DNA of 57,566 nucleotides from Actinomycetes bacterium. Its GTDB lineage: Bacteria > Actinomycetota > Acidimicrobiia > Acidimicrobiales > RAAP-2. Within the stretch, counting starts at the first letter, position 1. Every line of letters starts with the position of its first letter. A model generated the notes under the pieces. The model ran no database searches. It had not been told where the DNA came from and was given only the letters and a program-made list of their open reading frames with translations. Position numbers and translations under genes: made by a program. Shown here piece by piece: positions 1-57,566 of the stretch. The stretch spans positions 1 through 57,566 of the forward strand of contig JAJYXE010000022.1 of NCBI GenBank assembly GCA_021791145.1. The letters run 5' to 3'.

Positions 1-93
1 GCCGCCCTCTACGCCGAGGACGGCCTGCAGCGCATCGGATCCGATGCCGGGCTGTGCTTCGCCTTCCTCCGCCACACCGGCCTCAAGCTATGA
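1..93 (+). CDS. C-terminal end of an unidentified protein (partial)
   Basis: Frame 1 is open from the window edge to a TGA at 91-93 and encodes 30 residues ending in HTGLKL. The stretch has normal high-GC third positions, so it is probably the tail of a real gene that begins upstream. Too little is present to name a family. Confidence 0.45.
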   Translation, partial: AALYAEDGLQRIGSDAGLCFAFLRHTGLKL

Positions 94-489
94 CCAAGGT
101 GTCACTGTATTATGCGAACCTCCTTAGTCGGGCGCACGGACAAGATCATCACCTGGTCCTGCAGATCGCGGACGGACGACGTGGCTAACGAAGCAAGAAA
201 TCGCTCATTGCTCGCTGGTCGAGGTGGCGCACCAGCCCGCGCTGAGCACCCAGCCGTACCCGCTGAGATCAACGAGGTGCCGGACGACGATGGAAAGGAT
301 CGTGGCCACGGCCATCATTTCGACCGCGACGACCGTTTCAGTGAGGGCCAGTCGGATCGGATAATCGGTTGTCGACATTCGCCATCCACACGCCGTCACC
401 GCGCGGTGTGCCCGCGCCTTTTTGGCGGAACGGGCGCACCACCCGAGGCGACTTCCACGTCGAAACGCTCGGTCAAAGAAGTCGTTAGG
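94..489. other. Intergenic region without a recognisable gene
   Basis: The reading frame of the next gene stays open back to about 112. The 126 residues it would add resemble no part of the enzyme family and are rich in charged shadow-type sequence, so I read them as non-coding. No clear promoter, repeat or RNA was seen. Confidence 0.4.
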
Positions 490-2682
490 ATGGAGAAAAG
501 ACCATCTGATGACGGATCCCCAACGATGAGGGACCCCAAGGAGCTCAACTACCCTCTGCCCGTGCATTCGCGACACTCCGTCCTCTTCGAGCCGATCGCC
601 ATCGGGCCGAAGGTGCTCCCGAACCGCTTCTACCAGGTGCCGCACGCCTCGGGCTTCGGCGTCGCGATGCCGAGGTCCCAGGCGGCGTTCCGCGGCATCA
701 AGGCCGAGGGCGGCTGGGGAGGTGTCTGCGTGGAGTACGCCCCCGTTTCGCGGGACTCCGACGAGACCCCGGCGGTGGCGGCAGACTTCTTCGACGAAGA
801 CGACGCTGCCGCGCTTCGCCTCACGGTCGAGGCGATCCACGCCCACGGCGCGCTCGCCGGCATCGAGCTGTTCCACGGCGGCGTCGAGGACCTGAACGGC
901 TCTTCCCGCTTACCCTCGATCGCACCCAGCCAGCTCGCCCACGTCGAGATGCCCGGAGCGGTGCCGAAGGAGATGTCCCTCGACGACATCGCCCGGGTGC
1001 AATCCGACTGGGCGGAAGCGGCGCGGCGCGCCCGCGACTGCGGCTTCGACATCGTCTACGTCTACGGCGCGCACGGCTATCTGCTGACGCAATTCTTCTC
1101 CTCGTTCTTCAACCATCGGGGTGACCGCTACGGCGGGAGCCTCGAGAACAGGGCCCGCTTCTGGCTCGAGACGCTTGCAGCCGTCCGCGACGCCGTGGGC
1201 CAGGACTGCGCTGTCGCGACGAGGATCGGGGTCGACTTCCGGGGCGAGCCGGGGATCACCATCGACGAGGCCCTCGAGCTCGTGGCACTCGCAGATCCTC
1301 TGGTCGACCTCTTCGACGTCAACACGGGGACCTGGCCACAGGACTCGGGAACCGCTCGCTACTTCCCCGAGGGCCACGGTCGCCCCTGGACCAGCCAGGT
1401 ACGCCGCGCCACGCGCAAGCCCATCGTGACGGTCGGCCGCTTCAACAACCCGGACCTCATGGCCGACCTCGTGCGCTCCGGCGAGCTCGACATCATCGGC
1501 GCCGCGCGCCCAGCGATCGCCGATCCGTTCATGCCCAAGAAGATCGCCGAGGGCCGCATCGAGGACATCCGCGAGTGCACCGGGTCGAATGTCTGCATCC
1601 TGAAGGAGGAGGTGAACCGTCACGTCGGCTGCCTCCAGAACCCGACCGCGGGGGAGGAGTTCCGCCGGGGTTGGCATCCCGAGGTGGTGCCTCGGTCTTC
1701 GGCATGCGACCGATCCGTTCTCGTCGTCGGTGCCGGTCCTGCCGGGATGGAGTGCTCCCTCACGCTCGGGCGCAGAGGACATGCGGTCCATCTCGCCGAG
1801 GCGGCCCAGGAGCTCGGCGGTCATCTTCGGTGGGTGCGTCGGCTCCCCACCCTGGGAGAGCTCGGCAGGGTCGTCGACTGGCGAGCCACCCAGCTCGGGA
1901 AGCTGGAGAACGTCACGGTCGTCCGTGGGAGCCGGCTCGGAGCCGCTGACGTGCTCGACTACGGCGCCGCGATCGTCATCGTGGCTACGGGATCGTCGTG
2001 GAGCGGTGACGGCCTCCAGCCTCGTACGCACGAGCCGATCCCAGGCGCTGACGCCGCCCTGCCGTTCGTGCTCACCCCCGAGCAGGTGATGCTCGAGGGC
2101 AAGAAGCCCGCGGGCCAAGACGTGGTCGTCTACGACTGCGAGGGTTACCTCGTCGGAGCGGGCATCGCCGAACGTCTCCACCTCGACGGCTACGCGGTCA
2201 CGATCGTCACGCCCTTCGACGTCGTCTCGCCGGTGAGCGACGGGACCCTCGAAGGGCCGTTCCTACGAGCACACCTTCACGAGCTCGGGATCGGGATGCG
2301 GCGCAACGTGGTCGTCCGGTCGGTGTCGCCGGCCGGCATCACCGGTGTCGACGAGTTCGGCGATCCGGTCGAGATCAGGGCCGGCTCGGTGGTGCTCGCC
2401 ACCCAGAGGGTCTCGGACTCCCGCCTGTGGGAGGAGCTGTCGGCCGATTCTGCAGCCCTCCTTGACGCGGGGATCGTCGGCCTTTACCGCATCGGCGACG
2501 CGGTCGCCCCGCGCATGACCTCCGAGGCGGTCTTCGACGGGCATCGCCTGGCGATGGAGATCGACTCTGCCAACCCGGCGGTCGCCCTGCCCGTCGACCG
2601 CCGGGAGCAGCGCCAGGACGAGGTCGCGCTCAGAACCTGCGCTGGGTCCCCGAGAGCACGTCGCGCAGGATCTGGCCGATGA
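490..2682 (+). CDS. Trimethylamine/dimethylamine dehydrogenase-like FMN flavoprotein with altered cofactor ligands
   Basis: This is a two-part flavoprotein of the old-yellow-enzyme/2,4-dienoyl-CoA reductase class. Residues about 30-400 are a TIM-barrel FMN domain (FEPIAIGPKVLPNRFYQVPH, VYVYGAHGYL, YGGSLENRARFW). A 4Fe-4S loop follows, then an FAD/NAD-type domain (VLVVGAGPAGME near 430). The 730-residue length from the ATG at 490 matches trimethylamine dehydrogenase (about 730), and the motifs resemble that family more than FadH. The family's covalent FMN cysteine (Cys30 of trimethylamine dehydrogenase, in PHC) is Ala53 here (PHASG). The second cluster cysteine of CxxCxxC is Ser366 (CTGSNVC), leaving Cys363, Cys369 and Cys381. 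Amine substrates are therefore doubtful. A start at 526 (MRDPKEL) is also possible. Confidence 0.82.
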   Translation: MEKRPSDDGSPTMRDPKELNYPLPVHSRHSVLFEPIAIGPKVLPNRFYQVPHASGFGVAMPRSQAAFRGIKAEGGWGGVCVEYAPVSRDSDETPAVAADFFDEDDAAALRLTVEAIHAHGALAGIELFHGGVEDLNGSSRLPSIAPSQLAHVEMPGAVPKEMSLDDIARVQSDWAEAARRARDCGFDIVYVYGAHGYLLTQFFSSFFNHRGDRYGGSLENRARFWLETLAAVRDAVGQDCAVATRIGVDFRGEPGITIDEALELVALADPLVDLFDVNTGTWPQDSGTARYFPEGHGRPWTSQVRRATRKPIVTVGRFNNPDLMADLVRSGELDIIGAARPAIADPFMPKKIAEGRIEDIRECTGSNVCILKEEVNRHVGCLQNPTAGEEFRRGWHPEVVPRSSACDRSVLVVGAGPAGMECSLTLGRRGHAVHLAEAAQELGGHLRWVRRLPTLGELGRVVDWRATQLGKLENVTVVRGSRLGAADVLDYGAAIVIVATGSSWSGDGLQPRTHEPIPGADAALPFVLTPEQVMLEGKKPAGQDVVVYDCEGYLVGAGIAERLHLDGYAVTIVTPFDVVSPVSDGTLEGPFLRAHLHELGIGMRRNVVVRSVSPAGITGVDEFGDPVEIRAGSVVLATQRVSDSRLWEELSADSAALLDAGIVGLYRIGDAVAPRMTSEAVFDGHRLAMEIDSANPAVALPVDRREQRQDEVALRTCAGSPRARRAGSGR

Positions 2683-2706
2683 GGTCGATCTCCTCGTGGC
2701 CGCCCG

Positions 2707-3230
2707 TTGCACACCTTGACGATCTGGCTGCTCTCCCAGGGCGAGATCGCCGGCGAGCCTGAGAATCTACAAGCTCGCACTACGAGTGGACCCGTTCGCA
2801 GCTGCCGGGCGTACCCGACGTCGGGCCCCACCCGTGCGGAGCACGTGGCTCGTCTCTGCGGAGGTGGCTTCCCCTTGGTCCGGCAGCGGCAGCTCTTACG
2901 AGAGTTGCTGGGAGGGCTCGCCGGGCGCACTGGTCAGGTGCTGAACCTGTCGGCCGCTGGCGAGGGGCTGGGCACCTCTCGCAGGACCCTCGAGGATCAC
3001 CCCCGGCTGCTCGAGGACCTGTTTCTCATCGAACGACGGCCAGCGTGGGACAAGACGCTTTGTGCTCGCACGGTTGCCGCCTCCAAGGTCCAGGTCATCG
3101 ACTCCGGCCTCGCTGCTCGACTGCTGCGAGTCAGCCCGGACAAGCTCGCCGGCCTGGATCCCACCACGCTGACCGAGCTCGGGAACCTGCTGGGGACGCT
3201 TCGAAGCATCCTCGACGACCGGTTCATTGC
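2707..3230 (+). pseudogene. Remnant of a DUF4143-type AAA+ ATPase
   Basis: The frame contains recognisable blocks of the bacterial AAA+ ATPase/DUF4143 family: LLSQGEIAGEPE from the end of the ATPase domain, then a winged-helix-like stretch (GTSRRTLEDHPRLLEDLFLI) and VQVIDSGLAARLLRV from DUF4143. The Walker region is missing, the LSQGEIAGEPE block runs straight into unrelated sequence, and the 3' end runs without a family C-terminus into the serpin-like gene. Intact members are about 400 residues, often standalone and mobile. This is best read as a decayed, internally deleted copy, and the open frame to 3669 is an accident of high GC. Confidence 0.6.
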
Positions 3231-3278
3231 GGGCGTCGCCACGCTGCGTGCGCCGCCCCGGCGAGCCACACTGGTCCG

Positions 3279-4529
3279 GTGGAAACGACCACGCAATGGA
3301 CGTCCGCCTTGGCTCGCTATGCCGAACGGCTGCACGTCAGAGCAGGCAGCGGCCACCACGTGGTCTCGCCGCTCGGCGCGTGGACGGTCCTCGCGTTGTG
3401 CGTGCCTGCCGCCGGGGATGATCGGGCACGAGACACGCTCGGCCGGGCTCTCGGGGCCGACCCCGACGCGTCGTTCGAGCTGGCGTCGATGCTGCTCAGC
3501 GAGCCGCATCCGCTCGTCGCCGCGGCGGCCGGAGTGTGGCTTGCCGCGGGCGCCGAGACGCCGCGGTCCAGGGTCTGGCGAGAGGCGCTTCCCGGAGTGG
3601 TCGCAACGGGGGACCTGCCCACTCAGGCCGCGCTCGACGCCTGGGCGGCGCAGCACACGCTCGGGCTGATCGAGCGCTTCCCGATCGAGCTCACACCCGC
3701 GATGCTCTGCGTGCTCGCGAGCGCGCTCGCCACCAAGGTGTCCTGGGAGGTCCCCTTGGAGGTGGTCGACGCGGCGGAGCTCGGGCCGAGCAGATGGACT
3801 CGAGCGGTGCGCTCGGTCCTCCGGTCTCCGGACCTGCGTCACCGTCAGTTCCTCGCTGCGAGCGAGCGCGCCGGCACCGTCTGCGTGCACCTCGCCCGGG
3901 CACGAGGGGGTCTCCTCGTCGGCTCGGTGATCGCCGCCGAGGAGGACCGCCCCTTTGGCGACGTGCTGGCGGCGGCCGAGGAGATCGTGACGAGAGAAGC
4001 GGCCGAGCGCGGGAGCGTCCCCCGTGTCTCCCTCTTCGACCTGGCGGTGGGGGACGGCCCCGTGTGGTCGATCCAAGAGGAGCCCGTGCAAGTCGCGGGG
4101 TTGGACGGAAGAGAAGAGCGCGTCGTCTCGGTCCTTCCGGCTTGGCGAGCGACAACCAAGCTGGAGCTCGCCGGTGACGAGCAGCTCGGATACGACCTCG
4201 GATTCGACGACGCAGCACGAGTGATCGCGTCCGCACTCGAGCTTCGCCGCTTCGCCTACGAGGCGCGCCAGGTGTGCATGGCTCGCTACAGCGCCGTCGG
4301 CTTCGAGGCGGCGGCAGTCACGGCCCTGGGCGTGCGGGCCTCCGCCATGACGCACCGGCCCGGGCTGTTGCGGACCGCCACCGTGCGCTTCGCGCATCCC
4401 TACGCGGTGGTTGCGGCTGCCTTCGACGACGGGGAGCCGAGCGGCGCTGGCGCTCGGTCGCCATGGCACGGCCTGCCTGTCTTCTCGGCGTGGGTGACCG
4501 AGCCGAGCGAGGCGGAGGCGCCCCGCTGA
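3279..4529 (+). CDS. Serpin-like protein
   Basis: The 416-residue product has a serpin fold signature. An early SPLGAWTVLAL resembles the serpin SP..i..aLam segment, and LASALATKVSWEVP corresponds to the NalyFkgkW strand. A reactive-loop hinge is seen in VGFEAAAVTALGVRAS, followed by RFAHPYAVVAAAF, equivalent to the breach F..HPF strand. The small-residue hinge (AAAV) would allow loop insertion, so an inhibitory role is possible. No signal peptide is seen, so it may act in the cytoplasm. The GTG at 3279 is chosen because homology begins there; the open frame upstream overlaps the ATPase remnant. It stands alone between the remnant and a convergent hydrolase gene. Target protease unknown. Confidence 0.68.
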   Translation: METTTQWTSALARYAERLHVRAGSGHHVVSPLGAWTVLALCVPAAGDDRARDTLGRALGADPDASFELASMLLSEPHPLVAAAAGVWLAAGAETPRSRVWREALPGVVATGDLPTQAALDAWAAQHTLGLIERFPIELTPAMLCVLASALATKVSWEVPLEVVDAAELGPSRWTRAVRSVLRSPDLRHRQFLAASERAGTVCVHLARARGGLLVGSVIAAEEDRPFGDVLAAAEEIVTREAAERGSVPRVSLFDLAVGDGPVWSIQEEPVQVAGLDGREERVVSVLPAWRATTKLELAGDEQLGYDLGFDDAARVIASALELRRFAYEARQVCMARYSAVGFEAAAVTALGVRASAMTHRPGLLRTATVRFAHPYAVVAAAFDDGEPSGAGARSPWHGLPVFSAWVTEPSEAEAPR

Positions 4530-4610
4530 GGACGGTCGCTGCGCGTGAGGGGAGGATCGCTGCGTTAGGCCCAGGCTGCGGCCGGCAGTCGGCGCGCGCG
4601 GGGCACCAAG

Positions 4611-5159
4611 TCAGCGAGGGGCGAACGGCGCGCCGTGCCCGGGGACGATCAAGGCCGGCCGAAGCGAGAGGAGCTTCTCGCGCGAGTCCTCGAGCAACGC
4701 TTGGTCGGCGGCGAGTGGGTCCACGTCGGGCCCATCTGCCGACCACCACAAGTGGGTGCATGCGACGAGTCCGCCGCCGGTCTCGACGAGGGTGCTGATG
4801 TCCTCGGCGGTGTGGCCGGGCGTCCCCATGAGCCGGACCGAAGGAGAGAGGGACCATCCGTCGGCGACGCGTTCCTCCCAGACGTCGTCCTTGTAGACCG
4901 CCCAGTGGTCGTGGAACCGGGCGTTCTCGAAGAGCGCCGCGTTCAGCGTGTGGTCGGGGTGGTGGTGGCTGAACACGACGTCGGTGACGTCTCTCGCTCG
5001 GGTGGCCAGCTCCTCCAGCCGTGCCAGCAGCGCGCGTCGGTCGGCGACCATGCCGGGGTCCACGACGATGGTCGCGTCGGCGTCACGAACGAGCGTGATC
5101 GTGCTCGCGACCCGTTCGTCGGCGTAGCCGGTGGACAGGATGTCGATGCGGGCGGTCAA
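4611..5159 (-). CDS. Metallo-beta-lactamase-fold hydrolase (MBLAC1-like)
   Basis: The 182-residue product carries the zinc motif SHHHPDH (His65-His70), a later GTPGHT and a terminal VPGHG, as in small MBL-fold hydrolases. The substrate cannot be read from sequence. The TTG start at 5159 is preceded by an AGGAGG seven bases upstream, which settles the start despite the rare codon. It ends convergently with the serpin-like gene. Confidence 0.8.
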   Translation of the reverse strand: MTARIDILSTGYADERVASTITLVRDADATIVVDPGMVADRRALLARLEELATRARDVTDVVFSHHHPDHTLNAALFENARFHDHWAVYKDDVWEERVADGWSLSPSVRLMGTPGHTAEDISTLVETGGGLVACTHLWWSADGPDVDPLAADQALLEDSREKLLSLRPALIVPGHGAPFAPR

Positions 5160-5475
5160 CAGACGGCCTCCTCTCCGCTTTGGTTCTCCTCTGGCCGGTC
5201 CCTTTGGCCGGTCCCCTTGTCGGGCTTGCGCATACTCGCACGATTCGAGCGGAAACCACCCTCGAAAACACCCGAGTCAAGACGAACGCGTGCCCTCGCC
5301 GCCGTGGTTTCGGCCTCGACCCGAGGGCCGGCGGCGTGGTTCGTGCATGGGACGGTCACCCCTCGGGGACCGTCGCACCGACCGGTAGGATCGCAACAGG
5401 GAGACAGCCAGTGTCTCGAACAGGTTCATCTGCTGGGCGACGAGAGCGGTTCTTGGGCACAGCCAGGAGGTTCAC
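5160..5475. other. Divergent intergenic region
   Basis: This 316-base gap separates two diverging genes and should hold both promoters. A short direct duplication (TTTGGCCGGTCCC-like, near 5190-5218) is visible. No gene, RNA or convincing -35/-10 pair was recognised. Confidence 0.4.
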
Positions 5476-5850
5476 ATGACCGATGATTCAAGCCAGGCCA
5501 ACTGGAACGTCAGCCAATGGCACGGGAAGATGCTCCTCGACCGGAACGGTGAGAAGATAGGGAAGCTCGAAGACGTCTATGTGGACGTGGAGACCGACGA
5601 ACCCCAGTTCGGCACGGTGAAGGAGGGCTTTGTCAGCCGTCATCTGACGTTCGTGCCGCTCGCAGGGCTGCAGATCGGTCCCGAGTCCTTGCAGGTGAGC
5701 GTCACCAAAGACCAGGTGAAGTCTGCTCCGGATATCGCGCTCCACGGCGAAGAGCTGTCCCAAGCTGATGAGTCCAAGCTCTATCACCACTTCGAAATGA
5801 ACTACACCCCAATCGCCACGGAGAGCGGCCGCCGTCTCGCTCGGCGCTGA
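5476..5850 (+). CDS. PRC-barrel domain protein
   Basis: The 124-residue protein is a single PRC-barrel-like unit: WHGKMLLDRNGEKIGKLEDVYVD, then GFVSRHLTFVPLAGL and a helical tail. PRC-barrels occur in photosynthetic reaction centres, RimM and many small stress-related actinobacterial proteins; nothing here narrows the role. An AGGAGG lies six bases before the ATG. Monocistronic by its spacing. Confidence 0.8.
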   Translation: MTDDSSQANWNVSQWHGKMLLDRNGEKIGKLEDVYVDVETDEPQFGTVKEGFVSRHLTFVPLAGLQIGPESLQVSVTKDQVKSAPDIALHGEELSQADESKLYHHFEMNYTPIATESGRRLARR

Positions 5851-6053
5851 CGGCTTGTCCGCCCGCGATGCGACAGGCACTCGCTCGCCACATCGTGATT
5901 CATGAGGCAGAGCTGAGATCCTGAGGAGGCGAGCCCCGGGGCTGTGACGCGTCGGCGGGAGACGCCTCGGCGCTTCGCGAGCTCTCGCCGCGGTCGCGGC
6001 CCGGCGGCCTCGGGCGCCGTGACCTGGCTGGCGCGTCCACGTAATCTCCGCCA

Positions 6054-7244
6054 GTGCTCCAGGTCCCGCACGCTCGGGCGGCTCTCGCCGGAGTGGCCGT
6101 CGCCACGCTCTCGGTCCTTCTCGCGGCGTGCGGGGGAGGGACCGCCGCCACGAAGGGCTCGTCGGGATCCCACGCGCCCCGGACGGCCTCTTCGCGCCCC
6201 GGCGCCTCGGGTGCGGGGTCGGGTGCGGGGTCGAGGTCAGGGTCCTCGAAGGGATCGAAGGCCGGATCGAAGGCCGGATCTGCGACACGGTCGACGAGCC
6301 CGCCCCGGTCGACCACGACCTCCCCGACCTCCCCGACCTCCCCGACCTCCACGACCTCCCCACCCGGCCTCCCCGCCCCGGCGACGCTGGCGCAGTTCCC
6401 GACAGCGCCGGCACTGAGCGGCGGCGGCGTGTGGGCTCCCGCAGGCCGGCCCGTCGACGGCCAGCCGGCGGTCTTCGAGACCTCCCTCGTGCCGCCCGGG
6501 GGGTCCCAGGCCGCCGGGATCGCGTGGATGGACACGCGGCTCCTCGCCGCCCGGCTCTACTCGGGATCCCTCAGCCCGGGTGGCGGACCGTACACGTACA
6601 CCGCGCCGGTCGAGCCCGCGCAGGCGACGTCGCTCGTCGCCGCCTTCAACGGCGGGTTCAAGATGGCGACAGCGAGGGGTGGGTACTACACGACAGGGAG
6701 GACCGTGGTGCCCCTCGTCGACGGCGCCGCCTCGCTCGTCATCTACGCCGACGGGTCTGTGACGGTCGGCACGTGGGGCGCGACAGTGACGATGACCCCC
6801 GACGTGGTCAGCGTGCGACAGAACCTGGTCCCCCTCGTCGAAGGCGGCCAGCCGACGCCGCAGGCGTCGAGCCCGGACTGGATGTCGTGGGGGGCAACGT
6901 GCGGGGTCAGCACCTGCACAGGCCCCGGCATCGAGAACCAGTGGCGCTCAGGCGTGGGGGTGACCGCCGACGGCGCGCTCGTCTACGTGACCGGGCCGGC
7001 ATTGTCGCCGCTCGAGCTCGCGGACCTGCTCGTGCGTGCGGGTGTGGAGAAGGGCATGCAGCTCGACATCAACCCGTACTGGACCGTCTTCGTCACCTAC
7101 GACCCGGCCACACCCCACGGGGCAGCCGCGCCGACAGACGGCAGCAAGCTCGTGGCGTCGACCGAGCAGGGCCCGGCGACCTTCTTTGAGCCCTGGTGGG
7201 CAAGGGACTTCATCACGATGTCGGCGAGGCCCGCCGGCGGCTGA
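6054..7244 (+). CDS. Lipoprotein with phosphodiester glycosidase (NAGPA) domain
   Basis: The N-terminus is a lipoprotein signal (ALAGVAVATLSVLLAAC, Cys at about 26) followed by a Ser/Thr/Gly/Lys-rich linker of about 70 residues. The rest matches the phosphodiester glycosidase/NAGPA family: AAFNGGFKM, GGYYTTGRTVVPLVDG, NQWRSGVGVTADGALVY, VEKGMQLDINPYWTVF. Members act on exposed glycosyl phosphodiesters, so an envelope polymer is the likely substrate. The linker is partly a 9-bp repeat array (6317-6361). Start is GTG 6054; the signal sequence begins directly after it. Isolated from its neighbours. Confidence 0.8.
   Translation: MLQVPHARAALAGVAVATLSVLLAACGGGTAATKGSSGSHAPRTASSRPGASGAGSGAGSRSGSSKGSKAGSKAGSATRSTSPPRSTTTSPTSPTSPTSTTSPPGLPAPATLAQFPTAPALSGGGVWAPAGRPVDGQPAVFETSLVPPGGSQAAGIAWMDTRLLAARLYSGSLSPGGGPYTYTAPVEPAQATSLVAAFNGGFKMATARGGYYTTGRTVVPLVDGAASLVIYADGSVTVGTWGATVTMTPDVVSVRQNLVPLVEGGQPTPQASSPDWMSWGATCGVSTCTGPGIENQWRSGVGVTADGALVYVTGPALSPLELADLLVRAGVEKGMQLDINPYWTVFVTYDPATPHGAAAPTDGSKLVASTEQGPATFFEPWWARDFITMSARPAGG
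6317..6361 (+). repeat. 9-bp tandem array inside the lipoprotein linker
   Basis: Five copies of GACCTCCCC (the fourth is variant) encode the SPT-type linker. Nearby, 6205-6290 also holds short Gly-Ser and Ser-Lys-Ala-Gly duplications, so the whole linker was built by in-frame slippage. Confidence 0.8.
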
Positions 7245-7340
7245 GGACGCCCTCGAGCAGGCGCCAGGCCCCCGTCCCCAGGGCGAGCCACCGGCACCTT
7301 CGAGTAGGCGCCATCCCCGCCCCCCGCCCCCCGCAGCCCG

Positions 7341-8906
7341 CTACCCGGGGACGCGCGTCGGCGGCAGGCCGGCCGTGACGGCCGCTCCGGCTTCCTCGTG
7401 GAGCTCGTCGAGCGCCTCGGCAGCGGACGTCCGGCCCTTGGTCGCGAAGGCGATGACGATCCCGACCGCGAGCCACGCCAACGCGATCTCGGGGGCGAGG
7501 ATCGTCGGGGAGGCGACCTTGTAGAACGACCCCCAGATCGCGCCGCCCGTGATCACGATGCCGACGATCGCGGCGAGCGCGAGCCGCACCGGGCCGGGGT
7601 CGAAGCGAAGCGAGCGCAGCGCGCCCGCCGACATGAGCAGGTACACGACCACGAGCGCAAACCCGCCGAACGTCGAGTTCCACGAGAAGATTGCGAAGTA
7701 GTGGGGGGTCTTGGGCAGGGAGAAGAGCCCCGTCCAGAACTGGTTCAGCACGATGAAGAGGAGGCACGCCCCGATCACCGTGTAGATCGCTCCGACCGGC
7801 GTGCGCCGGCGCGTGGAGACCGTCGCCAGCGCAGAGGGGAGCCGCCGGTCCCTCGCCATCGCGAACAGCCCCCGGGAGGCAGAGACGGTGCAGCCCAGCG
7901 CGACGGCGAGCATGTCGAAGAGCACCACGAGCTCGAGCAGCCGGTCGATCCAGGTCCCTCCGTACCCGCCGGCCGACTTCGCCGCGCCGAGCGCGAAGAG
8001 CGGGGCTGTCACCGCTGCGCTCAGGGTCCTCAGGCTGAAGTGGAACCCCGCGATCTCCGCGTAGGTCGCGAGGACGTAGAAGGCCATGGAGAGGCCGACC
8101 GTGAACATGATGGCGACAGGGATGTGCCGCTTGGGCTTGGGCGTCTCCTCCGCCAGGTTTGCCGCGGTCTCGAAGCCCACGAACAGGAGGACCCCGTAGA
8201 GCACGCCGAAGAAGATGCCCGACCACCCGTCGGCGGCCGACGACGGCTCGAATGGCTTGGGGCTGTTGGCGCTCCCGAGGTCGACGATCACGTAGATGAA
8301 GAAGGCGGTGAGCACCGAGAGCGAGACGAGCGCCAGCGTGAGCTGCAAGCGCGTCGAGATCCGCACGCCGAAGTAGGCGACGGAGAACAAGAAGGCGACG
8401 ACCAAGAGGCTCCACGCCCAGTTGGGCAGCGGCGTGACTGCGAACTCCGAGGCGATCGTGCTCTGCAGGTACCCGCCGATCAGCAGCACGAGGCCGCTCA
8501 CGAGCGCGAGGATCCCGCCGTAGTAGAGCCAGCCGGCGGCGACGCCGGCCCGGCGCCCGAGCCCCTCGGCCACGTAGTCGTACAGCGATCCCGCCGCGTG
8601 GATGCGCTTCGCGTAGCGAGACACCACCCAGCCGAGCGCGAAGACGCCGATCGACGCGATGATCACCGAGATCGGCGACGCCACGCCCCCTCCCTTGCCG
8701 CTCGCGCTGATGATCCCGGCGACGAGCGGGATGAGGAAGGCGGAGGAGAAAACCGGGCCGAGGAAGCCGACCGACTGGGCCACCACGTCGGGCAGGGACA
8801 GCCGGCGCTCTCCGAGGTGCTCGTAGCCGTCGGCGGCCTGCAGCGCCCCCGGCGCCGCCTGCCCCCCCTGCCCCCCCGGCGCCGCCTGCGGACCGAGCTC
8901 GGTCAT
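7341..8906 (-). CDS. APC-family amino acid/amine permease
   Basis: A 521-residue polytopic protein with about 12 hydrophobic helices. It has APC-superfamily features: LPDVVAQSVGFLGPVFSS in helix 1, FVGFETAANLAEETPKPKRHIP in the helix 6-7 loop, and SRGLFAMARDRRLPSALATVS. The last gene of the catabolic operon, its ATG overlaps the amidohydrolase stop by 4 bp. It probably imports an amino acid or amine rather than a nucleobase, since nucleobase carriers usually belong to NCS1, NCS2 or AzgA. The first 25 residues are Gly/Ala/Gln-rich. Substrate unknown. Confidence 0.85.
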   Translation of the reverse strand: MTELGPQAAPGGQGGQAAPGALQAADGYEHLGERRLSLPDVVAQSVGFLGPVFSSAFLIPLVAGIISASGKGGGVASPISVIIASIGVFALGWVVSRYAKRIHAAGSLYDYVAEGLGRRAGVAAGWLYYGGILALVSGLVLLIGGYLQSTIASEFAVTPLPNWAWSLLVVAFLFSVAYFGVRISTRLQLTLALVSLSVLTAFFIYVIVDLGSANSPKPFEPSSAADGWSGIFFGVLYGVLLFVGFETAANLAEETPKPKRHIPVAIMFTVGLSMAFYVLATYAEIAGFHFSLRTLSAAVTAPLFALGAAKSAGGYGGTWIDRLLELVVLFDMLAVALGCTVSASRGLFAMARDRRLPSALATVSTRRRTPVGAIYTVIGACLLFIVLNQFWTGLFSLPKTPHYFAIFSWNSTFGGFALVVVYLLMSAGALRSLRFDPGPVRLALAAIVGIVITGGAIWGSFYKVASPTILAPEIALAWLAVGIVIAFATKGRTSAAEALDELHEEAGAAVTAGLPPTRVPG

Positions 8907-9898
8907 CGCAACCTCCAGATCCGCCGAGCGTTCTGCGAGAAGACCTTGTCGAGGTCCTCGGGCTCGAGCCCGGTCGCCTCGACGTCCGCGATGGTGTCCG
9001 CGACCACCTTGGGGCCGCCGAGCGGCATGTCGGTGCCGAAGAGCACGTGGTCGGGGCCGAAGAAGTCGAGCGCGCAGCGGACGGCGTGCGGGGCGCCGAA
9101 CATGGCCGTGTCGGTGTAGAAGCGGCGAAAGAAAGCGATGGGCGTGTCGGTCAGCTGCGCGATGACCTCGTCACGCGCCGGGTCCTCCATCGGCGACGCG
9201 AGCCGCCCGGAGAAGTGGGGCACCATCGCGCCGGCATGGTGGGCGAGGAAGCGCACCCGGGGGTACCGGCCGACGGCGCCGCTGTAGACGAGGCGCGCCA
9301 TGCAGACCGACGTCTCGTAGGGCCAGCCGAGCGACCACCAGATGCCGTACTTCGAGCGGTCCTCGACCGGGTAGTCCGCCCACATCGGGCTGCGCGTCGG
9401 GTGGATCCACAGCGTCGCGCCGAGCTGATCCGCTGCCGCCAGGACCGGAGCGAACGCCGGGTCGTCGAGAGGGCGACCGAAGACGTTGGTGTGGACCTGC
9501 GCACCGAGCGCACCGAGCTCCCTGGACGACCGCGTGAGCTCCGCCGCAGCCGCGTCCGGGTTGGCCATCGGGAGGGCTGCGGCGAACCCGACGAAGCGCT
9601 GCGGATGCCGGGCGACCAGGCCGGCAAGCTCCTCGTTCACCATCGAGGCGAGCGAGGCGGAGGTCGCGGCGTCACCCATCTCCTCGATCGGGGGCACCGC
9701 GAGCGTCAGCACCTGGCGGTAGTCGGGGAACGGGTCTATCACCCGCCAGCGAGCGTCGAGGTCGACGAGGGCCGGGTCCTCGCGGATCCAGGGGGCGTAC
9801 CCCTCCACGCGCGCCGAGAGGCGTCCGTCAGCGACCGCCCGCTCGAGCCGCTCGAGATAGCCGGACGGGATGATGTGCGCGAAGGCGTCGATCTGCAC
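8903..9898 (-). CDS. Amidohydrolase of the ACMSD/amidohydrolase-2 family
   Basis: The 331-residue product fits metal-dependent amidohydrolase-2 proteins (aminocarboxymuconate-semialdehyde decarboxylase group): an N-terminal DAFAHIIP in place of DxHxH, LWIHPTR, FLAHHAGAM and the C-terminal FGTDMPLGG with the catalytic Asp. One of the usual first-strand histidines is replaced (DAFAH for DxHxH), so metal binding may differ. The GTG at 9898 is preceded by GGAGG at short spacing. It overlaps the permease ATG by 4 bp and follows the ammonia-lyase gene by 131 bp. A hydrolytic or decarboxylating step on a ring-opened product is inferred. Confidence 0.8.
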   Translation of the reverse strand: MQIDAFAHIIPSGYLERLERAVADGRLSARVEGYAPWIREDPALVDLDARWRVIDPFPDYRQVLTLAVPPIEEMGDAATSASLASMVNEELAGLVARHPQRFVGFAAALPMANPDAAAAELTRSSRELGALGAQVHTNVFGRPLDDPAFAPVLAAADQLGATLWIHPTRSPMWADYPVEDRSKYGIWWSLGWPYETSVCMARLVYSGAVGRYPRVRFLAHHAGAMVPHFSGRLASPMEDPARDEVIAQLTDTPIAFFRRFYTDTAMFGAPHAVRCALDFFGPDHVLFGTDMPLGGPKVVADTIADVEATGLEPEDLDKVFSQNARRIWRLR

Positions 9899-10029
9899 GG
9901 GGCCTCCAAACCTTTGCGAACGCCTGCGACTGTACGCGAGCGTCGCCGCGTGGTGCCACCGCTTGCCGGTGCGGTGCCTGGTCGGGTCGCCACGTCGGCG
10001 GGCTCCCCCTCGGCGCGGTGGTCCCCGGC

Positions 10030-11298
10030 TCAGAGGAGCTCGGCGCCCAGGATCTCCCGCCACGCCGGCGGGTCGCTCGCTCCCTCGGTCACGAGCACGA
10101 GCACGGAGCTGCCTTCGTCCACGAGGGCTGCCAGCGGGGTCGCACGGCCCTGGCGCTGGAGGGCCAGGAGGCCCCCGAGCGCGGCCGCGCCGGTCTCGCC
10201 GGCCTCGATGCCGGAGGCGGCGAGCACGCGCACCGCCTCGCGCGCCCAGTCGTCGTCGATGGTGACGAACCCCGAGACCCCCGCGGAGACCCGCGGCCAG
10301 GCGACCCGAGAGGGCGTCCCGCAGTTCAGCCCGGCCATGATCGACTCCTGGGGCTCGGTCAGCGTGACGAGCGCGCCGGCGAGCACCGATGCGGTGGTGC
10401 ACGCCGCGCTGGTCGGCTCCACGCCGATGACCGATGGCGGGCGGCGAGCCGCGCGGGCGTGCGTGACCGTCGCCGCAGCGAGCGCCCCCACGCCGATGGG
10501 GACCACGACGACGTGGGGCTGCTCGTGGCCCGCACGCTCGAGCGCGTCGTCGATCTCGACGAACATGGTGCCGTATCCCTCGATGACCCAGCGCGGGACG
10601 TCGGTGTAGCCGGGCCAGCTCGTGTCGCTGATCACGAGGCACCTCGGTCCCGCCTCCTCGGCAGAGCGCGCGACGGCGTCGTCGTACCCGCCGTCGACGA
10701 TCACCACGTCGGCTCCTTCCCCCGCGATCGCATCGATGCGCGAGGTGGTAGTGCCCGCGGGCACGAAGATGCGTGCGCCGGCGCCGAGCCAACCGGCCAT
10801 GCGGGCGACGGCCCTCCCGTGGTTGCCGTCCGTGGCCGCCGCGAGGCTGAAGGGGCGGAGGGGATCGAGCGCGCTGGCGAGCTCGGCCACGTCCCCCCAG
10901 TGCAGCGACTCAGCATCCGACCCGCGCTCCAGCGCCAGCCGGGCCCGCAGGGCGCGGTAGGTGGCCCACGAGGCGCCGAGCATCTTGAAGGAGGGCAGCC
11001 CGAAGCGCGTGGACTCCGCCTTCACCAAGAGCTCCTTCACGCCGAGGGCCGAGGCGACGCGAGGGAGGGACAGGAGTGGGGTCGGCTCGTAGCCGGGCAG
11101 GCGGCGATGGAACGCGAGGATCTCTGCGGGGTCGGCCCGCTCCGCCACTTCGGGTCCCCCGGCCGCCACGTCCACGTCGGGTCCCCCGGCCGCCACGTCC
11201 ACGTCGGGTCCCCCGGCCGCCGCGTCCACGTCGGGTCCCCCGGCCGGGTCCTGGAGCCCGGCGAGGGGGTTGACGACGGCCCGGAAGCCGAAGCTCAC
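10030..11298 (-). CDS. ygeX: PLP-dependent ammonia-lyase, diaminopropionate ammonia-lyase (YgeX) family
   Basis: The 422-residue product aligns with diaminopropionate ammonia-lyase: [16 protein letters not shown], the PLP lysine in [20 protein letters not shown] with the catalytic Asp, [12 protein letters not shown] with the second Asp, [22 protein letters not shown] and VTEGASD. Known members convert 2,3-diaminopropionate to pyruvate and ammonia. In E. coli, ygeX lies with ygeY, hyuA, ssnA and xdhD in a purine/ureide cluster, and equivalents of most of these are neighbours here. The GTG start overlaps the TGA of the LLM gene. Residues about 15-45 are a 9-residue repeat (GGPDVDVAA), absent from the family. 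Confidence 0.85.
11152..11246 (-). repeat. 27-bp tandem array in the ammonia-lyase N-terminus
   Basis: About 3.5 copies of a 27-bp unit starting at 11152, 11179, 11206 and 11233 encode GGPDVDVAA repeats. They lie just before the conserved domain, so the enzyme core is undisturbed. Confidence 0.9.
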
Positions 11299-12290
11299 GG
11301 TGTCCAGCCGCTGAACGCGTCGATCATCTGGTTCACGTCGCCCAGCGGGTACAGGATCGGGCACGTGCAGCCGTGCGCGACGTAGTCGCCGACGCGTGCC
11401 CGTGCCTGGGCGGGCGTCCCGGACGCGGTGAGCATGCGCACGACCTCGTCGGGGACGAGCTTCGAGGCCGCCTCGACCTGCTCGTGGGTGGCCGGCCACG
11501 TCAGCACCTCGCCGACGGCGTCGAGCAGTGACTGGGGGACCCCCGAGGCGCGCATGATGTGCGGCTGCTGGCCGAGGTACTGGGTGACCATGAGCCTCGC
11601 CATGTCCAGCGCGGTCGTCTCGTCCTCGTGCACCGAGCAGACCACGAGCTGCGGGCGGTCGAGGTCCTCGAGCTTGCGACCCGACCGCTCGAGCCCGATG
11701 GCGAGGTGGCCGAGCGCCCGCTCGTTGTAATCGGGGGAGACCAGGTAGTTGAGCACCACCCCGTCCGCGATCTCGCCGGCCAGCTCGAGCATCTTGTCGC
11801 CGGTCGCGCCGATGTATATCGGCACGTCCTTCGGCCGGCGCTCCTGGTAGACGTAGTCGAGCTCGACGCCTGTCAGGTGGACCCACTCACCGTGGAACGT
11901 CACGGTCTCGTTGGCGAGGAGCGCGCGCACCGCCGTCACGACCTCGCGCATGACGGTGAGCGGATGGGTCCGGGAGATGCCGACCTTCTTCGCGAGCGGG
12001 TCCCACCACGCCCCGAGCCCGAGCAGCACGCGTCCGGGGGCGAGGTCGTCGAGCGTCGAAAAGGTGGCCGCCAGGCGGGCAGGGTTCCTCGACCAGCAGT
12101 CCGACACCCCCGAGCCGACCCTGATGCGATCGGTCACCGCCGCGTACGCGGCGAGGGGCACGGTCGCCTCACGGACGAGCCGGCTCTCGGCCTGCCAGAC
12201 GGCGTCGAAGCCCCGAGCCTCTGCGTACGCGGCGTACCCCATGCCGTCGCGGATCGAGTGGGCGTCTTGGAGGTACAGGGCGGTCCTCAC
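11295..12290 (-). CDS. LLM-class (luciferase-like, F420/FMN-type) oxidoreductase
   Basis: The 331-residue protein is a luciferase-like TIM barrel: [63 protein letters not shown], and [26 protein letters not shown]. Actinobacterial relatives often use F420 and some use FMN; which applies cannot be told. It sits between the molybdenum dehydrogenase and the YgeX-like gene with GTGA overlaps on both sides, so it is almost certainly co-translated with them and likely oxidises, reduces or opens a purine- or hydantoin-derived intermediate. No such enzyme belongs to the known E. coli cluster, which makes it a candidate new step. Confidence 0.87.
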
Positions 12291-15001
12291 GAGCTCACCC
12301 CGGCGCCGCCACCGTCCCCACCGGCGGCGCCACCGTCCCCACCGGCGCCGCCACCGTCCCCACCGGCGCCGCCACCGTCCCCACCGGCGCCGCCACCGTC
12401 CCCACCGGCGCCGCCACCGTCCCCGCCGTCCCCGCCGGCGTGCATCGGCAGCCTCGTGCGCCAGATCCCGTCGGCGTCGTGGAGCGCGGCGGCGACGGCG
12501 CCGGCAGTCGGCACGAGGCCGATCTCGCCGACTCCCTTGATGCCGTAGGGCGAGCGCGGCTGGGGCACCTCCACGAGCAGGACCTCGATGGGCGGCACGT
12601 CCTTCGCCCTCAAGATCCCGAGCGAGCGGAGCGTCGACTTCGTCGGGAAGCCGCGCTCGTCGGCGGGGAACTCCTCGGTGAGGGCGTAGCCGAGCCCCAT
12701 GTGCACCGAACCTTCGACCTGCCCTTCGCACAGCATCGGGTTGACCGCCCTGCCGACGTCGTGCGCGGCGGCGACGCGCTCGACCGCGCGGGTCTCGCGG
12801 TCGACCACCACGAGCTGCGCGGCGTAGCCGAAGGCCGAGTGGATCGTGGGGTGCTCGACCTCCCCGATGTGGTGCGTCCAGTCGACCCGGTGCTCCCCGA
12901 CGTAGTCGACCCCCGGCACGCACCCGGCGGCCTTCGCCGCGCGGCACGCGTCGGCGACCGCGCCCGCGCCCATGAGCGTGCCCCTGCTGCCGGTCGTCTG
13001 CCCCTCCCCGAGCTCGCGCGAAGTGTCCACCTTGACGACGACCCGCGCGGGGTCGACGCCGAGCTCTTCGACCGCGACCTGGAGGGCGACCGTGTGGACG
13101 CCCTGCCCCATCTCGGTCCAGCCGTGGCGCACCTCGACGGTGCCGTCCTCCTCGAAGCGGACCACGGCGCGGGTGACCTCCTTGAAGCCGTTGCCGAGCC
13201 CGCTGTTCTTGAGGCTGAGGCCGATGCCCACGGCCTTGCCGGCGGCGCGAGCCTCCTCGTAGCGCGTCGCCAGCGCGTCCAGGCACCGCTCGGCGCCCGC
13301 ACAGCCGTCGTCCATCACCTGGCCCGGCCCCCACACGTCGCCGGGACGAACGACGTTGCGCTTGCGCATCTCCCAGCCGCTGAGCCCGGCCTTCTCGGCC
13401 AGGCGGTCCATCACCCCCTCCATCGCGAACTGCGCCTGGTTCGCGCCGAAGCCGCGGAAGGCGCCGCACACCGGGTTGTTGGTGCGCACGGCGATCGACT
13501 CCACGTCCACCGCGCCGATCCGGTAGGGGCCGGTCGCGTGGCCGGCCGCCCGTTCGAGGACCTTCATGCCGACGCTCGCGTAGGCGCCCGAGTCCCCGAC
13601 CATCCGGGCGCGCACCGCGGTCAGCCGGCCCTCGGCGTCGCAGCCGGCCCAGTACTCCATCCGGATCGGGTGGCGCTTGGGGTGCATGGCGAAGCTCTCC
13701 TCACGAGAGAGCGTGCACTTGACCGGCCGCTTGAGGAGCCACGCCGCCAGCGCCGTCTGCGCCTGGTTGGACATGTCCTCCTTGCCGCCGAAAGCGCCGC
13801 CGTTCGAGACGAGCTGGACGCTCACCCGTTCGCGCCCGACGCCCAGCACCGAGGCGATCTGGTCCCGGTCGTCCCAGACCCCTTGGCCGCCGGAGTAGAC
13901 GTGGAGGCCGCCGTCGTCGCGCGGGACGGCGAGCGTGGACTCGGGCTCGAGGAAGGCGTGCTCCACCCGCTGGGTCTCGAAGACCTCGTGCACGACGTGC
14001 GCGCTCTGCGCCAGCGCGGCGTCGACGTCGCCGCGCGCGTAGACCGATCGCGACAACACGTTGGAGTCGGTCCCCCACACCGCCACCTCCGACGACGACA
14101 GCGCGGCGAGGGGGTCGGTGAGCGGGTCGAGGGGCTCGTAGTCCACCGAGACGAGCGACGCGGCCGCCCTCGCCTCGTGCCGCGTCTCGGCCACCACCAC
14201 GGCGAGGACGTCTCCCGCGTACGACGTGCGGCCGCCCTCGGGGACGAGGACCGGCCAGTCGCGCTCGATGATCCCCACGCGCAGCTCTCCGGGCACGTCC
14301 GCCGCCGTGAGCACCGCGACCACGCCGGGGGCGGCCGCCGCGGCCGCCGTGTCGATGTGCACGACCTCGGCGCGGGCGTGCTCGGTGAGCCGGAGCGCCG
14401 CATGGAGCATGCCCGGGACCCGGAGGTCGTCGATGTACCCCCGGTCGCCGAGCGCGAGGCTCGCGGCCTCGTACTTGGGGATCGAGGCACCCACCCCCGC
14501 GTGCCCCGGCGTTGCCCGCGCAGGCGGGGTCCCCTTCGCGACGGCCTCGATGGCGTCGAGGATCTTCACGTACCCCGTGCAGCGGCACAGGTGCGCGCCC
14601 AGGTGGCGCGACATGTCCTCTCGGGTGAGGTCGGCGCCCTTCTTGTCGACCTGGGCCTTGGCGCGCATGACGATGCCGGGGATGCAGAAGCCGCACTGCA
14701 GTCCGCCGCTCGCGGCGAAGGCCTCGGCATAGCGGCGCCGCTCGTCCTCGGGAAGCCCCTCGAGCGTGACGACGCTGCGCCCGGCGGCCTTCTCCAGCGG
14801 GTACTGGCAGCTCACCTGCACCTTGCCGTCGATCATCACCGTGCAGCAGCCGCACTGCCCAGACGGCGAGCAGCCGTCCTTGGGGGAGGTGATCCCGAGC
14901 TCCTCTCGCAGTGCGGAGAGGAGGTGGGGGTGGTCTGCGCGGACCGACACCTCCTCGCCGTTCACGCTGAGCGCGACCACGTCCTTGTCGACGAGGGTCA
15001 T
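12287..15001 (-). CDS. xdhD: Fused 2Fe-2S/molybdopterin xanthine dehydrogenase (XdhD, 'selenium-dependent' type)
   Basis: The 904-residue protein fuses an iron-sulfur subunit (ferredoxin-type cluster around [10 protein letters not shown] and Cys65, helical cluster with LQCGFCIPG and HLCRCTG) to a molybdopterin domain from about residue 170 ([28 protein letters not shown], and the catalytic Glu in GIKGVGEIG). This matches the selenium-dependent xanthine dehydrogenase/XdhD group. No FAD domain is present; the separate FAD subunit at 23537 could serve it. GGAGG lies seven bases before the ATG. Both ends overlap neighbours by 4 bp. The C-terminal 45 residues are a Gly/Asp repeat tail. Hydroxylation of hypoxanthine, xanthine or a related purine is inferred. 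Confidence 0.87.
12311..12440 (-). repeat. 21-bp tandem array forming the Gly/Asp tail of the XdhD-like protein
   Basis: About six copies of a 21-bp unit (starts 12311, 12332, 12353, 12374, 12395, 12416) encode GGDGGGA. The array ends a few bases before the stop, so it lengthens the tail without reaching the catalytic domain. Confidence 0.92.
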
Positions 15002-15975
15002 CGGGCTGCCTCCTTCGCCATCTGCGGCTGCGCGTCGGCGCCGTGCGCCGGGGGCGTCTCGCAGATCACCCCGTAGACCTCCGGGCGCCGGTAGCGCGCG
15101 AAGTCGAACAGCGTCTTCTTGTAGCGGTCGCACCACTCGAGGTCGCAGTCCGCCGCGATCACCTCGTCACCCGTGGTCAATGCCTGGGCCACGATCTGGC
15201 CCGAGGGCGCGATGATCGCGCTCTGCGCGAGCGAGTCGACTCCCTCCTCGACGCCGCCCTTGGCCGCGGCGACCACCCACGTTCCGTTCTGGTAGGCCCC
15301 CGCCTGCATCACGAGGTGGTTGTGGAAGCCGGCCAGCGCGTCCTGGGACGGGTCGGGCGCGTAGTGGATCGGCGTGTTGTAGCCGCACAGGATCAGCTCG
15401 ACGCCTTGGAGACCCATCACCCGGTAGGTCTCGGGCCAGCGCCGGTCGTTGCAGATCATCATCCCGACGCGCCCGCCGAACGCGTCCCATACGCCGAACC
15501 CGTCGGGCCCCGGCTCGAAGTAGTAGCGCTCCAAGTGCTGGAAGGGCCGCCACGGCTCGTCGTGCTCGTGCCCGGGGATGTGGACCTTTCGGAACGTGGC
15601 GACCGTCGACCCGTCGCGCTCGACGAGCACGGCGCTGTTGTAGCGGTGCTGGTCGAAAGTGAGCTCGGCGTAGCCGAGGAAGAACCCGATCCCGAGCGAA
15701 GCGGCCTCCTCGAAGAGCGGCTTGGTGGCAGGACCGGGCATCTCGGTCTCGAACCAGTGGTCCGCAGCGTTGAGCGGCTCGGTCCACCAGCGCGGGAAGA
15801 AGGTCGTGAGCGCGAGCTCGGGGTAGACCACGAGCTCCGCACCTTTGCGCGCGGCGTCGTGGAGCAGCGCGAGCAGCCGCTCGACGACGGCTTCCCGCGG
15901 TGTCCCGGCACCGATGGGACCGAGCTGCGCGGCGGCGACCCTGACGCGGCGGCCCACGCCCGCGGGACCCCTCAT
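14998..15975 (-). CDS. N-carbamoyl-D-amino-acid hydrolase-like nitrilase
   Basis: The 325-residue protein has the nitrilase triad: Glu in VVYPELALTTFFPRW, Lys in TFRKVHIPG, Cys in MMICNDRRWPETYRVMG. The context around the cysteine and the later GYNTP and MQAGAYQNGTWVVAAAKGG are characteristic of N-carbamoyl-D-amino-acid hydrolase, which releases ammonia and CO2 from carbamoylated amino acids. It overlaps both the M20 gene upstream and the XdhD-like gene downstream by ATGA, so the three are translationally coupled. In a purine/ureide setting the substrate is probably a ureido acid rather than a D-amino acid derivative; that is inference. Confidence 0.88.
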   Translation of the reverse strand: MRGPAGVGRRVRVAAAQLGPIGAGTPREAVVERLLALLHDAARKGAELVVYPELALTTFFPRWWTEPLNAADHWFETEMPGPATKPLFEEAASLGIGFFLGYAELTFDQHRYNSAVLVERDGSTVATFRKVHIPGHEHDEPWRPFQHLERYYFEPGPDGFGVWDAFGGRVGMMICNDRRWPETYRVMGLQGVELILCGYNTPIHYAPDPSQDALAGFHNHLVMQAGAYQNGTWVVAAAKGGVEEGVDSLAQSAIIAPSGQIVAQALTTGDEVIAADCDLEWCDRYKKTLFDFARYRRPEVYGVICETPPAHGADAQPQMAKEAAR

Positions 15976-17210
15976 GCGACCACGTCGCCGTCTGCGAGGC
16001 GCAGCAGCACGTGGAGAAGGACGTTGGCGCCTGCTTCGATGTGCTCGGGCGAGGTGAACTCCGCCGGGTTGTGGCTGACGCCCCCCACGCTCGGCACGAA
16101 GACCATGCCCGCAGGGCACATCCGCGCCAGCATCTGCGCGTCGTGGCCGGCGCCGGACGGGAGCCGCCGCACCGGATGGCCGTGTGCGCGCGCGGTCTCC
16201 TCCACGAGGTCCACGATCCTCTCGTCGAAGCGGACCGGGTCGAAGCGTGCGAGCTGGCGGCGCTCGACGTCCACCTTCTCCTCGGAGGCGATCCGGTCGA
16301 TCTCTTCTGCCATCCGCTGCTCGGCGGTCGCGAGCGCGTCGCCGTCGGTGTTGCGCAGGTCGATCGTGAGCGTGGCCCGGCCGGCGACGACGTTCACCAG
16401 GTCGGGGCGCAGGTCGAGCTTCCCGACGGTCGCGACCTGGTCGCCGCCGAGCTCGCGGGCGACCGCCCGCGCGGCGACGGCCGCCGCCGCCGCGGCGTAC
16501 CCGGCGTCGTGGCGGTAGGCCATCGGGGTCGTGCCGGCATGGTTGAACTGCCCGGCGAACCCGACCTCCTGCCAGGAGATGCCCTGGACCCCGGTGACCG
16601 CGCCGATGACCTCGCCGTGGCGCTCGAGGACGGGCCCCTGCTCGATGTGGAGCTCCACGTAGGCGTGCGGAGCGAGGCCCGGGCACGGGAGGCTCCCGAG
16701 GTAGCCGATGCGCGCGAGCTCGTCGCCGAGGCGAGCGCCGTCGATGCCGACGAGGTCGTAGGCCTCCTCGACGGCCATGCCGCCGGCGTAGACGAGACTG
16801 CCGAGCATGTCGGGGGCGAAGCGAGCGCCCTCCTCGTCGGTGAAGAAGGCCACGGCCATCGGCCGGCGCGGCACGACGCCGGCGGAGGCCAGGGTCTCGA
16901 GGACCTCGAGGCCGGCGAGGACACCGAGGTTGCCGTCGTAGATGCCCCCGGTCGCCACCGTGTCCACGTGCGAGCCGCACATGACGGGCGGGCCTGGCTC
17001 CCTGCCCTCGCGGCGTGCGACCACGTTGCCGATGGCGTCGACCTGCACGTCGAGCCCGAGGTCGCGCATCCAGGTCACCACGAGGTCCCGGCCCTCCCGG
17101 TCCTCGTCGGACAGGGCGAGCCGTGCACACCCCCCGTCCCCGGTGGCGCCGATCCGGCCCAGCTCTTCCAGCCGGGAGAGGAGCCTCGCGGCGTCTACCG
17201 CCAAGTCCAC
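15972..17210 (-). CDS. M20 carbamoylase/ureidohydrolase (HyuC/allantoate amidohydrolase family)
   Basis: The 412-residue protein shows the M20 carbamoylase pattern: GSHVDTVATGGIYDGNLGVLAGLE, FTDEEGARFAPDMLGS, HIEQGPVLE, RATLTIDLRNTD, PSGAGHDAQMLA and GVSHNPAEFT. The family includes N-carbamoyl-L-amino-acid hydrolase, beta-ureidopropionase and allantoate amidohydrolase; E. coli ygeY of the purine cluster is also an M20 enzyme. I prefer GTG 17210 because family homology starts there (VDLAVDAARLL) and it lies 35 nt after a TTGACA box. An ATG at 17252 would add 14 residues that lie upstream of and across that box. First gene of a tightly overlapping operon. Confidence 0.87.
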   Translation of the reverse strand: MDLAVDAARLLSRLEELGRIGATGDGGCARLALSDEDREGRDLVVTWMRDLGLDVQVDAIGNVVARREGREPGPPVMCGSHVDTVATGGIYDGNLGVLAGLEVLETLASAGVVPRRPMAVAFFTDEEGARFAPDMLGSLVYAGGMAVEEAYDLVGIDGARLGDELARIGYLGSLPCPGLAPHAYVELHIEQGPVLERHGEVIGAVTGVQGISWQEVGFAGQFNHAGTTPMAYRHDAGYAAAAAAVAARAVARELGGDQVATVGKLDLRPDLVNVVAGRATLTIDLRNTDGDALATAEQRMAEEIDRIASEEKVDVERRQLARFDPVRFDERIVDLVEETARAHGHPVRRLPSGAGHDAQMLARMCPAGMVFVPSVGGVSHNPAEFTSPEHIEAGANVLLHVLLRLADGDVVA

Positions 17211-17245
17211 CCCACCAACTTGCCTTGACTTTGACGATCTGTCAA
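17210..17245 (-). promoter_or_regulatory. Promoter/operator of the catabolic operon, apparently leaderless
   Basis: On the minus strand TTGACAG begins at 17245, a weak CAAGTT sits 17 nt on, and the GTG start follows 35 nt from the first T. The same box forms an inverted repeat with TTGAC at 17231 (TTGACGATCTGTCAA, plus strand), so it may also be an operator for the divergent regulator gene. Confidence 0.5.
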
Positions 17246-17320
17246 GGTTCATTTGGACGGGTTGTCAAGTCACGCTCCGAGCCGGGTGTCGTGCGGGCTC
17301 GCTCATGCGGGCTCGGCGGC

Positions 17321-17400
17321 CGGGATCGGTCGTGCGGGACCGGCGGCCGGGATCGGTCGTGCGGGACCGGCGGCCGGGATCGGTCGTGCGGGACCGGCGG
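17321..17400. repeat. 27-bp intergenic tandem array upstream of the regulator gene
   Basis: Three copies of a 27-bp unit start at 17321, 17348 and 17375 and end just before the GGAGG of the regulator gene. The array lies in the divergent promoter region and would be in the regulator's 5' leader or promoter spacer. Confidence 0.9.
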
Positions 17401-17416
17401 TGACGGAGGGACTCGC

Positions 17417-18034
17417 ATGCAGCAAGTCAGGGTCGAGTTCACCGTGGAGCCGTTCCGCGAGGGACGGCTCGGCGCCCACGTCGACGCGGCGCTCCGTTCG
17501 CTGCGCGACGACGGCTTCGAGGCGGAGGTGGGACCGTTCGGCAACGCGGTGGAGGGCGACGCCGGCCCGCTGCTCGCGGCGGTCGCCCGGGCTGCTGCGG
17601 CGTCCTTCGACGCCGGGGCGTCGGGCATCAGCGTGACCGCCCGCGCCGTCGGCGGCGACGACGCAAGCTCCTTCCTCGCCGCGGTGGGGCCGCTCGCCCG
17701 CGCGCTCGGCGGGCGCATCGTGCCGGCTGAGCGGATGGGGTCCTCGTCGGTGCCCCTCGTGTGGAAGGGGCGCGTGGTCGGCGGCCTCGAGCGTGCGCAG
17801 GTGAGCGACCTGCGCAACGGGCTGAGCGGGCTGGTCGCCGACATCGAGGGCGAGCTCGGCGGACGCCTGGCGACACTCAGCCGGGTCGGCAAGCAGCGGG
17901 CCGTCCGCATGCTCGACGAGCGTGGCGCCTTCGCGATCCGCAACGCGGTTGACGAAGTTGCCGACGCGATGGGGGTGAGCCGCGTGACCGTCTACAACTA
18001 CCTCAACGCCACGAGGGCGTCTTCGGAGCCCTGA
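17417..18034 (+). CDS. Transcriptional regulator: YkoF/thiamine-binding-like sensor domain plus DauR-type HTH
   Basis: Residues 1-110 resemble the YkoF/MTH1187 thiamine-binding-like ferredoxin fold (VRVEFTVEPFREG, VGPFGNAVEGD). The C-terminus (about 170-200) has a DauR/YheO-type helix-turn-helix (FAIRNAVDEVADAMGVSRVTVYNYLN). The usual partner of that HTH is a PAS-like sensor, so a YkoF-like ligand domain is an unusual pairing. A GGAGG lies seven bases before the ATG at 17417. Divergent from the catabolic operon, it probably controls it; the ligand may be a purine or heterocycle, since YkoF binds a pyrimidine-containing vitamin. Ligand and sign of control are inference. Confidence 0.75.
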   Translation: MQQVRVEFTVEPFREGRLGAHVDAALRSLRDDGFEAEVGPFGNAVEGDAGPLLAAVARAAAASFDAGASGISVTARAVGGDDASSFLAAVGPLARALGGRIVPAERMGSSSVPLVWKGRVVGGLERAQVSDLRNGLSGLVADIEGELGGRLATLSRVGKQRAVRMLDERGAFAIRNAVDEVADAMGVSRVTVYNYLNATRASSEP

Positions 18035-18048
18035 GCAGGCGGTGCGCC

Positions 18049-18148
18049 GAGGAGGTGCGCCGGACGGCGTCGCGAGGAGGTGCGCCGGGCGGCGTGGCGA
18101 GAAGGTGCGCCGGGTGGCGTGGCGAGGAGGTGCGCCGGGCGGCGTGGC
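18049..18148. repeat. 25-bp intergenic tandem array between convergent genes
   Basis: Four copies of a 25-bp unit start at 18049, 18074, 18099 and 18124, each carrying AGGTGCGCCGG or AAGGTGCGCCGG. The period is not a multiple of three and the array lies wholly between two stop codons. Confidence 0.92.
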
Positions 18149-18152
18149 GAGG

Positions 18153-19187
18153 TCAGAGGCGCTCGAAGAGGCGGCGGGCCTGCTCGGCCGCGCGTGCGCG
18201 GATCTCGGCCGGGTCCACCCGGGTCGCCGTGCCGCCGGCGAGCACCTGCTCGCCGGCGACCCACACGTCGACTGCGCGTACCCCCGGCGTGAAGGCGAGG
18301 TGCCAGGGGTCGTCCACCTCCGCGTTGCTCCACCGCACCTGGTCGTGGAGCGCCTCGGGGACGAGCGCCCACCCCTCTTCGATCCAGCTCCACACCTGTG
18401 GCGGGGCGGTCGTGACGTCGTCCTCGCGGGCCTTCACGTACGCGATGCGGAACTCTTCGAGCATGTCGGCGCCGATGCCGTCGCTGCCGAGCACCACCCG
18501 GTCGGGCCAGGTGCGAGGGTGCGCGTAGCCGACCGCGTTGTGCATGTTGGACCGCGCGCAGTGCGCGAGGGTCGTGCGAGCAAGCGGCTCGGGCACTGGC
18601 CGGGCGATGTGCACCCCGTGCACCACGAGCCAGTCTGGGGCGACGAGCCGACCAAGCCTCGCCGGCGCGTCGGCGTCGACCGCTCCTTCCGCGACGTGCA
18701 CGTGCACGCCCACGCCGAGGTCGTCCGCGAGCCCCGCGGCGGCCTCGAGGGTCGCGTCCGTGCACGTGAAGGCGGCGTGGACGCCCACCATGCCGGCACC
18801 CCCGCCGCGTAGGAACCGGCTGTTCTCCTCCAGCCCCCGCCGCGCCCCGTCCGGCCCGTGCCGGTCGGTGACCCCGTAGCAGCAGCGCACGCGTACGCCC
18901 ACCTCTGCGCACGCCTGCGCGATGACGTCGAGGCTCCCCTCGATCGCCGACGGGCTCTCGTGATGGTCGACGATCGCGGTGGTGCCGCACTCGAGCGCTT
19001 CCAGCGCGCCGAGCATCGCCGACCACCGGAGCATCTCGGCGTCCAGCGCGGCGTCGAGGCGCCACCAGATCTGCTCGAGGATCTCGCGGAACGTGGTCGG
19101 CGTCCGCGGCGGCGCCGGCATGCCGCGTGCGAGCGCGGAGTAGAGGTGGTGATGCCCGCAGACCAGGCCGGGAGTCGTGTCGGCCAC
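18153..19187 (-). CDS. ssnA: SsnA-like aminohydrolase with short N-terminus
   Basis: The 344-residue product matches the putative aminohydrolase SsnA: TPGLVCGHHHLYSALARGM, WWRLDAALD, GTTAIVDHHESPSAIEGSLD, CCYGVTDRHG, HVHVAEG and LGSDGIGADMLEEFR. SsnA homologues are usually about 440 residues and begin with an extra beta-domain segment of roughly 60 residues. Here the frame begins directly at the metal-binding strand. No continuation of the missing part is visible upstream in any frame. A TTGACA box 35 nt before the GTG suggests a real, leaderless start. SsnA lies in purine-degradation clusters and is thought to act on a ring-opened product. Divergent from the 8-oxoguanine deaminase gene. Confidence 0.8.
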   Translation of the reverse strand: MADTTPGLVCGHHHLYSALARGMPAPPRTPTTFREILEQIWWRLDAALDAEMLRWSAMLGALEALECGTTAIVDHHESPSAIEGSLDVIAQACAEVGVRVRCCYGVTDRHGPDGARRGLEENSRFLRGGGAGMVGVHAAFTCTDATLEAAAGLADDLGVGVHVHVAEGAVDADAPARLGRLVAPDWLVVHGVHIARPVPEPLARTTLAHCARSNMHNAVGYAHPRTWPDRVVLGSDGIGADMLEEFRIAYVKAREDDVTTAPPQVWSWIEEGWALVPEALHDQVRWSNAEVDDPWHLAFTPGVRAVDVWVAGEQVLAGGTATRVDPAEIRARAAEQARRLFERL

Positions 19188-19222
19188 GGCCGCAGCCTCG
19201 CAAGAGGGCCGCGTGCTGTCAA
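19187..19222 (-). promoter_or_regulatory. Promoter of the ssnA-like gene, apparently leaderless
   Basis: TTGACAG begins at 19222 on the minus strand. GAGGCT occupies the -10 position 17 nt on, and the GTG start lies 35 nt from the first T, the same geometry as before the M20 gene. Confidence 0.45.
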
Positions 19223-19273
19223 CAACCCGCCAACAACCCGCGTTCGACCGGTCGGCGCTACAGTCGCCGCCCG

Positions 19274-20677
19274 ATGCGCGGCGCAGGCGGCGGTGACACG
19301 GCGGACTGGGTGATCGAGGGGGCGGCGATCGCGACCGTGGACGCCTCGGGGACCGAGCACGGGAGCGGTCATCTGGTCGTCTCCCGCGGCCGCATCGCCG
19401 CGGTCGGCGCCGGCCGCGCCCCCGAGACAGTCGTGCCCGAGGGCGCCCGCCGGCTCGACGCCTCGGGATGCCTCCTCACGCCGGGCTTCGTCAACACCCA
19501 TCACCACTTCTCCCAGTGGCTCACGAGGGGCATGGCGCCGGACGCCGAGCTCTTCGGCTGGCTGACCGAGCTGTACCCGTGGTGGGCACTCGTCACAGAG
19601 GAGCTGGAGCACGCCGGCGCGCTCGGCGCGCTGAGCGCGTTGGCGACGAGCGGATGCACGACCACGATGGACCACCAGTACGTCTTCCCGAGCGGGGGAG
19701 GCGACCTGCTCGCGGCCGAGGTCGAGGCGGCGGCCCGGGTGGGGCTTCGCTTCCACCCCTCCCGCGGCTCGATGGACCTGGGAGCGTCGGCCGGCGGCCT
19801 CCCGCCCGACGACGTCGTGGAGGACACCGATGCTGCGCTGGCCGCCACCGACGATGCGATCTCGCGTTACCACGACCCCTCGCCCGGAGCGATGGTGCGC
19901 GTGGCGGTGGCGCCGTGCTCGCCCTTCTCGGTGAGCCGCGAGCTCATGGCGGGCGCGGCCGAGCTCGCGCGCCGCCGCGGCGTCCGGCTGCACACCCACC
20001 TGGCGGAGACCGCCGACGAGGACGCCTACTGCAAGGAGCGCTACGGCTGCACGCCTGCGGACTACGCGGCGTCGCTCGGCTGGCTCGGCGACGACGTCTG
20101 GGTGGCCCACGGCGTGCACCTCACAGCTCGCGCGCGCACGTCACTGGGGGAGGCCGGCACGGGGGTCGCGCACTGCCCCAGCTCGAACGGTCGCCTGGGC
20201 GCGGGGGTCGCGCCCGTGCCCGAGCTGCGCGCCGCAGGGGTGCCGGTGGGGCTCGGGGTCGACGGCTCGGCTTCCAACGAATCGGGAGAGCTGTGGACCG
20301 AGGTACGAGGCGCGCTCTTGACTGCCAGGGCTCGCTCGGGGGCGGGCGCGCTGGGCACCCGCGACGTCCTGGCGATGGCGACGATGACAGGGGCCCGCTG
20401 CTTGGGACGCGAGGAGGAGCTCGGATCGCTCGAGCCGGGCAAGCTCGCGGACGTCGCCCTGTGGCGCCTCGACACGGCGTCGCACGCCGGCATGGCCGAC
20501 CCCGTCGCGGCGCTCACCCTGGGCGCGCGGCCACCCCTCGAGCTCCTGCTCGTGGGGGGGCGGGCGGTGCTGGAAGAAGGGGAGCTCCGCTCGGTCGACC
20601 TGGCGCAGGTCGCCCGCGAGGTCACCGCCGCTGTGGAGCAGCTCAGGTGCGCCGCGGAGCGTGGGAAGGCGCCCTGA
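19274..20677 (+). CDS. 8-oxoguanine deaminase-like amidohydrolase
   Basis: The 467-residue protein is a cytosine/guanine-deaminase-type amidohydrolase: LTPGFVNTHHHFSQWLTRGMAPDAELFGWL (metal HxH), GCTTTMDHQY, HTHLAETADEDAYC, VAHGVHL and LGVDGSASNESGEL. The Trp-rich lid and the DHQY motif are typical of 8-oxoguanine deaminase, which makes urate from 8-oxoguanine; guanine or related rings are alternatives. The ATG at 19274 has no Shine-Dalgarno but TACAGT lies nine bases upstream, so the mRNA may be leaderless. It diverges from the ssnA-like gene. Product urate would feed the neighbouring ureide steps. Confidence 0.85.
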   Translation: MRGAGGGDTADWVIEGAAIATVDASGTEHGSGHLVVSRGRIAAVGAGRAPETVVPEGARRLDASGCLLTPGFVNTHHHFSQWLTRGMAPDAELFGWLTELYPWWALVTEELEHAGALGALSALATSGCTTTMDHQYVFPSGGGDLLAAEVEAAARVGLRFHPSRGSMDLGASAGGLPPDDVVEDTDAALAATDDAISRYHDPSPGAMVRVAVAPCSPFSVSRELMAGAAELARRRGVRLHTHLAETADEDAYCKERYGCTPADYAASLGWLGDDVWVAHGVHLTARARTSLGEAGTGVAHCPSSNGRLGAGVAPVPELRAAGVPVGLGVDGSASNESGELWTEVRGALLTARARSGAGALGTRDVLAMATMTGARCLGREEELGSLEPGKLADVALWRLDTASHAGMADPVAALTLGARPPLELLLVGGRAVLEEGELRSVDLAQVAREVTAAVEQLRCAAERGKAP

Positions 20678-20738
20678 GGACGCGCCCTGAGGACGCGCCC
20701 TGACAGGGGCCCCCTGACAGGACGCTCCCACCTCTGGC

Positions 20739-21203
20739 TCACCTGCAGTGGCCGCCGGCGTTGATCTCGATCGCGCCCGTCGGGCCCGACGACGGCCCCG
20801 CCCAGTCGCCGCCGGCGGAGGCGGAGACCTCGAAGCGGTAGGTCCCCTTCGCCAACGTGCCTGTCCACGCGCTCGCCGTGACGGTCGCGACCGCCGTGTA
20901 GCCGGGCGAGCCTGTCTCGGACGCCGACACCGTGTACGCCGTGGCGTGCGCGACACGTCCCCAGCTGAGCTGGACCGCGCCCTTCGAGCGCGAGGCGCAC
21001 GACGCGACGAGGCCCGGGGGCGCGCCCGGCGCAGTGCCTGCCGCCGCCTCGGCGGCGCTGCCGGTGAGGAGCGCGGCCGACCAGTCCGACCAGCCGCTCG
21101 TTGCGTCGACCGGGCTCCCTGCGAGGAGGATGCCCACGACGATCGCGACCGCGACCGGCGCGCGGCGGGCGGTCGCCCTCAGCGAGCCCGACGCCCCCGG
21201 CAT
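20739..21203 (-). CDS. Secreted protein with fibronectin-III-like domain
   Basis: A 154-residue product with an N-terminal signal (RAPVAVAIVVGILLAGSPVDA) and a C-terminal fibronectin-III-like strand pattern (LSWGRVAHATAYTVSAS, GTYRFEVSAS) ending in GGHC. It follows the next gene by 14 bp on the same strand, and the two appear to form a small operon for surface or secreted proteins. Function unknown. Confidence 0.65.
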   Translation of the reverse strand: MPGASGSLRATARRAPVAVAIVVGILLAGSPVDATSGWSDWSAALLTGSAAEAAAGTAPGAPPGLVASCASRSKGAVQLSWGRVAHATAYTVSASETGSPGYTAVATVTASAWTGTLAKGTYRFEVSASAGGDWAGPSSGPTGAIEINAGGHCR

Positions 21204-21217
21204 CGCGGACGCCGCTC

Positions 21218-21952
21218 CTACGAGTCGGTGGCCGGGCTGGAGGTCGGCGAGACGTTCCCTCCGGCGTAGGCGGTGACCCCCGCAAGGGACGGCATCTTGA
21301 AGTACCCGCCCTCGCATGTCGCCGAGGCTGTGGCGCCCATCGAGGCCGCCCCAGTAAGGGTGACGGTGAGCGGGTCGCCTGAGCTCCCTGTCGGCCCGAC
21401 CACCAGCGGGGACGCGAGCGCGTGGCTGGTGCTCGCCGAAGCCGTCGCGTCGTGCCAGTACACGTCGCTCCCTGAAGACGACGCGCCGCACGCTGCGAGC
21501 GAGCTGGCGAGTCCGGATGTGCTGAAGCCCGTGGCGAAGCTGGATGAGCTCGGCACCTCGATTGTCGTGATCGTGACGGGGAACGGGTTGGGGTTCGTGA
21601 TCTTCAGGACCACGTCGCCTGTGCCCTCGGGGTACAAGAGGTTCGTCGGCGACGGTGACGAGACGGCCGTGACCGTGATGTTCTTCACGGTCGCGCCTTG
21701 CGCGAAACCGCTCGAGCCCGAAGCGAGGGACACGACCCACTGCGTCAGCGCGTAGGCGCTCGAGCCCGCCAGGAGCGTGCCGAGGAAGATCGCCGCCACC
21801 TGCGGCAGGCGCCGCTTGCGCGACGCCGTGTGCCGATGCGCCGGGTGCCGATCCGCCGAGTGCCGATCAGCCGCGTGCCTCGCCTCGTGGCGGGCCGCCC
21901 GCCCTTTCGCGTGGCGGTCCGCGCGCGACCGCCCGAGTGCAGTGCTCACCAT
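21218..21952 (-). CDS. Secreted/surface protein of unknown function with His/Arg-rich N-terminus
   Basis: The 244-residue protein begins with about 45 His/Arg/Ala-rich residues (repeats of ADRH and PAHRH) ahead of a hydrophobic segment (VAAIFLGTLLAGSSAYAL). A beta-rich Ser/Thr domain follows (DVVLKITNPNPFPVTITTIEV). The long basic lead before the membrane segment suggests late export or an anchored signal. The ATG at 21952 has GGAGG eight bases upstream; an ATG at 21967 lacks one. No family was recognised. The Thr/Ser-rich domain resembles pilin-like or sheath proteins only loosely. Confidence 0.65.
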   Translation of the reverse strand: MVSTALGRSRADRHAKGRAARHEARHAADRHSADRHPAHRHTASRKRRLPQVAAIFLGTLLAGSSAYALTQWVVSLASGSSGFAQGATVKNITVTAVSSPSPTNLLYPEGTGDVVLKITNPNPFPVTITTIEVPSSSSFATGFSTSGLASSLAACGASSSGSDVYWHDATASASTSHALASPLVVGPTGSSGDPLTVTLTGAASMGATASATCEGGYFKMPSLAGVTAYAGGNVSPTSSPATDS

Positions 21953-22072
21953 TGCCTTCCCCTCCATGCGCCGTGTCAGGGCGCAGTCGAAAGGGGGCTC
22001 AGATGCCGGAGTCCTGGCGCAGAGTCACAGCGTCGGGCCGACACTCACCCCCATCCCCAAATCGCACATGCA

Positions 22073-22101
22073 AGGATAACATCATCCAGGCAACAGTGCA
22101 A
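22073..22101 (-). promoter_or_regulatory. Candidate promoter for the secreted-protein pair
   Basis: On the minus strand TTGCAC and TATCCT are separated by 17 nt within an AT-richer patch, about 120 nt before the ATG at 21952. A GTGCAA direct duplication overlaps the -35. Confidence 0.4.
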
Positions 22102-22168
22102 GTGCAATGTCATGTCCGAGGCGCGGGCGGCTGCTGGGAGAGCCGACCGCGCGCCCGTCCGGCTGCTC

Positions 22169-22283
22169 GAGCTGGCGCCCGACGCCCCCTCGAGCTGGCG
22201 CCCGACGCCCCCTCGAGCTGGCGCCCGACGCGCCCTCGAGCTGGCGCCCGACGCGCCCTCGAGCTGGCGCCCGACGCCCCCCC
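22169..22283. repeat. 23-bp intergenic tandem array
   Basis: Five copies of a 23-bp unit start at 22169, 22192, 22215, 22238 and 22261, each beginning GAGCTGGCGCCCGACG. The array lies between the divergent promoters of the secreted-protein pair and the deaminase gene; the period is not a multiple of three. Confidence 0.93.
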
Positions 22284-22299
22284 GACGTCGTCGCGGCGG

Positions 22300-22329
22300 T
22301 TGACACCCCCCGGCGCCAGCCGACACAGT
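22300..22329 (+). promoter_or_regulatory. Candidate promoter of the deaminase gene
   Basis: TTGACA at 22300-22305 is followed after 18 nt by CACAGT. The start codon is about 27 nt further on and has a GAGAGGGG ribosome site. It begins 16 bp beyond the last 23-bp repeat. Confidence 0.4.
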
Positions 22330-22355
22330 GAGGCGCGAGACGAGAGGGGACCACG

Positions 22356-23468
22356 TTGGACGAGTTCATCCGCCGCTTGCCCAAGTGCGAGCTGCACGTG
22401 CACCTCGAGGGGACGCTCGAGCCGGCCATGGCGCGGGCGCTGGCTGCCCGCCACAGCGCCGGCACCGACGCCAGCCACGGCGACGGCACCGGCGACCTCG
22501 GCGCCCGGCCGGCCCAGTTCTCGGGGCTGTCCGACTTCCTCTCGGCCTACTACGCAGCGATGCAGGGACTGCAGGAGGAGGGGGACTTCTACGAGCTCGC
22601 GTCCGAGTACCTGGAGACCGCGCGCCACCAGGGGGTCGTGTACGCCGAGATGTTCTTCGACCCCCAGGCGCACACCTCCCGGGGGGTGCCGTTCGACGCG
22701 GTGGTGCGCGGCATCCACCGCGCGCAGGAGGACGCGCGCGCCCGGGGCGGCCCGGACACCGCACTCGTCATGTGCTTCCTTCGCGACGAGCCGGCGGCGT
22801 CGGCCGCCGAGACGCTGGCGGCGTCGCTCCCGTACCGGGACCAAGGCTGGATCCTCGGCGTCGGGCTGGACTCCGACGAGCGCGGCCACCCGCCGGCGGA
22901 GTTCGCCGAGGTCTTCGCCCAGGCCCGGGCGGCGGGCTACCGGCTCACCATGCACTGCGACCCCCGCCAGGAGGACTCCGTCGCCCACCTCTGGCAGTGC
23001 CTCGACCTCATCGGGGTGGAGCGGATCGACCACGGCCTCGAGTGCCTCTCCGACCCGGCGCTCACCGAGGAGATCGCCCGTCGCCGGATCGGGCTCACCG
23101 CCTGCCCGCTGTCCAACCTGCGCCTGTACGGCACCTTGATGGCGGACGCGGTCACCGAGCTCTTGGCGAGGGGCGTGCTCGTGACCGTCAACTCCGACGA
23201 CCCGGCGTACTTCGGCGGCTACGTCGCCGACAACTTCGCCGCTGTCCAGGACGAGGCGGGGCTGTCCCGTGCCGAGCTGGCGACGCTTGCCGAGCACGGC
23301 TTCGAGGCGTCGTGGCTCACACAGGCACGCAAGGAGCGGTACGTGGCGGCCGTCCGCGAGTACCTGGATGCCGCCGCGCCGTCGGGGGCATCGGGGGCAT
23401 CGGGGGCATCGGGGGCGTCGGGCTCCCTGGGGGCCTCGGAGGCCCCGAAGGTGGCGGGCTCCCGCTGA
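22356..23468 (+). CDS. Adenine/adenosine deaminase
   Basis: The 370-residue protein has the adenosine deaminase pattern: LPKCELHVHLEGTLEP (metal HxH), VYAEMFFDPQ, LTMHCDP, IDHGLECL, TACPLSNLRL and VNSDDPAYFGGYVADNF. CPLSN and SDDPAYFGGY favour the adenine aminohydrolase subgroup, which makes hypoxanthine for the xanthine dehydrogenase encoded just downstream. The TTG start is fixed by homology and a GAGAGGGG upstream. The last 25 residues are a Gly-Ala-Ser tail made by a 9-bp repeat at 23381-23424. Confidence 0.83.
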   Translation: MDEFIRRLPKCELHVHLEGTLEPAMARALAARHSAGTDASHGDGTGDLGARPAQFSGLSDFLSAYYAAMQGLQEEGDFYELASEYLETARHQGVVYAEMFFDPQAHTSRGVPFDAVVRGIHRAQEDARARGGPDTALVMCFLRDEPAASAAETLAASLPYRDQGWILGVGLDSDERGHPPAEFAEVFAQARAAGYRLTMHCDPRQEDSVAHLWQCLDLIGVERIDHGLECLSDPALTEEIARRRIGLTACPLSNLRLYGTLMADAVTELLARGVLVTVNSDDPAYFGGYVADNFAAVQDEAGLSRAELATLAEHGFEASWLTQARKERYVAAVREYLDAAAPSGASGASGASGASGSLGASEAPKVAGSR

Positions 23469-23499
23469 AACAAAACATTCAAATTCAGGCACCGCATGA

Positions 23500-23529
23500 T
23501 TGACAGTCTGTACAAGTTCGGGCAAAGAT
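23500..23529 (+). promoter_or_regulatory. Promoter/operator of the three-gene xanthine dehydrogenase operon
   Basis: TTGACAG starts at 23500, AAAGAT lies 18 nt on, and the GTG start of the FAD subunit is 37 nt from the first T. The near-palindrome TTGACAGTCTGTACAA resembles TTGACGATCTGTCAA before the minus-strand operon, suggesting one regulator for both. Confidence 0.5.
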
Positions 23530-23536
23530 CGCCGGC

Positions 23537-24403
23537 GTGCGGGTTGCGCGTGTCGCCCTCCCGGGCACCGTCGACGAGGCGGTCGCAGCATTGTCGGAGA
23601 CGCCGGGGGCGCAGCTCCTCGCCGGCGGGACGGACTTCTGCGTCGAGGTGAACTTCGGTCTCAGGCGGCCGCCGGCCGTCGTGGCGCTGCGCCGCGTCCG
23701 CGAGCTCCGGCGCTGGGAGGTGACCCCTGAGCGGGTGCGCGTCGGTGCCGGCACGACCTACGCCGACATGGGCACCGGGGAGCTGGCGGCAGCGCTTCCC
23801 GCGCTCGCGGCTGCGGCGCGCACCGTCGGCTCTCCCCAGATCCGCAACGCGGGGACCCTCGGGGGGAACGTCGCCACGGCGAGCCCGGCGGGCGACACGC
23901 TGCCGCTCCTCGTCGCGCTGGACGCCCGGGTCACCTTGCGGGGGCCAACGGGTGAGCGGTCGGTCCCTGTCAGCGAGGTCGTCACCGGGGTGAAGCGCAC
24001 CTCCATCGCACCCGACGAGGTCGTGGTGTCCGTGGAGCTCGACCGGCCTCCCGGCCCCCAGCAGTTCCTCAAGGTCGGCACGCGCAACGCGATGGTGATC
24101 GCGATCGCCTCCGCAGCGGTGGTGGTGGACCTCGAGGCGCGCAGGGTCCGGGTCGCGCTGGGCTCGGTCGCACCGGTCCCGTTGCGCGCGAGGGCTGCCG
24201 AAGACCAGATCTCCGACGCCGTCGACTGGCGGGCGCCGGGAGGGCCACGGGCGTCCGGCGCGGCGTTGGCGATGTTTGGCGAGCTGGCGGCCGACGCGGC
24301 CTCGCCGATCACCGACCACCGCGCGAGCGCGGCGTACCGCCGTCGGGCCGTGCAGGTGATCTCCCGGCGGGCGCTCGAGAGGTGCGTGTCCCGTGCGGCC
24401 TGA
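23537..24403 (+). CDS. Xanthine dehydrogenase family FAD-binding subunit
   Basis: The 288-residue protein is a CoxM/XdhB-type FAD subunit: QLLAGGTDF, the FAD signature GSPQIRNAGTLGGNVATASPAGDTLPLLVALDA, and a C-terminal CO-dehydrogenase flavoprotein domain. It passes electrons from the iron-sulfur subunit to NAD or another acceptor. It overlaps the next gene by 11 bp. It may also serve the XdhD-like enzyme, which has no FAD partner of its own in its operon. Confidence 0.88.
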   Translation: MRVARVALPGTVDEAVAALSETPGAQLLAGGTDFCVEVNFGLRRPPAVVALRRVRELRRWEVTPERVRVGAGTTYADMGTGELAAALPALAAAARTVGSPQIRNAGTLGGNVATASPAGDTLPLLVALDARVTLRGPTGERSVPVSEVVTGVKRTSIAPDEVVVSVELDRPPGPQQFLKVGTRNAMVIAIASAAVVVDLEARRVRVALGSVAPVPLRARAAEDQISDAVDWRAPGGPRASGAALAMFGELAADAASPITDHRASAAYRRRAVQVISRRALERCVSRAA

Positions 24404-25016
24404 GGTGACGCCGGCGGAGGCGGGCTCGGTGGCGCAGGGCGCCGGGGAGGGGGTCGCGGAGACGGGTGCGGTGGCGCAGGGCGCCGGGGAGGGGGTCGTG
24501 GGGGCGGGCCTCGTGCAATTGCCGCCCTACGAGCTCGACGGCAACGGCAGCCGCCGCACGGTCGAGGACGCATGGCTCGGCGAGTCGCTCCTCTACGTGC
24601 TCCGGGAGCGGCTCGGCCTCCCGGGCTCGAAGAACGCGTGCGAGCAGGGCGAGTGCGGGTCCTGCTCGGTGCTCCTCGACGGCGTGGTCGTCTGCGCGTG
24701 CCTCGTCCTCGCTCTCGACGCGGTCGGCAGCCGCGTCGAGACGGTCGAGGGTCTCAGCGCGACGGCGGAGGTCGCCGACATCCAGGCCGCACTCGTGGAC
24801 GCCGGGGGCGTGCAGTGCGGCTTCTGCACGCCCGGGTTCGTGGTGGCGGTGCACGACCTGCTCCGCCGCAGCCCCGACGCAGGTGACATGGAGGTGCGCG
24901 AGGCGCTCTCGGGGAACCTCTGCCGGTGCACGGGCTACGGCCGCATCCTCGACGCGGTGCGCAGCGTCCAAAGTGCGCGCCAAGGGGTACGCAGGAGCAG
25001 CGGTGCCGCCGGGTAG
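24393..25016 (+). CDS. Xanthine dehydrogenase family 2Fe-2S subunit
   Basis: The 207-residue subunit binds two 2Fe-2S clusters: CEQGECGSCSVLLDG with a later CAC, and QCGFCTPGF with NLCRCTGYG. The usual length is about 160. The excess is an N-terminal extension holding a 42-bp duplication (24428-24511, two copies of a GAVAQGAGEGV-type segment). GTG 24393 overlaps the FAD subunit; a GTG at 24405 is an alternative. Confidence 0.87.
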   Translation: MRPEVTPAEAGSVAQGAGEGVAETGAVAQGAGEGVVGAGLVQLPPYELDGNGSRRTVEDAWLGESLLYVLRERLGLPGSKNACEQGECGSCSVLLDGVVVCACLVLALDAVGSRVETVEGLSATAEVADIQAALVDAGGVQCGFCTPGFVVAVHDLLRRSPDAGDMEVREALSGNLCRCTGYGRILDAVRSVQSARQGVRRSSGAAG

Positions 25017-27309
25017 CGGCGCGGGGATCGCCGAGCGCACCCTCGGCGGGCGGCTCGCCGACAGGGTCGGCGACAACGTCCGGCGGCCGGACGGCGGGCC
25101 CAAGACCCGTGGCGAGTTCGCGTTCTCCTCGGACCTGTGGATGGACGGGATGCTGTGGGGCAAGACGCTTCGCAGCCCGCACGTCGCGGCGCGCATCCGC
25201 TCGATCGACCCGCGCCCCGCGCTCTTTGTACCGGGCGTGCGAGCAGTCCTGACCGCGGCGGACGTCCCCGGGCGCCCGACGTTCGGCTTGGAGGTGCCCG
25301 ACCAGCCGGTGCTCGCGTCCGAGGTCGTCCGCTACCACGGGGAGCCGATCGCCGCCGTCGCCGCCGACCACCCGGAGGCGGCACGCGCGGGTGCCGAGGC
25401 GGTGGCCGTCGAGTACGAGCCGATGGTGCCGCTCGTCGACCCCGAGATCGCGATCGGCGCCGACCCGATCCATCCGGACGGCAACGTCTTCCGCCATCTC
25501 GTGGTCCGCCACGGCGACGTCGGGGCGACCGCCGACGTGGTCGTCGAGGGGAGCTACGAGATCGGCATGCAGGACCAGGCCTTCCTCGGCCCCGAGTCGG
25601 GCCTCGCCGTGCCCGCCGAGGACGGCGGCGTCGACCTGTACGTCGCGACCCAGTGGCTCCACGTCGACCGGGACCAGATCGCGGCCAGCCTGGGCCTTCC
25701 CCCCGAGCGGGTCCGTCTCACGCTCGCCGGCGTCGGCGGCGCCTTCGGGGGACGGGAGGACGTGAGCCTCCAGATCCACCTGTGCATGCTGGCCCTGCGG
25801 ACCGGCAGGCCGGTGAAGATGGTGTACTCGCGTGACGAGTCGTTCTTCGGGCATGTCCACCGCCATCCGGCCAAGATGTGGTACCGCCATCACGCGACGC
25901 GCGACGGCGATCTCGTCAAGGTGGAGGCCCGCATCGTCCTTGACGGCGGCGCCTACCTGTCCTCGTCGAACGCGGTGATCTCCAACGCGGCGTGCTTCGC
26001 CGCCGGCCCCTACCGCGTCCCGAACGCGTTGATCGACGCGTACGCAGTGCGCACGAACAACCCGCCGTGCGGCGCGATGCGGGGCTTCGGCGCGGTCCAG
26101 GTTTGCTACGGCCACGAAGCCCAGATGGACAAGCTCGCGGCCGCGCTGTCGATGGACCCCGTCGAGCTCCGCCTGCGCAACGCGCTCGAACGCTACGACC
26201 GGCTGGTGACCGGGCAGGTCCTCACGGGGGCCGCGCCCGTGCGCGAGGTCATCCGCGCGGCGGCCTCCCATCCGCTCCCCCCACCGCCGGACCCGGCGGG
26301 ACCGATGATGGCCCTCCCGGGCGGCGCCGGCGCGACCGCCGACCCCGCCAGCATCCGCCGCGGCATCGGGTTCGCGGTCAGCATGAAGAACGTCGCCTAC
26401 TCCGAGGGGTTCGACGACTACGCGACGGCGCGTCTGCGCCTCGAAGCCGGTCTCGAAGGAGAGCCCGTCGCGACGGTGAGCGTCGCGACCGCAGAGGTGG
26501 GCCAGGGCTTCGTCACGATGGCCCACCAGATCGTGCGCGAGGAGCTCGGGGTCGCCCGCGTCGTGCTCGCGCCCGCCAACACGGTCGACGTCGGGTCCGC
26601 AGGGTCCTCGAGCGCCTCGCGCCAGACCTGGATGAGCGGCGGCGCCCTGCAGCTCGCCTGCGCGGTGCTGCGCCAAGACCTCGTGTCCCGTGCTGCCGAG
26701 CTGTGGGAGTGCCCGGGCGCAGCGTGCGAACTCGTCGCGCAAGGTGTCCTGTGCACGGAGACGGGGGAGCGGCTGTCGGTGTCCGAGCTCCTCGCGCGCG
26801 GGCCGCTCGAGACCGTCCAGGAGTTCCATCACCGCCCCACGCAGGCGCTCGACTCCGATGGCCAGGGGGATGCGCACGTGTCGTTTATGTTCGCCGCCCA
26901 CCGGGCGGTGGTCGACGTGGACCCCGAGCTCGGACTGCTCCGTGTCGTGCAGGTCGCCACCGGCCAGGACGTCGGCAAGGCGATCAACCCGGTCCAGGTG
27001 ACCGGCCAGATCGAAGGGGGGATCGCCCAGGGCGTGGGCCTGGCGGTCATGGAGGAGATCGTGGTGACCGAGGGTCGCGTCCGGAACCCGTCCTTCACCG
27101 ACTACCTGCTTCCTACGATCCTCGACATGCCCGAGGTGGTGGCGACGGTGGTCGAGGAGCCCGAGCCCGGCGCGCCCTATGGCGCCAAGGGTGTGGGCGA
27201 GCCCCCGACCATCTCGTCGGGTCCCGCGGTGCTCGCGGCGATCCGGGACGCGACGGGACTCCCGATCACGCGCGCCCCGGTGCGGCCGGACGACATCGCC
27301 CTCGCGTAA
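25003..27309 (+). CDS. Xanthine dehydrogenase family molybdopterin subunit
   Basis: The 768-residue catalytic subunit shows GVGGAFGGREDVS, CGAMRGFGAVQVCYGHEAQMD, TAEVGQGFVTMAHQI and the active-site Glu in GAKGVGEPPTI. No selenocysteine codon context is seen. The GTG at 25003 has AGGAG six bases upstream and overlaps the 2Fe-2S gene by 14 bp; GTG 24973 is possible. With the two preceding genes it forms a complete three-subunit molybdenum hydroxylase. Hypoxanthine/xanthine is the likely substrate from the linked deaminases. Confidence 0.88.
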   Translation: MPPGSGAGIAERTLGGRLADRVGDNVRRPDGGPKTRGEFAFSSDLWMDGMLWGKTLRSPHVAARIRSIDPRPALFVPGVRAVLTAADVPGRPTFGLEVPDQPVLASEVVRYHGEPIAAVAADHPEAARAGAEAVAVEYEPMVPLVDPEIAIGADPIHPDGNVFRHLVVRHGDVGATADVVVEGSYEIGMQDQAFLGPESGLAVPAEDGGVDLYVATQWLHVDRDQIAASLGLPPERVRLTLAGVGGAFGGREDVSLQIHLCMLALRTGRPVKMVYSRDESFFGHVHRHPAKMWYRHHATRDGDLVKVEARIVLDGGAYLSSSNAVISNAACFAAGPYRVPNALIDAYAVRTNNPPCGAMRGFGAVQVCYGHEAQMDKLAAALSMDPVELRLRNALERYDRLVTGQVLTGAAPVREVIRAAASHPLPPPPDPAGPMMALPGGAGATADPASIRRGIGFAVSMKNVAYSEGFDDYATARLRLEAGLEGEPVATVSVATAEVGQGFVTMAHQIVREELGVARVVLAPANTVDVGSAGSSSASRQTWMSGGALQLACAVLRQDLVSRAAELWECPGAACELVAQGVLCTETGERLSVSELLARGPLETVQEFHHRPTQALDSDGQGDAHVSFMFAAHRAVVDVDPELGLLRVVQVATGQDVGKAINPVQVTGQIEGGIAQGVGLAVMEEIVVTEGRVRNPSFTDYLLPTILDMPEVVATVVEEPEPGAPYGAKGVGEPPTISSGPAVLAAIRDATGLPITRAPVRPDDIALA

Positions 27310-27344
27310 GGGGTGCTGCTGCGGGACCGGGGCCGGGACCTTGG

Positions 27345-27393
27345 GCACTGAGCACTGAGCACTGAGGACTGAGCACTGAGGACTGAGCACTGA
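27345..27393. repeat. Heptanucleotide tandem array after the xanthine dehydrogenase operon
   Basis: Seven copies of GCACTGA or GGACTGA. Because the period is 7, the TGA in each copy falls successively in all three plus-strand frames. The array starts 36 bp after the stop codon. Confidence 0.92.
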
Positions 27394-27530
27394 GCCCCAG
27401 GATTGGGCCTTGGGATTGGGCCGGGGGATTGGGCCTCGGGATTGCACCGGGGGATTGGGCCGGCGGCCGGGGGCCGGCGGCCGGGGGCCGGGGGCCGGCG
27501 GCCGGGGGCCGGCGGCCGGGGGCGGGAGCT
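27394..27530. repeat. GGATTGGG and GGCGGCCGGGGGCC-type repeat tract
   Basis: Several imperfect GGGATTGGGCC-containing units are followed by about five short GGCCGGGGGCC units, ending at the convergent methyltransferase stop. With the heptamer array, the whole 224-bp gap is repetitive and extremely G-rich on the plus strand. Confidence 0.75.
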
Positions 27531-27533
27531 CTC

Positions 27534-28139
27534 TCAGCCCGGCGGTCGAACCGCCCGCACCAACGCGTCGAGGGCGTCGACCTCGCCTTCTTCGGTCGTC
27601 ACCGGTCGGCGCACCTGCTCCGCCCGCTCCACACGGAGGCCGGAGCCTTCGATGCTGTCGACGACGTCCCCCGCGCTGAAGAGGACGGAGGGATCCTGGG
27701 GCCCCCCGACCCCGGCCGTGAGGTTCTCGGTGTCGTGCCCGACGACCAAGAGGTGCCCGCCAGCGGCGACGACCCCGGCGAAGGTCCGGTAGACGGCGCG
27801 CCGCTGCGCGGCGGGGAGCTGGAGGTACATGAGGATGACAAGGTCGAACGACCGCGGGGGAACCCAGGAGCGGACGTCGGCCTCGATCCACTCGACGTCG
27901 ACCCCGCGTGAGGCCGCGAGCCGGCGTGCCTTGTCGAGCGCGACGGGGGAGAAGTCGACGCCGGTCGCGCGCCACCCCTGCTCGGCGAGCCAGACAGCGT
28001 TGCGGCCCTCTCCGCAGGCGACGTCGAGCGCCGAGCCGGGGGTGAGATCGGCAGTCGCCTCGACGAGGAACCTATTGGGCTCAGCCCGCCAGATCAGCTC
28101 GTCGACTGCATACCTGCGGTCCCAGTCCTCGCGCTCCAT
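27534..28139 (-). CDS. Class I SAM-dependent methyltransferase
   Basis: A 201-residue Rossmann methyltransferase: LDVACGEGRNAVWLAEQGW (motif I), GVDFSPVALDKAR (motif II) and FDLVILMYLQLP (motif IV). It resembles the small TehB/thiopurine-type methyltransferases, but its substrate is not evident. The ATG at 28139 has GGAGG five bases upstream; GTG 28145 is the next possibility. Convergent with the xanthine dehydrogenase operon. Confidence 0.8.
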   Translation of the reverse strand: MEREDWDRRYAVDELIWRAEPNRFLVEATADLTPGSALDVACGEGRNAVWLAEQGWRATGVDFSPVALDKARRLAASRGVDVEWIEADVRSWVPPRSFDLVILMYLQLPAAQRRAVYRTFAGVVAAGGHLLVVGHDTENLTAGVGGPQDPSVLFSAGDVVDSIEGSGLRVERAEQVRRPVTTEEGEVDALDALVRAVRPPG

Positions 28140-28253
28140 CAGCACCTCCGGGCGCCACGGTACTCCGAACCGAGCGCGATGGGCTGTGCCGAGTTGGGAT
28201 GCGCTGTGGCGGGAGCTGCGCTGTGGCGGCGGGTGCTCCGGCGTGAGCTGAGG

Positions 28254-29393
28254 TCAAGGCGGGCTGGCTGTCGGGGTGGTCGGGGTGACCGGGTCGCCGC
28301 GCCCGCCCGGGGTGGCCGGGTCGCCGCGCCCGTCCGGGGTGGCCGGGTCGCCGCGCCCGTCCGGGGTGGTCGGGTCGCCGGCACTACTTTCGGGTAGGGG
28401 CGTTTGTCGCCTGCTCGGTCGGACCGACAAGTATGCCGACAGCGTCCCTTGTGCCGCGCGGACCGCGGTCGGGTCGCCGCCCGGGCCGCGCAGCACGTAC
28501 GCGAATGCAACGGCCACGAGCATGCCGATCGTCGGACCGGCGAGGTAGACCCAGAGGTGGGCGTACTCTGCGCCGACGATCTGCGGTCCGAGCGACCTGG
28601 CGGGGTTCATCGACGCGCCGGTCACGGGACCGGCCCACAGACCGGCGAGCGAGATGTACCCCGCTACCGCGATCGCTGAGAGCGGGCCGACGTTCTGTGC
28701 GCCCGATGCCGTGCCGAGGATCGTGGTGACGAGCCCGCAGGTGAGCACGGCCTCGATCCACATCGCCTTCACGTCCGATATATGGGCTCCTGGCAGCGTC
28801 GCACCGAGGTGGCCCGCCTTCCCGAACATCGCCCAGAGGAACAGGCACGCCAGGAGCGCACCGCCGACCTGGGCGACGATGTACAGGGGGACGCGACGTA
28901 GCGGGAATTCGTCGCGAAGTAAGAAGGCGATGGTGACCACCGGGTTGAGATGCGCGCCGGAGACGGCACCGATGGCCAAGATGACGGCCATCACCATCAG
29001 CCCGGGCGCCACGACTTCTGCGCTGTTGCTGACCGATCCTTTGTAAAGGGCGCCGATCGTCACCGCACCGGCCGCGACGAGCACCAGGAAGAAGGTGCCC
29101 ACGAGCTCTGCAAAGATGCGCCGCCACTCGTACGCGAGGTTCCCGAAGTCGCGTTCCCACGGCGTCGGGAGCCGTATCGGGGTGCCCGACAGGATCCTTG
29201 AGACCTCGCCCAGGGTGACCTGCTGGGAGGAGAGCGTCTGAGCCATCGCGCCGAGAGCGGTCGCGCCAGGGGCCGATGACGCCGCCGACGAGGTCCTCGG
29301 GGCCGCCGACGAGGCAGTCGAGACCGTCGCGCCGTGAGCCGGCCCTGCAGAGTCCGGCGGTGCCGAGCCCGGAGAGGCGTCGGCCTCGGGCAT
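28254..29393 (-). CDS. Aquaporin/MIP-family channel with NPV/NPA motifs
   Basis: A 379-residue MIP channel with six membrane segments. The first half-helix motif is GAHLNPVVT (NPV instead of NPA) and the second is GASMNPARSLGP. Typical aquaporins are 230-290 residues. The excess is a Ser/Ala-rich N-terminus of about 85 residues and a C-terminal tail of 9-residue repeats (GDPATPDGR). An Ala-to-Val change in the first NPA motif occurs in some plant NIP-type channels that carry small neutral solutes. The ATG at 29393 follows a GGAAGGGGGG. Solute unknown. Confidence 0.83.
   Translation of the reverse strand: MPEADASPGSAPPDSAGPAHGATVSTASSAAPRTSSAASSAPGATALGAMAQTLSSQQVTLGEVSRILSGTPIRLPTPWERDFGNLAYEWRRIFAELVGTFFLVLVAAGAVTIGALYKGSVSNSAEVVAPGLMVMAVILAIGAVSGAHLNPVVTIAFLLRDEFPLRRVPLYIVAQVGGALLACLFLWAMFGKAGHLGATLPGAHISDVKAMWIEAVLTCGLVTTILGTASGAQNVGPLSAIAVAGYISLAGLWAGPVTGASMNPARSLGPQIVGAEYAHLWVYLAGPTIGMLVAVAFAYVLRGPGGDPTAVRAAQGTLSAYLSVRPSRRQTPLPESSAGDPTTPDGRGDPATPDGRGDPATPGGRGDPVTPTTPTASPP
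28290..28379 (-). repeat. 27-bp tandem array in the aquaporin tail
   Basis: About 3.3 copies of a 27-bp unit (starts 28290, 28317, 28344, 28371) encode GDPATPDGR. In frame, within the cytoplasmic C-terminal tail. Confidence 0.9.
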
Positions 29394-29602
29394 GAGCACC
29401 CCCCTTCCGCCGGTACGAAGCACTGCCCTGCGACCCTGTGTCGCGTTGCTCCGATGGTATGTCCTGCGAGGCACCGGATCCGCGCTTTGCCGGACCAGTG
29501 CGCCCCTCGGAGGTGTTGCCCGTGCTGACGGATCCGTGGGCTGGCACGAGGGCTGTCCGTGGGCTGGCACGCGGGCTGGCATGCCCGATCCCGCCCAGGG
29601 GG

Positions 29603-30673
29603 TCAGCGCACGCCACCTCCGCGCACGCTCGCTGCGGCCGTGTTCCCGACAGGCGCGCTCTCGACAGGCGCGCTCCCGACAGGCGCGCTCCCGACAGGCG
29701 CGCTCTCGACAGGCGCGCTCTCGACAGGTCCGCTCTCGACAGGTCCGCTCCCGGGAGCATGCTCGGCGGTCGGCGACGGGGTGTGCTCGGCAGGCCGAGG
29801 CGACGTCTCCGAGATCGGGGAGCCCGGCACGGCCGCGCTCGGGGCCGGCGCACCGATCGCGAGCCAGGCACGCCAGTGACGCCAGGTCACAACGAGGACG
29901 ATGACACCGGCGATGGCCAACGCCACGCCGGCAGCCTCGACGAGCACGTCACCGAGTTGTCCGGGGTAGGCGAGCCAGAGCTTCTCGTCGAGCACCCGCT
30001 CGATGCCCCACAGCACCATGCCGGTACCGATGACCGCGCCGGCAGGCTGGCGACCACCGACGGCGGCCGCGCTCGCGCTCCCGCTCCGGCTCATGGCGAC
30101 GCGATGCACGCGGCGTTCCACGTAGACGAGCACGCAGAAGATCGCAAAATCTTCGGCCGCCTGGAAGATCGGTACCGGCAAACGCCTTCCCACCTGGCCG
30201 GCGTAGTACATGCCGAACCACTGGTGGGTCGCGTGCCCGCCTCCCGCGTACATCAGCTGAGGACCGAGAAGGCGGCCCATCGCCCAGGCGGCGGCGAGCA
30301 CCGGTGCGAGGATGTCCATGGCGGCGCCCAAGCGGAGCTCGGGGCACCGCCGCCGCGTCAGCACTGCTCCCACCGGGACTCCGAGGAGCAGGCCGCCCCA
30401 CGAGGAGAGCCCGCCGTGCCAGATGGCGAGCACCTGTGCCGGATCGGCTTGGTAGTAGGAGAGGTTGGCCAAGACGTGCATGGCACGTGCGCCCACGATC
30501 GCGGCGACCGTGACGACGATGAAGAGGCTCAGCACCCAGTCCGTGCGATAGCCGCGTGACCTCAGCCGTCGCTCGAAATAGCGGTAGGCGAACCAGAAGG
30601 TGATGGCGAGGCCGATCCCATAGGTATGGACGACCAGCGGACCCAGGTGGAAGGCGACAGGGACGGGCCTCAC
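29603..30673 (-). CDS. lgt: Prolipoprotein diacylglyceryl transferase (divergent)
   Basis: The 356-residue membrane protein has the Lgt layout: HLGPLVVHTYGIGLAITFW, GARAMHVLANLSYY, WHGGLSSWGGLLLG and GTGMVLWGIERVLDE. It would transfer diacylglyceryl from phosphatidylglycerol to lipobox cysteines, such as that of the lipoprotein at 6054. The signature GRxGNFxNxE is replaced by GRLLGPQLMYAGGG, so the conserved Asn after the catalytic Arg is lost; other divergent Lgt-like proteins exist. The 70-residue C-terminal tail is low-complexity with a 15-bp repeat array. GTG start at 30673. Confidence 0.78.
   Translation of the reverse strand: MRPVPVAFHLGPLVVHTYGIGLAITFWFAYRYFERRLRSRGYRTDWVLSLFIVVTVAAIVGARAMHVLANLSYYQADPAQVLAIWHGGLSSWGGLLLGVPVGAVLTRRRCPELRLGAAMDILAPVLAAAWAMGRLLGPQLMYAGGGHATHQWFGMYYAGQVGRRLPVPIFQAAEDFAIFCVLVYVERRVHRVAMSRSGSASAAAVGGRQPAGAVIGTGMVLWGIERVLDEKLWLAYPGQLGDVLVEAAGVALAIAGVIVLVVTWRHWRAWLAIGAPAPSAAVPGSPISETSPRPAEHTPSPTAEHAPGSGPVESGPVESAPVESAPVGSAPVGSAPVESAPVGNTAAASVRGGGVR
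29648..29752 (-). repeat. 15-bp tandem array in the Lgt C-terminal tail
   Basis: Seven copies of GACAGGCGCGCTCTC-type units (CTCCC and GGTCC variants) encode PVESA/PVGSA pentapeptides after the last membrane segment. Confidence 0.93.
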
Positions 30674-30797
30674 CGGTCAAGTATCCCCCGTGCCGGCAGC
30701 GGTGTTGCAGCGGCGGCCTCGATGGTGCCGCCGCCACGGCTCCGACAGCGGCTCCGATGGCGGCTCGAGCCTCGGCTCCCTCTCCGCCGGCGGCGCA

Positions 30798-31904
30798 CTA
30801 GGGCCGGCCGGCCCCCGCGAATCCTGTGCCGAACCGGACCGGGTCGATTCGCACCACTGTCCCTGGGAACGTCGCCTCGATCATCATTGCGCTGCCCACG
30901 TACATCGCGACGTGGTCGGATCCACCCGGCCCGTAGAAGAGCAGGTCGCCTGGTTGCAGGTCCGAGATGGGCACCGGCACGCTGTCCGCCATCTGGGCGC
31001 CAGAGTAGTGCGGGAGGTACACGCCGGCCTGGCTCCACGCCCAGGCCGTGAGCCCGGAGCAGTCGAACCCGATGCCCGGATCCTCCGCTCCCCACACGTA
31101 GGGGACGCCCAGTTGGGACTCGGCCGCACGCACCGCGATGGCGCCTGCACCACCGCCCACAGCCGGCGGAGGAGCGACCGCGGGTGGCGCCACCGACAAA
31201 GCGGCCTGTGCCGAGGCGGTCGCTGCCGCAGCCGCTGCCGCCTGCTCTTGCGAGATCAACGCCGCGATCTGCCCTTTGACCTGGGCGAGCGCTGCGCGCT
31301 CCTGTGTCTCGAGCACCTGGGCCTGCTGGTAAGCGGCGTGCGCTGCCGCGACAGCGCTGGCCGCCTGCGCGTCCTCGGACTTGAGGGTCTGACGCTGGGC
31401 GCCCAGCTGTGCGACGGCGGTGCGGAGGTTCGCCATCGACGTGTCGAGGTCGCCGGCGACGACCTGGTTGTAGACCGAGGAGTCCATCGCTGATGTCTGG
31501 CTGCCCACGAAGATCGCGCTCGCTGCTGCGGCGGTCCCGCCGGTGACGTACGCCTCGATCGCTGCCCTGTGCAGCGTCACCTTGTCCTTCGCGATCGCGG
31601 CGACGGAGCGGTCGATGTTGGCAGTCGTTGCGCGGATCTGCGCGTCCACGGCGGCCTTCTTGGCGAGTGCGGCCTGGTACTGCTGGTCGAGCGCGTCGAT
31701 CCGCTGACCCGTCTGCTGGATCTCCGCCTCGATCTGCGTGGCCCTCGTCTGCTCGAGCGACAACGGGCTCGCGGCGCCGGCAGTCGTGGAGATGGTGGCC
31801 GGTATGGCGACGGCCAGCATCCCCACGACCGGGAGCAGGCGGAGTACCCGCACGGGCTTCGAGCTGCGCGCAGGCAGGCGCGAGCTCGCTACAGCGTCAG
31901 TCAC
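30798..31904 (-). CDS. Secreted NlpC/P60 peptidoglycan endopeptidase with coiled coil
   Basis: The 368-residue protein has a signal peptide (LRLLPVVGMLAVAIPATIS), then a long Ala/Gln-rich coiled-coil region (about 45-235) like RipA/P60 proteins, and a C-terminal NlpC/P60 domain: VPYVWGAEDPGIGFDCSGLTAWAW with the catalytic Cys and SDHVAMYVG with the His. It should cleave stem peptides during wall remodelling. GTG 31904 begins the signal region; a TTG at 31943 would add 13 residues. A 200-bp AT-rich gap upstream separates it from the divergent hydrolase gene. Confidence 0.85.
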   Translation of the reverse strand: MTDAVASSRLPARSSKPVRVLRLLPVVGMLAVAIPATISTTAGAASPLSLEQTRATQIEAEIQQTGQRIDALDQQYQAALAKKAAVDAQIRATTANIDRSVAAIAKDKVTLHRAAIEAYVTGGTAAAASAIFVGSQTSAMDSSVYNQVVAGDLDTSMANLRTAVAQLGAQRQTLKSEDAQAASAVAAAHAAYQQAQVLETQERAALAQVKGQIAALISQEQAAAAAAATASAQAALSVAPPAVAPPPAVGGGAGAIAVRAAESQLGVPYVWGAEDPGIGFDCSGLTAWAWSQAGVYLPHYSGAQMADSVPVPISDLQPGDLLFYGPGGSDHVAMYVGSAMMIEATFPGTVVRIDPVRFGTGFAGAGRP

Positions 31905-31929
31905 AATGCCGTGGATTCTGGCCCAGCCG

Positions 31930-32105
31930 GTGACCCGAAGCAACTCAATTTCTCGAAATCTTTTCGGCGTGATCCCACCAGTGGTGCGAAATCAAAACTG
32001 TCGTTCCTGGTCAGACCGCTATTTAGGTTACGGAAATATACTGAAAGATTACGATTCGCGCGCACTGTGGTGCAGCAAACGTTACATTGAGCTACCGTCT
32101 CCGAT
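31930..32105. promoter_or_regulatory. AT-rich divergent regulatory region
   Basis: This stretch is much richer in A+T than its surroundings. It holds TATACT on the plus strand near 32036 and TATATT-type boxes on the minus strand. TACCGT at 32093-32098 lies seven bases before the GTG of the hydrolase gene, suggesting a leaderless transcript. I looked for a cyclic-di-AMP riboswitch, common before such endopeptidase genes, and did not find its conserved core. Confidence 0.45.
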
Positions 32106-32774
32106 GTGGGAGAAATCATCGAATATCCGAGCAACGGCGGCACGGGGCAGGGCTACCTGGCGGGGACCGCTGGACCGGGGATCGTCGTTATCCAGAAGTG
32201 GTGGGGCCTCGTCGACCACATCAAGGACGTCTGTGACCGCTTCGCTGCCGAGGGGTTTGTCGCGTTGGCCCCCGACCTCTACCGCGGGAGGGCGACGAGC
32301 GAGCCCGACGAGGCGGCCAAGGCCATGATGGCCATGAAGATGGACCAGGCAGCCAAGGACATGAGCGGCGCGGTGGACGAGCTGCAACGGCGTACCGGGC
32401 GCCATGCGGTCGGCGTGATCGGCTTCTGCATGGGCGGCGGCCTGGCGCTCGTCCTTGCGACGCAGCGACCCGACGCGGTGCGGGCCGTCGTCCCCTGCTA
32501 CGGGGTGATCCCCTGGCCGGACGCGCAGCCTGACTACGCTCGTTTGGAGGCAGCCGTCGAGGGCCACTACGCGGAGCTCGACGAGTCGGCACCTCCCGAG
32601 GCAGTCCACGCGCTCGAAGCACAGCTGCGGGGCCTCGGCAAAGCCGTGACGATGATCGTGCACCCAAGAGCCCAGCACGCATTCTTCAACGACACCCGTC
32701 CTGAGGTCTACGACCCCGTCGAGGCGAACAACCTCTGGACCTCCACGCTCCAGTTCTTCCGAGCGAAGCTGTAG
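32106..32774 (+). CDS. Dienelactone hydrolase-family protein
   Basis: A 222-residue alpha/beta hydrolase with the dienelactone hydrolase nucleophile motif GFCMGG (Cys108) and the His in HPRAQHAFFND. The family's conserved Glu next to the nucleophile pocket (QE in QEIFG or QEWWG) is Lys31 here (IQKWWG), an unusual charge reversal. The GTG at 32106 has no ribosome site but a TACCGT seven bases upstream. The CitE-like gene starts 2 bp after its stop. Confidence 0.83.
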   Translation: MGEIIEYPSNGGTGQGYLAGTAGPGIVVIQKWWGLVDHIKDVCDRFAAEGFVALAPDLYRGRATSEPDEAAKAMMAMKMDQAAKDMSGAVDELQRRTGRHAVGVIGFCMGGGLALVLATQRPDAVRAVVPCYGVIPWPDAQPDYARLEAAVEGHYAELDESAPPEAVHALEAQLRGLGKAVTMIVHPRAQHAFFNDTRPEVYDPVEANNLWTSTLQFFRAKL

Positions 32775-32776
32775 AC

Positions 32777-33715
32777 GTGTCAGCACGTTCACGCGACCTG
32801 CCCCGCCGATCCTGCCTCTCCACGCCTGGCGCGACGGAAAAGTTCCTCGCCAAGGCGCCGACGGTGCCCGCGGACATGACGTTCCTCGATCTCGAGGACT
32901 CGGTCGCTCCGCTCGAGAAGGTCCCCGCGCGAAGGAAGGTGGTCGACGCGATCCGAGATCTCACTTGGGACGATCGCGTCCTTTGCGTCCGGGTGAACGC
33001 ATGGGACACCGAGTGGACCTACGGCGATGTCATCGACGTGGTGGGCAACGCGGGCGAGCGTCTCGACGAGGTCATGCTGCCGAAGGTCGAGACCGCCGCC
33101 GAGGTCGTGGCGCTCGACCTGCTGCTGACCCAGGTCGAGAAGAACTGTGGGCTGCCGGTCGGCCATGTCGGGATCGAGGCGCAGATCGAGACCACCCGCG
33201 GCCTCATCAACGTCGAAGAGATCTGCGCGGCGTCGGCTCGCCTCGAGACGATCATCTTCGGTCCGGCGGACTTCGCAGCGTCGATGGAGATGCCGGTGCT
33301 CACCGGAGGCGTCGCCATTCCCGAGTACCCGGGCGACCACTTCCATTATGTGTTCTCGAAGATCCTCATGGCGGGACGCGCGAACGGGCTGCAGGTGATC
33401 GACGGGCCGTACCTCTACGTGCGCGACCTCGACGGCCTGAGGCAGTTCTCGCAGCGGACGAGGGTCCTCGGGTACGACGGCAAGTGGGCGCTCACGCCCG
33501 ACCAGGCAGCCGTGCTCAACGAGGTGTACTCGCCGACCCAAGCGCAGTTCGACCGCGCCTGGGACATCTTGGAGGCCTACCGCAGGGCGACCGAGGAGGA
33601 GCGGAAGGGTGCGGTGATGTTTGGCGACGAGATGATCGACGAGGCGAGCCGCAAGATGGCGCACAAGTTCGTGGCGCGTGGCGAGCGTGCCGGGCTGCGT
33701 CGGTCTGCCCCCTGA
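32777..33715 (+). CDS. HpcH/HpaI-CitE family CoA-ester lyase (malyl/methylmalyl/citramalyl-CoA type)
   Basis: The 312-residue TIM-barrel lyase has LPRRSCLSTPGATEKFLAKA, DMTFLDLEDSVAPLEK (metal-binding Asp/Glu), RVNAWDTEWTYGD, MLPKVETAAEV, IEAQIETTRGLINVEEI and FGPADFAASM. These fit beta-methylmalyl-CoA/malyl-CoA or citramalyl-CoA lyases better than citrate lyase, which would need alpha and gamma subunits absent here. It lies convergent to methylsuccinyl-CoA dehydrogenase, and both enzymes can serve the ethylmalonyl-CoA route. Start GTG 32777, 2 bp after the hydrolase gene. Confidence 0.85.
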   Translation: MSARSRDLPRRSCLSTPGATEKFLAKAPTVPADMTFLDLEDSVAPLEKVPARRKVVDAIRDLTWDDRVLCVRVNAWDTEWTYGDVIDVVGNAGERLDEVMLPKVETAAEVVALDLLLTQVEKNCGLPVGHVGIEAQIETTRGLINVEEICAASARLETIIFGPADFAASMEMPVLTGGVAIPEYPGDHFHYVFSKILMAGRANGLQVIDGPYLYVRDLDGLRQFSQRTRVLGYDGKWALTPDQAAVLNEVYSPTQAQFDRAWDILEAYRRATEEERKGAVMFGDEMIDEASRKMAHKFVARGERAGLRRSAP

Positions 33716-33725
33716 CCCCGAGCGT

Positions 33726-33797
33726 GCCGGCTCCGGGGGCACCCCGCCAGCCGGCTCCGAGCGCACCCCGCCAGCCGGCTCCGAGCGCTCCCCGCCA
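33726..33797. repeat. 24-bp intergenic tandem array between convergent genes
   Basis: Three copies of a 24-bp unit start at 33726, 33750 and 33774, each containing GCCGGCTCCG. It begins 10 bp after the lyase stop codon. Confidence 0.88.
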
Positions 33798-33826
33798 GCG
33801 GCTCGACAATGATCCGCAGTGATCAG

Positions 33827-35407
33827 TCACTCCGAGCGCAGACCCTCGACCAGGCGCCTCGCGATCACCTTCAGCGCGAGAGTCTCGTCCGCGCCTTCGA
33901 AGATCGACAGCACCCGGGCGTCCACGAAGTAGCGGCTCACCGGGTACTCCTCGGCGTAGCCCATCGCACCGTGGATTTGCATGGCCTCGCGGGTCACCCA
34001 CTCGGCCGCGCCGCACGCGTACGCCTTGGCCATCGACGCCTCGAGGGCACCCTCGCCCTTCGCCATGAGTCGCGCGACTTTGAAGGTGAATTGCCGGGCG
34101 GCCTGGATGACCACGGCCATGCGTGCGAGCTTCACCCTCGTCAGCTGGTAGTCGGAGATCGGCACGCCGAAGACCTTCCGCTCGCGCGCGTAGGAGGTTG
34201 CAGCCTCGTAGGCGGCCTGCATGACGCCGATGGCGCGGGCCGCGGTTTGGAGGCGTCCGTTCTCGAAGCCCTGCATCTGCAGGTAGAACCCCTTCCCGAG
34301 GCCGTCGTCCTCGCCGACGAGGTTCTCTCGGGGGACCAGCCAATTCTCGAAGGCGAGCTCATAGGAGTGCATGCCCCGATAGCCGATGGTGTCGATCGGG
34401 CGTCCCTCCAGCTTCCCGCCTCCGCGCTGGTGCAGCACGAACCCCTTCCCTGTCGACGGCTCCTTGTCGACGACGAAGAGCGAGAGGCCCCGATGCCCTC
34501 TCGAGCGATCGGGGTCAGTCCGTGCGAGCAGCATGAGGACGTCGGCTCGAGCTGCGAAGGTGCACCACGTCTTCACGCCGTTCACCAGCCAGCCGTCTCG
34601 TCCGGGCGATGCGGACGTGACGATTCCGGCGACGTCCGAGCCGTAGTCCGGCTCGGTGACTGCGACCGCCGCGAGCAGCTCGCCGCTCGCCAGCCTCGGC
34701 AGCCAACGGTGCTTCTGTGCTTCGGTCCCGCCGCGCACGAGGGCCCGAGTGAGGATCTCTGGCCTCGTGATGAGCGATCCGCCGATGCCCAGCGAACCCC
34801 AGGACAGCTCCTCGGTCGCCACGACCATCCCCATGTAGTCGCTCTCTCCTCCCGACGCGAAGCCCCCGTACGCCTCGGGCACAGAGAGCCCGAACCCGCC
34901 GAGCTCCGCCAGGCCCGTGACGATCGACTCGGGGATGTCCGCGTTGGTCCGGTGGACGTGCTCGGCGTGGGGACGGATCTCGTTCTGTGCGAAGCGGTGA
35001 AAGGTCTCTCGAGCGAGCTCGAGCTCCTCTGGGAGGTGGCGAGGACCCGCCTCGCTCCAGAGCTGCGCGAGTCTGTCCGGATCGCGGTGACGGGCGACGA
35101 AGGCGTCGGCAGGGCGGAGCAGGTCCGGCCCGGCTGTCCAGGATGCGGACCGCCCGGAGATCTTGCCCTGGAGGTCCGCGACGACGTCCGCCACGAACGC
35201 GCACGCAAGGCGCGCTTCGACCTCTCCGTGCTTCCCGTAGTCGAGCGCGGCCCGGCCGGTGGCGAGCGCCGCGGCGGCATGAGCGACGTCGTACGCGAGG
35301 ACCTGCGACACGTCGGCACCCGTGCGCGCGATGCTCACGACCCCGCGACGGATGACCTCGTCTGCGCACGCGAGTGCTTCGCTCGCCTGCTCGAGGTCCA
35401 TCGTCAC
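33827..35407 (-). CDS. mcd: (2S)-methylsuccinyl-CoA dehydrogenase
   Basis: The 526-residue acyl-CoA dehydrogenase carries the extra N-terminal domain of methylsuccinyl-CoA dehydrogenase (DVSQVLAYDVAHAAAALATG, VEARLACAFVADVVADL) before the catalytic core (RFAQNEIRPHAEHVHRTNADIPE, FGLSVPEAYGGFASGGESDY, AVTEPDYGSDVAG, YPVSRYFVDARVLSIFEGADE). Ordinary members are about 380 residues. This enzyme oxidises methylsuccinyl-CoA to mesaconyl-CoA in the ethylmalonyl-CoA pathway. No crotonyl-CoA carboxylase/reductase lies in the window. GTG 35407 or ATG 35401 may be used. The methyltransferase gene ends 6 bp upstream. Confidence 0.87.
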   Translation of the reverse strand: MTMDLEQASEALACADEVIRRGVVSIARTGADVSQVLAYDVAHAAAALATGRAALDYGKHGEVEARLACAFVADVVADLQGKISGRSASWTAGPDLLRPADAFVARHRDPDRLAQLWSEAGPRHLPEELELARETFHRFAQNEIRPHAEHVHRTNADIPESIVTGLAELGGFGLSVPEAYGGFASGGESDYMGMVVATEELSWGSLGIGGSLITRPEILTRALVRGGTEAQKHRWLPRLASGELLAAVAVTEPDYGSDVAGIVTSASPGRDGWLVNGVKTWCTFAARADVLMLLARTDPDRSRGHRGLSLFVVDKEPSTGKGFVLHQRGGGKLEGRPIDTIGYRGMHSYELAFENWLVPRENLVGEDDGLGKGFYLQMQGFENGRLQTAARAIGVMQAAYEAATSYARERKVFGVPISDYQLTRVKLARMAVVIQAARQFTFKVARLMAKGEGALEASMAKAYACGAAEWVTREAMQIHGAMGYAEEYPVSRYFVDARVLSIFEGADETLALKVIARRLVEGLRSE

Positions 35408-35413
35408 GGCACG

Positions 35414-36046
35414 CTACCCGCGTCGGCGCGCGAGGACGGTGACGAGTGGGGGGAGCACGATCGGGTCGTCGCCGGGATCCACCTCGGTGAGCTCGTGGAG
35501 ATAGGACGCGACGGGGCCGGGCCCGGCGCCCGCGGGTGCCTCTGCCCACGCGTCTTCGAGCACGAGCCCTGCTCGGCGTACGAGGGCGGGGAGCAGGGCG
35601 CCCACATCAGGGTGGGGCACGTCGGGCATCGACAGCGCTCGACCGGCGACCCGCCCTGCAGAGGTGACCGGCTCTTGTGCCACCACCCAGCCCTGAGGCC
35701 TGACCGCAGTGGCCAGCTGGACGACGACGGCCAGCGGGTCGTGGACGTGGAGCAGGAGGAAACGGCAGAAGGCGAGATCGACGGGCTCAGGGAGGCGCAG
35801 GTCCTCAGCCCGTTGCGTGATCGCCAGCACCTGGGAGTGCGCCGCTGACGCGCGTGCAGTCTCGTCCCGGGCGATCGGGTCACGGTCGACCGCGTAGACG
35901 CGACCTTCGGGGCCCACGATCTCGGCTAGCGCCACAGCCACGTCACCCGCTCCTGCACCGACGTCGGCGACCCGCCATCCTGCGGTCACCCCGAGGCGCT
36001 CCAGCGCCGTGGCGAGCGGGCGACGGTAGACGTCATCACGGAGCAT
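35414..36046 (-). CDS. Class I SAM-dependent methyltransferase
   Basis: A 210-residue protein with VADVGAGAGDVAVALAEIVG (SAM motif I), VYAVDRDPIARDE (motif II) and LAFCRFLLLHVHDPL (motif IV), like UbiE-type small-molecule methyltransferases. Substrate unknown. The ATG at 36046 has GAGGA seven bases upstream. It is co-directional with the dehydrogenase gene, 6 bp ahead of it, so the two are probably co-transcribed. Confidence 0.8.
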   Translation of the reverse strand: MLRDDVYRRPLATALERLGVTAGWRVADVGAGAGDVAVALAEIVGPEGRVYAVDRDPIARDETARASAAHSQVLAITQRAEDLRLPEPVDLAFCRFLLLHVHDPLAVVVQLATAVRPQGWVVAQEPVTSAGRVAGRALSMPDVPHPDVGALLPALVRRAGLVLEDAWAEAPAGAGPGPVASYLHELTEVDPGDDPIVLPPLVTVLARRRG

Positions 36047-36084
36047 CGACCCATCCTCGCGCCGCGCCGGTAGCCTCGAGCGGT

Positions 36085-36519
36085 GTGAGGGTCACCATGA
36101 TGCTGTGCGACGCCGCGCAGGTCGCGGACGGGAAGCTCTACATCCTCGGTGGGGGGTGGTCGATGACCGGACCCGACCCGGTGCCGTCCGCGATCGCCCT
36201 CAAGATCGAAGTCGACTGGAACGAGGCCGACCGCGCCCACCACTGGGAACTGTTCCTCGAGGACGCAGATGGCCGCCCCGTCCTCGTCGAGACCCCTGAC
36301 GGCGCGCAGCCCGTCGAGGTACGAGGAGAGTTCACCGTCACGCAGCCTCCATCGGTTCCCGAAGGGTCACCGATCGACGTCACGCTGGCGGTCAACATGG
36401 GCCCGATCCCCCTGCCCCCGGACGCTCGGTACACGTGGCGGCTCACCGTCGACGGCGAGGCGCTGCCGGGTGCGGATCTCAGGTTCACGACCCGGCCGCG
36501 ACCATCACCCGCCGAGTAG
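36085..36519 (+). CDS. DUF6941-type conserved protein
   Basis: A 144-residue protein starting VRVTMMLCDAAQVADGKLYILGGGW, a pattern of a widespread uncharacterised actinobacterial family (DUF6941). It is predicted as a beta-rich single domain with no signal or membrane segment. GTG 36085 is preceded by TAGCCT eight bases upstream and no ribosome site, suggesting leaderless expression. Divergent from the methyltransferase gene, 38 bp apart. Confidence 0.7.
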   Translation: MRVTMMLCDAAQVADGKLYILGGGWSMTGPDPVPSAIALKIEVDWNEADRAHHWELFLEDADGRPVLVETPDGAQPVEVRGEFTVTQPPSVPEGSPIDVTLAVNMGPIPLPPDARYTWRLTVDGEALPGADLRFTTRPRPSPAE

Positions 36520-36575
36520 GCGAGTAGGCGAGCGTCGAGGCCGCCGGTCCCTGCGTGCCGGGCCGGCTCCGTACG

Positions 36576-38297
36576 TCAAATCGGCCTTCCCCCTTTGCAC
36601 CAGGCGTTCGCCGGGAGGCCCTTGCACGGGTTGGGTATCGAGCGGAGCCCCTTGGGCAGGGGATGCAGGATGACGCTCGACGGGGAGGGCTTGGGGTACG
36701 CGGCGCCCTTCGGGCACAGCCCGAATCCGGTGTCGCACTCCACTTGGCCCAGGAGCGGACCGCCGGTGTTGGCGGCGGCAGTCAGCGGGCCGCAGTGCCG
36801 CTGGGCCTTCTCCAGGTTGGCCGGCCAGCCCCCGTCCGGCGCCTTGTTCCCTGCATAGCAATTGGCAGGCTCGTGGCCGAACAGGGTGATCTGCCCGTAG
36901 TCCCCGTTCGTGGGGTTCTTCCAGTACCCGTCGTGCGAGAAGCTGTTGCGGAGGAGCGCGTCGCCCTCGGGGTCGTAGACACAGCCGAACCCGGTCACCT
37001 CGTGGCCTCCACTTCCTGCGCAGGTGACGCCCGGGAAGGGCTTGTCCTTGTCGGGGAAGGGAACGAACAGGATGCCCCAGGCCGCATTGCCCCTGAAGGT
37101 GTTGTCCATGACCGTGTCGTTCCGGCCGCCCGACACCGTCATCCCCGTGCCGACGGGCCCTGCGCTCGCGTAGCCTCCCGGAGCGATCGGGGCGTGGGCG
37201 TCGTTGTTGTCCTCGACGAGGTTGTGCATGAACACCCAGCACGAGCGCGTGTGGGTGAGCGGGCTCTTCGCGTGGCCCGGGCAGTCGCCATTCTGGGGCG
37301 GGGGCGGGTCGCTGTAGATCTGCGTGTTCGTGTCGAAGCCGTCCTGGTTGTGGTCGAAGCGGGAATGCTCGATCACGACCGCACCCCCCGAGTTCGTCCC
37401 GGAGTACCCGAGGGCGTTGTACTCCATCCAGGCGTGCGTCACCGTCACGTCGCAGACCTGCTGGCAGGCGCCGACGTACATCCCCGAGTCGTCGAAGTTG
37501 GAACCGTAGATGTTGGACCAACCTGCCGGGCCGGCAGCGCTGTTCGCGAAGATCCCGTAGGTCGGCGCCACTGTCGCATTCCCGTAGTAGGTGGTCGTCG
37601 CGGTGAGGTATGTGCCCCAGTAGCGCCTGAGCCCGATCGTGCCGCTCTCGGATCCGCCGTTCCACCAGATGCCGTTCCCCGAAGGGCCCTTGCCCGCGAG
37701 GAAGTTGCACACGGTCAAATTCTGCACGGTGACTGTGTCAGCCCGGAACACGACGATTCCGTTCGTCCCGTAGTTGCCGCCGCTCGGGTCCGGCGGCCCA
37801 TCGACTTGCGCTGTCGGGGACGGGTCGCAGGCGGGAGAACCCACCTTCGTCCCGTCGACGATCACCGACGAGCGGTTCATGCCTCTGATCGTCAGCCGGG
37901 GGGTCGTCACGAGGACCGCGCCGAAGTCGCCGAGTGCTGCTTGCTCCGGGGTCGGCGGGTGGGCAAGGTCGTCGGCTGTGTGATAGTCCCCCGGCCCGAT
38001 GAGGACGGTGTCACCAGGCTTTGCGACGTCCACCGCTGCTTGGATGCTGGTGTACTGCCCGCGGCGGCCGTCAAAGGTGCCCACGAGCAGCACCCGACCG
38101 TGGCGCGCGGCTACGGGCGCGGCCTGACGCGCGGCCTGGTCGGATGCTGCTGCGGCACGGTTGATCCCGCCGAAGGCGCCCCGGGGGAGAGCTCCGCCAG
38201 CCGTCCCGGCGAGCAGGCCTGCGACGAGCACGCCCGCAGCCCCCAACGCTCGCAGGCCGCCCCTTCGATGCCGACGTGGATCCCGGCGTACGCTCAT
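36576..38297 (-). CDS. Secreted right-handed beta-helix protein
   Basis: The 573-residue product has a basic, Arg-rich export signal (VRRDPRRHRRGGLRALGAAGVLVAGLLAG). Parallel beta-helix repeats follow from about residue 70 (YTSIQAAVDVAKPGDTVLIGPGDYH, LTIRGMNRSSVIVDG, NGIVVFRADTVTVQNLTVCNF). Cys-pairs and Gly/Asn turns are frequent. Such folds bind or cleave polysaccharides, but no lyase active site was recognised. The ATG at 38297 has GGAG six bases upstream; a GTG at 38333 is possible. It lies divergent to the MaoC gene. Confidence 0.77.
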   Translation of the reverse strand: MSVRRDPRRHRRGGLRALGAAGVLVAGLLAGTAGGALPRGAFGGINRAAAASDQAARQAAPVAARHGRVLLVGTFDGRRGQYTSIQAAVDVAKPGDTVLIGPGDYHTADDLAHPPTPEQAALGDFGAVLVTTPRLTIRGMNRSSVIVDGTKVGSPACDPSPTAQVDGPPDPSGGNYGTNGIVVFRADTVTVQNLTVCNFLAGKGPSGNGIWWNGGSESGTIGLRRYWGTYLTATTTYYGNATVAPTYGIFANSAAGPAGWSNIYGSNFDDSGMYVGACQQVCDVTVTHAWMEYNALGYSGTNSGGAVVIEHSRFDHNQDGFDTNTQIYSDPPPPQNGDCPGHAKSPLTHTRSCWVFMHNLVEDNNDAHAPIAPGGYASAGPVGTGMTVSGGRNDTVMDNTFRGNAAWGILFVPFPDKDKPFPGVTCAGSGGHEVTGFGCVYDPEGDALLRNSFSHDGYWKNPTNGDYGQITLFGHEPANCYAGNKAPDGGWPANLEKAQRHCGPLTAAANTGGPLLGQVECDTGFGLCPKGAAYPKPSPSSVILHPLPKGLRSIPNPCKGLPANAWCKGGRPI

Positions 38298-38431
38298 CGC
38301 TTCTCCGACGTCCCCCGCTTGCAGGTCGGTCACTTGGACGCAGGCACCGTAACAGCCTGGACGAAAGGCTGTTGGACGCCGCGCCCGGCGACAGGCTGGA
38401 CGTTGCGAAGCCGACGTACTACACCCGGAGA

Positions 38432-38944
38432 ATGACCATCTACGACCGGCCGTTCGGCCGCTACTTCGAGGACTTCGTCGTCGGGGACGTCTACCGGCAC
38501 TGGCCCGGCAAGACGATCACCGAGTCCGACGACCACCTCTTCTGCATGCTGACGATGAACCATCACCCGCTCCACACGAACGCGTGGTTCGCGGAGCACG
38601 AGACCGTTCACGGGCGCAACGTCGTCGTCGGAAACCTCGTCTACTCGCTCGCGCTCGGCATGAGCGTCCCTGACGTGAGCGGCTCTGCGATCGCGAACCT
38701 GGAGGTCGAGTCGCTCGTCCACCGGAACCCGACGTTCCACGGCGACACGATCTACGCGGAGACGAGGGTGGTCGACGCGGTGGAGTCGAAGTCGAAGCAC
38801 GACCGAGGGGTCGTGACCGTGGAGACCAAGGCGTTCAACCAGCACGGTGAGGAGGTGTGCGCCTTCCGACGCAAGGTCATGGTCTGGAAGCGCGCGGCGG
38901 CCCCGGAGCGGCGGCGCCCGTATGCCGACGACGTCTGGAGCTGA
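38432..38944 (+). CDS. MaoC-family acyl-CoA dehydratase/hydratase
   Basis: The 170-residue hot-dog-fold protein starts GRYFEDFVVGDVYRHWPGKTITESDDHLFCMLTMNHHPLHTN, with the hydratase Asp/His region, and later VVGNLVYSLALGMSV. Relatives in actinobacteria often lie beside CitE-like lyases and acyl-CoA dehydrogenases and are thought to hydrate mesaconyl- or itaconyl-CoA-type substrates. A CitE-like lyase and methylsuccinyl-CoA dehydrogenase are 5 kb away. The authentic two-domain mesaconyl-CoA hydratase is about twice as long. The GGAG before the ATG is close (one base). Confidence 0.8.
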   Translation: MTIYDRPFGRYFEDFVVGDVYRHWPGKTITESDDHLFCMLTMNHHPLHTNAWFAEHETVHGRNVVVGNLVYSLALGMSVPDVSGSAIANLEVESLVHRNPTFHGDTIYAETRVVDAVESKSKHDRGVVTVETKAFNQHGEEVCAFRRKVMVWKRAAAPERRRPYADDVWS

Positions 38945-39941
38945 GCCGGCCGGACCCGCCCGGACCGCCGGCCCCCGGACCGCCGGCCCCCGGACCGCCG
39001 GCCCCCGGACCGCCGGCCCCGCCCTCGGTTCGCCGCCCGAACCGACCGCGCGCGAGCTCGCCACGGTGCGCCGTCTGGTGCTGCGGTCGTCGACGAGCCT
39101 GTGGAGAGACCTTCCGTGGCGCTCGACGCGAGACCCCTGGTCCGTGCTCGTGAGCGAGGTGATGCTCCAGCAGACGCAGGCTTCCCGGGTCGTCGAGCCG
39201 TTCACCCGGTTCGTCGCGCGCTTTCCGACGGTCGCCGAGTGCGCCGTGGCGAGCGTGGGGGAAGTGGTCCGTGCGTGGGCGGGGCTTGGGTACAACCGCA
39301 GGGCGCTCAACCTCCACAGGGCGGCTGTGCTCGTCGTCGACCGTCACGCGGGGCGGGTGCCCGATCAGCTCGATGACCTGCTCCGGCTTCCTGGCGTCGG
39401 CCCCTACACGGCAAGAGCCGTTCTCGCCCTCGCGTACGGGCGTCGGATCGGCGTGGTCGACACCAACGTGTCCAGGGTGTTGTCACGAGCCGTCGTCGGT
39501 CACAAGCTCGAGCCCCAAGATGCGCAGCGCCTCGCGGACCGTCTTGTTCCGGCACGGAACCCCTGGTTGTTCACCCAGGCGCTCTTCGACCTCGGGGCAC
39601 GCTGCTGCACGGCGCACGCTCCCCGCTGCGGAAGCTGCCCGCTCGCTTCGCGGTGCCGGTGGGCAGAGGCGGAGGCCGCCGAACCGGCGAACAGCGCCTG
39701 CAAGGGCACAGCGTCCGGCGATCCGGCGCGCGCCGTCCGTCGACAGCCCCCATTCGCAGGCTCCGACCGCGAGGGACGCGGGAGGCTCGTCGGGGTCCTG
39801 CGCAGCTCCTCGATCGCCCCGGACCGGCTGGCGGCCGCCGCAGGATGGCCCGGTGACGAGGCCCGTGCGCGTCGCATCGCTGAGGACCTCGTCTCCGAGG
39901 GGCTCGCGTGCTGGCGCGGGGGGGAGCTCGCCCTCAGATGA
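38922..39941 (+). CDS. mutY: A/G-specific adenine DNA glycosylase
   Basis: The 339-residue enzyme has SEVMLQQTQASRV (catalytic Glu79), the helix-hairpin-helix LPGVGPYTARAVLALA, VVDTNVSRV (Asp180) and a 4Fe-4S loop C229-x6-C236-x2-C239-x5-C245. It removes adenine mispaired with 8-oxoguanine. The long NUDIX-like C-terminal domain is missing or reduced, as in short actinobacterial forms. Residues 12-35 are a 15-bp-repeat extension (AGPRT). ATG 38922 overlaps the MaoC gene by 23 bp; a start after the repeats, such as GTG near 39066, cannot be excluded. Confidence 0.87.
   Translation: MPTTSGAEPAGPARTAGPRTAGPRTAGPRTAGPALGSPPEPTARELATVRRLVLRSSTSLWRDLPWRSTRDPWSVLVSEVMLQQTQASRVVEPFTRFVARFPTVAECAVASVGEVVRAWAGLGYNRRALNLHRAAVLVVDRHAGRVPDQLDDLLRLPGVGPYTARAVLALAYGRRIGVVDTNVSRVLSRAVVGHKLEPQDAQRLADRLVPARNPWLFTQALFDLGARCCTAHAPRCGSCPLASRCRWAEAEAAEPANSACKGTASGDPARAVRRQPPFAGSDREGRGRLVGVLRSSSIAPDRLAAAAGWPGDEARARRIAEDLVSEGLACWRGGELALR
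38961..39020 (+). repeat. 15-bp tandem array at the MutY N-terminus
   Basis: Four copies of CGGACCGCCGGCCCC. It begins 17 bp after the MaoC stop codon and encodes AGPRT repeats if the ATG at 38922 is used. The period is a multiple of three, which favours translation through it. Confidence 0.92.
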
Positions 39942-39996
39942 TGAGATGAGCCGGCGCGGCATGGAGCGGGCACCGAGACCGGGTTACGGTGTCTCG

Positions 39997-40860
39997 ATGC
40001 GCGTCAGCTTCTTCGGAGTGCGAGGTTCGTGCCCGTGCGCCGGGGCGGACTATTGCGGCGTCGGCGGGAACACCTCGTGCGTTCTCGTGTCGGTCGACGG
40101 CGAGCCACCTCTCGTCCTCGACCTCGGCACGGGCCTCCGAGCCCTCGGGGAGACTCTCCAGGCGGCGGGCCAGCACGATCGGCCGCTCCGGGTCAACGCG
40201 CTGGTCACCCATCTGCACTTCGACCACATCCTCGGACTGCCGTTCTTCGCGCCGCTGCACGAGCCCGGCGCCCATCTCACCTTGTACGGCCCGAGCCAGC
40301 AGGGTGAGCTTCTCCGCACAGCGCTCGAGCGGGCCGTCGAGCCGCCTTTCTTCCCGGTAAAGATGGTGGAGTTCGGAGGGGAGCTCGACGTACGAGAGCT
40401 TTCGGCTGAGGCTGGCGCGCAGGACGGAGCACGGCTCGGGCTCGGCCGGATCAGCGTCTCGGCGAGAACCGTCCCGCACCCGGGCAACACGCTCGGGTTC
40501 CGGATCGAAGCCGAGGGGCGCGTCCTCGTGTACGTTCCCGACCACCAGGCACCCGCTGATCGTTCGACGGTGCCCGACGCCCTCCGATCACTGTGCCAAG
40601 GCGCCGACCTCTTGCTCCACGACGCGCAGTACTCCGACGAGGAGTTCGAGACGAAGCCCGATTGGGGACATTCGACCGTGGGCTACGCGGTCAAGGTGGC
40701 AGCGGAGTGCGGAGTGAAGCGCCTCTACCTCTTCCATCACGACCCTTCCCATTCCGACAGCGACGTCGCCGAGCTCGCCAGTGTGGCGCGGCGCCACCCC
40801 GATGCTGGGCGACTTGGGGAGATCGCCGTCGCCCAGGAGGGGGCGACCCTCGAAGTGTGA
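39997..40860 (+). CDS. Metallo-beta-lactamase-fold phosphodiesterase-like hydrolase
   Basis: The 287-residue protein has FFGVRGSCPC, GGNTSCVLV, THLHFDHILGLPFF (HxHxDH), VPHPGNTLGFRIE, YVPDH, LLHDAQY and LFHHDPSHSD. This arrangement is seen in PhnP/RNase Z-like MBL proteins and cyclic-nucleotide phosphodiesterase-type hydrolases. The ATG at 39997 lies six bases after TACGGT with no ribosome site, pointing to a leaderless mRNA. The next gene follows by 33 bp with its own TACTGT box. Confidence 0.8.
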   Translation: MRVSFFGVRGSCPCAGADYCGVGGNTSCVLVSVDGEPPLVLDLGTGLRALGETLQAAGQHDRPLRVNALVTHLHFDHILGLPFFAPLHEPGAHLTLYGPSQQGELLRTALERAVEPPFFPVKMVEFGGELDVRELSAEAGAQDGARLGLGRISVSARTVPHPGNTLGFRIEAEGRVLVYVPDHQAPADRSTVPDALRSLCQGADLLLHDAQYSDEEFETKPDWGHSTVGYAVKVAAECGVKRLYLFHHDPSHSDSDVAELASVARRHPDAGRLGEIAVAQEGATLEV

Positions 40861-40893
40861 CCGGGCCGCGCAAGGCGGGGCTACTGTGCGTCG

Positions 40894-41442
40894 GTGCCGA
40901 CGCTCCTGCAGTCAAGGATCGGGGACGTCCTCGTCGTGGTCCCCGAGGCGCACGGCGACGAGCGGGGTCGCTTCGTGGAGACCTATCGGCGACAGTGGTT
41001 TCCGCTCGGGCGCGAGATGGTGCAGGCCAACCGCTCCGAGAAGCAGGCCGGGGCTGTCGTCGGGCTCCACTATCACCTCCATCAAGCGGACTACTGGTAC
41101 GTGCTGCGCGGCCGCGCACGCGTGGTGCTCCATGACCTCAGGGAGGGCTCGCCGACCGACGGGGTGACCGAGACGATCGAGCTCGACGGCCACGAGGATC
41201 GCGGGCTCTTCATCCCGCCGGGAGTGGCGCACGGGTTCGCAGCGCTGACCGACGTCCTCTTGTGGTACCTCGTCGACGGCTACTACAACCCTGCGGACGA
41301 GCTGGGGCTGGCCTGGGACGATCCAGCTGTGGGCGCCGACTGGGCAGTGGAGGAGCCGGTGCTCTCAGCACGCGACAGGGCCAACCCGCGCCGAGCCGGC
41401 ATCTTGCCGGCATTGCGTCCGCGCCTCGGCCTGCGGACCTGA
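40894..41442 (+). CDS. dTDP-4-dehydrorhamnose 3,5-epimerase-like cupin (RmlC family)
   Basis: The 182-residue cupin has DERGRFVETYRRQWFP, VVGLHYHLHQADYWYVLRGRARVVL, FIPPGVAHGFAAL and GYYNPADELGLAWDDP, all RmlC-family features. The usual RGLHYQ becomes GLHYH. A role in deoxysugar synthesis is likely, but no other rhamnose genes are near, so a related sugar isomerase is possible. GTG 40894 lies six bases after TACTGT (40882-40887), and no ribosome site is seen. Confidence 0.8.
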   Translation: MPTLLQSRIGDVLVVVPEAHGDERGRFVETYRRQWFPLGREMVQANRSEKQAGAVVGLHYHLHQADYWYVLRGRARVVLHDLREGSPTDGVTETIELDGHEDRGLFIPPGVAHGFAALTDVLLWYLVDGYYNPADELGLAWDDPAVGADWAVEEPVLSARDRANPRRAGILPALRPRLGLRT

Positions 41443-41577
41443 GCTTCGCTTGCAGGTCCACGGGGGCGGGCTCGGCGAGCCGCTCTGGGCCCCGGAAGGC
41501 CGGTGGGGAGATGCCGTCGGGTGCTCGGGTGCGCAGACGCCGCCTGGAAGGAGAGCGCCTGTCGGGTCGAAGACGGG

Positions 41578-42174
41578 CTACCTCGAGCCCAGGAGCGACA
41601 GGATCCCCGTCCTCAGCGTCTGCCGGGCTGCGCGCGCCGACTGCCCGTTGCGCCGCAGGTGGTCCCATGCATCGGCGCTCGCGAGCACGTCGATTCCGGC
41701 GAGCACCGCCGAACGAGTCGGTGCGTCCATGGCCTTGAGCTCGGGTGCGAAGACCTTCCCGATCCGGTCCTTCTCCCACTTCTCCGTCGCCAGGCGGTAC
41801 GAGCGGATCCTGTCGGAGGAGGGTTCCATCAGCCGGACCGAGCGATGAAAGGAGAGCAGGGAGTCGAGCATGCTTGCCCGGCTCTCGACGTACGCGTCGA
41901 CTCGCTTGTCGAGCGCGAGCGAGACGTCGATGCTCTTGGTGGTCTCGCGAACCCAATCGTAGGTTCGCTCGGCTGCGTCGGCGTACAGACCCTCGACGTC
42001 AGCGAAGTGCTGATAGACGGACCTCACGGATACACCTGCCCGGTCGGCGATGCGCTGGGCCGTCGGAGCGATGTCGCCCCGAGCGACGAGGTCCAAGAGC
42101 GCGCTGATGATCGCGTCGCGCGTCCTCAGGCCTCGTGCGCGCCTTCCGTCGATCTTGTCAATCTCGCTGGCCAC
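41578..42174 (-). CDS. TetR-family transcriptional regulator
   Basis: A 198-residue protein with an N-terminal TetR helix-turn-helix (RTRDAIISALLDLVARGDIAPTAQRIADRAGVSVRSVYQHFADVEGLYADA) and a helical ligand domain. The GTG at 42174 has a GAGAG six bases upstream. The open frame upstream runs through the 16-bp repeat array and is not coding. Divergent from the membrane-protein gene at 42389; the repeats between them are a possible operator. Confidence 0.83.
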   Translation of the reverse strand: MASEIDKIDGRRARGLRTRDAIISALLDLVARGDIAPTAQRIADRAGVSVRSVYQHFADVEGLYADAAERTYDWVRETTKSIDVSLALDKRVDAYVESRASMLDSLLSFHRSVRLMEPSSDRIRSYRLATEKWEKDRIGKVFAPELKAMDAPTRSAVLAGIDVLASADAWDHLRRNGQSARAARQTLRTGILSLLGSR

Positions 42175-42258
42175 TGCGGCTCTCTTTCCTCGGTCTCCGG
42201 CAGGCTCGCCGGTGCAGTTCCACTGAAATGAGAGGTTACAGGGAACTGGCGCGCAATT

Positions 42259-42322
42259 CTTCCCGTAAGGGGATCTTCCCGTAAGGGGATCTTCCCGTAA
42301 GGGGATCTTCCCGTAAGGGGAG
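42259..42322. repeat. 16-bp palindromic iterons between tetR and the divergent gene
   Basis: Four head-to-tail copies of CTTCCCGTAAGGGGAT (last ends GGGGAG). Each holds an inverted TCCC-GTAA-GGGG core. Spacing is 16 bp, about one and a half helical turns. The array is 85 bp before the regulator's start codon. Confidence 0.9.
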
Positions 42323-42388
42323 CGCGGCCCTCCCATTGCCCAAACGCGTCGGAACCACACTCCACACCGGTCGCTCCGATCCTGTTAT

Positions 42389-43339
42389 ATGGAGGACGTG
42401 GAGGTAGCGGTCACGCTTGCCGCCGGCATCGGAGTCGTGGTGATCCTCGTTGCGGTCGTTCGGAGGCGCAGGATCAGTGAGGCCGAGTCGATCGACGACT
42501 ATCGCCAGACGCTCGACGTGCTGGGCCACCTGGGCGGTGGCGAGCGCAGCGGTGTCAGGCTGGTGCCGCCCCCCGAACCTGGTGCTGCCCGAACGCCTGG
42601 CTCCGCCGGCAGGGTCGGGGTCCCCGGCACCGCTTCCTTCGACGACCGGGCTGGCCAATCCTCTGCAGCGGCCGGGGGAGCCCGGGAGCCCGGGGCAGCC
42701 GGGGGAGCCGGGCGAGCCGGGGGAGCCCGGGAGCCCGGGGGAGTCGGGCGGGCCGGGGGAGAGGTGCTCGCGAGCTTCGACGATCTCGGCAAAGACGCGT
42801 CCCGCCAGCCGCTCGCCTCATCCGGCTCGGCGAGCGTGCACCCTGATCGCTCCCTCAACGCCATGCAGCGTCCCGCCCGCCGCCTGGGTGGGCTGGTCGC
42901 GGCGCTCGCCGTGCTCGTCGCCGCAGGGGCTGGCGCCGCGTACGTCGTCGTGCGCTCCCATCACGTGGCGCATCCACCGCGGCGGTCGGCCGGCACCCAT
43001 GCCCACGTCCGCACCCCCCCGACCACCACGCTCCCAGCGAAGTACACGGCGGTCGCCTCGACGAGCTCCTCTGCCACCTACCAGCCGCTGAGCACGACGT
43101 ACTCGCTCACGATCGGAGCGACCACATCGGACTGCTGGATGAGCGTGACGTCGGCGACCGGCACGATGGTGCTCGCCCAGACCTTCGCGCCCGGCGCATC
43201 GGCGTCCCTGTCGCTCACCGGTCACTCGACGATCGTGATCGGGGCACCGGGCGCGGCGAAGGTGTCCATCACCGGTGTGCCCGTGGTGCTCCCGGGCGGC
43301 GCTGGGGGGCCGCTCACGGTGACACTCGTCCCGCGCTGA
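42389..43339 (+). CDS. Membrane protein with RodZ-like (DUF4115) C-terminal domain
   Basis: The 316-residue product has a first membrane helix at about 8-25, a low-complexity Gly/Ala/Pro/Arg linker, a second hydrophobic helix at about 168-187 and a C-terminal beta domain (TSDCWMSVTSATGTMVLAQTF, ASLSLTGHSTIVIGAP) like the DUF4115 domain of RodZ. No helix-turn-helix precedes it as in true RodZ. A surface or cell-shape role is possible but unproven. The linker (42668-42763) is a GGAGCCCGGG-type repeat. ATG 42389 overlaps a TTATAT box; GTG 42398 is an alternative. Confidence 0.68.
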   Translation: MEDVEVAVTLAAGIGVVVILVAVVRRRRISEAESIDDYRQTLDVLGHLGGGERSGVRLVPPPEPGAARTPGSAGRVGVPGTASFDDRAGQSSAAAGGAREPGAAGGAGRAGGAREPGGVGRAGGEVLASFDDLGKDASRQPLASSGSASVHPDRSLNAMQRPARRLGGLVAALAVLVAAGAGAAYVVVRSHHVAHPPRRSAGTHAHVRTPPTTTLPAKYTAVASTSSSATYQPLSTTYSLTIGATTSDCWMSVTSATGTMVLAQTFAPGASASLSLTGHSTIVIGAPGAAKVSITGVPVVLPGGAGGPLTVTLVPR

Positions 43340-43442
43340 CGGATCGGCGGTCCCGGCCGCTCACGGTGACACCCGTCGCGCGCTGACGGGTCGGCGGTGC
43401 GCGGCCGCCCACGGGCGTCACGCTCCTCATCGGGGGTGGGGA

Positions 43443-44132
43443 TCAGGACCGCCCGGCGGTCTCCTGGTCTCCCCGAGCGCCCGGTGTGCCGTTGGGCGGG
43501 GCGAGGGCGGCAGCCCTGACGGCGTCGACCACCTCATCGTTGGAGGCGCCCGGGCCGAGCACGGCCGCGACGCCCATCTTCTCGAGGCGTGGAACGTCGA
43601 CGTCCGGGACGATGCCGCCGACGATCACCGGCGTCGCGAGCCCCACATCGTGCAAGGCGCCGATGACGGCGGGTGCCAGCGTGAGGTGCGCGCCGTTGTG
43701 CATCGACACGCCCACGACGTCGACGTCCTCTTGGACGACTGCGGCAGCGATGGCCTCGGGCGTCTGGCGCAGGCCGGCGAAGATGACCTCGAAACCGTGG
43801 TCGCGGAGCACCCGGGCGACCACCCGAAGCCCGCGGTCGTGCCCGTCGAGGCCCACCTTGGCGAGGAGGACCCGAATCGGCGGGTCGTCATGGCCCGCGG
43901 GTGCCCCAGCTGAGCTCGAGCCTCGTGCGCCGGCAACCCCGCCGGACACCGCGCCGGCAACCCCGCCGGCAACCCCGCCGGACACCGCGCCGGCAACCCC
44001 GCCGGACACCGCGCCGGCAACCCCGCCAACAACCCCGCCAACAACCGCGCCGGCAACCCCGCCGGAGGTGTCGGCACTGCCGCCGGAGAAGCCGGCAGCC
44101 CCGCGATCCCCAGGGCCGCGCATCGAGGTCAC
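43443..44132 (-). CDS. B12-binding small subunit of an acyl-CoA mutase
   Basis: The 229-residue protein ends in a cobalamin-binding domain: LAKVGLDGHDRGLRVVARVLRDHGFEVIFAG (DxHxxG), VGVSMHNGAHLTLAP and TPVIVGGIVPDVD. The GTG overlaps the TGA of the large-subunit gene (GTGA), so the two subunits are co-translated. The first 65 residues are a Gly/Val/Ala repeat (GGVAGAVS) with no parallel in the family, which usually starts at the B12 domain (about 135 residues). Confidence 0.86.
   Translation of the reverse strand: MTSMRGPGDRGAAGFSGGSADTSGGVAGAVVGGVVGGVAGAVSGGVAGAVSGGVAGGVAGAVSGGVAGARGSSSAGAPAGHDDPPIRVLLAKVGLDGHDRGLRVVARVLRDHGFEVIFAGLRQTPEAIAAAVVQEDVDVVGVSMHNGAHLTLAPAVIGALHDVGLATPVIVGGIVPDVDVPRLEKMGVAAVLGPGASNDEVVDAVRAAALAPPNGTPGARGDQETAGRS
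43930..44065 (-). repeat. 12/24-bp tandem array encoding the mutase small-subunit N-terminus
   Basis: GCCGGCAACCCC and GCCGGACACCGC units alternate with a 12-bp period for about 11 copies, giving GGVAGAVSGGVAGAVS-type sequence. The pattern is in frame throughout. Confidence 0.88.
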
Positions 44133-45778
44133 ACGAAGGCCGGCTCGAACCAGGTGCCAAACACCGACTCGAGCGTGTGCATCGCCTCGCCCACCGTGAC
44201 GTAGGCCTTTGCGGCGTCGATGAGGGCGGGCATCAAGTTGACCGTCGGATCCGCCGCCTCGCGCCCCAGCCGGTCGAGCGACCGCCGGACGGCGTCATCG
44301 TCGCGCGACTGCTTCACTGCGGCCAGCCTCTCGAGCTGGCGCGCTTCGACCTCGGGGTCGATGTAGAGGATCGGGGTCTCGCCGTCGTCGCCGTCCGTGT
44401 AGCCGTTCACGCCCACCTGCACCCACTGGCCCGACGCGACCTTGGACTGGAACCGGTACGCCGAGTCGGCGATCTGCGAGCAGAACCATCCGTCGTCGAT
44501 GGACGCGAGCACGCCTTCGAGCATGGAGCCCGATCCGGCTTCCATGAGATACGAGAAGATCTGCTCGGCCTGGCGCTCGAGCTCGTCGGTGAGCTCCTCG
44601 ACGAACCACGAGCCTCCGAGAGGGTCCGCGACGTGGACGACCCCGGTCTCTTCCGCGATCACCTGCTGGGTCCGCAGCGACAGACGTGCCGCCTTCTCCG
44701 TCGGGAGAGCCAGCGCCTCGTCGTAGGAGTCGGTGTGGAGGCTCTGGGTCCCCCCGAGCACAGCCGCGAGGGCCTCGATCGCGACCCGAGACAGGTTCAC
44801 CTCGGGCTGCTGGGCGGTGAGGGAGACCCCTGCGGTCTGGGTGTGGAAGCGCAACTGCATCGAGCGCGGCTCCACCGCCCCGTAGCGGTCACGCATCCAT
44901 CGGGCGTAGATGCGCCTCGCCGCGCGGAACTTCGCGATCTCCTCGAAGAAGTCGATGTGCGAGTTGAAGAAGAAGCTCAGCCGCGGAGCGAAGTCATCGA
45001 CGGCGAGACCGGCCGCAACCGCTGCCTCGACGTACGCGAAGCCGTTGGCGAGCGTGAAGGCGAGCTCCTGGGCCGCCGTGGAGCCGGCTTCGCGGATGTG
45101 GTAGCCGGACACCGAGACCGGGTGCCAGCGGGGCAGCTCTGCGGCAGCGAAGCGCATTACGTCCGTCACGAGCCGCACCGAGGGGCGTGGCGGGAAGACG
45201 TACTCCTTCTGCGCCTGGTACTCCTTCAAGATGTCGTTTTGGATGGTGCCGCCGAGCGCCGATCTCAAGACGCCGGTGCGGTCGGCGACCGAGACGTACA
45301 TCGCCATCACCATCGCCGCGGCCGAGTTGATGGTCATCGAGGTGGTGACGGCGCCGAGGTCGATCCCCGAGAAGAGCGTGTCCATGTCGGCGAGCGTGTC
45401 GACGGCAACGCCGGCCCTGCCGACCTCGCCCTTGGCGAGAGGGTCGTCGGAGTCGCGCCCGAGCAGGGTCGGCATGTCGAACGCCGTCGAGAGCCCGTTG
45501 CCGCCAGAGCGGAGCAGCTCTTTGAACCGGCGGTTCGTGTCCTCCGCAGTGCCGAAGCCGGCGAACTGGCGCATCGTCCACAGCCTCGAGCGGTACATCG
45601 ACGCGTAGGGGCCGCGCGTGTAGGGGAACTGGCCCGGGAGCTCCGCGCCGTCGGGTCCGTACACCGGCTCGAGCGGGATCCCGGACATCGTCTCGAAGGG
45701 GACGCCTCGAGACGGTGATCGGTCGAACTCTTCCTGCCAACGGCGACGGTCCGCCACGAGACCATGATACTTCGGCAT
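44129..45778 (-). CDS. Acyl-CoA mutase large subunit (methylmalonyl-CoA mutase family)
   Basis: The 549-residue catalytic subunit has YTRGPYASMYRSRLWTMRQFAGFGTAEDTN, GLSTAFDMPTLLGRDSDDP, GAVTTSMTINSAAAMVMAMY, the KEYQAQKEYVFPPRPSVRLV region and NLSRVAIEALAAVLGGTQSLHTDSYDEALALPTEKAARLSL. The B12 domain is on the separate overlapping gene. The substrate may be methylmalonyl- or ethylmalonyl-CoA; other ethylmalonyl-CoA genes lie 10 kb away. ATG 45778 lies inside an ATACTT-N8-AAGTAT inverted repeat. Confidence 0.86.
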   Translation of the reverse strand: MPKYHGLVADRRRWQEEFDRSPSRGVPFETMSGIPLEPVYGPDGAELPGQFPYTRGPYASMYRSRLWTMRQFAGFGTAEDTNRRFKELLRSGGNGLSTAFDMPTLLGRDSDDPLAKGEVGRAGVAVDTLADMDTLFSGIDLGAVTTSMTINSAAAMVMAMYVSVADRTGVLRSALGGTIQNDILKEYQAQKEYVFPPRPSVRLVTDVMRFAAAELPRWHPVSVSGYHIREAGSTAAQELAFTLANGFAYVEAAVAAGLAVDDFAPRLSFFFNSHIDFFEEIAKFRAARRIYARWMRDRYGAVEPRSMQLRFHTQTAGVSLTAQQPEVNLSRVAIEALAAVLGGTQSLHTDSYDEALALPTEKAARLSLRTQQVIAEETGVVHVADPLGGSWFVEELTDELERQAEQIFSYLMEAGSGSMLEGVLASIDDGWFCSQIADSAYRFQSKVASGQWVQVGVNGYTDGDDGETPILYIDPEVEARQLERLAAVKQSRDDDAVRRSLDRLGREAADPTVNLMPALIDAAKAYVTVGEAMHTLESVFGTWFEPAFV

Positions 45779-46100
45779 CAAAGTATTTCCGGCAGGCCGT
45801 CGGGGCGCCCTCCTCGGGGACGCAGGGTGACCGCAACTGCGGTCCTCCGGTCCTGGTCGGCGGCTCACGATCGGGTTCGCACCCTCGTTTGGGGGAGCAA
45901 GGGGTCGTGGCCGCCGCGCCGGGCCAAGGCGCATGGGGCGGCCCCCAGAGTTGTTACTATCACCGTAGGGATAATTCGCCGTGGGGCACCTCGCCGGGCT
46001 GGGCCAGCAGGCTCGAGGGCGGTGCGGGCACCCGCCTTGCGGTGGACGTCCCCGGCGTCGGCGACGAGTGGCGCGACGAGTGCAAGGGAGATTCGATCGC
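45779..46100. other. Divergent intergenic region before sufB
   Basis: This 322-base gap separates the mutase and SUF genes. It contains an AT-rich box (45951-45977) with an imperfect inverted repeat, ACTATC at 45956 and GATAAT at 45970, the latter also a fair -10. No gene was recognised; the open frames through it lack coding homology. Confidence 0.45.
45956..45975. promoter_or_regulatory. Inverted repeat and -10-like box upstream of sufB
   Basis: ACTATC-N8-GATAAT (one mismatch) is the only AT-rich dyad in the gap and GATAAT matches a -10 at five of six positions. It could bind an Fe-S-sensing repressor, but no Rrf2 or SufR gene is in the window. Confidence 0.35.
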
Positions 46101-47501
46101 ATGGCAACCGTGGACCTCGACCTTGGTCGTTACCAGCTCGGGTGGAGCGACGAGGAGGACTACGTCTTCAAGCCCAAGAAGGGCCTCAACGAAGAGATCG
46201 TCCGCGAGATGTCGGCGATGAAGCGGGAGCCCGAGTGGATGCGGGAGTTCCGGCTCCGGGCGCTCAGGCGCTTCGAGAAGAAGCCCATGGCGCCGTGGTT
46301 CGCGGTCAACATGCCGGACCTGGACTTCGACGACATCTACTACTACATCAAGCCGACCGGCGGACAGGTGAAGGACTGGGAGGAGCTTCCCGACGCCATC
46401 AAGCGCACCTACGAGCGTCTCGGCATCCCCGAGGCGGAGCGCAAGTACCTCGCCGGGGTGACCGCCCAGTACGAGAGCGAGGTGGTCTTCCACCGCAATC
46501 GAGAGGACCTCGAGGCCCGGGGAGTGCTCTTCTGCGACATGGACACCGCGGTGCGCGAGTACCCCGACATCGTGCGCAAGTGGTTCGGCACCGTGATCCC
46601 GCCGAACGACAACAAGTTCGCCGCGCTCAACTCGGCCGTCTGGTCCGGAGGCTCGTTCATCTACGTGCCGCCCGGCGTGAAGGTCGACATGCCCCTGCAG
46701 GCCTACTTCCGCATCAACGCGGAGAACATGGGCCAATTCGAGCGCACCCTCATCATCGCCGACGAGGGGTCGCAGGTGCACTACGTCGAGGGTTGCTCTG
46801 CGCCGGTGTACACGTCGGACTCCTTGCACTCCGCGGTCGTGGAGCTCATAGCGCTGCCGGGGAGCAGGATCACCTACACGACGATCCAGAACTGGTCGAA
46901 CAACGTGTACAACCTTGTCACCAAGCGCGCACGAGCTGAGGCGGAGGCCCACGTCGAGTGGATCGACGGCAACATCGGCTCCCGCCTCACCATGAAGTAC
47001 CCCTCGGTGTACCTGGTCGGGCCCAAGGCTTCGGGCGAGGTGCTCTCGGTCGCGTACGCCGGAGGTGGCCAGCACCAGGACGCGGGGGCCAAGATGATCC
47101 ACGCGGCGCCCGAGACCACGTCGACGATCGTGTCCAAGTCGATCTCCAAGGACGGGGGGGTGACGACCTATCGAGGCCTGGTCCACGTCGACCCCGAGGC
47201 GAAGGGCTCGAAGTCGTTTGTGCGCTGCGACGCGCTGCTGCTCGACGACGAATCGGTCTCGGAGACCAAGCCCTACATGGAGGTCGGGGAGCAGGACGCG
47301 CAGATCGGCCATGAGGCGACGGTGTCCAAGGTCGGCGACGACCAGCTCTTCTACCTGATGAGCCGAGGCCTCACCGAGAGCCAGGCGATGGGGATGATCG
47401 TGAACGGCTTCATCGAGCCGGTCACGCGCACGCTGCCCATGGAGTACGCCGTCGAGTGGAGCAGGCTCATCGAACTGCAGATGGAAGGGTCCGTCGGTTG
47501 A
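46101..47501 (+). CDS. sufB: Fe-S cluster assembly protein SufB
   Basis: The 466-residue protein is a full Suf[91 protein letters not shown], and the C-terminal [34 protein letters not shown]. It is the scaffold of the SufBC2D complex. The conserved Cys in EGC is present. The ATG at 46101 begins the family homology. It heads the plus-strand arm of the SUF cluster. Confidence 0.95.
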
Positions 47502-47588
47502 CCGACGCCCGGCGCGTCCGCACGGCGCGCCCAGGGGGCGTTGGGGGCGGGCTGACAGGCGAGGGCCGATCGGCAAGGAGGTCGAGCC

Positions 47589-47936
47589 GTGCCGATGCGT
47601 GAGGAGTGCAAGCACTTCCAGAGCCGGACGTACGCATCGGGCGAGGTCGCGCGCTTCTGCGTTCTCGATCTTGCGCCTGAGGCGCCGTGGCGGTGCCCTG
47701 AAGACTGCAAGTCCTACGAGCGCCGGCTTGCAGACGCGGGCTGGGTGCACGGCAGCCTCGTGGAGCCGCCGATCGAAGACGAGCCCGACGTGCCTTCCGG
47801 GGACATGCGGGCGATCCTCGAGGACGCCGAGAGCATCGTGGGCGCGATCGCGCCCGAGGCGCTGCGCGAGGCCAGGGCCGACGACGCACGACGAGAAGCG
47901 CGTGCGGCTCGTCGTTGGTGGCGTCGCAACCGTTAG
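47589..47936 (+). CDS. Small four-cysteine protein in the SUF cluster
   Basis: A 115-residue protein with Cys7, Cys24, Cys36 and Cys40 in the first 40 residues (REECKHFQSRTYASGEVARF, then RCPEDCKSY), able to bind a metal or Fe-S cluster, and an acidic then Arg/Ala-rich helical tail. AAGGAGG precedes the GTG at a normal distance, one of the best ribosome sites in the window. It lies 87 bp after sufB and before sufD, on the same strand. I recognise no characterised family. Its location suggests a cluster-transfer or SUF accessory role (inference). Confidence 0.72.
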   Translation: MPMREECKHFQSRTYASGEVARFCVLDLAPEAPWRCPEDCKSYERRLADAGWVHGSLVEPPIEDEPDVPSGDMRAILEDAESIVGAIAPEALREARADDARREARAARRWWRRNR

Positions 47937-47984
47937 CGCCCGGGGCCGCGGAAGCCGGTGGCTGGGCCGGTGGCCCGGCTGTCG

Positions 47985-48031
47985 GGTGCGAGTGGGTCAG
48001 GGTGCGAGTGGGTCAGGTGCGGGTGGGTCAG
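47985..48031. repeat. 16-bp tandem array overlapping the crotonase stop codon
   Basis: Three copies of GGTGCGAGTGGGTCAG (third slightly shorter). The TCA in each copy is TGA on the minus strand. The last copy supplies the stop of the enoyl-CoA hydratase gene, and the period shifts the other two into different frames. Confidence 0.87.
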
Positions 48032-49113
48032 GTGCCCGTGAAGCGGGGAGGGCGTCTCTCCATGAACGCTCGCACTGCTTCGGTGAGGTCGTCGGAGGCC
48101 AGCATGCCCGCGTTCCACGTCGCGACATAGTCGAGCGCCTGCGCGATCGTCCGCCCGTCGTTCGCCGCGAGGACCGCTTTGGTGCCTTGCACCGCGAGCG
48201 GCGAGAGGGCGGCGATCTCGCGCGCCATCGACGTCGCCGCGCTGAGGAGCGCGGCGTGGTCCGGGTAGACCTCGTTGACGAGCCCGATCTCCCTTGCGCG
48301 CCTCGCGTCGAGATCCTTGCCGGTCAGCGCCAGCTCGGCGACGTGCCCGGCACCGACGATGCGGGGGAGTCGTTGGAGGGTGCCGAGGTCGGCGGTGATC
48401 GCCATCCGGGTCTCTCGGATGCCGAAGACCGCCTCGGCGGACGCGAGGCGGATGTCGCAGGCGGTCACGAGATCCATCCCGGCGCCGAGGCAGTAGCCCT
48501 GGATCGCTGCGACGACCGGCTTCGGGCAGTCAGCGATGGCGTTGATGGCTCGCTGGAGCCGCAGAATCGCCCGGCGCGTCTCGGCTGCCCTCGCAGCAGG
48601 CGACGCCGGTGCTCCGCCCTGGGAGCGGGTGGGCGGGTCGCCCTGGGAGCGGGTGGGCGGGTCGCCCTGGGAGCGGGTGGGCGGGTCGCCCTGCGAGGAG
48701 GTGGGCGGGTCGCCCTGCGAGGAGGTGGGCGGGTCGCCCTGCGAGGAGGTGGGCGGGTCGCCAGCGGGACGTGTCACGTTCCATGGGCCGCCCAAGAGCG
48801 TCGTGCCCATCTCCTTCAGGTCGAGACCGACGCTGAAGTCCCGACCTCGAGCAGCGATCACGACGACACGCACTGTCGAGTTGTCCGACAGTGCGACCAT
48901 CACGGTCGGCACCTCGTCGAAGAAGGCGCGTCCCAGCGCGTTGTGGGCGTCGGGGCGGTCGAGCCAGACGGTCGCGACTCCGCTTGCCCGGTCGAGATCC
49001 ATGTGCAGCGGGGACCTCGAAGCCGCCGGAGGGTGTGGAGGCTCCGAGGGAACCGGGGGCTCCGGGGGCTGCGAGGTTCGCGGAGCATTGGAGTCTTCAG
49101 GGACGTTCGGCAC
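48028..49113 (-). CDS. Enoyl-CoA hydratase/isomerase with an in-domain repeat insertion
   Basis: The 361-residue crotonase-family protein has SGVATVWLDRPDAHNALGRAFFDE, VVVIAARGRDFSVGLDLKEMG (first oxyanion loop), NAIADCPKPVVAAIQGYCLGAGMDLVTACDIRLAS (second loop) and LGTLQRLPRIVGAGHVAELALTGK. It resembles dienoyl-CoA isomerase-type members. Between the two oxyanion loops is an insertion of about 55 residues, mostly six GDPPTSSQ/GDPPTRSQ octapeptides. The core stays in frame. GTG 49113 lies seven bases after TAACGT, without a ribosome site; homology proper starts at about residue 38. It is the only gene running against the plus-strand SUF arm. Confidence 0.85.
   Translation of the reverse strand: MPNVPEDSNAPRTSQPPEPPVPSEPPHPPAASRSPLHMDLDRASGVATVWLDRPDAHNALGRAFFDEVPTVMVALSDNSTVRVVVIAARGRDFSVGLDLKEMGTTLLGGPWNVTRPAGDPPTSSQGDPPTSSQGDPPTSSQGDPPTRSQGDPPTRSQGDPPTRSQGGAPASPAARAAETRRAILRLQRAINAIADCPKPVVAAIQGYCLGAGMDLVTACDIRLASAEAVFGIRETRMAITADLGTLQRLPRIVGAGHVAELALTGKDLDARRAREIGLVNEVYPDHAALLSAATSMAREIAALSPLAVQGTKAVLAANDGRTIAQALDYVATWNAGMLASDDLTEAVRAFMERRPPRFTGT
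48616..48759 (-). repeat. 24-bp tandem array inside the crotonase domain
   Basis: Six copies of a 24-bp unit (starts 48616 + 24n). The first three share GGGAGCGG and the last three GCGAGGAG at the same place, so the array grew by block duplication. It encodes GDPPTSSQ x3 then GDPPTRSQ x3 in the middle of a conserved enzyme. Confidence 0.95.
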
Positions 49114-49254
49114 TTCGCGGACGTTAGCAACCGACCTCGCCGGTACACTTCCGTTCGGATGAGCGTGTCACCGTGACGTCGGCGGTGACGTCCACGATGT
49201 CGGCCGCGTTGATGGTCAGATGTCAGCCCCGGTGATGGAGGCTTCATCCATCGA

Positions 49255-50751
49255 GTGGTCGGCGAATTGGAGGATGCTGCAGTCGTGAGCCAGTTCACCG
49301 CGGACCGTGCCGTTGCCCTCGGCGGCCCTTCTTGGCTGCGCGATCGCCGGATCGAGGCCGTAGAGGAGTTGGGTGTCATGCCCATGCCCTCCGAGAAGGA
49401 GGAGGTCTGGCGCTACACGCCCATCGACCAGCTGCGGCTCAACGACTTCACCCCGCTTCCAGGCGGCCACCGCGAGGACCTTGGCCCGGTCGGATCTGCA
49501 TTCGTGGCCGGCATCGTCGCAGACCTTCCCTCGTTCGCGGCTCTCGTCACGGTCGTCGATGGGAAGCCGGTCTCCGTCGATCGTCGGGCGCTCCCCGACA
49601 AGGTCGTTGTCGGGGGAGTGACGGTGCTCGGCACCGACGGTATCCAACGGGGAATCCGAGGCACGGCCGATGCAGGAGTCCATGCCGAAAGGCCGGTCCT
49701 CGGTGGCCTTCTCACCGGTGGGGACGTGTTCGTCCGGCTCAACGATGCCTTTCATCCCGACGCGGTCGTCGTAGATGTCCCACCGGGAGTCATCGTCGAC
49801 TCGCCCGTCATCGTGCTCCATTGGTGCACGAGCGGGACACGCGCCGGCCGGCCGGAAGCTCCGGCGATCTTTCCCCGCACGGTCGTGCGGCTCGGCCGGG
49901 GAGCGAGCGCACAAGTGGTGGAGGTGCTCGCAGGAGCACCTGACGCAGGAAGCGCGCTCGTGGTGCCCGTGGCCGAGCTCGTCGCCGAGGACGGCTCCCG
50001 GCTTTCCTACGGCGCGCTCCAGGTGCTCGGGACCGAGGTTTGGCACATCGGACGCCTTGTTGGATCGTCCGGTCGTGATGCCACGCTCCGGACCTTCACG
50101 GTGGGCCTCGGCGGAGCATACGACCGGACGCGTACGGACGCGGTCGCCCGGGGCCAGGGCGCCGCGACCGAGCTGCGGTCTGCGTACCTGGGGACCGGCA
50201 CGCAGGTCCACGACGTGAGGACGCTCCAAGATCACGTTGCACCGCACACGACCAGCGATCTGCTGTGCAAGGGTGCTGTTGCTGGAACCTCACGCTCGGT
50301 CTACAGCGGGCTGATCAGGGTGCGCCGGGGAGCGGTGCGCACCAACGCGTTCCAGACCAATCACAATCTCGTGCTCAGCGAGGGAGCGCACGCGGACTCG
50401 GTGCCGAACCTCGACATCGAGGAGAACGACGTCCGGTGCAGCCACGCCTCGACCGTGGGTCCCGTGGACGAAGACCAGCGTTACTACCTGGAGTCTCGAG
50501 GCATACCGCCGACCCGGGCGGAGCAGCTGATCGTCCTCGGCTTCTTCGACGACATCGTGCAACGCTCGCCGGTGCCTGCACTCGTCCCCCGCCTCCGCCG
50601 CGAGGTGGGGCTCCGCCTCGCCAACACGCTCGAGCTCGATCTTGGGCCTTCGAGTGAATGGGAGGGCGCCCCGGGGGCCGGCAAGGAGATCTCCGGGCAC
50701 GAGCCTGCCGGAACGGACGAGCACATGGGGATCGGTGAGCAAGATGGGTGA
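49255..50751 (+). CDS. sufD: Fe-S cluster assembly protein SufD
   Basis: The 498-residue protein has the SufD layout: an N-terminal helical part with EEVWRYTPIDQLRLNDFTPL, a beta-helix core, and the C-terminal SVYSGLIRVRRGAVRTNAFQTNHNLVLSEGAHADSVPNLDIEENDVRCSHASTVGPVDEDQRYYLESRGI with the conserved Cys and His. It forms the SufBC2D scaffold with SufB. The start is uncertain: GTG 49255 or GTG 49285 (VSQFTADRA). Its stop overlaps the Rieske gene by 8 bp. Confidence 0.92.
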   Translation: MVGELEDAAVVSQFTADRAVALGGPSWLRDRRIEAVEELGVMPMPSEKEEVWRYTPIDQLRLNDFTPLPGGHREDLGPVGSAFVAGIVADLPSFAALVTVVDGKPVSVDRRALPDKVVVGGVTVLGTDGIQRGIRGTADAGVHAERPVLGGLLTGGDVFVRLNDAFHPDAVVVDVPPGVIVDSPVIVLHWCTSGTRAGRPEAPAIFPRTVVRLGRGASAQVVEVLAGAPDAGSALVVPVAELVAEDGSRLSYGALQVLGTEVWHIGRLVGSSGRDATLRTFTVGLGGAYDRTRTDAVARGQGAATELRSAYLGTGTQVHDVRTLQDHVAPHTTSDLLCKGAVAGTSRSVYSGLIRVRRGAVRTNAFQTNHNLVLSEGAHADSVPNLDIEENDVRCSHASTVGPVDEDQRYYLESRGIPPTRAEQLIVLGFFDDIVQRSPVPALVPRLRREVGLRLANTLELDLGPSSEWEGAPGAGKEISGHEPAGTDEHMGIGEQDG

Positions 50752-51061
50752 GCGCGTCGTCTTGCTGCGCCGTGACGAGCTCTCGAGCGGCCAAGTCCGC
50801 CGGTTCGATGTCGGGGACCACCGCATCGCTCTGGTGAGGGTCGGAGACGACTTCTACGCGATCGGTGACCGGTGCAGCCACGAGGACTACTCGCTCGCAG
50901 AAGGCGAGGTATGGACCGACGAGTGCGAGATCGAGTGTCCGAGGCACGGCAGCACGTTCGACCTGGCGACGGGTGAGCCCTGTTCGCTTCCTGCGACCAA
51001 GCCGGTCCCCGTTTACCGGGTGGAGGTTGACGGGGACGATGTGGCGGTCGTCCTGCCATGA
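50744..51061 (+). CDS. Rieske-type 2Fe-2S ferredoxin
   Basis: A 105-residue protein with the Rieske ligands C44-x-H46 (DRCSHEDY) and C65-x2-H68 (IECPRHGSTFD). Soluble ferredoxins of this type serve dioxygenases, and in actinobacteria they often lie inside suf operons. Overlap with sufD and position before sufC indicate co-expression with Fe-S assembly. It may carry electrons for assembly, or be a client that is loaded immediately. Confidence 0.9.
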   Translation: MGERVVLLRRDELSSGQVRRFDVGDHRIALVRVGDDFYAIGDRCSHEDYSLAEGEVWTDECEIECPRHGSTFDLATGEPCSLPATKPVPVYRVEVDGDDVAVVLP

Positions 51062-51131
51062 CCCGGCCCGAGATCAGACCTGAGCTACGTCCATTTGGCC
51101 CGCAAGGATCCGGCAACGAGGAGTCGCGCCC

Positions 51132-51902
51132 ATGACCCTGCTCGAGGTGGAGGCATTGCACGCCTCGGTGGCCGCGCGCGAGGTAGTGCGAGGCGTGGAC
51201 CTCCGGGTGCCCGGCGGGGAGGTGCACGTCGTGATGGGCCCGAACGGCTCCGGGAAGAGCACGCTCGCGCATGCCCTGATGGGGAGGCCGGGCACGACCG
51301 TGACGTCGGGAAGCATCCGGATCGACGGCACTGAGCTGGTGGGGGTTCCAAGCTGGCGGCGAGCACAGGCCGGACTGTTCCTGGCCCTCCAGCAACCGAT
51401 AGAAGTGCCGGGTGTCCTCGTCGAGACAGCGTTGCGGGAAGCGCTCCGCGCGGAAGGCGAGGCTGCCGAGGCTGCCGAGGCCGAGGCTGCCGAGTTTGAC
51501 CTGTCGGGGCGGCTGCTGGAAGAGGCGGCAGCGATCGGCTTCGACGAACGCTTTCTCCGGCGCTCGCTCAACGTCGATCTTTCAGGCGGAGAGCGCAAGC
51601 GCAACGAGGTCGTCCAGCTCGCGGTTCTCCGGCCGAAGTTCGCGGTTCTCGACGAGATCGATTCGGGTCTTGACGTGGACGCAGTGCGCGCGGTCGCACA
51701 GCGCATCGAGCGTGCAACGTCTGAGTGGGGGCTAGGCGTCGTCGCGGTCACGCACTTCCACCGCCTGTTGCGCGAGCTTCGCGCGGACAAGGTCTACGTG
51801 CTCGTCGACGGCAGGATCGTCGCGAGCGGCGGTCCGGACCTTGCAGAAGAGCTCGAACACACCGGCTATCGCGAGTACGGAGACGACAGCGACGTCGCGT
51901 GA
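51132..51902 (+). CDS. sufC: Fe-S assembly ATPase SufC (copy 1)
   Basis: A 256-residue ABC ATPase: Walker A MGPNGSGKST (36-44), Q-loop LALQQP, signature LSGGERKRNEV (150-160), Walker B AVLDEIDSGLD (Glu175) and H-loop VTHFH (His208). All catalytic residues are intact. A short Glu/Ala-rich 9-bp-repeat insert (AEAAEAEAAEF) lies before the signature helix. It ends the plus-strand arm and converges on sufU with a 23-bp gap. The window encodes a second SufC at 53822. Confidence 0.92.
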   Translation: MTLLEVEALHASVAAREVVRGVDLRVPGGEVHVVMGPNGSGKSTLAHALMGRPGTTVTSGSIRIDGTELVGVPSWRRAQAGLFLALQQPIEVPGVLVETALREALRAEGEAAEAAEAEAAEFDLSGRLLEEAAAIGFDERFLRRSLNVDLSGGERKRNEVVQLAVLRPKFAVLDEIDSGLDVDAVRAVAQRIERATSEWGLGVVAVTHFHRLLRELRADKVYVLVDGRIVASGGPDLAEELEHTGYREYGDDSDVA

Positions 51903-51925
51903 TCGGCGTGCGTTCTGGCGGCCTC

Positions 51926-52552
51926 CTACGCCTCGATCTCGTCCAGGGCCTGCGTCAGCGCGTTCCAGCTGAGGGTCGCGCACTTGATCCGCACGGGAAA
52001 CTTCACCACTCCCTGAAGCGCGGCGAGCTCGCCGAGCTTGCGCACGTCGGCGAGGCCCGCTCCAGTGCCGGCACCATTGGATGCCTCCACGCCGCTCGTC
52101 CCTGCCTCGCCGGCTAGAGCCTCGCCGCCTCGAGCCTCGCCGGCTAGAGTCTCGCCGCCTCGAGCCTCGCCGCCTCGAGCCTCGCCGCCTCGAGCCTCGC
52201 CCGGACTCTGCACGCGGCCCTCCTCGGCCTCGGGGCCAAGCGCGGCTTCGTGGATGGACATCATCGACTTGAAAGTCCGGATGAGCTCGCGGACCTCGCC
52301 CAGCGTCTTTCCCTTCACTGCTGAGGACATGAGCGATGCCGACGATTGACTGATCGAGCACCCGGTGCCGGCGAACTTGATGTCGGTCACCGTTCCATTC
52401 TCAGCGAGAACGGTGAGGACGACCTCATCCCCGCAAAGCGGATTGAACCCTTCGACGCGGTGCGCGGGAGGTGAGTCCAGCTCGCCGCGGTTCCGCGGTG
52501 AGCGGTAGTGGTCCAAGATGATCTCCCGGTAGAGGTCTTCCAGGTCCGTCAC
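51926..52552 (-). CDS. sufU: Fe-S assembly sulfur carrier SufU with a repeat insertion
   Basis: The 208-residue SufU has the zinc ligands Cys40 and Asp42 (NPLCGDE), Cys65 (GTGCSISQSS) and Cys191 (RIKCATLSW). It takes persulfide sulfur from SufS. SufU is normally about 145-150 residues. The excess is a Gly/Glu/Ala/Arg insertion at about 105-165, between the central helix and the last conserved segment, mostly a 15-bp repeat. The GTG overlaps the sufS stop (GTGA), so the two are coupled. Confidence 0.92.
   Translation of the reverse strand: MTDLEDLYREIILDHYRSPRNRGELDSPPAHRVEGFNPLCGDEVVLTVLAENGTVTDIKFAGTGCSISQSSASLMSSAVKGKTLGEVRELIRTFKSMMSIHEAALGPEAEEGRVQSPGEARGGEARGGEARGGETLAGEARGGEALAGEAGTSGVEASNGAGTGAGLADVRKLGELAALQGVVKFPVRIKCATLSWNALTQALDEIEA
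52104..52193 (-). repeat. 15-bp tandem array inserted in sufU
   Basis: Six copies of GCCTCGCCGCCTCGA or GCCTCGCCGGCTAGA-type units encode GEARG and GEALA pentapeptides. The two subtypes alternate at the 5' end and then one is amplified. Confidence 0.93.
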
Positions 52553-53808
52553 GAAAAGAGCCTCCCGGCCTCGATGAGGCCTTCGATCAGCGTGTCGATG
52601 TCGTGCTCATCGTTGTACGTGCCGATTGATGCCCGCGCGGTCGCACTGACCCCGAGAACGCGCATGAGCGGCTTCGCACAGTGATGGCCCGGTCGCACGC
52701 AGACGCCGTACCTGTCGAGGACCTGGGCCAGGTCGTGGGGATGGACGTCTCGGAAGCCCAGCGACAGTACCCCTCCGCGGTCGGGGCCGGCGGGGGGCCC
52801 GAAGACCTTGCAGTCGTCGCCGAGCCGCTCTGGGAGCACGCGGAGCGCGTACTCGGTGAGCCGCTCCTCGTGTGCTCGCACCCTGGACATGCCGAGGTTC
52901 GAGAGGTAGTCGACCGCTGCGGCGAACCCCACGGCTTCTGCGATGGGCGGCGTGCCCGCCTCGAAGCGGTGGGGAGGTTCGGCCGGCAGGAAGCGGTCGA
53001 GCCGCACGTCGAGGATCATCCCTCCCCCACCGAGGAAGGGAGGCATCGCTTCGAGAAGCTCTGCCCGAGCCCACAGCGCGCCGATCCCAGTCGGTCCGTG
53101 CATCTTGTGCGCGGAGAACGCGAGAAAGTCTACGTCGAGCTCCTGGACGTTGACGGGCAGGTGCGGGACCGACTGGGCACCGTCGGCGACGACTAGCGCG
53201 CCGACGGCGTGTGCGGCCTCAGCAATCGCGTGAATGGGGTTGATGGTCCCGAGCACGTTGGACATGGCGGAGACCGCAACCAGCTTGACGCCGTCGAGCT
53301 TGCGATCGAGATCGCCAAGGTCGAGGCGAAGGTCGTCATCGAGTCCGAGGTAGCGGAGCTCGACGCCGCATTGTTCCGAGAGCATCAGCCAGGGGACGAG
53401 GTTGGCGTGGTGCTCCATCTCGGTGAGGAGGATCCTGTCGCCTGGCGCAAGGTTGGCGACGCCCCAGGAACGGGCCACCAGATTGAGAGCTTCCGTGGCG
53501 TTCTTGACGAAGACGATCTCCCGTTCGGGATCCCGCGCGCCGATGAACCGGCCCACCGAGACGCGGGCGCCTTCGTAGTGGGCGGTGGCCTCCTCGGCAG
53601 TCGTGTACACGCCTCTATGCACGTTCGCGTGACACGTCTCGTAGTACTGCTCCATCGCACTCAGCACCTGGCGGGGCTGCAGGGAGCTCGACGCGGAGTC
53701 GAGGTACACGAGCGGCCTGCCATGGACGGTTCGGGCGAGCAGCGGGAAGTCCTTGCGGAGGGTCTCCACGTCGAGCGGGGCGGGCTTGTCGAGAGGTACG
53801 GGATTCAT
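52549..53808 (-). CDS. sufS: Cysteine desulfurase SufS
   Basis: A 419-residue group II cysteine desulfurase: VYLDSASSSLQPRQVLSAM, TEMEHHANLVPW, VVADGAQSVPH, the PLP lysine FSAHKMHGPTG (Lys235) and the persulfide Cys377 in RPGHHCAKPLM. It takes sulfur from cysteine and passes it to SufU, whose gene overlaps its stop codon. sufC2 lies 13 bp upstream, so sufC2-sufS-sufU form one operon. Confidence 0.95.
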   Translation of the reverse strand: MNPVPLDKPAPLDVETLRKDFPLLARTVHGRPLVYLDSASSSLQPRQVLSAMEQYYETCHANVHRGVYTTAEEATAHYEGARVSVGRFIGARDPEREIVFVKNATEALNLVARSWGVANLAPGDRILLTEMEHHANLVPWLMLSEQCGVELRYLGLDDDLRLDLGDLDRKLDGVKLVAVSAMSNVLGTINPIHAIAEAAHAVGALVVADGAQSVPHLPVNVQELDVDFLAFSAHKMHGPTGIGALWARAELLEAMPPFLGGGGMILDVRLDRFLPAEPPHRFEAGTPPIAEAVGFAAAVDYLSNLGMSRVRAHEERLTEYALRVLPERLGDDCKVFGPPAGPDRGGVLSLGFRDVHPHDLAQVLDRYGVCVRPGHHCAKPLMRVLGVSATARASIGTYNDEHDIDTLIEGLIEAGRLFS

Positions 53809-53821
53809 TGGAACATCCGTG

Positions 53822-54739
53822 TCAGCGTCGCCACGACTCGTAGCCTTCCTTCTCGATCCGTTCAGCCAGCGCGGGCCCTCCGCTTTCTACGATCCTTCCG
53901 TCGACCAGCAGGTGCACGCGGTCGGGGACGAGCGCCTCGAGGAGCCGCTGGTAGTGCGTCACGACGAGCACACCGAGCGAGGGATGGAGCTCGCGCACCG
54001 TGCCGACGCCGCGGCCCACGACGCCGAGCGCGTCGATATCGAGGCCTGAGTCGGTCTCGTCGAGGACGGCCAGATCCGGTTCCAGCATCGCCATCTGCAG
54101 AATCTCGTTGCGCTTCTTCTCGCCTCCGGAGAAGCCCTGGTTGAGATATCGCTCGCCGAAGGAGGGGTCCATTCTCAGGCGGTCCATCCATTCGATCATG
54201 GCCAGTCGCACCTCGAGCACCGAGATGTCCTGGCCGCGGCGTGCGGACATGGCTTGGCGCAGGAACTGGGCGACCGAGACGCCATCGATCGCCTCGGGAT
54301 ACTGAAAGGCGAGGAAGAGGCCGGCCTTCGCACGGGCGTCGGTGGCCCAATGGGTGATGTCCTCCCCCTTGAACCGGATGGTGCCGTCGACGACTCGGTA
54401 GGACGGGCTCCCCATCAGGGTGGAAGCCAGGGTGGACTTGCCTGCCCCGTTCGGACCCATGAGCGCGTGGACTTCTCCGGGCCTGATGGTGAGGTCCACC
54501 CCCTTGAGGATCAGTCCTTCGCTGGCGTGCCCCGCGCTGCCGGGGTCGAGCCCTGGGTCGCCCTGGTCGCGCCCAACGCCGCCGGGGTCGAGCCCTGGGT
54601 CCGAGCTGCGGCTTTCGTCGGCGGCGGATGCCGGGGTGGTCACGCCTTCTCCGGCGACGCCTTCTCCGGCGACACCCACTCCGGCGACACCCACCGCGGC
54701 GACGCGGAGTCCCTCGATCTCGAGCAGCGGCACGGTCAT
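53822..54739 (-). CDS. sufC: Fe-S assembly ATPase SufC (copy 2) with an N-terminal repeat insertion
   Basis: A 305-residue second SufC: Walker A MGPNGAGKST (95-103), signature FSGGEKKRNEI (203-213), Walker B AVLDETDSGLD (Glu228) and H-loop VTHYQ (His262), all intact. SufC is usually about 250 residues. The extra 55-60 residues lie between the first two beta strands, in a surface turn, and are repeat-derived. It differs from copy 1 in most positions outside motifs, so it is not a recent duplicate. ATG 54739 lies eight bases after TAGACT, suggesting leaderless expression. Confidence 0.92.
   Translation of the reverse strand: MTVPLLEIEGLRVAAVGVAGVGVAGEGVAGEGVTTPASAADESRSSDPGLDPGGVGRDQGDPGLDPGSAGHASEGLILKGVDLTIRPGEVHALMGPNGAGKSTLASTLMGSPSYRVVDGTIRFKGEDITHWATDARAKAGLFLAFQYPEAIDGVSVAQFLRQAMSARRGQDISVLEVRLAMIEWMDRLRMDPSFGERYLNQGFSGGEKKRNEILQMAMLEPDLAVLDETDSGLDIDALGVVGRGVGTVRELHPSLGVLVVTHYQRLLEALVPDRVHLLVDGRIVESGGPALAERIEKEGYESWRR
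54520..54703 (-). repeat. Compound repeat tract in sufC2
   Basis: A duplication of about 48 bp containing GGGGTCGAGCCCTGGGT lies at about 54540-54605. Four copies of GCCTTCTCCGGCGAC-type 15-bp units follow at 54644-54703. Both are in frame and encode DPGLDPG and GEGVA/GVGVA sequence in the strand 1-2 turn. Confidence 0.85.
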
Positions 54740-54880
54740 CGTCGGGAAGTCTACCGGGGGGGTCCTATTTCTACCACATACGTAGGAGAAATCCCGGGTG
54801 TCCTGCATCCTTGGCGGGTCGGAGCCCGCGCAAGCATGCGGCTCGCAGGCGGAGTGCTCCGACCGTCCCGACCCGGCCCC

Positions 54881-55498
54881 CTACCAGCCCCGCTCGATCC
54901 ACTCAGCCAGATGGGGTGACTCCGACCCGATCGTGGTCGAGGCACCGTGCCCCGGCAACACCAGCGTCGAGGGGTCGAAACGGGAGAACAGGCGGCGCTC
55001 GATGGAGTTGATGATCGTCGGGAAGTCTCCCCCGGGAAAGGACGTGTTGCCCGGGCCTCCGGGGAAGAGGGTGTCCCCAGTCAGAAGTAGCGGCGTACCC
55101 TCGACGTAAAAGCACATCGATCCCGGGGTATGTCCTGGGGTCGCGAGCGTGCGGACCCGCAGCCGCCCGACCTCCAAGACGGTGTCGTCCTCGAGGAGCT
55201 CGTCATAGGAGGGGAGCATGCCGGCGTCCGCCTGGGTCACGGCTACCGAGTAGCCGGCCTCGCGGACCGCAGGCACAGCTTGGATGTGGTCCCAGTGCCC
55301 ATGCGTCTCGACCACCCTGCGAACCCCCAGGCGCTGGCAGAGATCGAGGAGCAGCTCGTGCTCGTTGGCCGCGTCCACCAGGAGGGCGTCGCCGGTCCGA
55401 CGGCATCGTACGACGTAGACGTTGTTGTCCATCGGCCCCACGACGGTCCGGTGGATCTCACATGCAGCGTCCTCCCAGATCCTTTCGACGTCAGGCAT
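54881..55498 (-). CDS. Glyoxalase II-like metallo-hydrolase
   Basis: A 205-residue MBL-fold protein: DNNVYVVR, ETHGHWDHIQAV (HxHxDH), TPGHTPGSMCFYV, LLTGDTLFPGG and VLPGHG. The full zinc-ligand set is present, as in glyoxalase II or persulfide dioxygenase-like hydrolases. Start ATG 55498. Divergent from the acyl-CoA dehydrogenase gene over a 36-bp gap containing a perfect GTGGT/ACCAC dyad. Confidence 0.83.
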   Translation of the reverse strand: MPDVERIWEDAACEIHRTVVGPMDNNVYVVRCRRTGDALLVDAANEHELLLDLCQRLGVRRVVETHGHWDHIQAVPAVREAGYSVAVTQADAGMLPSYDELLEDDTVLEVGRLRVRTLATPGHTPGSMCFYVEGTPLLLTGDTLFPGGPGNTSFPGGDFPTIINSIERRLFSRFDPSTLVLPGHGASTTIGSESPHLAEWIERGW

Positions 55499-55516
55499 AC
55501 CCCCAGGATTGCACAC

Positions 55517-55528
55517 GTGGTAGACCAC
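55517..55528. promoter_or_regulatory. Perfect inverted repeat in a divergent promoter
   Basis: GTGGTAGACCAC, a 5-bp-arm dyad centred in the 36-bp gap between two divergent start codons. A shared operator is likely because nothing else fits in the space. Confidence 0.4.
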
Positions 55529-55534
55529 CACCCG

Positions 55535-56659
55535 ATGAACTTCGCTTTCAGTGAGGAGCAAGAGGAGCTCCGTCAGGCCGTCCGCCGGTTCCTCGCTGAC
55601 AAGTCCCCGGAATCCGAGGTCCGGCGGCTGATGGCGACGAAGCACGGTTACGATCCGGTCGTCTGGCGACAGATGGGTGAGCAGCTCGGGCTTCAGTCGC
55701 TCGTGATCCCAGAGCAGTACGGAGGCACCGGCTTCAGCTTCGTCGAAATGGCCATCGTCATGGAGGAGATGGGGGCGGCGCTGCTGTGCGCGCCGTTCTT
55801 CTCGTCTACGGTCTTGGCAGCGAGCGCCCTTCTCACTTCCGACGACGAAGAGGCCAAGGCGAGGTGGCTCCCGGGCATCGCGTCGGGAGAGACGATCGCC
55901 ACCCTGGCGCTCGCGGAGGACTCGGGCCGCTGGGACCTCGACGCTGTCGAGCTCGCAGCGGCACCCGCCGGAGACGGGGAGGGCCGCTGGACGCTCGACG
56001 GCCACAAGAGCTTCGTGCTTGACGGGCATAGCGCGACGCTCTTGCTCGTGGTGGCTCGTGCTGGGGAGGGGCTCGGACTGTTCGTTGTGGAGGGCGACGC
56101 CGAAGGACTGGTCCGGACGCCTCTTTGGACCATGGACCAGACCCGCAAGCAGGCTCGCCTCGAGTTCTCCGCCACTCCCGCCCGGATAGTCGGCGTCCCC
56201 GGAACGGCAGCGCCGGGGATCACCAAGACGCTGCAGCTCGCGGTGGTCGCCCTGGCGGCCGAGCAGGTCGGGGGAGCCCAGCACTGCCTGGACAGCTCCG
56301 TCGAGTATGCGAAGACGCGAATCCAATTCGGACGGCCCATCGGTAGCTTCCAGGCGATCAAGCACAAGTGTGCCGACTTGCTGCTCGAAGTGGAGTCGGC
56401 GCGCTCCGCCGCGTACTACGCGGGCTGGGCTGCGTCGGAAGACTCGGACGAGCTTCCGCTCATGGCGAGTCTCGCGAAGTCGTACTGCTCGGAGACGTAC
56501 TTCCACGCGGCGGCAGAGAACATCCAGATACACGGCGGGATCGGCTTCACGTGGGAGCACGACGCGCACCTGTACTTCAAACGGGCCAAGTCTTCGGAAC
56601 TTCTCTTCGGCGATCCTGCCTACCACCGGGAGCTGCTCGCTCGGCAAATCGGCATCTGA
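55535..56659 (+). CDS. Acyl-CoA dehydrogenase family protein
   Basis: A 374-residue flavoprotein: MNFAFSEEQEELRQAVRRFLADKSPE, LVIPEQYGGTGFSFVEMAIVMEEMGAALL, AVVALAAEQVGGAQHCLDSSVEYAKTRIQFGRPIGSFQAIKHKCADLL and NIQIHGGIGFTWEHDAHLYFKRAKSSE. It resembles the FadE-type dehydrogenases of steroid and cholesterol side-chain degradation, some of which work as heteromers; the partner is not in the window. ATG 55535. The hydrolase gene follows by 3 bp. Confidence 0.87.
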   Translation: MNFAFSEEQEELRQAVRRFLADKSPESEVRRLMATKHGYDPVVWRQMGEQLGLQSLVIPEQYGGTGFSFVEMAIVMEEMGAALLCAPFFSSTVLAASALLTSDDEEAKARWLPGIASGETIATLALAEDSGRWDLDAVELAAAPAGDGEGRWTLDGHKSFVLDGHSATLLLVVARAGEGLGLFVVEGDAEGLVRTPLWTMDQTRKQARLEFSATPARIVGVPGTAAPGITKTLQLAVVALAAEQVGGAQHCLDSSVEYAKTRIQFGRPIGSFQAIKHKCADLLLEVESARSAAYYAGWAASEDSDELPLMASLAKSYCSETYFHAAAENIQIHGGIGFTWEHDAHLYFKRAKSSELLFGDPAYHRELLARQIGI

Positions 56660-56662
56660 GCT

Positions 56663-57415
56663 GTGTCGGGGCACTGGCGCATCGTTGAGGGCGAGGCCGG
56701 GCCACTTCGTGTGTACGAGACGCCAGCGGGTCGGGTGAACTCCTCGAGCAGCGTCCTCTTTCTCTGTCACGAGCTGCCGCGCGAGCCAGATCGGGCGACT
56801 GACACCGGACGCGGCTATCCGGCACTTGCCGACCGGCTCTCCGAGGAGTGCGGATGCCGCGTCGTCGTGCCGATGCTCCGGGGGACGAGCGGATCCGCAG
56901 GAGACTTCTCAGCGAAGGGCTGGCTCCAAGATCTGGCATCGGTTGCTGACGCTGACAGCGGGCTCGAGGGAGGGCTGTGGCTCGTCGGCTTCGGGTTCGG
57001 AGGCGCGATCGCGCTGCGCACCGCTCAGCGGGACAAGCGGGCAGCGGGAGTGGCCACCATTGCCGGTCCCGCGGACTTGACGGCGTGGATCTCGGCTCGG
57101 GAGACGGTCCTCGAGCGGTGTCGGCGGAGCGGTGTCATATCGACGGACGGTTTCCCCCCCGACGTCGACGCGTGGGCCGCTGAGATCGTTGCGCTCGCAC
57201 CGCTCGACGCTGCAGCACACCTCGGCAGCCGTCCACTCCTCGTCGTCCACGGCTCAGACGACGCGGAGGTACCGGTCGCGGCCGCCCGCGCCATCGCGGA
57301 TGCAGCAACCGACGGGCCCGTGGATCTGCGAATCGTGCCGGCGGCAGGACATTGGCTTCGCGCCGACCCGCGAGTCGTCGCGACGCTCGTCGGCTGGATC
57401 GAACGTCACCGCTGA
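56663..57415 (+). CDS. Alpha/beta hydrolase-fold protein lacking the nucleophile
   Basis: A 250-residue alpha/beta hydrolase-fold protein with a plausible acid (VVHGSDDAEVP) and His (PAAGHWLRADPR). The nucleophile elbow, normally GxSxG, reads GFGFGG (109-114), with Gly at position 111 where Ser, Cys or Asp should be. It may be non-hydrolytic (binding or scaffold) or a decayed enzyme. GTG start 3 bp after the dehydrogenase gene, so co-transcribed. Confidence 0.75.
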   Translation: MSGHWRIVEGEAGPLRVYETPAGRVNSSSSVLFLCHELPREPDRATDTGRGYPALADRLSEECGCRVVVPMLRGTSGSAGDFSAKGWLQDLASVADADSGLEGGLWLVGFGFGGAIALRTAQRDKRAAGVATIAGPADLTAWISARETVLERCRRSGVISTDGFPPDVDAWAAEIVALAPLDAAAHLGSRPLLVVHGSDDAEVPVAAARAIADAATDGPVDLRIVPAAGHWLRADPRVVATLVGWIERHR

Positions 57416-57532
57416 CCGGTCCATCGCTGTTTCAATCTCCCCGCACACGCTCCCAGCCGCCCCCAGACCAGACCTGACGCCCCGCCCTGCAACCCGAACC
57501 TCGCAAGGGCTGACCCGCCGCGGACACGGCGC

Positions 57533-57565
57533 GCCGTTCGGCGTCCCATGACGCCAACGAACGGC
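57533..57565. terminator. Hairpin at the right window edge
   Basis: GCCGTTCGGCGTC pairs with GACGCCAACGAACGGC downstream, with a 3-base bulge and a short loop. It lies 118 bp after the last stop codon. No T-tract is visible before the window ends, so terminator function is only possible. An ATG at 57549 lies inside it; a gene could begin there. Confidence 0.35.
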
Positions 57566-57566
57566 T

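What the first reader, a model, noticed from the sequence alone, without database searches (positions are those of the whole stretch)
6317..54703. About twenty unrelated tandem repeat arrays; inside genes the unit is always a multiple of three
Seen directly: arrays with units of 9, 12, 15, 21, 24, 27 and 42 bp inside genes, and 7, 16, 23, 24, 25 and 27 bp between genes, all of different sequence. They form tails, N-terminal extensions and surface-loop insertions in conserved enzymes. Known biology: replication slippage makes tandem repeats and frame filters those in genes. Inference: this lineage creates minisatellites at an unusual rate or fails to remove them, possibly through a repair or replication defect or a dedicated mechanism. 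The density, roughly one array per 2.5 kb, is far above what I know from GC-rich genomes.
Basis: partly seen in the sequence, partly recalled or inferred. Interest (0 to 1): 0.85.

Follow-up and report, generated by a model that had tools for sequence, protein, structure and literature searches.

The report
Bacterium riddled with growing tandem repeats
This stretch of an uncultured soil-type bacterium's genome carries a short DNA stutter every two to three kilobases; the stutters change length over time, and inside genes they survive almost only where they keep the reading frame and hang from floppy parts of the protein.

Summary
Confirmed. TRF finds 28 separate arrays at score >=70 (18 at >=100) in 57.6 kb; shuffles of the window give none. 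The window comes from an uncultured Acidimicrobiia relative. Counted as >=4 copies of 10-200 bp it has 10 arrays (174/Mb), against 1.9/Mb in 32 unrelated loci and at most 23/Mb for bacteria in a published table. Genome G001 (94/Mb) and some of its family share the trait; many sampled genomes of equal GC, and the window's own clade, have little. In ten genomes 63 of 65 in-gene arrays have units divisible by three, against 45 of 95 between genes. Strong arrays are active: near-identical proteins differ by whole units, unrelated units arise in the same enzyme loop, and two genomes 91% identical hold one array in 7.2 and 5.1 copies. Best reading: ordinary slippage at a high, lineage-specific rate, filtered by frame and protein tolerance. 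No dedicated mechanism was seen. NucS loss does not track density; flap-endonuclease loss does so in one family only, post hoc.

The parts
6316..6361 (.). 9-bp x5.1 array in the open extension upstream of the called start of the NAGPA-like gene (6387-7244)
11145..11246 (.). 27-bp x3.8, N-terminal part of a PLP-dependent enzyme (10030-11307, -)
12300..12436 (.). 21-bp x6.5, C-terminal tail of a molybdenum hydroxylase (12287-15001, -)
17294..17400 (.). 27-bp x4.0 between genes, just upstream of 17417
18048..18152 (.). 25-bp x4.2, fills the gap between two convergent genes
20669..20703 (.). 13-bp x2.7 at the 3' end of the amidohydrolase gene 19274-20677
21824..21879 (.). 15-bp x3.7 between genes
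22166..22285 (.). 23-bp x5.2 between genes
22446..22491 (.). 24-bp x1.9 near the N-end of the adenosine deaminase-like gene
23382..23422 (.). 9-bp x4.6, C-terminal tail of the adenosine deaminase-like gene
24414..24509 (.). 42-bp x2.3, N-terminal extension of a [2Fe-2S] protein (24393-25016, +)
27345..27523 (.). three adjoining arrays between genes: 7-bp x7.3, 26-bp x2.4 (13-bp x4.9) and 7-bp x9.6
28281..28380 (.). 27-bp x3.7, C-terminal tail of an aquaporin-family protein (28254-29246, -)
29533..29578 (.). 23-bp x2.0 between genes
29647..29743 (.). 15-bp x6.5, C-terminal tail of Lgt (29603-30673, -)
33726..33804 (.). 24-bp x3.3 between genes
38959..39020 (.). 15-bp x4.1 between the called genes, in frame with an open extension of the HhH-GPD glycosylase
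42258..42321 (.). 16-bp x4.0, four perfect copies between genes
42671..42761 (.). 45-bp x2.0 (9-bp sub-units) inside a RodZ_C-domain gene (42389-43339, +)
43308..43414 (.). 47-bp x2.2, straddles the 3' end of the same gene
43928..44065 (.). 12-bp x11.5, N-terminal extension of the B12-binding protein (43443-44132, -); two units shorter in P0241
47981..48035 (.). 15-bp x3.6 at the 3' end of the enoyl-CoA hydratase gene, mostly outside it
48615..48762 (.). 24-bp x6.2, loop insertion (residues 118-166) of an enoyl-CoA hydratase (48028-49113, -)
52104..52201 (.). 15-bp x6.5 in the second half of a NifU-like SUF protein (51926-52552, -)
54539..54601 (.). 21-bp x3.0 (66% match) near the N-end of an ABC ATPase (53822-54739, -)
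54649..54703 (.). 15-bp x3.7 at the N-end of the same ABC ATPase

Best explanation
The arrays are minisatellites made by replication slippage or template switching between short chance repeats, in a lineage where such events happen, or survive, far more often than usual. A segment flanked by a few identical bases is duplicated, copies slip to make more, and strong arrays gain, lose and homogenise units quickly, then decay. Birth looks random in sequence and place. Arrays that remain in genes have passed two filters: the unit keeps the reading frame, and the extra peptide hangs from a tolerant place (tail, N-terminal extension, disordered loop). Shown here: density, frame filter, placement, copy-number differences and independent re-birth in the same loop. 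Inferred: slippage as the molecular step, and a raised rate rather than weaker removal. The enzyme behind the rate is not identified.
For: Density against shuffles and other genomes. Frame: 63 of 65 in genes (p=8e-28) against 45 of 95 between genes. Arrays are 6.7 times denser between genes, and 38 of 65 in-gene arrays lie near a protein end against 34% expected; peptides rich in P, G, A, D, S. Copy number: B12 subunit of the window and P0241 differ by 8 aa and in no other aligned residue; P0122/P0123 by 9 aa; P0098/P0099 and P0099/P0101 by 5 aa. Unrelated units in the same ECH loop and Lgt tail of relatives. G010/G011 share a 15-bp array with 7.2 and 5.1 copies, each set carrying unit changes absent from the other. 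Near-perfect two-copy duplications (29) have a median overhang of 3 bases against 0.8 expected.
Against: Three degenerate arrays have equal length in G010 and G011 and a fourth differs by one base. For two of three window arrays compared with near-identical deposited proteins the copy number was the same (Lgt P0001, ECH P0121; and the 100% match). Of 142 indels of >=3 aa in pairs of >=95% identity only 63 are tandem by my test. Between-gene units divisible by three (45 of 95) exceed one third (p=0.003), so some coding arrays were probably missed. The overhang result is biased by the TRF score cut-off. The P0241 difference could be an assembly variant.
Confidence: 0.75

Rival explanations
1. 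Loss of mismatch repair (NucS/EndoMS or MutS-MutL) lets slipped intermediates survive, so arrays multiply.
For: NucS was found in 0 of 30 sampled near relatives and 10 of 10 distant class members; MutL in 0 of 40. All 8 genomes that group with the window in the Lgt tree lack NucS.
Against: Among genomes of GC >=0.63, density is 0.79 per 10 kb with NucS (17 genomes) and 0.58 without (23), one-sided p=0.60. Array-rich G008, G009 and G010 have NucS. The window's NucS-free clade is array-poor. A review says NucS cannot correct indels (PMC8228993, passages).
Confidence: 0.07
2. Weakened processing of lagging-strand flaps (loss of the stand-alone flap endonuclease beside Pol I) raises tandem duplication, as FEN1/Rad27 loss does in yeast.
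For: In G001's family, 6 genomes without the second 5'-nuclease have 1.40 arrays per 10 kb and 11 with it 0.35 (one-sided p=0.02); G006, nested among genomes that have it, has 7 in 72 kb against 2 in 121 kb for G004 plus G005 (p=0.017). Yeast rad27 mutants make ABA to ABABA insertions (PMC5677150, passages).
Against: Post hoc, on the data that suggested it. Outside the family the trend reverses (7 without 0.15, 15 with 0.43, p=0.91); all high-GC genomes together p=0.27; 16 low-GC genomes without it were left out of these tests. G002 (without, 0), G008 and G360 (with, 1.78 and 1.02) do not fit, and the window's clade lacks it but is array-poor. MAG incompleteness can mimic loss.
Confidence: 0.13
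3. The duplication rate is ordinary but removal is weak: relaxed purifying or deletion pressure lets arrays stay.
For: Arrays are densest between genes (8.06 against 1.21 per 10 kb), where removal depends only on weak selection.
Against: Perfect multi-copy arrays, copy-number differences in otherwise identical proteins and shared unit changes within an array point to quick turnover, not slow build-up. Not tested against population size or gene-loss data.
Confidence: 0.2
4. A dedicated, sequence-specific element or enzyme makes the arrays.
For: None found.
Against: Top flank 7-mer in 16 of 109 arrays against a random mean of 14.4 (maximum 19 in 50 draws); no unit families beyond one strong pair in G001 and weak sharing of G+C-rich 10-mers in the window and G001.
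Confidence: 0.03
5. The arrays, or their copy numbers, are assembly artefacts.
For: Relatives are MAGs; P0241 sits on a contig of 57,440 bases, close to the window's 57,566, and may be another assembly of the same organism. Tandem repeats are known to cause assembly errors (PMC6868369, seen in a listing only).
Against: Arrays recur in many independent genomes with a strict frame rule in genes. Contig ends reach arrays more often than chance (6 of 53 against 2.2%), so assemblies break at arrays and the density is more likely understated.
Confidence: 0.04

Closest known systems
Prokaryotic satellites surveyed by Subirana and Messeguer 2019 (PMC6749651; part 1 of the text and passages read): Methanosarcina, Burkholderia, Chloroflexus, Methanobrevibacter
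   Same: Unrelated tandem arrays scattered over the genome, mostly short, many with units divisible by three that code amino-acid repeats.
   Different: Density: 174/Mb here and 94/Mb in G001 against at most 23.0/Mb for bacteria and 89/Mb for archaea in their Table 1; a different program was used, so the comparison is approximate.
VNTR loci used for strain typing, for example in mycobacteria (recalled)
   Same: Minisatellite units with copy number that differs between close relatives.
   Different: Here dozens of unrelated loci per 100 kb, many in housekeeping enzymes, rather than a few dozen per genome (the latter recalled).
Yeast rad27 (FEN1) mutants (PMC5677150, passages)
   Same: Insertions that duplicate short segments flanked by short direct repeats, and minisatellite instability.
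   Different: A laboratory mutant; a link to flap-endonuclease loss is only partial here.

Membership tests
Bacterial minisatellites (VNTR-type loci) | Head-to-tail units of about 7-60 bp | tested here: met
   28 arrays at score >=70 in the window, all with units of 7-60 bp
Bacterial minisatellites (VNTR-type loci) | Copy number differs between near-identical relatives | tested here: met
   Four protein pairs identical outside the gap differ by whole units; G010/G011 15-bp array 7.2 against 5.1 copies. Of three window arrays compared, one differs
Bacterial minisatellites (VNTR-type loci) | Polymorphism within one population shown by reads | not testable with these tools
   No reads or strain collection held
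Dispersed satellite family (Leptospira-like) | The same unit at several loci | tested here: not met
   No unit families in 8 of 10 genomes; weak G+C-rich 10-mer sharing in the window and one strong pair in G001
Mismatch-repair mutator | No NucS and no MutL in the window's organism | not testable with these tools
   No genome held for the window; the 8 genomes grouped with it in the Lgt tree lack both
Mismatch-repair mutator | Array density higher where NucS is missing | tested here: not met
   0.58 without against 0.79 with, p=0.60
FEN/rad27-type duplication mutator | Stand-alone flap endonuclease missing where arrays are dense | tested here: inconclusive
   p=0.02 inside G001's family, p=0.91 outside it
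FEN/rad27-type duplication mutator | New duplications flanked by short direct repeats (ABA to ABABA) | tested here: inconclusive
   29 near-perfect two-copy duplications, median overhang 3 bases against 0.8 expected, but the scan favours longer overhangs

The most novel reading that the evidence does not exclude
Several acidimicrobial lineages, separately, are natural minisatellite mutators: altered lagging-strand or flap processing, in genomes many of which also lack the known mismatch-repair systems, keeps injecting short in-frame tandem peptides into tails and loops of housekeeping enzymes, so that protein disorder evolves at a pace otherwise known from repair mutants.
Probability: 0.15. 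Interest if true: 0.78.

Novelty: new member of a known kind. Interest (0 to 1): 0.52.

Why it matters
If the density holds genome-wide, this lineage is richer in minisatellites than any bacterium in the survey I could read, while related species of similar GC have few. That makes the question of what sets the rate of tandem duplication in bacteria open to comparative and genetic tests. It also shows tails and loops of ordinary enzymes being born from DNA slippage, with unrelated repeats arising at the same site. In passing it points to many acidimicrobial genomes in which neither NucS nor MutL is found.

Tried and rejected
NucS loss as the driver: no association. Exonuclease VII: 27 of 28 genomes match and 25 exceed the cut-off; of the three below it, G010 and G232 are array-rich and G007 is middling, so it is not a general cause but is not cleared for those genomes. 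Ku/NHEJ: found in 11 of 28; G008 and G360 have it, G001, G009 and G010 do not. Flap endonuclease: kept as a weak rival. GC: Spearman 0.24, p=0.08 over 56 genomes. Dedicated element: no common flanks. G232 was left out of the flap-endonuclease test because no Pol I or 5'-nuclease domain was found in it at all; G008 also lacks a Pol I match, which may be incompleteness. Rfam (gathering threshold) and tRNA scans of the window found nothing. The structure model of the ECH protein is poor overall (mean pLDDT 65; two other stretches are also under 50), so only the lack of structure over residues 110-166 was used. Sampling: most genomes were sampled at 8-80 kb, not at random (G001's family, the best Lgt relatives, and ten distant genomes); no completeness figures are given for them. 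Papers: no report of this was found with 'Acidimicrobiia' + 'tandem repeats' (0 papers), 'Acidimicrobiales' + 'mismatch repair' (2 papers, listing only, neither on this by title), nor among the titles listed; that is the whole basis of that statement. PMC10191290 (B. subtilis FenA) was seen in passages only.

Full report
OBSERVATION. TRF lists 46 rows in the 57,566-base window, which reduce to 36 non-overlapping arrays at score >=50, 28 at >=70 and 18 at >=100. Shuffling trinucleotides within 300-base blocks gives on average 2.0, 0 and 0 (3 shuffles).

WHAT IT LIVES IN. No genome of the window's organism is held. In an Lgt tree the window groups with G410, G064, G123, G135, G248, G392, G407 and G326 (support 100/98). 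Pfam places the arrays in ordinary genes: Lgt, an aquaporin, an enoyl-CoA hydratase (ECH), a B12-binding protein beside a methylmalonyl-CoA mutase gene, SUF components, a molybdenum hydroxylase and a deaminase.

HOW UNUSUAL. Of the 80 SufB loci only L004 (3.7 arrays at score >=100 per 10 kb) matches the window (3.1); the other 79 have 0-1.2. L004 lies in genome G001, whose other stretches are mostly rich too (0-3.7 per 10 kb). Over 56 sampled genomes of the class (2.09 Mb, not a random sample) there are 120 arrays with units of 7-60 bp at score >=100, 0.57 per 10 kb. At or above 1.0 are the window 3.13, G001 2.27, G009 1.98, G008 1.78, G010 1.73, G360 1.02, and three genomes seen over 20 kb only (G232 2.0, G231 and G250 1.0). 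Many genomes of equal GC have none, and the eight genomes of the window's clade have 0-0.4. So the trait is not shared by the window's clade and seems to have risen more than once. A published survey defines satellites as at least four repeats of 10-200 nt and lists, among its satellite-rich species, at most 23.0 per Mb for bacteria and 89 for archaea (PMC6749651, part 1 of the text). My TRF version of that rule gives 10 arrays in the window (174/Mb), 12 in 127.5 kb of G001 (94/Mb; 8 in 106 kb, 75/Mb, without L004), 28-53/Mb in G006, G008-G011 and G360, 1 in 528 kb of 32 unrelated loci (1.9/Mb) and 3 in 736 kb of 47 other SufB loci of the group (4.1/Mb). The program differs from theirs, so the comparison is approximate. 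The window was singled out for its repeats, so G001 is the fairer estimate.

FRAME AND PLACE. With a codon-model gene call in ten genomes (655 kb, 82% coding), 63 of 65 in-gene arrays have units divisible by three (p=8e-28) against 45 of 95 between genes; 17 at gene edges were left out. The two exceptions are two-copy arrays in G008 and G009. Between genes 45 of 95 is above one third (p=0.003), so some coding arrays were probably missed. An array that breaks a frame also breaks the called gene, so the test is partly circular. Density is 1.21 per 10 kb in genes and 8.06 between them. In the window alone the counts are 12 of 12, 5 of 12, and 4 left out. Of the 65, 20 lie near the N-end, 18 near the C-end and 27 inside; 38 of 65 near an end compares with 34% expected. 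The peptides are rich in P, G, A, D and S and poor in W, C, Y, F, I and L. The ECH array (residues 118-166) lies between two blocks that align to the solved homologue 8soy (query 45-106 and 177-346), which has 10 residues there; the predicted model, poor overall, shows no structure over it.

YOUNG AND ACTIVE. Among the homologues listed for three window proteins (best 120 each of 1609, 7787 and 5270), four pairs identical outside the gap differ by whole units: the window's B12 protein and P0241 (8 aa, two 12-bp units), P0122/P0123 (9 aa), P0098/P0099 and P0099/P0101 (5 aa). Over all 253 pairs of >=95% identity there are 142 internal indels of >=3 aa, 63 of them tandem by my test; pairs share ancestry, so these are not independent events. 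The window's Lgt and ECH arrays keep their copy number in the near-identical P0001 and P0121, the latter with one changed residue. The ECH loop that holds the GDPPTSSQ-type array in the window holds GSAGSTDRA or GDPS units in relatives, and the Lgt tail holds unrelated repeats in different relatives. In DNA, G010 and G011 (91.5% and 91.4% identical over two blocks totalling 18 kb) share a 15-bp array with 7.2 and 5.1 copies, all copies of each carrying differences absent from the other; a 10-bp array of G011 is not an array in G010; an 18-bp array is perfect in G011 and degenerate in G010. Against this, three degenerate arrays have the same length in both and a fourth differs by one base; three further arrays could not be placed. 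Strong arrays turn over quickly; weak ones look like relics.

MECHANISM. Arrays share no flank motif (top 7-mer in 16 of 109 arrays; random mean 14.4, maximum 19 in 50 draws) and no unit family apart from one strong pair in G001 and weak G+C-rich sharing in the window and G001. Near-perfect two-copy duplications (29) have a median overhang of 3 bases against 0.8 expected, as duplication between short direct repeats would leave, though the scan favours it. Contig ends reach arrays more often than chance (6 of 53 against 2.2%, p=0.001, seven genomes), so assemblies break at arrays and density is probably understated.

REPAIR GENES. MutL: 0 of 40 genomes. NucS: 0 of 30 near relatives and 10 of 10 distant class members among the same 40, but 7 of 17 in G001's family. 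Density does not follow NucS (0.79 with, 0.58 without, one-sided p=0.60, GC >=0.63), and a review states that NucS cannot correct indels (PMC8228993, passages). ExoVII: 25 of 28 over the cut-off, array-rich G010 and G232 below it. Ku: 11 of 28. The 5'-nuclease domain is found in 27 of 28 and 28 of 28 genomes; a second, stand-alone flap-endonuclease-like copy occurs in 12 of the first 28 (in G008 it is the only match) and 14 of the second 28. In G001's family its absence goes with more arrays (6 genomes 1.40, 11 genomes 0.35 per 10 kb, one-sided p=0.02), including a nested loss in G006 (p=0.017 against G004 plus G005); outside the family the trend reverses (0.15 against 0.43, p=0.91), all high-GC genomes together give p=0.27, and G002, G008, G360 and the window's clade do not fit. 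The test is post hoc. Yeast without FEN1 makes such duplications (PMC5677150, passages). This is a lead, not a result.

VERDICT. The repeats are minisatellites of a known kind, the strong ones active, shaped by slippage (inferred) and filtered by frame and protein tolerance (shown). What raises their number is open.

Noticed in passing
40 whole genomes: 30 sampled near relatives of the window lack both NucS (PF01939) and MutL (PF01119) by family search, while 10 distant class members have NucS. Seven of 17 genomes in G001's family do have NucS.
   Followed up: partly
whole genomes: A second stand-alone flap-endonuclease-like gene and Ku are patchily present in the class.
   Followed up: partly
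L250:11136-11243 (genome G001): A 51-bp in-frame tandem array lies inside the DNA polymerase I gene, between the 5'-nuclease and polymerase domains.
   Followed up: no
window 18034-18153: The 25-bp array occupies 105 of the 118 bases between two convergent genes.
   Followed up: no
window 12287-15136 and 23537-27309: Two molybdenum hydroxylase systems with an adenosine deaminase-like gene, amidohydrolases and a permease nearby, possibly a purine-type catabolic cluster.
   Followed up: no
L004:14098-14659 and several sampled genomes: Tandem units of about 122-138 bp recur in many class members; possibly a repeated protein domain. Units over 60 bp were left out of the density counts.
   Followed up: no
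ECH loop and Lgt tail of homologues P0001-P0240: The same loop and tail vary in length among more distant relatives too, often by short glycine-rich insertions.
   Followed up: partly
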